Shown here: piece after piece, positions 1-20,545 of the stretch
Numbering within the stretch: the first letter of the stretch is position 1
Layout: each line of letters begins with the position of its first letter
Virus record (IMG/VR): IMGVR_UViG_3300034061_003371
Coordinates: 1-20,545 of that record
DNA length: 20,545 nucleotides
Strand: one strand, 5' to 3'
Origin: a virus
Translations under genes and position numbers: made by a program
The notes under the pieces: generated by a model
The model's input: the letters and a program-made list of their open reading frames with translations, nothing else
Databases searched by the model: none
What the model was told of the DNA's origin: nothing

Positions 1-591
1 CTGTATAATGTCGCTTGGTTTGAAGGATTGGCTGCGTTCCAAGCGGCCACCACGGTATCGACATCGTCCACACCATCGAAAGACAGCGATGATGCTGTTG
101 CCCGCCGTGCCTGCGGTGTTAGCGGTGATGGTGACTTCTTCGCCAAAAGTTTCGCTGTCTCCGATGCCTGTGTAGCTAGCGGCAATGGCGGGTGTGCCTG
201 CGAGGTGGCTGGCGGCGTGCGCGGACGGCGCGAACGTCGAAGGCTTGTCCGTTAAATCGTTCCAAGACGAAACGCCGCCCCCCTCTGCCGCCCAATGCGG
301 CAAACCCTGCGAGGAAACTTTAAGAATTTGGCCCGTAGCGCCAATGCCGAGACGGATGGCTTGCGTGCTGTTGCGCGTGAGAAGGTCGCCTTGGGTCGTA
401 AGCGTCTCAATGCCTGTTCCCGCTGGCCCTTGCGCCCCGGTCGCGCCTGTTGCGCCCGTGGCGCCCGTTGCCCCGGTTGGCCCCGCAGGGCCAATGGTCG
501 GCAGCGTCACGTTTACTGTCTGCGGCGAAGGGACGCCCACCTCAACCGCGTTGGTGTTTAGACTGACCTCGACTTTGTGGTAAGCGGCCAT
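1..591 (-). CDS. Collagen-like tail fibre/structural protein, partial, probably frameshifted
   Basis: The ATG at 591 follows the previous stop with one base between (TAAAATG). The frame is open to the window edge, so the C-terminus is missing. The first 30 residues are a beta-rich leader. A Gly-X-Y tract then runs over about residues 34-60 (GPAGPTGATGATGATGATG and on), as in collagen-like phage fibre linkers. A region typical of fibres follows (WNDLTDKP, ASHLAGTPAI, ITANTAGTAGNSI). Near position 90 the reading changes character: frame 0 gives an odd Cys/Arg-rich stretch (FRWCGRCRYRGG), while the +1 frame gives a sensible continuation (LSFDGVDDVDTVVAAWNAAN). Removing one base there gives GNSISLSFDG across the join. 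I infer a single-base frameshift (mutation, sequencing error or recoding). It is probably a host-contacting fibre; the exact role is unknown. Confidence 0.7.
   Translation of the reverse strand, partial: MAAYHKVEVSLNTNAVEVGVPSPQTVNVTLPTIGPAGPTGATGATGATGATGAQGPAGTGIETLTTQGDLLTRNSTQAIRLGIGATGQILKVSSQGLPHWAAEGGGVSSWNDLTDKPSTFAPSAHAASHLAGTPAIAASYTGIGDSETFGEEVTITANTAGTAGNSIIAVFRWCGRCRYRGGRLERSQSFKPSDIIQ
412..492 (-). repeat. Collagen-like Gly-X-Y repeat tract
   Basis: Nine consecutive Gly-X-Y triplets lie inside the fibre gene. The core is four tandem Gly-Ala-Thr units encoded by near-identical 9-base repeats (436-474). Such tracts form trimeric rods in phage fibres and change length easily by slippage. 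Confidence 0.8.
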
Positions 592-592
592 T

Positions 593-961
593 TTAGAGCG
601 GTGCGGTGCGGGTGGTTACGTCGGACAACACCTTCCATAGTCCGCCGAACAAGGTGTAAATTTTGCTGTCCGAGGTTTTGAGTTGCACGTCATAATAAAA
701 TGTGCCTGCCGTCGGGTTGTCGGTGGTTGCCAGGTCAAAGTGCGACTCGCCACCGGCTGCGTCATCGTGTGCGGTAACTTCCTTGCGGATCGTGGCGCTG
801 GCGTCTGCAACGGTCAGGGCCGTTTTCACTGTGAGAAATAGCGTGGCTCCTGCGAGACTGTAGGGATCGCCATCCGCATCGGTCACGCTCACATCGAGCC
901 GCCCCGAATCGCCGCGCGTCCAACACAGATCGGCGCTCATGCTGTTGCAGGGGGCGCTCAT
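593..961 (-). CDS. Putative baseplate/fibre accessory protein (BppU N-terminal-like)
   Basis: 122 residues, starting at the ATG that overlaps the upstream stop as ATGA. A second in-frame ATG at 979 lies inside the upstream gene and is less likely. An AAGGA about 11 bases upstream could serve as ribosome site. The pattern is a small beta-sandwich: a polar start, RGDSGRLDVSVTDADGDP, then an AGATLFLTVK strand, a charged loop, TAGTFYYDVQL and a final Trp-containing strand. This resembles the N-terminal domain of phage baseplate upper proteins and similar phage Ig-like domains. The fold call is from pattern only. It sits between the holin-like gene and the collagen-like fibre and may dock or decorate the fibre. 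Confidence 0.55.
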   Translation of the reverse strand: MSAPCNSMSADLCWTRGDSGRLDVSVTDADGDPYSLAGATLFLTVKTALTVADASATIRKEVTAHDDAAGGESHFDLATTDNPTAGTFYYDVQLKTSDSKIYTLFGGLWKVLSDVTTRTAPL

Positions 962-1143
962 TTTGATCTGTCCTTCCATGCCTTGCGCACGGTCAACATT
1001 CCCGCGATGAGGCCGAGTCCAAGGACGCCGAGGCGCATAGCTGTCTCAAGGTGCGGGAGCAGGCTAACCACCACGGAGCCGAGGCTTGTGGTCACGCCGA
1101 TGAGTGGCCGCGAAAAGAAGTCTGTGGCGTCGTGGAGGCTCAT
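958..1143 (-). CDS. Small membrane protein, putative holin
   Basis: 61 residues, starting at the ATG that overlaps the upstream stop as ATGA (1140-1143). An upstream in-frame extension is arginine/histidine-rich shadow sequence of the neighbouring gene. There are two hydrophobic segments: a moderate one at about residues 11-26 (PLIGVTTSLGSVVVSLL) and a stronger one at about 34-50 (RLGVLGLGLIAGML). The C-terminus is short and strongly basic (RKAWKDRSK). Small size, one or two membrane segments, a charged tail and a place at the end of the tail genes fit a phage holin, which permeabilises the inner membrane at lysis. No endolysin is visible here; it could lie beyond the left edge. It could also be another small membrane protein. 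Confidence 0.5.
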   Translation of the reverse strand: MSLHDATDFFSRPLIGVTTSLGSVVVSLLPHLETAMRLGVLGLGLIAGMLTVRKAWKDRSK

Positions 1144-2156
1144 TGATACAGCGGCAGGCGGTAGCTGTTCGTGCCGATCCAAACGCGAAGCCACACGGCG
1201 GGCGTGTTGGTGTTGGTGGGAGAGGTATTGGTGAGGCCAGCGCCGAAGCCGAGGTCTTGGTGCATGGTGAGCGCCCCAGTGTTCGTGTCGCGCAGGGTCA
1301 TCACGCGGTTGGTCTGGTTGATTGTCCAAATATCGGCCTCGACTGCCGCGTTTGTCGCCGTGTTGGTGCGCGAGCGATCGGAGGGGCCAATCATCATCAA
1401 GGCGTTGTAACCAAACACGCTAAACACGGCCAAGCCCTCGCCACCGTTGTTGGTGCGAACTACGCGAAAACCAAACTGCGCCGACCTGTTGGTTTCTTCG
1501 GCCAAGCCCACACGAAACAGGGTTTCGTTGCTTAGTGTGGTGTTGTTGGACGAAATGAGATTTGCCAGCCCCTCAAACGGCCCCGTGTTGGTCTTGAAAA
1601 CATAGAGCGTGCCGTTGCTGACGGTAGTGTTGCCGAACAAAACCTCGTTGGTAAAGTTTAGGTCTATCGCACTCCGCGCACCGCTGGCATTGGTCGCCAA
1701 CCAAAGCGTGTTGAGGTTGGTGGAAAAACCAATGGCCTCGCGCAGTGTTCGCTTGTTTGTGGTTCCTGCCTGATCCCAGTCTTGCCAATTCTGCAAAGAC
1801 GGCTCGTAAACCCTCCATCCATCAAACCTATCAAACACCAAATAAGTCACATCGCCTTCGGTTTCTGTTAATCGTTGTGCTTTCCCAACGTTTATTGATT
1901 GATCAACTAATGCGTCATAAAGAGTGCCAAATTTGGATTGATCAGCGCCCATCAACGCATCCCAAAAACCCAAATTGCTCAAAGTCACTGCCGCAGCATT
2001 CGTGGTAAATGCGAGCGGGTTAGTGAATGTCATGGTGTTTGTGCCGCCATAAACGATTTGCCCGTTCGTTGTATTGTAGCCGAGCGCCTTGATCGTCTGC
2101 GCGTAGCTAGAGGCGGCGCAGAGGGTGGCGAGGAGGAGGGTTAAAAGGTGTTTCAT
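1140..2156 (-). CDS. Secreted Asn/Thr-rich protein with signal peptide, unknown function
   Basis: 338 residues. The N-terminus is a textbook Sec signal: MKH, a hydrophobic core LLTLLLATLCAASS, and a cleavage-type end SYA before Q20. The mature part is rich in Asn and Thr, with many NTN and TNG pieces, few charges and beta-type alternation. It ends with a compact aromatic segment (VWLRVWIGTNSYRLPLYQ). I recognise no catalytic motif. Virion proteins are normally not exported, so a signal peptide among tail genes is odd. It could be a host-surface protein made by a lysogen, or a fibre-type domain that has gained a signal. The gene overlaps the holin-like gene by four bases and lies seven bases after the preceding stop, so it is co-transcribed with tail genes. 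Confidence 0.65.
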   Translation of the reverse strand: MKHLLTLLLATLCAASSYAQTIKALGYNTTNGQIVYGGTNTMTFTNPLAFTTNAAAVTLSNLGFWDALMGADQSKFGTLYDALVDQSINVGKAQRLTETEGDVTYLVFDRFDGWRVYEPSLQNWQDWDQAGTTNKRTLREAIGFSTNLNTLWLATNASGARSAIDLNFTNEVLFGNTTVSNGTLYVFKTNTGPFEGLANLISSNNTTLSNETLFRVGLAEETNRSAQFGFRVVRTNNGGEGLAVFSVFGYNALMMIGPSDRSRTNTATNAAVEADIWTINQTNRVMTLRDTNTGALTMHQDLGFGAGLTNTSPTNTNTPAVWLRVWIGTNSYRLPLYQ

Positions 2157-2163
2157 GGTTAAA

Positions 2164-2697
2164 TTAGTTAGGCACGGTTGTCAGAATCCCGTCGTTATCC
2201 ACCGACACACGGTAAATCGTGCCACCGGGGGCTTGCAGAAGCGCAAAGGCAGCGGCAACCGTAGTCGGAACGCCTTCGCCGCCACGGATGACATCGTTGT
2301 AGATGACCGCCTCGGTGGGTAGGGTGGTGGTGATTGTGCTTCCAACCGCCCAAGTGACTTCGATTTTGGCAGAGATGCTGCTCGTGTCGTTGTCTGGGCT
2401 GAACTCCGCGTCCATGTTGGACGTGTTGAGGTTAAGATCGAAGGTGTAAACGCTGTCCGCGCCCGTTCCCGTCTTTGTCCATGCCGTATCCGAAGCGAGG
2501 AAGTTGCCTGTGAATGTCTTCTTAATCCCGATCTGCCCCGTGGCTCCCGCGCCCAACTCCACCACCGAGCCGCCTCGCACGAACTGCACCTCGACAGGCA
2601 CCGTGTCCCGCCGTGTGAAAAACAAAGTCGTGACCCGCTGCGTCAGGACGGGGGAAACGACAAATTCGGATGAGTCGAGATTGATGTAGACGCGCAT
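2164..2697 (-). CDS. Putative tail fibre/baseplate-associated structural protein
   Basis: 177 residues, ATG start, with a TTGACA copy 20 bases upstream and a purine/G-rich run closer to the start. The N-terminal 45 residues contain FFTRRDTVPVEVQFVRGG, a strand pattern similar to baseplate-upper-type phage domains. The middle is Thr/Asp-rich beta sequence (VYTFDLNLNTSN, ISAKIEVTW). The C-terminus reads TIYRVSVDNDGILTTVPN, typical of phage fibre or adaptor proteins. There is no signal peptide or membrane segment. It lies between the RmlC-like gene and the secreted protein. Its layout recalls the protein at 593-961, but I cannot show homology by eye. Function is unknown beyond probable virion attachment. 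Confidence 0.5.
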   Translation of the reverse strand: MRVYINLDSSEFVVSPVLTQRVTTLFFTRRDTVPVEVQFVRGGSVVELGAGATGQIGIKKTFTGNFLASDTAWTKTGTGADSVYTFDLNLNTSNMDAEFSPDNDTSSISAKIEVTWAVGSTITTTLPTEAVIYNDVIRGGEGVPTTVAAAFALLQAPGGTIYRVSVDNDGILTTVPN

Positions 2698-2717
2698 GGC
2701 CCTGCCCTCGCCCCCTG

Positions 2718-2723
2718 TGTCAA
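2718..2723 (-). promoter_or_regulatory. TTGACA motif, 20 nt before the start at 2697
   Basis: Exact TTGACA on the coding strand, followed by C, just after the RmlC-like gene's stop. This is the longest spacing of the seven copies. No TATAAT-like box lies 16-18 bases downstream. Confidence 0.45.
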
Positions 2724-2727
2724 AGTG

Positions 2728-3156
2728 TCAGCGCGACTCCACGGCCCACTTGAACGGGAAGGCTAACGGCCCTCTGCGCTCCTCGTCGGGATTGGCGGCA
2801 TCGTATTCACGGCTCGGTAAGTTCAGAATCGCCGCCTCGCGGTGGCCGTGGCAGGGCGTGAAACCGTGAAACAAACCTGCCGGGATGATGAGAAGCTGCT
2901 GCGTGTCGGCAGAAAGAATGATGGTCTGTCCGCGCATGGCCTTTGCGTCCCAAATGCCGACCTTTGCCGCGCCTGCTACGCAAAACCACCGATCCACTTG
3001 CAGCCTGTGGCGGTGCCACGCCTTCACCACGCCCGCCGAGCAGGTCGTGATGTAGGCTTGGCCGAAGCCGTGCGCGTCATCCGATGCGCGGAAGATTTCG
3101 GTGAGCTTGCCCCGCTCATCGAGGTGGGCCGTGAGCGGTCGCAGGGTGGCTAACAT
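2728..3156 (-). CDS. RmlC-like sugar 3,5-epimerase (cupin), short
   Basis: 142 residues from the ATG at 3156, chosen because AGGA sits nine bases upstream; an ATG at 3165 would add three residues and leave no room for that site. The opening RPLTAHLDERGKLTEIFR matches the start of dTDP-4-dehydrorhamnose 3,5-epimerase-type proteins. WHRHRLQVDRWFCVAG (about 47-62) is the cupin metal/sugar-site region, IPAGLFHGF (91-99) the second conserved block, and REYDAANPDEERR (116-128) the C-terminal signature. RmlC is usually about 180 residues, so this is a compact variant, perhaps a divergent epimerase or isomerase acting on a nucleotide-sugar. It overlaps the glycosyltransferase gene at 3150-4190, so the two are probably translated together. 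Confidence 0.75.
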   Translation of the reverse strand: MLATLRPLTAHLDERGKLTEIFRASDDAHGFGQAYITTCSAGVVKAWHRHRLQVDRWFCVAGAAKVGIWDAKAMRGQTIILSADTQQLLIIPAGLFHGFTPCHGHREAAILNLPSREYDAANPDEERRGPLAFPFKWAVESR

Positions 3157-4190
3157 GGCATCCATTCCTGTTGCCGCACCCGAAGGTGGCCGCGATATTC
3201 GCCTTCTGTCTCGTGGTAGGCTCGGTAATGGGTATATTCGGGTGCGTCTGCGGGTGCGTCCTTGCCCTTGCGCTTCACATGATCCGCCGCTGTGTGAGGG
3301 ATGCAGGCAATCCGAAGCCCTGCCGGGTGCCACCTGTGCCAACAAAGGAACAGGTCTTGTGTGCCCCTGCCGTCGTAGCCCTCAAAGGTTGCCAGCGCGA
3401 GCGCCTTGGCCGAAAGAAGCGTGCAGCCCAAGCCGCACCAATCGGACGGGACGATAGCCCCCCTGCCGATTCCGGGGAACGCGAAGTCCAGCCACCCGCG
3501 TCTGCGCCATCCATGCTTGGCCGTGACTTCAAAGACGTTGCCGTCTGGCGCGCATCGCTTTACCCGCTCGTGGAGTCGCCCCAACCTCTTGCCTTCGCGC
3601 TCGCCGATCTTCTGGTCTTTGCAGTCCTTCAACCGCTCGCGGCAAGCCTCCAAGGCGCGGACGAGGCGCGGCGGCAGTCGCCTTTCTTTCTCGGTGAAGT
3701 CTTCGGCAATCGGGTTCTGGGGCGTGCCATTGCCCCCAAGGAAAAGGCCATTCGGATAGGTCACAGCGGCAACATCGTAAAAGTTTGACCCATCCGCCTG
3801 CGGCATAGTCAGCGCCCACTCGGCCACCCGGAGCGCGTCTGCCGGGACAAGGTTGTCGGCCTCCACCGACCACAACATCGAGGCGCGGATCTTGCGGGCA
3901 GCGGCCAACGCGGCCCCCTGTAGGGCGGCAATCCGCATCTGTGCGGGCGCCTGGTAGTCCTTGCCCTCGGCTCCCCCGTCATCGAGCGGAAGCTGCACGG
4001 CTTGTATCCTCCACCCTTCGGGCAGTTCGTGGCGCGCTGCTTCGATGGCCTGCTTGGCCTCGTCCGACTGGTCGGTCGCCAGAATGAAATGCGCCTCGGC
4101 GTGGTGCCCGGCTGCGGCGGTGATGCGCCGAAGGAACTGGGGCCAGCAGTGGAAATAGCTCTTGGTTGCGTATGTCGCGATAGCCAGCAC
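3150..4190 (-). CDS. Glycosyltransferase-like protein (GT-A fold)
   Basis: 346 residues from a GTG start, the first possible start after an in-frame stop; TTGACA lies 16 bases upstream and there is no clear Shine-Dalgarno. The N-terminal pattern (MLAIATYATKSYFHCW, later HFILATDQSDEAKQ) is a nucleotide-binding Rossmann-like half. MLWSVEADNLVP (about 105-116) carries an E-x-D in the DxD position of GT-A enzymes. Near the C-terminus, GYDGRGTQDLFLCWHRWHPAGLRIACIP and ADHVKRKG (about 271-309) resemble the acceptor side and metal-binding His of family 2-type enzymes. A charged helical insertion lies at about 165-213. It sits directly between the Ser/Thr-rich fibre gene and the RmlC-like gene. The sugar and acceptor cannot be read from sequence. 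Confidence 0.7.
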   Translation of the reverse strand: MLAIATYATKSYFHCWPQFLRRITAAAGHHAEAHFILATDQSDEAKQAIEAARHELPEGWRIQAVQLPLDDGGAEGKDYQAPAQMRIAALQGAALAAARKIRASMLWSVEADNLVPADALRVAEWALTMPQADGSNFYDVAAVTYPNGLFLGGNGTPQNPIAEDFTEKERRLPPRLVRALEACRERLKDCKDQKIGEREGKRLGRLHERVKRCAPDGNVFEVTAKHGWRRRGWLDFAFPGIGRGAIVPSDWCGLGCTLLSAKALALATFEGYDGRGTQDLFLCWHRWHPAGLRIACIPHTAADHVKRKGKDAPADAPEYTHYRAYHETEGEYRGHLRVRQQEWMPC

Positions 4191-4206
4191 TCGCGGGCGG
4201 GCGGTG

Positions 4207-4212
4207 TGTCAA
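4207..4212 (-). promoter_or_regulatory. TTGACA motif, 16 nt before the GTG at 4190
   Basis: Exact TTGACA followed by C in the 25-base gap between the fibre gene stop and the glycosyltransferase GTG. The gap is otherwise C/G-rich with no Shine-Dalgarno. Here the motif does not coincide with a stop codon (the stop is six bases further upstream). Confidence 0.5.
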
Positions 4213-4215
4213 GCG

Positions 4216-5979
4216 TCAGTATTCCTCTGCATTCAAATAAATGGGCATTGCTGGCGGAAGGGGAGTCTCGTTGCGAAAAACCTCAAAGACGCAGGGAGCA
4301 AATGACGGCTCCAAGTAACTGATAGGAACCCAATATGTTGATTCTTTGGCTCCCGTCCACGTTGTGTCGTGGCCCTCAAACCATGAGGTGTCGCCATTTG
4401 CGTTTTTGAACAGCCCGCGCGGCATTTCAATCCGCGCAGTTTGGGCATTGCCCAAATTGCCGCCAATCAACCCCGCACGATACCCCAAAAAGCTGGCCCA
4501 CGTTGACCCGGAAACTCCAAAGCTAATGGATTTTGTCGTGCTTACCTCATCGGTGCCGCTTTGCGTTGTCGTCTGAAAGGTCGCGCTGTTTTGTGAAAAT
4601 GTTGCTGGGAAATCAACAATGGGCGCTACTGTTGTCAGACCAGCAAACCCTCCATCTATGGCTGTATTAAATATGAATTGTAAGCTGGCGAAGCTAAAGA
4701 ATCCTTCGCCAACAAAGAACAAACCTTTCGATTCATTTACTTTTACTCCGCGCGGACCATACCCGCTCATAATTGGCGGCCCAGCTATGCGCGGGAAGCC
4801 GTAGACAATCTGTTTGCTCACAGTTGTGTTGCCAGAGCAGCTTGTCGTTCCCGAATAGCTTCCGTTTATCAGAGTGTTGGCTGTGCGCGTAAGTGCCGTG
4901 TTGTTAACGGACACGGTGTTGACGGTCGTTGTTTGTATTTCTCCTAAGACAATCCAGCTATTGCCGCCGATAATATCACGTTTTGTTAATTCTGTGACTG
5001 TCCCGCTTGTTGCGGCGATTGTTTCTGTGTTCCCGTAATGCGTTATTGCAGGCTGGCCGCTTAATTGTAGCGTAATGTTACTGTTTGCGGTTCCTGCATA
5101 AACAACACGAGTCGTTCTGGTTGATCCATTGATCACTTGTGCATAACCGTTAATTGTGACCGTCGACCTAGAAAATGAGTTACGCTTGTGGGATTTGGAT
5201 ATTGTGCTTACAGAAGATTGAATTGTTTGTGCTGCTTGTGAAATTGTGAATATGTGCAAACTTGCTGTCTGCCTAAGATCAGAAACGGTTGTTCGTGTTG
5301 TCGAAATCGCATTGTCTGTAAGCGGTTTGCTCCACTGCGGAGCTTGGTTAACAACCCACAGAACTTCGTTTTCATCGGCTAAATAAATTGTGTCAGCAGC
5401 ATTGCCGACTGTTGTTCCATCTTCGGTGATGTTTGTTCTTGTTTTGGTTAAAGTTGTTCCTGATGTGTAAAAATAGGTGCCATTATTTTCTGTAGAAGCA
5501 AAAGTAAGCCGAGTTGCGCTTTCTTGACTTAGCTGCGTGGTGTCTGTTGTCCATCGTGAGCTTTCTCGGGTGCTGCTGGCCGTGATGCTTCCATAAACAG
5601 TAAATGCTTCGGTTGTTGATGTTTGTTTTGCAAAAGAATACAGAGTGGACCCACTAGAGCTTCCAGATGTCGTGCCCGTTAAAAAAAATGTGCCAAAAGT
5701 GTCTGACGTTGAAACAGTGATGGTTGTGGGCACCCCAAGCGCGCCCCCGGTGACGGCATAAGAAGAATAGTAATTGTATTCTTTGTATAGTGAGCTTGTG
5801 TAGCCAGTGGCGTTGTAGGTTTCTACGAAACTTGATATCTCGGTTGAACCAGATCCTTCTGCAAGGCTTATATCAGTGTTGGTTCCAGCATATTCAGATT
5901 GATACGATGTTAAGAACGACAAAATGCCTGAACAGCATTTTTCGAACGCAACCTCCCTTGCGGTAGTCCACGAAATCAT
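4216..5979 (-). CDS. Ser/Thr-rich tail fibre / probable receptor-binding protein
   Basis: 587 residues from the ATG at 5979, which overlaps the upstream stop as ATGA; an in-frame ATG further upstream lies in shadow sequence of the preceding gene. After a short helical start (MISWTTAREVAFEKCCSGILSF) the protein is dominated by Ser, Thr, Tyr and Asn in short alternating strands, with no membrane segments. The C-terminal 180 residues are more globular (FPRIAGPPIMSGYGPRGVKV, then an aromatic end before NAEEY). Place downstream of the tape measure and composition suggest a beta-rich fibre or tip protein contacting the host. The DNA is visibly AT-richer than the terminase-capsid region, hinting at separate acquisition. 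It is a natural candidate acceptor for the adjacent glycosyltransferase, which is inference. Confidence 0.6.
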   Translation of the reverse strand: MISWTTAREVAFEKCCSGILSFLTSYQSEYAGTNTDISLAEGSGSTEISSFVETYNATGYTSSLYKEYNYYSSYAVTGGALGVPTTITVSTSDTFGTFFLTGTTSGSSSGSTLYSFAKQTSTTEAFTVYGSITASSTRESSRWTTDTTQLSQESATRLTFASTENNGTYFYTSGTTLTKTRTNITEDGTTVGNAADTIYLADENEVLWVVNQAPQWSKPLTDNAISTTRTTVSDLRQTASLHIFTISQAAQTIQSSVSTISKSHKRNSFSRSTVTINGYAQVINGSTRTTRVVYAGTANSNITLQLSGQPAITHYGNTETIAATSGTVTELTKRDIIGGNSWIVLGEIQTTTVNTVSVNNTALTRTANTLINGSYSGTTSCSGNTTVSKQIVYGFPRIAGPPIMSGYGPRGVKVNESKGLFFVGEGFFSFASLQFIFNTAIDGGFAGLTTVAPIVDFPATFSQNSATFQTTTQSGTDEVSTTKSISFGVSGSTWASFLGYRAGLIGGNLGNAQTARIEMPRGLFKNANGDTSWFEGHDTTWTGAKESTYWVPISYLEPSFAPCVFEVFRNETPLPPAMPIYLNAEEY

Positions 5980-6605
5980 GGCCCGAGGACGTAGTAAATG
6001 TCGTATGGTGATTCGCCTGGGGAGGCCGCAGGATTGGCGCTGGTGACAAGCCAAGTGCGGATTGGCAGGCTGATATGGTCCGCCCCAATGACGCGATAAA
6101 CCTGCCCCTCGAAAAATAGGCCAAAGAGGTATTCGATTTCGGACTCAATGCCAAACTTTTGCGGCTGCTGAACGGTTGGTTCTGCTGTGTCGATTGCGAT
6201 TGTCACGCCTGTAATGGCTTCCCCATCCGTGGTGATGACGGCTTTGGCATAATGCAGGCCCGTTCCCGCGCACTCAAATTCCTCGTCCCAATTTGAAGGC
6301 AGAATGCCGTTGAGTGTTCCGGGTTGGACGCGCACGAGATAAGGCGGGCTCTCGTCTTCGGGGTCGGCATCGGGATCGACGCGGGCGATTAAGTCCCAAG
6401 GTTGGCGGGTGGTTGGGGCGGAGGTGCCGCCGCCCGGAGGAACCCGGATAGAAATGTGCGTTCCGTCCCCTGTGACGCGAGCAGAGAGGGGCGCGGCCAC
6501 TACCGGGCGGTTGCGCTTAATCTCAGAAAGAATGCGGTTGAGCTTGTCGGCTGTAATCTCCGACAAAAGCGGCCTGCCAGACTGAAATGGGCTAATGCCT
6601 TCCAT
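5976..6605 (-). CDS. Unknown tail-region protein
   Basis: 209 residues, ATG nine bases after the previous stop. The N-terminus is helical and basic (LLSEITADKLNRILSEIKRNRP), the kind of short assembly helix found in fibre-tip or adaptor proteins. A Gly/Pro linker (RVPPGGGTSAPTTRQP, about 54-69) follows, then a mixed beta domain (LIARVDPDADPEDESPPY, GLHYAKAVITTDG, EYLFGLFFEGQVYRVIGAD). It ends with the start codon of the Ser/Thr-rich fibre overlapping its stop (ATGA), so the two are translationally coupled and may assemble together. I recognise no family. Confidence 0.5.
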   Translation of the reverse strand: MEGISPFQSGRPLLSEITADKLNRILSEIKRNRPVVAAPLSARVTGDGTHISIRVPPGGGTSAPTTRQPWDLIARVDPDADPEDESPPYLVRVQPGTLNGILPSNWDEEFECAGTGLHYAKAVITTDGEAITGVTIAIDTAEPTVQQPQKFGIESEIEYLFGLFFEGQVYRVIGADHISLPIRTWLVTSANPAASPGESPYDIYYVLGP

Positions 6606-6614
6606 GATGGTGGC

Positions 6615-7310
6615 TTATGTGCCGTCGTAGATCACTTTTTCCGGGTCCCACCCGTTGCGGTCGGAGAGCATCCATTCTTTTGTCACCTCGTAGGCTACGG
6701 TTCCAGTGGGCCGGGCCACGCTGCGCGCATTGATTGAGGTCAAAAGCCAGTTTTGGGTGTTTCCAACCGCTGGCGTGCGGCTCGGTGCGTTGACCGTGCA
6801 AAGCTCTTTAAGGTTGGGCAGGGCCGTTTCCAGCGTGGTTTGGCGATAGGAAACCGCAGGGGCGAGGTAATATTCCTGGCCTCGCAGGAGCAGCTTGTAG
6901 AGGATGCGCGCCTTATTGTCTTCCTCTGTTGGAACAAGTGTGGTGTCGGGATCTGCGCCATTCTGAATAGCTGATTTGATTTCTTTTAGCGCCGCGTCGC
7001 TTACAGAATCCTTAAATGTGGGATGCGCCTCGGTCGGGATCTCCCGCGCTCCACCGATAAGCTCTGTGGTCGCTCCTCCTCCCGCGCTTCCGCCGCTTCC
7101 TCCCGCATCTTGGCCCTGCGTCCATGTGACTGTCACGCGAGTCGTTCCGCCCTCGCCCTGGGCAAAATCCGCAGAGGTGATCGTTGCTCCCTGCACGGCG
7201 GTCGGGTTGACCGACGTTTCGCCTGCGGTCAAAACATAGACCTGCTTGGTAAGTTTCTTGCCGTCTGGCGTATAGCTGATGCCGCCGCCTGTTGTAGTTA
7301 CTTGCGCCAT
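6615..7310 (-). CDS. Unknown tail-region protein with glycine-rich linker
   Basis: 231 residues, ATG three bases after the tape measure stop. The first 65 residues are a beta-type domain (VTTTGGGISYTPDGKKLTKQ, TRVTVTWTQG). A Gly/Ser/Ala linker (GGSGGSAGGGATT, about 70-82) joins it to a more helical C-terminal domain (DAALKEIKSAIQNGAD, KARILYKLLLRGQEYYLAP, ending TKEWMLSDRNGWDPEKVIYDG). A flexible glycine linker between two small domains suits a tail-tip or spike adaptor. No distal-tail or tail-associated lysozyme motifs are visible. Function is unknown; the call rests on position after the tape measure. Confidence 0.5.
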   Translation of the reverse strand: MAQVTTTGGGISYTPDGKKLTKQVYVLTAGETSVNPTAVQGATITSADFAQGEGGTTRVTVTWTQGQDAGGSGGSAGGGATTELIGGAREIPTEAHPTFKDSVSDAALKEIKSAIQNGADPDTTLVPTEEDNKARILYKLLLRGQEYYLAPAVSYRQTTLETALPNLKELCTVNAPSRTPAVGNTQNWLLTSINARSVARPTGTVAYEVTKEWMLSDRNGWDPEKVIYDGT

Positions 7311-7313
7311 AGG

Positions 7314-8699
7314 TTATCGAGAGTTGCTCAAAACGAGCGGTTCGCCTTTTTCCAAGGCTTTGAGAATGTTTTTTAGAAAATCGTTTGCTCGCCGCTGAAG
7401 CTCTTTGGGATCGTCGCCACGCACGCGGAAAAACTCGGTGGATGCACCGCCGATGCGTTGCAGGGCGGATGCGCCAAAGTCGCCGTTAAAAGCTGATTGC
7501 TGCGCTTGTTGCAGCGCAATCCGTAATGCCTCTTCCTGTTGCTCGCGGGCAAAATTGGCGGCATCTACGCGGAAGCCGCCCAAAGCCGCCTCTGCCGTGC
7601 CGGGGCCAAACTGTGGCCCTTGGCCGCGCGCTGCCGCCTCTTGCTGGCGGCGAAGTTCCTCAATGCCCTCAAAACTGCCCGGCCCAAGCTGTCGGCCAAT
7701 GACGTTTCCGCGACGAGTTCCAGACTCTAAAGCGGCTTGTTTTTCTTTTTCGCGCGTAATTTCTTTTTCGGATTGTAACCGTTCTTGAATCGCAGCCGCC
7801 TCGTTCTCCGCCGCAATTCTGGCCTCAAGTTTGGCTTTGGCTTCAGCAATAAACTCTGGCGAGGAGTTGTCACGAAGCTGATCGTCTAAGCGGCGGCGTT
7901 CTTCGCGTTGCTTTTGTTCGCGCTGTATGCGCGCGGTCGCAGACTGGTCGCCAGCCGATTCGGATAACTGTTCGGCGTCCAATCTTTGGCGCTCTAGCGA
8001 TGCCAGCAACGCTTGCTGCGCTTTTGATCTTTGGTCTTGTTCTTGTGAGCGCAATCCGCCAGTCACAAAATTAAGCCCAAGAAAATCAGCCCCACGATTT
8101 AACAGTTGTCCGGGCTTTGCAGAAAAGAAGTTTGCAAATGCGCTGCGCGTATCTTTGCCGATTGTTTCTTTGATGATTTTGCCAGTCTGATCGGCCAGGC
8201 TATTCAGTTGCTTGTAGCCAGATATGGCGGCATCCAATGTTGGCGCCGCCCCGGCCTCGCCAAGAACTTGATTAAATTGCTCTTGAACTGACGTAGCTGC
8301 TTTTACGGCCTCGCTTAACTGATCGAATGCGGATGCGATTACCTTTCCGACCGTAGCCGCAACGCCAATCATTATGGCAAATCGGCCAAGGACGCCGCCA
8401 ATTCCGTTGCTAAATTCTTGGGGGGGATTGGGGTCGAACGCCTGCTGCGCGGCCTCACGCGCCTGTTTAAGCTGTTGCTGCAACTCCCGCAGCGGCCCGA
8501 GGCCATAGTCACCGATGTCTATATCTATCGGCCCGCCGCTGCCGCCCGGCTGTTTTACTTGCGGCATTCTTGGCGCGGTGGATGCCCGCGCAAAAGTCTG
8601 CTGCACTTGTGTCGCCGTCTTTTGTGCATCGGCCAAGACGGACTGAAAACCAGTTTGCGTCTGGTTGGCCGCTGTGATTTTTACTTTTACTTCAGCCAT
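7314..8699 (-). CDS. Tape measure protein (short)
   Basis: 461 residues from MAEVKVKITAANQ; the ATG overlaps the chaperone stop by eight bases and has a strong AAGGAGG nine bases upstream. Residues of about 20-110 are Gln/Pro-rich with helices. A hydrophobic segment at about 115-150 (GVLGRFAIMIGVAATVGKVI) is the membrane-active stretch expected in tape measures. Residues of about 230-345 are a long Gln/Glu/Arg coiled coil (RQRLDAEQLSE, KQREERRRLDDQL, KEITREKEKQAALESG). At about 1.5 angstrom per residue the tail would be near 70 nm, short for a siphovirus. The neighbouring tail chaperone supports the call. No peptidase or lysozyme domain is seen. Confidence 0.75.
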   Translation of the reverse strand: MAEVKVKITAANQTQTGFQSVLADAQKTATQVQQTFARASTAPRMPQVKQPGGSGGPIDIDIGDYGLGPLRELQQQLKQAREAAQQAFDPNPPQEFSNGIGGVLGRFAIMIGVAATVGKVIASAFDQLSEAVKAATSVQEQFNQVLGEAGAAPTLDAAISGYKQLNSLADQTGKIIKETIGKDTRSAFANFFSAKPGQLLNRGADFLGLNFVTGGLRSQEQDQRSKAQQALLASLERQRLDAEQLSESAGDQSATARIQREQKQREERRRLDDQLRDNSSPEFIAEAKAKLEARIAAENEAAAIQERLQSEKEITREKEKQAALESGTRRGNVIGRQLGPGSFEGIEELRRQQEAAARGQGPQFGPGTAEAALGGFRVDAANFAREQQEEALRIALQQAQQSAFNGDFGASALQRIGGASTEFFRVRGDDPKELQRRANDFLKNILKALEKGEPLVLSNSR

Positions 8700-9255
8700 T
8701 GGATTCGTCCTCCTTCTTGGCCTTGCTGCGGGCAATGGCGATGCGCTCGGCGTCGGTCACGATGTCGAGGTGTGATCCGCTTTCTGTCTCGTAAGCCGCC
8801 GCTTCATACCATGCCGCTGCGCCAACGGGCGTGGCCCACGCTTGCTGTTCGCTCATTCCAAGGCGCATGAGGCGGGCCACGGTGCTGATGGCATTCGGGA
8901 TTTTGGACGGCTCGCCGCGCTCCTCCCCTGCCTTGGGTTGCTTGTTCCACATCTGCGGTGGGGCGCAGTAGTCGGCAACGTAGGTGCGCCAGCGGGCAAC
9001 CTCGGCCACGAAATCAATCTTGCGCCATTTCCACAGGCGGCAGGCAAAGGAATCCATGTCGGGCAAGACCAGCGCGGGACGCGAGCAGATCCACGCGGCA
9101 AGGCGCAATTCCTGCTCGCTGCCCATCTGCCCGTGGTAAAATGGCGAGCCGATGGCTTCCAAAGTAAAGGCGTGGCCCACGGAGAGCGGGAGCATTCGCA
9201 GCCCGCAAACGCGGTGCGTTGCGTTTAAGAACGCTTCAGCGGCCAGCGCATCCAT
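8692..9255 (-). CDS. Tail assembly chaperone-like protein
   Basis: 187 residues, ATG at 9255 with AAGGG about ten bases upstream. It is a mostly helical soluble protein: MDALAAEAFLNATHRVCG, then LPLSVGHAFTLEAIGSPFYHG, a Trp-rich middle (LWKWRKIDFVAEVARWRTYV), a charged linker, and STVARLMRLGMSEQQAWATPVGAAAWYEAAAYETE. The LPLS-x-GH-x-x-x-LEAI pattern with C-terminal Trp/Ala helices fits tail assembly chaperones (GpG/GpT-type) that sit just before the tape measure. Phage G/GT chaperones often use a -1 frameshift, but no overlapping second frame is available here because the tape measure starts at once. The call rests on position and pattern. Confidence 0.6.
   Translation of the reverse strand: MDALAAEAFLNATHRVCGLRMLPLSVGHAFTLEAIGSPFYHGQMGSEQELRLAAWICSRPALVLPDMDSFACRLWKWRKIDFVAEVARWRTYVADYCAPPQMWNKQPKAGEERGEPSKIPNAISTVARLMRLGMSEQQAWATPVGAAAWYEAAAYETESGSHLDIVTDAERIAIARSKAKKEDESNG
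8707..8715 (-). promoter_or_regulatory. Strong Shine-Dalgarno of the tape measure gene
   Basis: AAGGAGGAC lies on the coding strand, with AGGAGG nine bases before the ATG at 8699. It fixes the start, and it shows that some genes here use classical ribosome sites while the TTGACA-preceded genes mostly do not. Confidence 0.8.
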
Positions 9256-9266
9256 AGCGCGAGCCC

Positions 9267-9827
9267 TTACGATCCGGCAAAAGCGACCGTGGTGACGGTG
9301 ACGCGCTGGTAATCGGTGTTACCAAACCGCTTTTCAACTCGGATGGTGGAGGTAGAAGAATGGTCGCCTGTGGTGAGCGTTGATCCGCCGACTGCCGCCG
9401 TGTTGATGGCCGTGCCACGAATGTTTGACTTGACCACATCGCCCGACGTTTCGGCCTTTTCGGCGCTCAGAACTGTAAAGCTAATGCTATCGAGCGTGAA
9501 GCTGCTGCCTGTGAAGTCGCCCAAAACCTGCGCCGAAGCCTCGGCGCGGGGGTTGTAGAATCGGATGGCCGGGGGCGCAGTGTTGGCGCTGCCGCTTTCA
9601 ATCAGTTGCTCGTCCACTTGGGCGGTGATGGTGGCGTTGAGAACCTCGTAGCTGCCAATCGTGCCAGCGCCGAAGGTGGTTCCGACCGTCTCGGTGGTTG
9701 TCTCCGTGCGGACATACTTCGAGATGATCGTCGTGGTGACGCCGTTCTGGTCTTGAACCAGAAGTTTCTCAAACGTCTTGGCCGTGCTTTTGGAAAAAGC
9801 GCCCGAAACACCGTAGCTGATAGGCAT
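9267..9827 (-). CDS. Putative major tail (tube) protein
   Basis: 186 residues, ATG with GAGGG just upstream and a TTGACA copy 14 bases upstream. The sequence is Ser/Thr/Val-rich with alternating strands (VTTTIISKYVRTETTTETVG, YEVLNATITAQVDEQLIESG, FTLDSISFTVLSAEKAETSG, RVTVTTVAF), with no membrane segment, signal or catalytic motif. It lies between the tail terminator and the tail chaperone, where the major tail tube gene sits in lambda-like phages. Size and beta content agree. I cannot match a specific tube family, so a minor tail protein remains possible. Confidence 0.5.
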   Translation of the reverse strand: MPISYGVSGAFSKSTAKTFEKLLVQDQNGVTTTIISKYVRTETTTETVGTTFGAGTIGSYEVLNATITAQVDEQLIESGSANTAPPAIRFYNPRAEASAQVLGDFTGSSFTLDSISFTVLSAEKAETSGDVVKSNIRGTAINTAAVGGSTLTTGDHSSTSTIRVEKRFGNTDYQRVTVTTVAFAGS

Positions 9828-9841
9828 ACCCTCGCTGGGCG

Positions 9842-9847
9842 TGTCAA
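9842..9847 (-). promoter_or_regulatory. TTGACA motif, 14 nt before the start at 9827
   Basis: Exact TTGACA followed by C. It contains the TGA stop of the upstream tail terminator gene. A GAGGG ribosome site follows, so here the two signals coexist. Confidence 0.5.
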
Positions 9848-10725
9848 TTCTGCTGGCAATAGAGGGTCACGCTGAGAACGTCAGTAATGCGGTTGTTGGC
9901 CGTATCAACCGAGTGCGCGCTTTCCAATAGCCCGGCAACCGTGACATTGGCCGAGGTAAAGTCCTGGGCCACGATCTCGCGCAGGGTTTCCTCGACTTGC
10001 TCCACCACCTCGTCATGCGTGCTGGCGTATTCGCCGGGGCTGATGATGTGAATGGTGGCGTCGGCCTGCCAACGAGCCAACTGCGGGAAGGGTCGGCTGG
10101 CCGACAAGCAGGCGGCGACAATGCGCCGGGGCGGGGTCGTGGTTTCCGAGTAGTAGGGATACACGGTGTAATCGTCCGTGACGGCACTCGGAAGCTCGGT
10201 GCCGAGGTGGGCCGACACGATTTGCTCAATCTCATGGCGCAGGCTGTAGGTCTGCGGGGTGGCCGAGGCCGGGCCTGTGGGGGTGGTGGCGATGCGGTCG
10301 CCTGCCACGGCGCTGATGCGGATGGTGTCTGTCTGGATGTTCGGTGCGGTGTTGCCCGAAAGCTCGACCAGATGCCATCCGTATAGTGTTAAATCGGTCT
10401 GTGCCGCGTTGATGGCGGCAAGCGCGGTGTTGGTATTGGTATCGTCCAAAATACGCGACAGCGCGGCCACACGGTTCTTGTGGGATGTCTGCCAGCCTGT
10501 TCCGTCATTGGCCGAGGTCAGAACGCTAAAATCCATGCTTACCCGGCTGGCGGATCTCACCCCGCCCTCGACAAGCTCGGAGCCTGCCGCCGACACGATA
10601 ACGCACGGCAGGGCCAGCGGATCGGTCGGAACGGCATAACGAATCGGGATGCCTGCGAGCGCGGTTCCCGTGCGGGCGGCTTCGATGCGGGCGGCAAATT
10701 GGGCTTCTATTTGGCGGTGGATCAT
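9844..10725 (-). CDS. Tail terminator-like protein, two tandem copies of the domain
   Basis: 293 residues, ATG overlapping the upstream stop (ATGA). Tail terminators of the gpU/DUF3168 type are about 130-150 residues, so this is double length. Residues 1-140 and about 160-293 follow the same plan: an N-terminal amphipathic helix (HRQIEAQFAARIEAAR; SLRHEIEQIVSAHLG), a strand turn with Pro, a hydrophobic strand (LPCVIVSAAGS; RRIVAACLSASR), a long beta strand (RVSMDFSVLTS; DATIHIISPG), a helix ending in L-x-x-I (NRVAALSRILDD; EQVEETLREIVAQ), and a closing strand (TDTIRISAVAG; TDVLSVTLYC). I infer fusion or duplication of the terminator that caps the tail tube at the neck. Confidence 0.6.
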   Translation of the reverse strand: MIHRQIEAQFAARIEAARTGTALAGIPIRYAVPTDPLALPCVIVSAAGSELVEGGVRSASRVSMDFSVLTSANDGTGWQTSHKNRVAALSRILDDTNTNTALAAINAAQTDLTLYGWHLVELSGNTAPNIQTDTIRISAVAGDRIATTPTGPASATPQTYSLRHEIEQIVSAHLGTELPSAVTDDYTVYPYYSETTTPPRRIVAACLSASRPFPQLARWQADATIHIISPGEYASTHDEVVEQVEETLREIVAQDFTSANVTVAGLLESAHSVDTANNRITDVLSVTLYCQQN

Positions 10726-11621
10726 GCGGCTTGGGCTAACTTGCCGAGGCGGTTGTTCATTTCGCGCTCGATCTGTTTCTGGCGAAACTCAAGCAACCAA
10801 TTAACCCGGCCTTGGCGGATTTTGTCGCTGGCGTTTTTTGCGGTGTTCGCCATTTCGATATACATATTCAGCGGATTGCCGAAGCTCCTGCGGCCTTTTC
10901 CGCTGCCTCGCGTAAGGTTGTTGCTGACAAATTCTGGCAAATTGAGCGCGCCTGCCCCCACAAGTCCGAGGTCTTTCCATGCAGCGCCCCAGCCCGCCTT
11001 GAGCGTTCCAACGCGCTTGGTCATTTTGGTCGTGTAGCTGTTCATTTTGCCTTTGCTAACGACAAGCTGCGACCAATGCGCTTGGTTCACTCGGCCCTGA
11101 GAATTTTGCCTGCTCTTGTGCAGATTGCGGTTCGGTTCTTGGCCCACATATTGAAGATTGCCCAACTTTGGCTCGCCCACTGCCGACACTTTCCGCGTCT
11201 GTGTGTAGCTGTTGACGCGCTTTCCTTTTTTCGTGGTATAGGGGCGCACCTCAACCAGCGTCGGGGTCTGATTGTTCAGAAGATCCAAGGCGCGGGCCTC
11301 TGAGTAATTTGGGCCACCCTGTTTCATGTATCGGTTAAACGCGGCAGACACCCCACGCACTCCGCTATCGGCCAAGATTTTGCGAATGACGGCAACAGTG
11401 ACAAAAACTCGGTTGATGTCTCGTGTGACCGCGCCAACGCCCTCCGCTTGGTCTTTGGGTGGAGTAATGGCAAGCAAGCCATTGTCGCCACTATCACGCA
11501 CAAGCAGTCTTGCTTGGCGGATAAGTTCTTGCCCGACTTCTTTTGTTGTCGCATTGACAAACTTCGGGACGAACTTACGCAATTCATCCAGCGTAATGTC
11601 GGCTGAGACTGCCGCCGCCAT
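10722..11621 (-). CDS. Neck/tail-completion protein, unknown family
   Basis: 299 residues from MAAAVSADITLDELRKFVPK, ATG two bases after the connector stop; an in-frame upstream extension is arginine-rich shadow sequence. The N-terminus is helical (ELRKFVPKFVNATTKEVGQELIRQARLL), as in HK97 gp10/lambda gpZ-type neck proteins. A strongly basic middle follows (RPYTTKKGKRVNSYTQTRK, about 158-176), then Asn/Lys/Arg-rich sequence and a Gly/Arg stretch (NLTRGSGKGRRSFG) before a long C-terminal helix (NWLLEFRQKQIEREMNNRL). Position between connector and tail terminator fits a neck protein. It is larger and more basic than the usual 120-190 residues, so it may touch DNA or carry extra domains. Confidence 0.5.
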   Translation of the reverse strand: MAAAVSADITLDELRKFVPKFVNATTKEVGQELIRQARLLVRDSGDNGLLAITPPKDQAEGVGAVTRDINRVFVTVAVIRKILADSGVRGVSAAFNRYMKQGGPNYSEARALDLLNNQTPTLVEVRPYTTKKGKRVNSYTQTRKVSAVGEPKLGNLQYVGQEPNRNLHKSRQNSQGRVNQAHWSQLVVSKGKMNSYTTKMTKRVGTLKAGWGAAWKDLGLVGAGALNLPEFVSNNLTRGSGKGRRSFGNPLNMYIEMANTAKNASDKIRQGRVNWLLEFRQKQIEREMNNRLGKLAQAA

Positions 11622-11623
11622 AA

Positions 11624-11956
11624 CTATTCGGCCAAGCCGCCCGCTGTGATTTCGACCACTGCGCCGTCCTGCGAGACGGCCAACACTTGAAGCTCTTGCC
11701 CGCGAACCGTCACACGGCTCCAAATGGCGGGAACGGCGTTGTCGATCTTGTCGAAGCGCGGCTCAAAGGCGCTGGCTTGGAGCGCCAGGCGCACGCTGCG
11801 GATCTGACGCACCCCGCCCTCGGCCAATTCATCGCGGGTTTCAGTGTCGCCAACCACAGCCTTGTAGTCGATCCCGCCAATAGTCACACACTCGCCGCCG
11901 ACATCGGTAATCGCGGCCACGCCAAGGATGTGCGCGGTATCTAACTGGCTTGCCAT
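11624..11956 (-). CDS. Head-tail connector/stopper-like protein
   Basis: 110 residues, ATG three bases after the glycosyltransferase stop. It is a small, acidic, beta-rich protein: GECVTIGGIDYKAVVGDTET, VRQIRSVRLALQ, SRVTVRGQELQVLAVSQDG, VVEITAGG. This layout of a short beta-barrel with a conserved turn (V-R-G-Q-E-L-Q-V) fits the FII/stopper class that closes the head after packaging. The call rests on size, fold pattern and position before the neck gene. A TTGACT near-match to the recurring upstream motif sits 14 bases before the ATG. Confidence 0.45.
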   Translation of the reverse strand: MASQLDTAHILGVAAITDVGGECVTIGGIDYKAVVGDTETRDELAEGGVRQIRSVRLALQASAFEPRFDKIDNAVPAIWSRVTVRGQELQVLAVSQDGAVVEITAGGLAE

Positions 11957-11959
11957 GCC

Positions 11960-13711
11960 CTAATCCTTGGAGTCAAAGGCGTCAGGGTTGCGGCGCTTGA
12001 AGACCTCGGCCCCGAATTTGTTGGCCGCGTCGGAGTTCTCCACATCGTAGATGGCATCTGTGGCAACCTTGGGATCGAAAAACGGGTGGTTATGCAGAAA
12101 CACAATCTCGCTGTCCAAGACGATCCCTGCTTTGCGCGTGCGGTGGGAAAATTCCGTGTCGGAATAAATGCCGTGATAGTCGCCAGACAGGATTCCTCCA
12201 CCGTTGCCAAGCCAGCCGAGGGTTGGCCGGGTGCAAACGAACGTCACCATGAGGCCGTCCGTGCGATGGCCGTCTTTCACGCCAAGCACTTTTGGGCGCT
12301 TTAGGTGCGGTTCCAACGCCTGCCAAACAAGCTCGTCCCAAAATAGCGGCGGCTCGATGTCATCTTGTGCAGTGACGATGATTTGCCCTGACGATGCTTT
12401 TACTGCCGCGTTGTAATTCGCCACGGCATTTCCACCGACTTGATCCATGAGGCCAGCGGGCGAAAGGCCGTGCTTGAATCGACCCAAAACGTCTCGCGTC
12501 TCGGCATCATCCTCGGCAAAACCAAAGATGTATTCCACGCTTTGCGGGTCTTTGGCCGCTTCCAGCCACTTCTTGCGCGTCTCGGCAGCTTGAAGCGGGC
12601 GGCCACGGGTCGGGTGGCAAACGCTTATCTTGGCCCCGCACTTCTTGAACCACTCCAATTCAAACTGATCTGCCCGCTCGGTGTCGCCATTGGCACGCAA
12701 GGTGCAAGCGTAAAGCCCGACGCCGCCGAATCCATAGACCACCGGGCGGTGCGTCCACGGGACAATCTCTGGCACAGGCAGGGCCATAAATGCGCGGGCA
12801 TAGGCCAAGGCGTCTTGCGCCTCGCCGTTGTCCAGGCTGGTGGCCGCGAGTTGGGCCAAGGCTTCCCTGCGCCACGGGCTGACTTTGTATGCCTCATGCA
12901 ATAGCGATTTCTTCGGCGCAAATGCCTGCGTCCGCATGGCGAGTTGCAGATATAGCTCATAGCGTTCGTCACCTGAGAGCGATTCGTGTTTCAGTGCCTC
13001 GATGGCGAGTTCCATGCCGCGCGCATCTTCTTTCATGCCGAAATGCTCAAGGCTCCCGTAGAAAATCCAGCGCGGGTCTTTGTCCCAATCGGGCTGCGAA
13101 GCGATGATGCGCCAGTTGCGGGCATTGCCGCGCTTTTCGGATGCCTCGTCTTTCTTTTCGTCGGGGGCGTGGACAATGCGGGCGTCCTCCCACCTCACTT
13201 GCCCGTCTCCCGATTTGTCTAAGGGTTCAAGGTGTTCGTGAACAGCGCCGTCCCACTTGGCCGTCCCGCGCCGCCAGATGCGCTCACGCAAGAGGTTCAG
13301 TCCATTATTGGTCAAGCGATAGGGAACCATCGCCAGCGTGGTCGTGGGGGCCGTCTCGCGCAAATGCTGGCGGATAATGTCGCAGGACTCTTGCTCAATA
13401 ATATCGTCCGTATCGGCCCAAACCAGCCAATCGTGGCCGTCTGCCTCGGCCATGTCCGTCGCCATCTGCCGGGCGGCGGCGAAGTTGTCCACATGATCCC
13501 AAAACTGGAACGCTTCGGCGTTCTTGTATTCGCCAACCTTGCACCCCATTTCGCGGGCAATGTCCAGCGAACGATCTGGCTCCCTGCCGCCGCAGGCGCG
13601 GACAATGTAGATGTGGGGCGTGAGCTTTTGGAAAGCCTCGATGAATCGCCCGATGTAACCCTCGCTATTTCCAGTAATAGCGACCAACGCCAAGGAAGGC
13701 AGTGTGTCCAT
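11960..13711 (-). CDS. Large bifunctional glycosyltransferase (GT2 + helical repeat + second GT-A domain)
   Basis: 583 residues, ATG start. The N-terminal GT2 domain opens with LALVAITGNSEGYIGRFIEA, the metal/nucleotide-sugar motif is WADTDD (98-103), and WDGAVHEHL (153-161) is the conserved acceptor-side block of family 2 enzymes that carry a TPR tail. Residues of about 215-315 are TPR-like helices (GMELAIEALKHE, YELYLQLAMR, ALAQLAATSLDNGEAQDAL). A second GT-A-like domain starts at about 361 (KISVCHPTRGRP), with TAQDDIEPP (448-455) as a second DxD-type site and a GILSGDYHGIYSDTEF acceptor region. It sits between the capsid gene, behind a terminator, and the connector genes. Protein or capsid glycosylation is plausible; host surface sugar modification is the alternative. 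Confidence 0.8.
   Translation of the reverse strand: MDTLPSLALVAITGNSEGYIGRFIEAFQKLTPHIYIVRACGGREPDRSLDIAREMGCKVGEYKNAEAFQFWDHVDNFAAARQMATDMAEADGHDWLVWADTDDIIEQESCDIIRQHLRETAPTTTLAMVPYRLTNNGLNLLRERIWRRGTAKWDGAVHEHLEPLDKSGDGQVRWEDARIVHAPDEKKDEASEKRGNARNWRIIASQPDWDKDPRWIFYGSLEHFGMKEDARGMELAIEALKHESLSGDERYELYLQLAMRTQAFAPKKSLLHEAYKVSPWRREALAQLAATSLDNGEAQDALAYARAFMALPVPEIVPWTHRPVVYGFGGVGLYACTLRANGDTERADQFELEWFKKCGAKISVCHPTRGRPLQAAETRKKWLEAAKDPQSVEYIFGFAEDDAETRDVLGRFKHGLSPAGLMDQVGGNAVANYNAAVKASSGQIIVTAQDDIEPPLFWDELVWQALEPHLKRPKVLGVKDGHRTDGLMVTFVCTRPTLGWLGNGGGILSGDYHGIYSDTEFSHRTRKAGIVLDSEIVFLHNHPFFDPKVATDAIYDVENSDAANKFGAEVFKRRNPDAFDSKD
11971..11976 (-). promoter_or_regulatory. TTGACT, near-match to the recurring motif, 14 nt before the start at 11956
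   Basis: One mismatch from TTGACA, with the same 14-base spacing as three exact copies. It lies inside the last codons of the glycosyltransferase gene, so the match may be chance. AAGGAT between motif and start could act as ribosome site. Confidence 0.3.
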
Positions 13712-13727
13712 GCGGCCACGGCGGGCC

Positions 13728-13733
13728 TGTCAA
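13728..13733 (-). promoter_or_regulatory. TTGACA motif, 16 nt before the start at 13711
   Basis: Exact TTGACA followed by G, located after the capsid terminator and before the glycosyltransferase ATG. Here it is intergenic and independent of any stop codon. A -35 role would need a -10 element around the start codon, and none is seen. Confidence 0.5.
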
Positions 13734-13740
13734 CTTCACC

Positions 13741-13770
13741 AAAAGCAAAACCCCCGGCTATGCCGGGGGT
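13741..13770 (-). terminator. Intrinsic terminator after the capsid gene
   Basis: On the minus strand, ACCCCCGGC pairs with GCCGGGGGT over a three-base loop (ATA): a 9-bp perfect, very GC-rich stem at 13750-13770. It is followed by TTTTGCTTTT (13741-13750). It starts 29 bases after the capsid stop. It should end most transcription after the capsid gene and lower expression of the glycosyltransferase and tail genes unless antitermination or a new promoter acts. Confidence 0.9.
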
Positions 13771-13798
13771 CTGCTGAACACACGAACCAGAACAGTCT

Positions 13799-14713
13799 TT
13801 AGGCTTTCTTGGCGAGGATTTTAAGACCCGCCGTGATGCCGTAGGTGAATCCGCCCACCACCTCAAAATTGAGGAAATGAGTCCCATTTGCTGTGTTATA
13901 GTGACGGCGATAGCCCAAACCAATACCAGAGACGGGATCGACCACGGTGCGAGCTTCCAGATACTCTGAAGGAGCCTGCGGCTGGAGGGTGCGGATCGCC
14001 ACGGCGATGGCCGAGGGATGCACCGCGAAGCCTGCGAGGGTGATGCTGGTTCCGACGTTGGTGGCCGGGATCAGGGTGGACTCGTAGACGTTCATGCCCG
14101 CCAGACGGCGAACCACTCCCTCGCGCACACCTTCGGGGCCGAAGTTGAGGTTAGCAAGGATGTTCGTGCTGTCGGAGAGGAGAGCGTCGTAGGCTTCCGG
14201 CTCCAAGAACAACGCGCGGTCGTTCTGCGGGGCTTTGGCCTTGGTGAGTTCCAAGCGGGCCTTGCGGACATCGGCCATCGAGAACGAGGCCGAGGTGAAC
14301 GAGGCAACCGCCGTGCCGAAGTTACCCGTGGTGATCATGCCCCACGCTGCGCTGATGAAAGCCTGCGCCACTGCGCGGCCCTGCTCTGCGCCGATTTCGG
14401 CAAGCATCTGCGGGGTGAGCGCGGAGGACTTGCTCCATTGGGTGTCGGTGAAATCGACCGTGCTGAGATAGTGCTTGTCGATCGTGACCTCACGGGCGGT
14501 GAGGGTAACGTCTCCGTCCGCACCTTCGTAGGTGTTGTTGAACGTGGAGGCGGTGATCGAGGAGATGAGCGGGATGCTCACCACTTCGCCTTTGCGCGCG
14601 GCTTCGGCGTTGTAGTTCACGCTGAAAGCGTTCAGCGGATGGAGGGAATCAACGAACGCCTTGAGCGCCGCTGAAGAGATGATGTCGTCGTTAAGACCAG
14701 TGATGGAGGCCAT
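13799..14713 (-). CDS. Major capsid protein
   Basis: 304 residues, ATG nine bases after the scaffold stop. It opens with a short helix (LNDDIISSAALKAFVDSLHP). EVVSIPLISSITASTFN and VTLTAREVTIDKHYLSTVDFTDTQWSKS match the pattern of the HK97-fold N-arm/E-loop region. A Ser/Ala-rich helix (EQGRAVAQAFISAAWGMI) and RLAGMNVYESTLIP follow, then strands typical of the A and P domains (GFAVHPSAIAVAIR, EARTVVDPVSGIGLGYRRHY). The usual HK97-fold range is about 280-400 residues. The place after protease-scaffold and before a strong terminator is classic for the most highly made virion protein. The specific capsid family was not identified. Confidence 0.85.
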   Translation of the reverse strand: MASITGLNDDIISSAALKAFVDSLHPLNAFSVNYNAEAARKGEVVSIPLISSITASTFNNTYEGADGDVTLTAREVTIDKHYLSTVDFTDTQWSKSSALTPQMLAEIGAEQGRAVAQAFISAAWGMITTGNFGTAVASFTSASFSMADVRKARLELTKAKAPQNDRALFLEPEAYDALLSDSTNILANLNFGPEGVREGVVRRLAGMNVYESTLIPATNVGTSITLAGFAVHPSAIAVAIRTLQPQAPSEYLEARTVVDPVSGIGLGYRRHYNTANGTHFLNFEVVGGFTYGITAGLKILAKKA

Positions 14714-14722
14714 GTTAGTAGG

Positions 14723-15097
14723 TTATTTGGATTGTTTGAGCTTGTTGATGAGGGAGAAATCGCTGGCCTCAAGCGCCTTGCGGACGATTTCAAATTTTGT
14801 GGCGCGGTCGCCAGAAGCGTAAGCGTCTTCGACCGAAACGGCGGAACCGTTGCCCGTGATGGCGTTGTCGCCGCGAGCGGCGAGTTCGACTTCCAGAGCG
14901 GACAGCTTGGTCATCGCGGCATCGAGCTTCGCGGCCATTTCCGAATCAACGGGGGCGGCGACGGGCGCGGGGGTTTCTTCTTTGGCGGCGGCGAGGCCGT
15001 CCACGGTGGATTTGAGGTCGGCAACCGAAGCGGCCAACGATTCGATGGCGGCTTGAGCGTCGAACTCAACTTTAGCGACAGAACTATTTTCAGTCAT
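14723..15097 (-). CDS. Probable nested scaffold protein from an internal in-frame start
   Basis: The ATG at 15097 in the frame of the protease-scaffold gene would give a 124-residue product beginning MTENSSVAKVEF, just after the protease domain ends. TTGACA lies exactly 14 bases upstream, the same spacing as at two gene starts. Lambda makes scaffold Nu3 from a start inside protease gene C, so nested expression is an established arrangement. The product would be the coiled-coil scaffold without protease. Confidence 0.55.
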   Translation of the reverse strand: MTENSSVAKVEFDAQAAIESLAASVADLKSTVDGLAAAKEETPAPVAAPVDSEMAAKLDAAMTKLSALEVELAARGDNAITGNGSAVSVEDAYASGDRATKFEIVRKALEASDFSLINKLKQSK

Positions 15098-15562
15098 GCC
15101 CACTGCGGCGGTGTCAACTTCGGGCGCGGCTTCGGGCTCAGACCCGGCGCGGAAAACGCCGTCAGGGTTGGCGGCGGGGCGGGAAACCAGATCCACGCTG
15201 ACCAGTTCCGAGACGCGGGCAAAACGCTTTCCGTCTTGCTCGTCGGGCGTTCCGCTGAAGGTCATGGAAAAACCGACACGGTTTGGCGCTTTGGTCAGGA
15301 TCTCGCTGTAGAAAGTGGCCTGCGGGTGCGAGCCGAGAAGTTCCAAGTCAGCGCGAAGTTGGTCTTCGACAATGCGGAAGTTGGCGAGGAAGCCGATGAG
15401 GGAATCAATGCTTTCGTCGTGATCGACAAAGACTTTGACGGGCGAACCAGCAACGCCTGCGGCCTCGGCCTGCAACAGCGTCACATCGTCCACCATCATG
15501 GCGTGGCCGAGCGCAGGGCCAACCGTGGCGACAGATATTCCTTCAAATTTGAGGGCGTCCAT
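14723..15562 (-). CDS. Prohead protease fused to scaffold
   Basis: 279 residues, ATG 17 bases after the portal stop; TTGACA lies 15 bases upstream. Residues 1-137 resemble the S78-type prohead protease: VDHDES (46-51, His48), VGFSMTFSG (96-104, Ser99) and RVSELVSVDLVSRPAANPDGVF (Glu119) give the His/Ser/Glu set in the right order. Residues of about 140-279 are Ala/Glu-rich, with a predicted coiled coil (AAIESLAASVADLKSTVDGL, KLDAAMTKLSALEVELAARG) and a C-terminal helix ending KLKQSK, as expected of an internal scaffold. The protease would cut the scaffold during capsid maturation. A second, internal start probably yields free scaffold (separate entry). Confidence 0.8.
   Translation of the reverse strand: MDALKFEGISVATVGPALGHAMMVDDVTLLQAEAAGVAGSPVKVFVDHDESIDSLIGFLANFRIVEDQLRADLELLGSHPQATFYSEILTKAPNRVGFSMTFSGTPDEQDGKRFARVSELVSVDLVSRPAANPDGVFRAGSEPEAAPEVDTAAVGMTENSSVAKVEFDAQAAIESLAASVADLKSTVDGLAAAKEETPAPVAAPVDSEMAAKLDAAMTKLSALEVELAARGDNAITGNGSAVSVEDAYASGDRATKFEIVRKALEASDFSLINKLKQSK
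15112..15117 (-). promoter_or_regulatory. TTGACA motif inside the protease-scaffold gene, 14 nt before the internal ATG at 15097
   Basis: Exact TTGACA followed by C within coding sequence. Because it has the same 14-base spacing as copies before 9827 and 17369, it supports a functional internal start. Confidence 0.5.
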
Positions 15563-15577
15563 ACTCGGACGCGCTCA

Positions 15578-15583
15578 TGTCAA
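15578..15583 (-). promoter_or_regulatory. TTGACA motif, 15 nt before the start at 15562
   Basis: Exact TTGACA followed by T. Its TGA is the portal stop codon. No Shine-Dalgarno is seen between it and the ATG. Confidence 0.5.
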
Positions 15584-17109
15584 GCAGTCGCCTTCTTGCG
15601 ACGGTAGATGCGTTTGCGCTTCTTGGGCAAAGCCAACTCTGTCGGTTCTTCTTTGCTTTCCAACTGCGGGGCGCTGTCCGCTGGCGCATCGAGCGCAGGG
15701 ATAACTTCCACCACGGCAGCTTGCGGCTGCGCCTGCTCCACCCCAATCATCACGCCAAGATCGGCGGCAAATTCGCGTTCGGTCGCAATCTCGGCCACGG
15801 CCTCCTTCCAATCAATGCCCTGCTCGCCGAAGTAATCGGAGAGAGTCATTAGCCCGGCCTTTACATCGTCGCGGCGGGCGGCGGCCTCGCGGCCTACGTC
15901 CACCGTGATCGAGCGCGGGGTTTGCCAGCCGACAGACTGCCAGCCGGGATTCATGGGAAGTTCTTTGCGCGAGATGGCGCGGGCAATCGCATAGCGCCAC
16001 AGCTTCGATAGGAACGCATTAACCAGCACATCCTGGCGGGCAGCAAAGCATCTCGCCGCCTTCTGAATGATAAACCTTTGCGCCACGCCGCCGATCGCGC
16101 TGGTGTCCCAAACAAACTCGTAAGGCAGGCCAAGGCCGATGGCCGCTGCGCGAATGTATTGCTCAAGGTGTTTGTCGAGCTTCTCGTTCGGGCGGTTCAT
16201 CACGAAGGATTGAATGTCCTCCGTATTCTTCATGCGCGGAACCAGCCCGCCGCCGAAAATGCTTTCGCGGGTCAGGTTGCCGTTGCTGTCCTTGCTGAAG
16301 TCGCCAAGGAATCCTTCCGCGCCAATGTTCCCCGTGGAGTTTTTAATAACGAGGCCGATGCTGCTGCCAGCCTTTGCCGCCATCATTTCAAAGCGCAGCA
16401 ATTCGTCCCGATCCAAAACGCTGTTGAGCGCCACACCGATGGCAGGATAACCGCGCACTTGGTCGGCGCGCTCTGGTTCGTAAACATGAAGCATCGCGTC
16501 GGCCTTCACCTCGCGGTGGCGGCGCGGGTATTCGTCGCCCTCCCCGATAAAATAGCCAAGCGGGCGCTGGAATTTGTCGAGCTTCACGCCGTCCACCACC
16601 CCGCTGTTGCTTGCCGAGGTGTCGGGCGACTCCACGCGGTGCGCCTCGACAATCTGCACGGCAGGAGCGCCGTCTGTCTTGGCCGTGAGGATGGCAAAAA
16701 TTTCCCCGTCCCGGTCAATGGCCTCCGACACGAGCATTTGCAGGGAGCGCATATCGTGCCGCCCGCTGATTTCGGGCGAGCGCGCCCAATTCTCCCACCA
16801 TTGCTCTGCCGCATCGTCCCACGCTTGATCACCTGACATGGCTTGCGGGCGAATGCCGATGCCGCTGCCCACGGAATACATGGCCTTGTCGCGCACTGCG
16901 CCCCGCACTATCGCGTTGTTGTAGAAACATTTACGCGAAAGCGCCATCAGGCGGGTGCGGTCATAGGAGGAAAGGTCAACCTTGGAATCCTGCGCCTGCG
17001 CGTAAACCCAACCGCGCTCCTCGCTGCGGTGGTTCACGGCCTCGATCATGCGCGAGAACCCGAAAGCTGCGGCCACGCGGTCAACAAATTTGGTCTGCTT
17101 GGTCTTCAT
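15580..17109 (-). CDS. Portal protein (lambda gpB-type)
   Basis: 509 residues from MKTKQTKFVDRVAAAFGFSR, ATG overlapping the gpW-like stop as ATGA; an earlier in-frame Met lies in shadow sequence of the neighbour. Features of the lambda portal family: SSYDRTRLMALSRKCFYNNAIVRGAVR near the N-terminus; WENWARSPEISGRHDMRSLQMLVSEAIDRDGEIFA (stem and wing); VQIVEAHRVESPD; MLHVYEPERADQVRGYPAI; and YIRAAAIGLGLPYEFVWDTS in the C-terminal half. The lysine/arginine-rich C-terminus (PKKRKRIYRRKKATA) is notable and may touch DNA or scaffold. The portal forms the dodecameric DNA-entry ring at one capsid vertex. Length fits the family (about 500-530). Confidence 0.9.
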   Translation of the reverse strand: MKTKQTKFVDRVAAAFGFSRMIEAVNHRSEERGWVYAQAQDSKVDLSSYDRTRLMALSRKCFYNNAIVRGAVRDKAMYSVGSGIGIRPQAMSGDQAWDDAAEQWWENWARSPEISGRHDMRSLQMLVSEAIDRDGEIFAILTAKTDGAPAVQIVEAHRVESPDTSASNSGVVDGVKLDKFQRPLGYFIGEGDEYPRRHREVKADAMLHVYEPERADQVRGYPAIGVALNSVLDRDELLRFEMMAAKAGSSIGLVIKNSTGNIGAEGFLGDFSKDSNGNLTRESIFGGGLVPRMKNTEDIQSFVMNRPNEKLDKHLEQYIRAAAIGLGLPYEFVWDTSAIGGVAQRFIIQKAARCFAARQDVLVNAFLSKLWRYAIARAISRKELPMNPGWQSVGWQTPRSITVDVGREAAARRDDVKAGLMTLSDYFGEQGIDWKEAVAEIATEREFAADLGVMIGVEQAQPQAAVVEVIPALDAPADSAPQLESKEEPTELALPKKRKRIYRRKKATA

Positions 17110-17369
17110 GTGCGGTTCGGGAAGCGCATCTGCGTTACGCGGCTGTTGCCGATTGTCCCGGCATTGATGGCAAGGGCCGTCTCGATGAGGCCAAGCATAT
17201 CCCAAGCGTCATAGGATTTTTGCAGGGTGACGCTGCGACCGCCGACGCTGCTTGACACGACGAACGCCTGACTCGCCCCGCCAGCAAGGATCTGAGCCTT
17301 ACAACTGGCTTTGAGTTGCGAAAGTTCAGAGGCCGTAAAAACTTGGGCCAGAATAGCAGCGTCCGTCAC
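17106..17369 (-). CDS. gpW-like head-tail joining protein (position-based)
   Basis: 87 residues from a GTG at 17369, the first sensible start after the upstream stop; TTGACA lies 14 bases upstream and an upstream in-frame extension is arginine/proline-rich shadow sequence. It begins VTDAAILAQVFTASELSQLK, then KAQILAGGASQAFVVSSSVG, SVTLQKSYDAWDMLGLIETA. This is the helix - beta hairpin - helix layout of lambda gpW-type proteins (68 residues), which bind beneath the portal. The place between terminase and portal, with an ATGA overlap to the portal, is that of gpW in lambda. The sequence match is loose, so the call is moderate. Confidence 0.55.
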   Translation of the reverse strand: MTDAAILAQVFTASELSQLKASCKAQILAGGASQAFVVSSSVGGRSVTLQKSYDAWDMLGLIETALAINAGTIGNSRVTQMRFPNRT

Positions 17370-17383
17370 GCACTCGCGGCGTG

Positions 17384-17389
17384 TGTCAA
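17384..17389 (-). promoter_or_regulatory. TTGACA motif, 14 nt before the GTG at 17369
   Basis: Exact TTGACA followed by C. Its TGA is the stop codon of the upstream small gene. There is no convincing Shine-Dalgarno between motif and GTG. Confidence 0.5.
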
Positions 17390-17577
17390 GGAGCGGGCGA
17401 CTTCTTGCGCTTGGCCCACCGCGCATTGACGGCGGCGCGGGCCTGCTCGCTGCTGCGGGCCTTGAGCGGCGACTTAACCTTGCCGCCTTTGCTGCCAGTG
17501 GCGCGGGTGTCCACATAGCTGGCTGGCAGGGGCTTGTTGCAGTTCGGGCATTTCACGCCCGCGATGTTAGATGGCAT
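17386..17577 (-). CDS. Small basic protein with one CxxC knuckle
   Basis: 63 residues from MPSNIAGVKCPNCNKPLPAS; this ATG has GAGG nine bases upstream and overlaps the preceding small gene by 11 bases, while an earlier in-frame start (17643) reads shadow sequence. Residues 10-13 form a CPNC half zinc site. The C-terminal half is strongly basic, with SSEQARAAVNARWAKRKKS, a motif common in small phage and plasmid proteins of unknown role. A single CxxC cannot bind zinc alone unless the protein dimerises. DNA or RNA binding is plausible; function is unknown. Confidence 0.55.
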   Translation of the reverse strand: MPSNIAGVKCPNCNKPLPASYVDTRATGSKGGKVKSPLKARSSEQARAAVNARWAKRKKSPAP

Positions 17578-17752
17578 CGTTGCCAACCTCAATAGGAAGC
17601 TCCAGTTGCGGGTCGGCGGCTTGAACGCGGGCGACTTGAACAAGGTGCGCGTGGCGAATCACGATTTCGGTCAGCTTGAGAGCGGAGGCGATATCGTAGT
17701 CGTGGGCCTCGTTGAAATGCGCGGCGGCGTGTGCGATTTCGTTGATTTTCAT
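17567..17752 (-). CDS. Small helical protein, unknown
   Basis: 61 residues beginning MKINEIAHAAAHFNEAHDYD and then ASALKLTEIVIRHAHLVQVA. It is rich in Ala, His and Glu, probably two amphipathic helices, with an acidic/Pro end (DPQLELPIEVGNDAI). No Shine-Dalgarno precedes the ATG, and the preceding 20 bases are A/C-rich. It overlaps the next gene by 11 bases. Amphipathic helix pattern and gene packing argue it is real, but no family is recognised. Confidence 0.5.
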   Translation of the reverse strand: MKINEIAHAAAHFNEAHDYDIASALKLTEIVIRHAHLVQVARVQAADPQLELPIEVGNDAI

Positions 17753-17790
17753 TGTGTGTTTTGTGTTCGGTTCGCTTTTGGCGTCCCATG

Positions 17791-17813
17791 CCGCCCCCGG
17801 CGCGCGGGGGCGG
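17791..17813 (-). promoter_or_regulatory. Very stable GC hairpin in the gap between two small genes
   Basis: CCGCCCCCG (17791-17799) pairs perfectly with CGGGGGCGG (17805-17813) over a five-base loop. It lies nine bases after the stop of the gene at 17822-18091 and about 38 bases before the ATG at 17752. No T tract follows on either strand, so it is not a standard intrinsic terminator. It could protect mRNA ends, be processed, or tune expression of the following small genes. Confidence 0.6.
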
Positions 17814-17821
17814 GAGGAAGG

Positions 17822-18091
17822 TCAAGCGGCGTGGGCAACCTCGGCGTGAACAACTCCGTTATTGTCGATGAGCCGATAGGCAGCGCGAACGTGCGGCTGC
17901 CCTTTCATAAAGCGACTTGCCCACTTGTGGAGAAATGCTGTGTTGTGCGTTCCCCAAACCGACCCGTGTTTGCTGAACTTATACCAGCCCTCGGTCGGGT
18001 GAAGAAATTCAACATAGACGGCATCGGCAACGATGTGTTCTTGCGCGGCGGTGGTGTTCCCCGCGCCCGTTGTGGTGTTGTTCGTGTTCAC
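17822..18091 (-). CDS. Small protein, unknown; GTG start uncertain
   Basis: 89 residues if started at the GTG at 18091, which has GGG five to seven bases upstream; GTG at 18100 is an alternative, and the longer in-frame reading to 18280 overlaps the terminase gene and is shadow sequence. The opening is Asn/Thr-rich. VYVEFLHPTEGWYKFSKHG and THNTAFLHKWASRFMKGQPH follow, then VRAAYRLIDNNGVVHAE. Aromatic and basic residues alternate as in a small beta-alpha domain, and the final strand pair looks well conserved in style. No function is recognised. It is the first gene after the terminase and an AT-rich gap. Confidence 0.5.
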   Translation of the reverse strand: MNTNNTTTGAGNTTAAQEHIVADAVYVEFLHPTEGWYKFSKHGSVWGTHNTAFLHKWASRFMKGQPHVRAAYRLIDNNGVVHAEVAHAA

Positions 18092-18098
18092 AATGCCC

Positions 18099-18126
18099 AC
18101 AATACGCCAGCAGCTTGCGTATGCAA
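18099..18126 (-). promoter_or_regulatory. Possible promoter after the terminase gene
   Basis: On the minus strand, TTGCAT (18126-18121) and TATTGT (18104-18099) are 16 bases apart, a weak sigma-70 match. The same stretch holds the inverted repeat ATACGC-9-GCGTAT (18122-18102), which could be an operator or coincidence. Because transcription would begin only a few bases before the GTG at 18091, the assignment is tentative. Confidence 0.3.
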
Positions 18127-18133
18127 GAAAAAG

Positions 18134-18149
18134 TTTCAGCTTTCTGAAA
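18134..18149 (-). terminator. Weak hairpin with flanking T runs after the large terminase gene
   Basis: TTTCAG pairs with CTGAAA over a four-base loop. On the minus strand CTTTTT follows, and on the plus strand seven or more T follow, so it could work in either direction. The stem is short and only about one-third GC. It begins about 20 bases after the terminase stop. Confidence 0.35.
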
Positions 18150-18168
18150 GTTTTTTTGCCCCCCTGTT

Positions 18169-19956
18169 TTACTCTGTTGGGGCGGCGCTTGTGGCCCGAA
18201 ACTGCGACATGATGGAGTCGATCAGAACCAGCGCCATCTTTTCGCAGTCGGCCAGGTGGTTCGGCCCAAGGCGCTGCCACCGCGCCACGCCCTCTTTTTC
18301 GATCAGCGCCTCTCCCTGCAACTGCGAAACGTAGTCCTTGGCAATGTCGCGCGGCAGATACCAGCGCCCCCGGCCATCGCGCAAAACGTCATGGTAGAGC
18401 CTTGCCTGCCAAAACTCGGCGTCGAATTGCAGCATCCAGATATTGTGACCCGCGCCCAAGATTTGCTGGAATTTCCACGGCTCGCGCAATCCCTGCGACA
18501 CCGTGCGACCCTTGGCCGCGCAGAATAGACCGCCCGACCGCGCCACAAAATCGTAAACGCCTGCCGGGGTCTTGGCCGCATAGCCCGAATCGACCACGCC
18601 TTTGAAGCATTTGTAGTGGCGGAACTTTTCCATCACCAAATCCCAACCAATCGCCGCCCCGTAATCGACAAGGTAACTGCTCCCGTCTTCGTGCAATTCG
18701 CGGATGATCCACCACAGTTCCGTTTGCTGAACGTCCACCGACATGATGCGGCCCAACATCTTGCCTTCGGGCGGCTGGCCGATGGTGTAACGCGGCGAGG
18801 CGTCCACCCGCTCGCGGATCATCGCCGTGGTGATGAGTGACCCCGCCGCCACCCAAGGCAGGGCCAGTTCTCGGTTAAAGAAATCCTGCAAGCCGCCCGG
18901 CGTCTCGCGGTCTTGGAGGAATTTGACGGCCAGATCCGACCATCGCCGCCAAGGAGCATAGAGCGAGGACAGATGGTAACTGCGCCGCCCTGGCTCGGCA
19001 GCAAGGTCAGTCGCCCGCCACTCGCCGCGCTCAAGCATCTGCGCTTTGTCGGCCTCGGTGTGCGCGTGGTCGCACTTCGGGCAATGGCAACGCGCCGATT
19101 CCGAGACAATCTCCATGTTCCACGCGGAATCTTGCTTGGCTTCCTGCGCCCACTTGATGCGCTCCCACTCCAAGACAAACATTTCGCCGCAGGCCGCACA
19201 CGGGACGAAGTATTTGCGCTGGTCGCCCTTCAGCCATTCTTCCCAAATGGCCCCATCCTCATAGGTTGGGGTCGAGGTGGTGATGATAATATGCTGCGGG
19301 TAGGTCGCTACGCGGGCCTCGGCCAACTGCAAGGGCGCTGATTCCTTGCCGCCCTTGGCCGGGAACTTGTCCAATTCGTCCATGCACAGCGCGGCAATCG
19401 AGCGCGAGGAAAGCGAGGCCGGGCTGTTGCTGCCCGTGAACCACACGCTCATGCGGTCAAAGTGCTGTTCCAAAAGTCTATACTTGTCGGGATCGGCCTG
19501 CTTGTGCCGGGCGAGCGTCGGGTTCTGGTCAATCAATGGCATCCACCGCGTTTCCGAAAACGAGCGCGCCAAGTGTGTGGATGGCATGACCCACAGACAA
19601 GGCGCGGGCGAGTTGTCCAATTTGTAGGCCATTCCGACAATGATGGCCGTGGTCTTCGATGTCTGCGCGCCCCACACCAAGGCCAGTCGCCGCACCCTTT
19701 CGTCTGCGAAGCATTCCAACACTTCGCGCACATACGGAGTGCGCTGCGTTAGGTAGCTCCCTGGCTTGTTGGTGATTCGCTCCGAGAGCTTCAGATTTCC
19801 CTCGGCCCACGCCACCACCCCCGGCTTCGGCGGGGCAATCGTCACTTCATGGCTTGCCGCCCAAGCCTCGGCTAATCCGCCTTGGTCTGCTCGCTCAAGG
19901 ATGGCGGCAATGTCGCCAGATGTTTTCGCAGTATCGAGGTCGCCTGTTCCCCCCAT
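18169..19956 (-). CDS. Terminase large subunit (GpA-type)
   Basis: 595 residues from the ATG at 19956, which overlaps the small subunit gene by 85 bases. The frame stays open to 20418, but that extension is Gly/Arg-rich shadow of the small subunit. The ATPase part has a Walker A-like GAQTSKTT (96-103), Ser replacing the usual Gly before Lys, and Walker B LCMDELDKF (MDE 192-194). A zinc-ribbon-like region has CAAC (253-256) and CHCPKC (290-295), as in GpA-family terminases. The nuclease part has SVDVQ (Asp408), VVDSGY (Asp456) and HLADCEKM (Asp570) as candidate metal ligands. It cuts and translocates phage DNA into the prohead through the portal. Lambda gpA is 641 residues. Confidence 0.9.
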   Translation of the reverse strand: MGGTGDLDTAKTSGDIAAILERADQGGLAEAWAASHEVTIAPPKPGVVAWAEGNLKLSERITNKPGSYLTQRTPYVREVLECFADERVRRLALVWGAQTSKTTAIIVGMAYKLDNSPAPCLWVMPSTHLARSFSETRWMPLIDQNPTLARHKQADPDKYRLLEQHFDRMSVWFTGSNSPASLSSRSIAALCMDELDKFPAKGGKESAPLQLAEARVATYPQHIIITTSTPTYEDGAIWEEWLKGDQRKYFVPCAACGEMFVLEWERIKWAQEAKQDSAWNMEIVSESARCHCPKCDHAHTEADKAQMLERGEWRATDLAAEPGRRSYHLSSLYAPWRRWSDLAVKFLQDRETPGGLQDFFNRELALPWVAAGSLITTAMIRERVDASPRYTIGQPPEGKMLGRIMSVDVQQTELWWIIRELHEDGSSYLVDYGAAIGWDLVMEKFRHYKCFKGVVDSGYAAKTPAGVYDFVARSGGLFCAAKGRTVSQGLREPWKFQQILGAGHNIWMLQFDAEFWQARLYHDVLRDGRGRWYLPRDIAKDYVSQLQGEALIEKEGVARWQRLGPNHLADCEKMALVLIDSIMSQFRATSAAPTE

Positions 19957-20411
19957 TGAAACGTCGAAAAATCCTGCACCGCCGCCGAGATCAGCCCACG
20001 AATCGCCGCCACCGTCTCCGCTTTGTTGAGCGTGGTCTTGGTCATCGAAAGGAATTGCGAGAATTCCTGCTCCGCTTGCGCTGCCGCCTTCCGACTGTCC
20101 CGCCACGCTCCCGCCAGTTCGGCCACCGTGCGGCTGTTTATTTCGTCCACGTTGGCTGCGGCCTTCCACAGTTCGTAGTGCCGAAGCTCGCCCTCGGCGG
20201 CGCGGTCGAGTCGCGCCTTCGGCCCCATCGCCGGGTTGCTGCTGGCGGGCGGGGCTGAGAGCTTGCCGCCCTTCCTGCGGCGGATGTTCGCCGCCAGCCA
20301 CGCCTTCGCCGCCTCCACCGAGTCGGTCGGCATCCCCTGGGCTTTCCACAGGCTGATGCTCGTCTGGTTCGCGTCGAGCGCGCGGGCGAGTTGGATCTGC
20401 GTCAGGGCCAT
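19872..20411 (-). CDS. Terminase small subunit (Nu1-like)
   Basis: 179 residues, ATG at 20411. It opens with a helix-turn-helix (ALTQIQLARALDANQTSISLWKAQGMP, about 2-28), typical of small terminase DNA-recognition domains. A basic linker (NIRRRKGGKLSAPPASSN) and a central long helix (ELRHYELWKAAANVDEINSR to RDSRKAAAQAEQEFSQFLSM) for oligomerisation follow. The C-terminal part (AAVQDFSTFQWGEQATSILRK) probably contacts the large subunit. It sits immediately upstream of the GpA-type large subunit, as Nu1 does in lambda, although it is not obviously homologous along its whole length. Confidence 0.8.
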   Translation of the reverse strand: MALTQIQLARALDANQTSISLWKAQGMPTDSVEAAKAWLAANIRRRKGGKLSAPPASSNPAMGPKARLDRAAEGELRHYELWKAAANVDEINSRTVAELAGAWRDSRKAAAQAEQEFSQFLSMTKTTLNKAETVAAIRGLISAAVQDFSTFQWGEQATSILRKHLATLPPSLSEQTKAD

Positions 20412-20418
20412 GCGGCAT

Positions 20419-20453
20419 TTTGATACGGCTTTTTCGTGTGTCTCACTATCAAA
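20419..20453 (-). promoter_or_regulatory. Inverted repeat upstream of the terminase operon
   Basis: TTTGATA and TATCAAA are perfect 7-bp arms with 21 bases between them, ending seven bases from the small terminase ATG. Spacing of two helical turns would suit a protein dimer bound at both arms. The gap from 20412 to 20489 holds no gene, and no convincing -35/-10 pair was found in it. Confidence 0.35.
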
Positions 20454-20489
20454 TCGGCTATTGAGACGGCCAGAGGCGAGAAGTGTTTA

Positions 20490-20545
20490 TTACTTGAGCC
20501 AATCGCAATAAATTTTGCCCCAAATCTTGCCAGTCGTGGCCTCCT
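20490..20545 (-). CDS. C-terminus of an unidentified gene (partial)
   Basis: The last 17 codons before a TAA at 20490-20492 read EATTGKIWGKIYCDWLK, an ordinary coding pattern, and the frame runs off the right edge. It is too short to identify. It lies 78 bases upstream of the terminase start. Confidence 0.4.
   Translation of the reverse strand, partial: EATTGKIWGKIYCDWLK

What the first reader, a model, noticed from the sequence alone, without database searches (positions are those of the whole stretch)
2718..17389. Recurrent TTGACA at fixed distance before start codons
On the coding strand, TTGACA occurs at 17389-17384, 15583-15578, 15117-15112, 13733-13728, 9847-9842, 4212-4207 and 2723-2718. 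The starts follow at 14, 15, 14, 16, 14, 16 and 20 bases. Scanning by eye I saw no exact copy elsewhere on that strand. Five of seven continue as TTGACAC. In some the TGA is the upstream stop codon, but at 13728, 4207, 2718 and 15112 it is not, so stop codon use does not explain it. Most of these starts lack a Shine-Dalgarno. It equals the sigma-70 -35 consensus, yet the -10 would fall on the start codon and is absent. It could be a novel initiation element, an unusual promoter for leaderless messages, or an RNA-processing or protein-binding site.
Basis: partly seen in the sequence, partly recalled or inferred. Interest (0 to 1): 0.8.

Follow-up and report, generated by a model that had tools for sequence, protein, structure and literature searches.

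The report
Phage gene-start tag TTGACA
A group of viruses of little-studied bacteria places the same six-letter sequence a fixed short distance before many of their gene starts, probably to attract ribosomes, while the host bacteria sampled hardly use it.

Summary
The window is the structural-gene module of a tailed phage. All 7 coding-strand TTGACA lie 14-20 nt before starts; an eighth site (TTGACT) lies 14 nt before 11956. The count is ordinary (9; shuffles 9.07); the placement is not.

Dozens of related uncultured phages and several Verrucomicrobiota prophages share TTGAC[A/T] 13-17 nt before starts: 52 gene families, no -10 box. The hexamer is kept in 123 of 124 aligned homologous rows. 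In close relatives it marks genes after 12-45 nt gaps (44 of 79), rarely overlapping or abutting genes (6 of 204) or operon heads (10 of 96). It also marks an in-frame start nested in the gene between portal and capsid (35 versions, one in another reading frame). Sampled genes of one host lack it (0 of 258), and its 16S rRNA has no complementary hexamer.

Best explanation: an RNA-level, phage-specific translation-initiation element just upstream of the Shine-Dalgarno position. A sigma-70 promoter is disfavoured, but cultured phage P8625 has TTGACA at promoter-like distance (30 nt). Nearest known kind: start-associated sequences of Cluster K mycobacteriophages.

The parts
17384..17389 (-). TTGACA, 14 nt before the GTG at 17369 (gene 17106-17369, right after the terminase region and before portal); its TGA is the stop of the gene before
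   Evidence: hexamer exact in 9 of 10 aligned rows
15578..15583 (-). TTGACA, 15 nt before the ATG at 15562; its TGA is the portal stop
   Evidence: 28 of 28 rows
15112..15117 (-). TTGACA inside the 14723-15562 gene, 14 nt before a nested in-frame ATG at 15097
   Evidence: 26 of 26 rows; 35 distinct nested versions in relatives
14723..15097 (-). nested in-frame ORF of 124 aa, probable scaffold (role inferred from its place between portal and major head protein)
   Evidence: portal and head protein by PHROGs
13728..13733 (-). TTGACA, 16 nt before the ATG at 13711 (glycosyltransferase-like gene), just after a terminator-like hairpin
   Evidence: 21 of 21 rows
11971..11976 (-). TTGACT, 14 nt before the ATG at 11956; lies in the 3' end of the gene before
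   Evidence: 22 of 22 rows
9842..9847 (-). TTGACA, 14 nt before the ATG at 9827; its TGA is the stop of the gene before
   Evidence: 16 of 16 rows
4207..4212 (-). TTGACA, 16 nt before the GTG at 4190
   Evidence: only one aligned row, though one search shows more
2718..2723 (-). TTGACA, 20 nt before the ATG at 2697 (the outlier in spacing)
   Evidence: no aligned rows; four group A sites have 20 nt spacing

Best explanation
TTGAC[A/T] is a phage-borne, start-associated translation-initiation element. It acts in the mRNA at about -22 to -15 from the start codon, just upstream of the Shine-Dalgarno position, and recruits or positions the ribosome at starts that cannot be served by coupling to the gene before. 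Shown: position, strand, tight 13-17 nt spacing, invariance, presence across diverse phages and prophages, absence from sampled host genes. Inferred: that it is read as RNA, that the ribosome or a ribosome-bound factor reads it, and that it raises translation.
For: Distance is fixed to the start codon (18 of 19 at 14-16 nt; group A 14:20, 15:12, 16:11, others 3). 55 gene families, 52 after dropping three doubtful ones, share only this block. Hexamer exact in 123 of 124 rows while the 12 upstream bases are 0.59-0.92 identical at the six well-covered sites. Group A: 44 of 79 genes after a 12-45 nt gap, 6 of 204 at gaps of 11 nt or less or overlapping, 7 of 78 after longer gaps, 3 of 18 divergent (Fisher 2e-23 and 9e-11). 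Nested in-frame start with the element in 35 distinct versions: the Val codon is GTT in all 27 group A rows although GTT is 21% of Val codons, and in L247 the hexamer is read in another frame as Leu-Thr. 12 virus records: 91 matches of TTGACAN{13,16}RTG against 11 of the reversed control. Prophages of G087 (7 of the genome's 21 matches in the last 39 kb) and G137 (10 of 51 within 41 kb on one strand) stand out from their hosts. Host genes: TTGACA 0 of 258, 0 of 83, 0 of 73; TTGACT 0, 1, 0. In group A 7 of 53 element genes have an SD-like word.
Against: No experiment. In group B most element genes also have an SD-like word (6 of 7), so it is not simply a substitute. Part of the gap effect is room: overlapping genes can carry the element only inside coding sequence. 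In the G407 prophage it follows long gaps more often (>45 nt 4 of 10; 12-45 nt 1 of 7). The hexamer equals the -35 consensus, and P8625 has it at 30 nt, not 12-18 (4 and 0 of 52 genes). It is not specially unpaired in folded mRNA (0.48 against 0.49). No complement in the G087 16S region, and no reader protein found.
Confidence: 0.6

Rival explanations
1. An RNA-processing site or RNA-protein binding site near starts: a nuclease, repressor or stabilising protein of phage or host binds UUGACW in the leader and sets late-gene expression, without the ribosome itself being guided by it.
For: UUGAC is invariant, as a protein site might be, and has no partner hexamer in the G087 16S region.
Against: The spacing to the start codon is tight and the nested start carries it, which a cleavage or stability site does not need.
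Confidence: 0.17
2. A promoter element: TTGACA as -35, or part of a promoter for a phage-specific polymerase or sigma factor, making leaderless or short-leader messages.
For: Identity with the sigma-70 -35 consensus. P8625 has four TTGACA exactly 30 nt before annotated starts, and group C has TTGACT-N17-TACACT 29-32 nt before a gene on the other strand. One site follows a terminator-like hairpin. In-gene depletion against synonymous shuffles is equal for both strands, as for a DNA site, but vanishes under a Markov-4 model.
Against: No -10 at the 13-17 nt sites: 6 of 52 with four or more matches, control 6.2%. Commoner inside operons than at operon heads in group A (44 of 79 against 10 of 96). 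A -10 would fall on the start codon.
Confidence: 0.13
3. A directional DNA element read by the transcribing polymerase, like the ops pause site of RfaH, that couples polymerase to ribosome at SD-poor starts.
For: Strand-specific, tied to starts, in SD-poor genes; such coupling is known from RfaH (recalled).
Against: The RfaH ops sequence is different (recalled); no pause evidence; I looked for no NusG-like phage protein beyond the 126 scanned.
Confidence: 0.07
4. Chance or by-product of TTGA stop-codon use before closely packed genes.
For: The total count equals shuffles, and at three of eight window sites the TGA is the upstream stop.
Against: Invariance, recurrence in 52 gene families and in distant phages, and sites without any stop, including the nested start.
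Confidence: 0.02

Closest known systems
Start Associated Sequences (SAS) of Cluster K mycobacteriophages (PMC3203893) and similar motifs of Cluster EF Microbacterium phages (PMC7302621); passages seen
   Same: Short, non-palindromic, unusually conserved, repeated before many start codons of different gene families, essentially one orientation, absent or rare in the host genome, thought to act in translation, function unproven
   Different: SAS is a 13-mer holding AGGAG, 3-7 nt from the start, near non-structural genes mostly after gaps over 50 bp, and partly pairs with 16S rRNA. Here: a 6-mer without SD or 16S complement, 13-17 nt away, at structural genes after 12-45 nt gaps
Sigma-70 promoter -35 box
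   Same: Same hexamer
   Different: No -10 at the right spacing; tied to start codons inside operons
Shine-Dalgarno sequence
   Same: Fixed distance before start codons; apparent role in start selection
   Different: No complement to the 16S tail; lies upstream of the SD position; in group B found together with SD-like words
Nested scaffold start as in lambda C/Nu3 (recalled)
   Same: In-frame internal start giving the C-terminal part, between portal and capsid genes
   Different: Here the internal start carries the TTGACA element; the scaffold role is inferred only from position

Membership tests
Start Associated Sequence (Cluster K type) | Repeated just before start codons of unrelated gene families, one orientation | tested here: met
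   52 families; strand bias in 12 virus records
Start Associated Sequence (Cluster K type) | 13 bp GGGATAGGAGCCC-like sequence with SD core, 3-7 nt from the start | tested here: not met
   Consensus TTGAC[A/T] only, 13-17 nt away; SAS text
Start Associated Sequence (Cluster K type) | Rare in the host | tested here: met
   0 of 258 sampled G087 host genes; 21 start-spaced matches in the whole genome, 7 in the prophage; the window's own host is unknown
Start Associated Sequence (Cluster K type) | Confined to non-structural genes | tested here: not met
   Most window sites are in the structural module
Sigma-70 promoter | -35 hexamer | tested here: met
   TTGACA
Sigma-70 promoter | -10 hexamer at 15-19 nt spacer | tested here: not met
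   6 of 52 families with four or more matches; in-gene control 6.2%
Sigma-70 promoter | Transcription start downstream | not testable with these tools
   needs 5'-end mapping
Shine-Dalgarno or other rRNA pairing | Complement in 16S rRNA | tested here: not met
   No TGTCAA in the 1721 nt taken at the G087 16S 3' end and upstream; GTCAA once, away from the 3' end; tail is CCTCCTTTCT
Shine-Dalgarno or other rRNA pairing | Same test in the window phage's own host | not testable with these tools
   host unknown

The most novel reading that the evidence does not exclude
A dedicated translation-takeover code: phages of Shine-Dalgarno-poor Verrucomicrobiota mark their late messages with a UUGACW box that a specific host or phage factor reads on the ribosome, so that phage starts are chosen over host starts.
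Probability: 0.3. Interest if true: 0.85.

Novelty: new variant of a known kind. Interest (0 to 1): 0.65.

Why it matters
How ribosomes find starts in bacteria that scarcely use Shine-Dalgarno sequences is open. A short, strictly conserved phage signal at a fixed distance, nearly absent from sampled host genes, gives a direct handle: it can be mutated in a reporter and its reader fished out. It would also improve gene-start calling in these viruses and expose nested genes such as the probable scaffold.

Tried and rejected
Rejected: a host-wide element in Verrucomicrobiota. TTGACAN{14,16}ATG exceeded its reversed control in many of 145 genomes, but in the two strongest, sampled in part, the copies were not at gene starts: G088 uses AAGGAG and has 5 TTGACA upstream of 258 genes against 4.4 expected; G141 2 of 67 against 1.2. 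G240 has a high background over the whole genome (115 matches, control 44) and says little.

Rejected: avoidance inside genes as evidence. TTGACA is rarer than in synonymous shuffles (A 28 against 61, B 6 against 25, C 9 against 23), but so is its reverse complement, and a Markov-4 model shows no deficit.

Led nowhere: a protein shared by the element-bearing phages. Among 14 contigs or prophages the most widely shared were large terminase and portal (13 each) and a 183 aa protein near the terminase (12). Pfam on 126 of 223 listed proteins from five of them gave no ribosomal protein or translation factor in the 25 of 43 families shown; smaller scans gave none. Rfam on seven stretches gave none. 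Openness of the hexamer in folded mRNA was like shuffles. Host of group A: the closest prophages among 387 Verrucomicrobiota genomes and 62 of the G087 order are 37-40% identical in terminase. The one named MAG contig of group C is labelled Betaproteobacteria and may be misbinned.

Hairpins in long spacers: of 24 sites with spacing 18-42 outside genes, 5 had a spacer fold reached by at most 6.5% of shuffles (three in P8625, leaving 5, 11 and 11 nt; one in group B leaving 14; one in the G427 prophage leaving 18); 19 did not. Suggestive at most.

Counting choices: one search left out L080 and L081 (near-identical to the window). Searches dropped three GTG sites of L272 as doubtful (55 families to 52). 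One search used de-duplicated loci. needs a blast alignment over the site, which favours conserved rows. My gene caller is simple; contigs were called in pieces, so genes at the cuts are lost, and the window's 4216-5979 gene and the terminase start were miscalled. The records were chosen among relatives already found.
Full report
WHAT THE WINDOW IS. A 20.5 kb virus record whose called genes all lie on the minus strand: large terminase, portal, a gene in the protease position, major head protein, a glycosyltransferase, and genes in the tail region without family matches. By terminase the top-ranked match among annotated phages is Akkermansia phage Moulinsart, 32% over 71% of the query. The host is unknown; Verrucomicrobiota is inferred from prophages.

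OBSERVATION. All stated coordinates and distances are right. The count of TTGACA is what shuffles give. What is special is that every coding-strand copy sits before a start, that an eighth site, TTGACT, does too, and that the same holds in other phages.

CONSERVATION AND SPREAD. Seven of the eight window sites gave aligned rows: 123 of 124 distinct rows keep the exact hexamer, the one departure being a gap; at the six sites with ten or more rows the 12 bases upstream are 0.59-0.92 identical. Group A (close relatives, 17 de-duplicated loci): TTGACA is the most enriched hexamer upstream of starts, 35 of 279 genes against 2.3 expected. Group B (terminase 42-51%): also first, 11 of 112 against 0.6. 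Group C (the L048 family): 11 of 171 against 1.2, tenth by score, and several of these are coding words about 30 nt from the called start. Groups D, E and F, more distant, gave 1 of 34, 2 of 20 and 0 of 24. In whole genomes the element marks prophages. G087 has 21 matches of TTGACAN{13,16}RTG in 3.76 Mb, 7 in the last 39 kb, of which 5 are distinct. G137 has 51 of TTGACAN{13,16}ATG (control 21), 10 of them on one strand within 41 kb around its terminase. Of 24 terminase neighbourhoods fetched have TTGAC[AT] 13-17 nt before an ORF, some ORFs perhaps spurious. Element-free: Moulinsart and the fetched stretches of the G033, G001 and G345 prophages; the G401 prophage has none and shows GGAGG-like words before several starts.

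ANATOMY. Over 52 families the only strong block is TTGAC[A/T]; in GC-rich phages G or T tends to precede it and C or T to follow. Nothing else stands out within 60 nt upstream, and downstream only the start codon does. There is no -10. In GC-rich phages GGGC often precedes the ATG (seen by eye).

WHICH GENES. Group A: 44 of 79 genes after a 12-45 nt gap, 6 of 204 at 11 nt or less or overlapping, 7 of 78 after longer gaps, 3 of 18 divergent, 0 of 9 at ends. Group B: 8 of 31, 0 of 57, 0 of 36, 0 of 8. Group C: 7 of 22, 1 of 42, 3 of 37, 0 of 2. G087 prophage: 5 of 12, 0 of 14, 0 of 18, 1 of 22. The G407 prophage differs (1 of 7, 0 of 8, 4 of 10, 1 of 6) and the G427 prophage shows no trend (1 of 7, 1 of 12, 1 of 10, 0 of 10) (all). 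Part of this is room, but the element also occurs within coding sequence where a start needs it: TTGACT at 11976, and the nested start at 15097. Of 35 distinct nested sites, 27 are group A, 7 group B and 1 group C. In the 27 group A rows valine is always GTT, which is 21% of valine codons; in six of the group B rows the hexamer spans Leu-Asp; in L247 it is read in another frame as Leu-Thr. So selection is on the nucleotides.

TRANSLATION OR TRANSCRIPTION. For translation: distance fixed to the start codon, the nested start, dependence on the gap in groups A-C and G087, scarcity at operon heads in group A, few SD-like words at element genes of group A (7 of 53) although SD-like words are somewhat commoner than control over all group A genes (33% against 19%), and a place just upstream of SD-like words in group B (6 of 7). 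The last point means that the element can be added to an SD rather than replace it. For transcription: the -35 identity and P8625. That cultured phage of Puniceicoccales, with starts annotated by others, has no element at 12-18 nt (0 of 52 genes), but 4 of its 14 plus-strand TTGACA lie exactly 30 nt before annotated starts, two overlapping the upstream stop as in the window. Three of the four have an inverted repeat in the spacer. Either a hairpin shortens the path or these are leaderless promoters with weak -10 boxes; I cannot decide. Group C has a clear promoter-like TTGACT-N17-TACACT 29-32 nt before a gene on the other strand, so the same hexamer probably serves in both ways.

READER. The G087 16S tail is ordinary and its region has no TGTCAA. 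Sampled host genes lack TTGACA (0 of 258, 0 of 83, 0 of 73; TTGACT 1 of 83 in G407). Host SD use is weak in G087 (29% against 28% control), more visible in G407 (20 against 12) and G427 (25 against 8). No translation-related family was seen in the proteins scanned. A host factor or an unrecognised phage protein are both possible.

PRIOR WORK. SAS of Cluster K phages and the similar motifs of Cluster EF (passages) are the closest kind and also of unknown function. [quoted passage not shown] Searches: TTGACA with Verrucomicrobia, phage and start codon, 0 papers; TTGACA with four related terms, 7 papers, titles and abstract starts only; Verrucomicrobi, prophage and Shine-Dalgarno, 3 papers, likewise. 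None of the titles or abstract starts reports this element. Subscription papers and preprints were not searched.

VERDICT. A real, phage-specific, start-associated element, most likely for translation initiation (0.6); its reader is unknown.

Noticed in passing
window 14723-15097, minus strand: Nested in-frame ORF with its own TTGACA inside the gene between portal and major head protein; probable scaffold, conserved in groups A, B and C.
   Followed up: yes
window about 13740-13770: A terminator-like GC-rich hairpin with a T-rich tail (minus strand) lies between the head-protein gene and the TTGACA at 13733; group B has similar hairpin-then-TTGACA arrangements.
   Followed up: no
L327 (phage P8625) 5412, 10736, 15558, 22406: TTGACA exactly 30 nt before four annotated starts, three with an inverted repeat of GTATCC...GGATAC type in the spacer.
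   Followed up: partly
L164, L165, L169, L172, minus strand: Promoter-like TTGACT-N17-TACACT 6-9 nt before a start codon: candidate leaderless message.
   Followed up: no
G087 contig C1, 3724572-3762597 (L127, L128): Two element sites recur identically about 34.86 kb apart at the end of the contig, as if the prophage were partly repeated or the assembly ran past a circular end.
   Followed up: no
L142 and L049 (prophage of an Opitutaceae MAG): No TTGACA box; CTAACC/TAACCC words are over-represented upstream of starts (5 of 24 genes against 0.3 in L142), perhaps another start-associated word.
   Followed up: no
window 11960-13711: A 583 aa glycosyltransferase-like gene sits inside the head operon right after the head-protein gene and clusters with proteins of groups A, B and C.
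   Followed up: no
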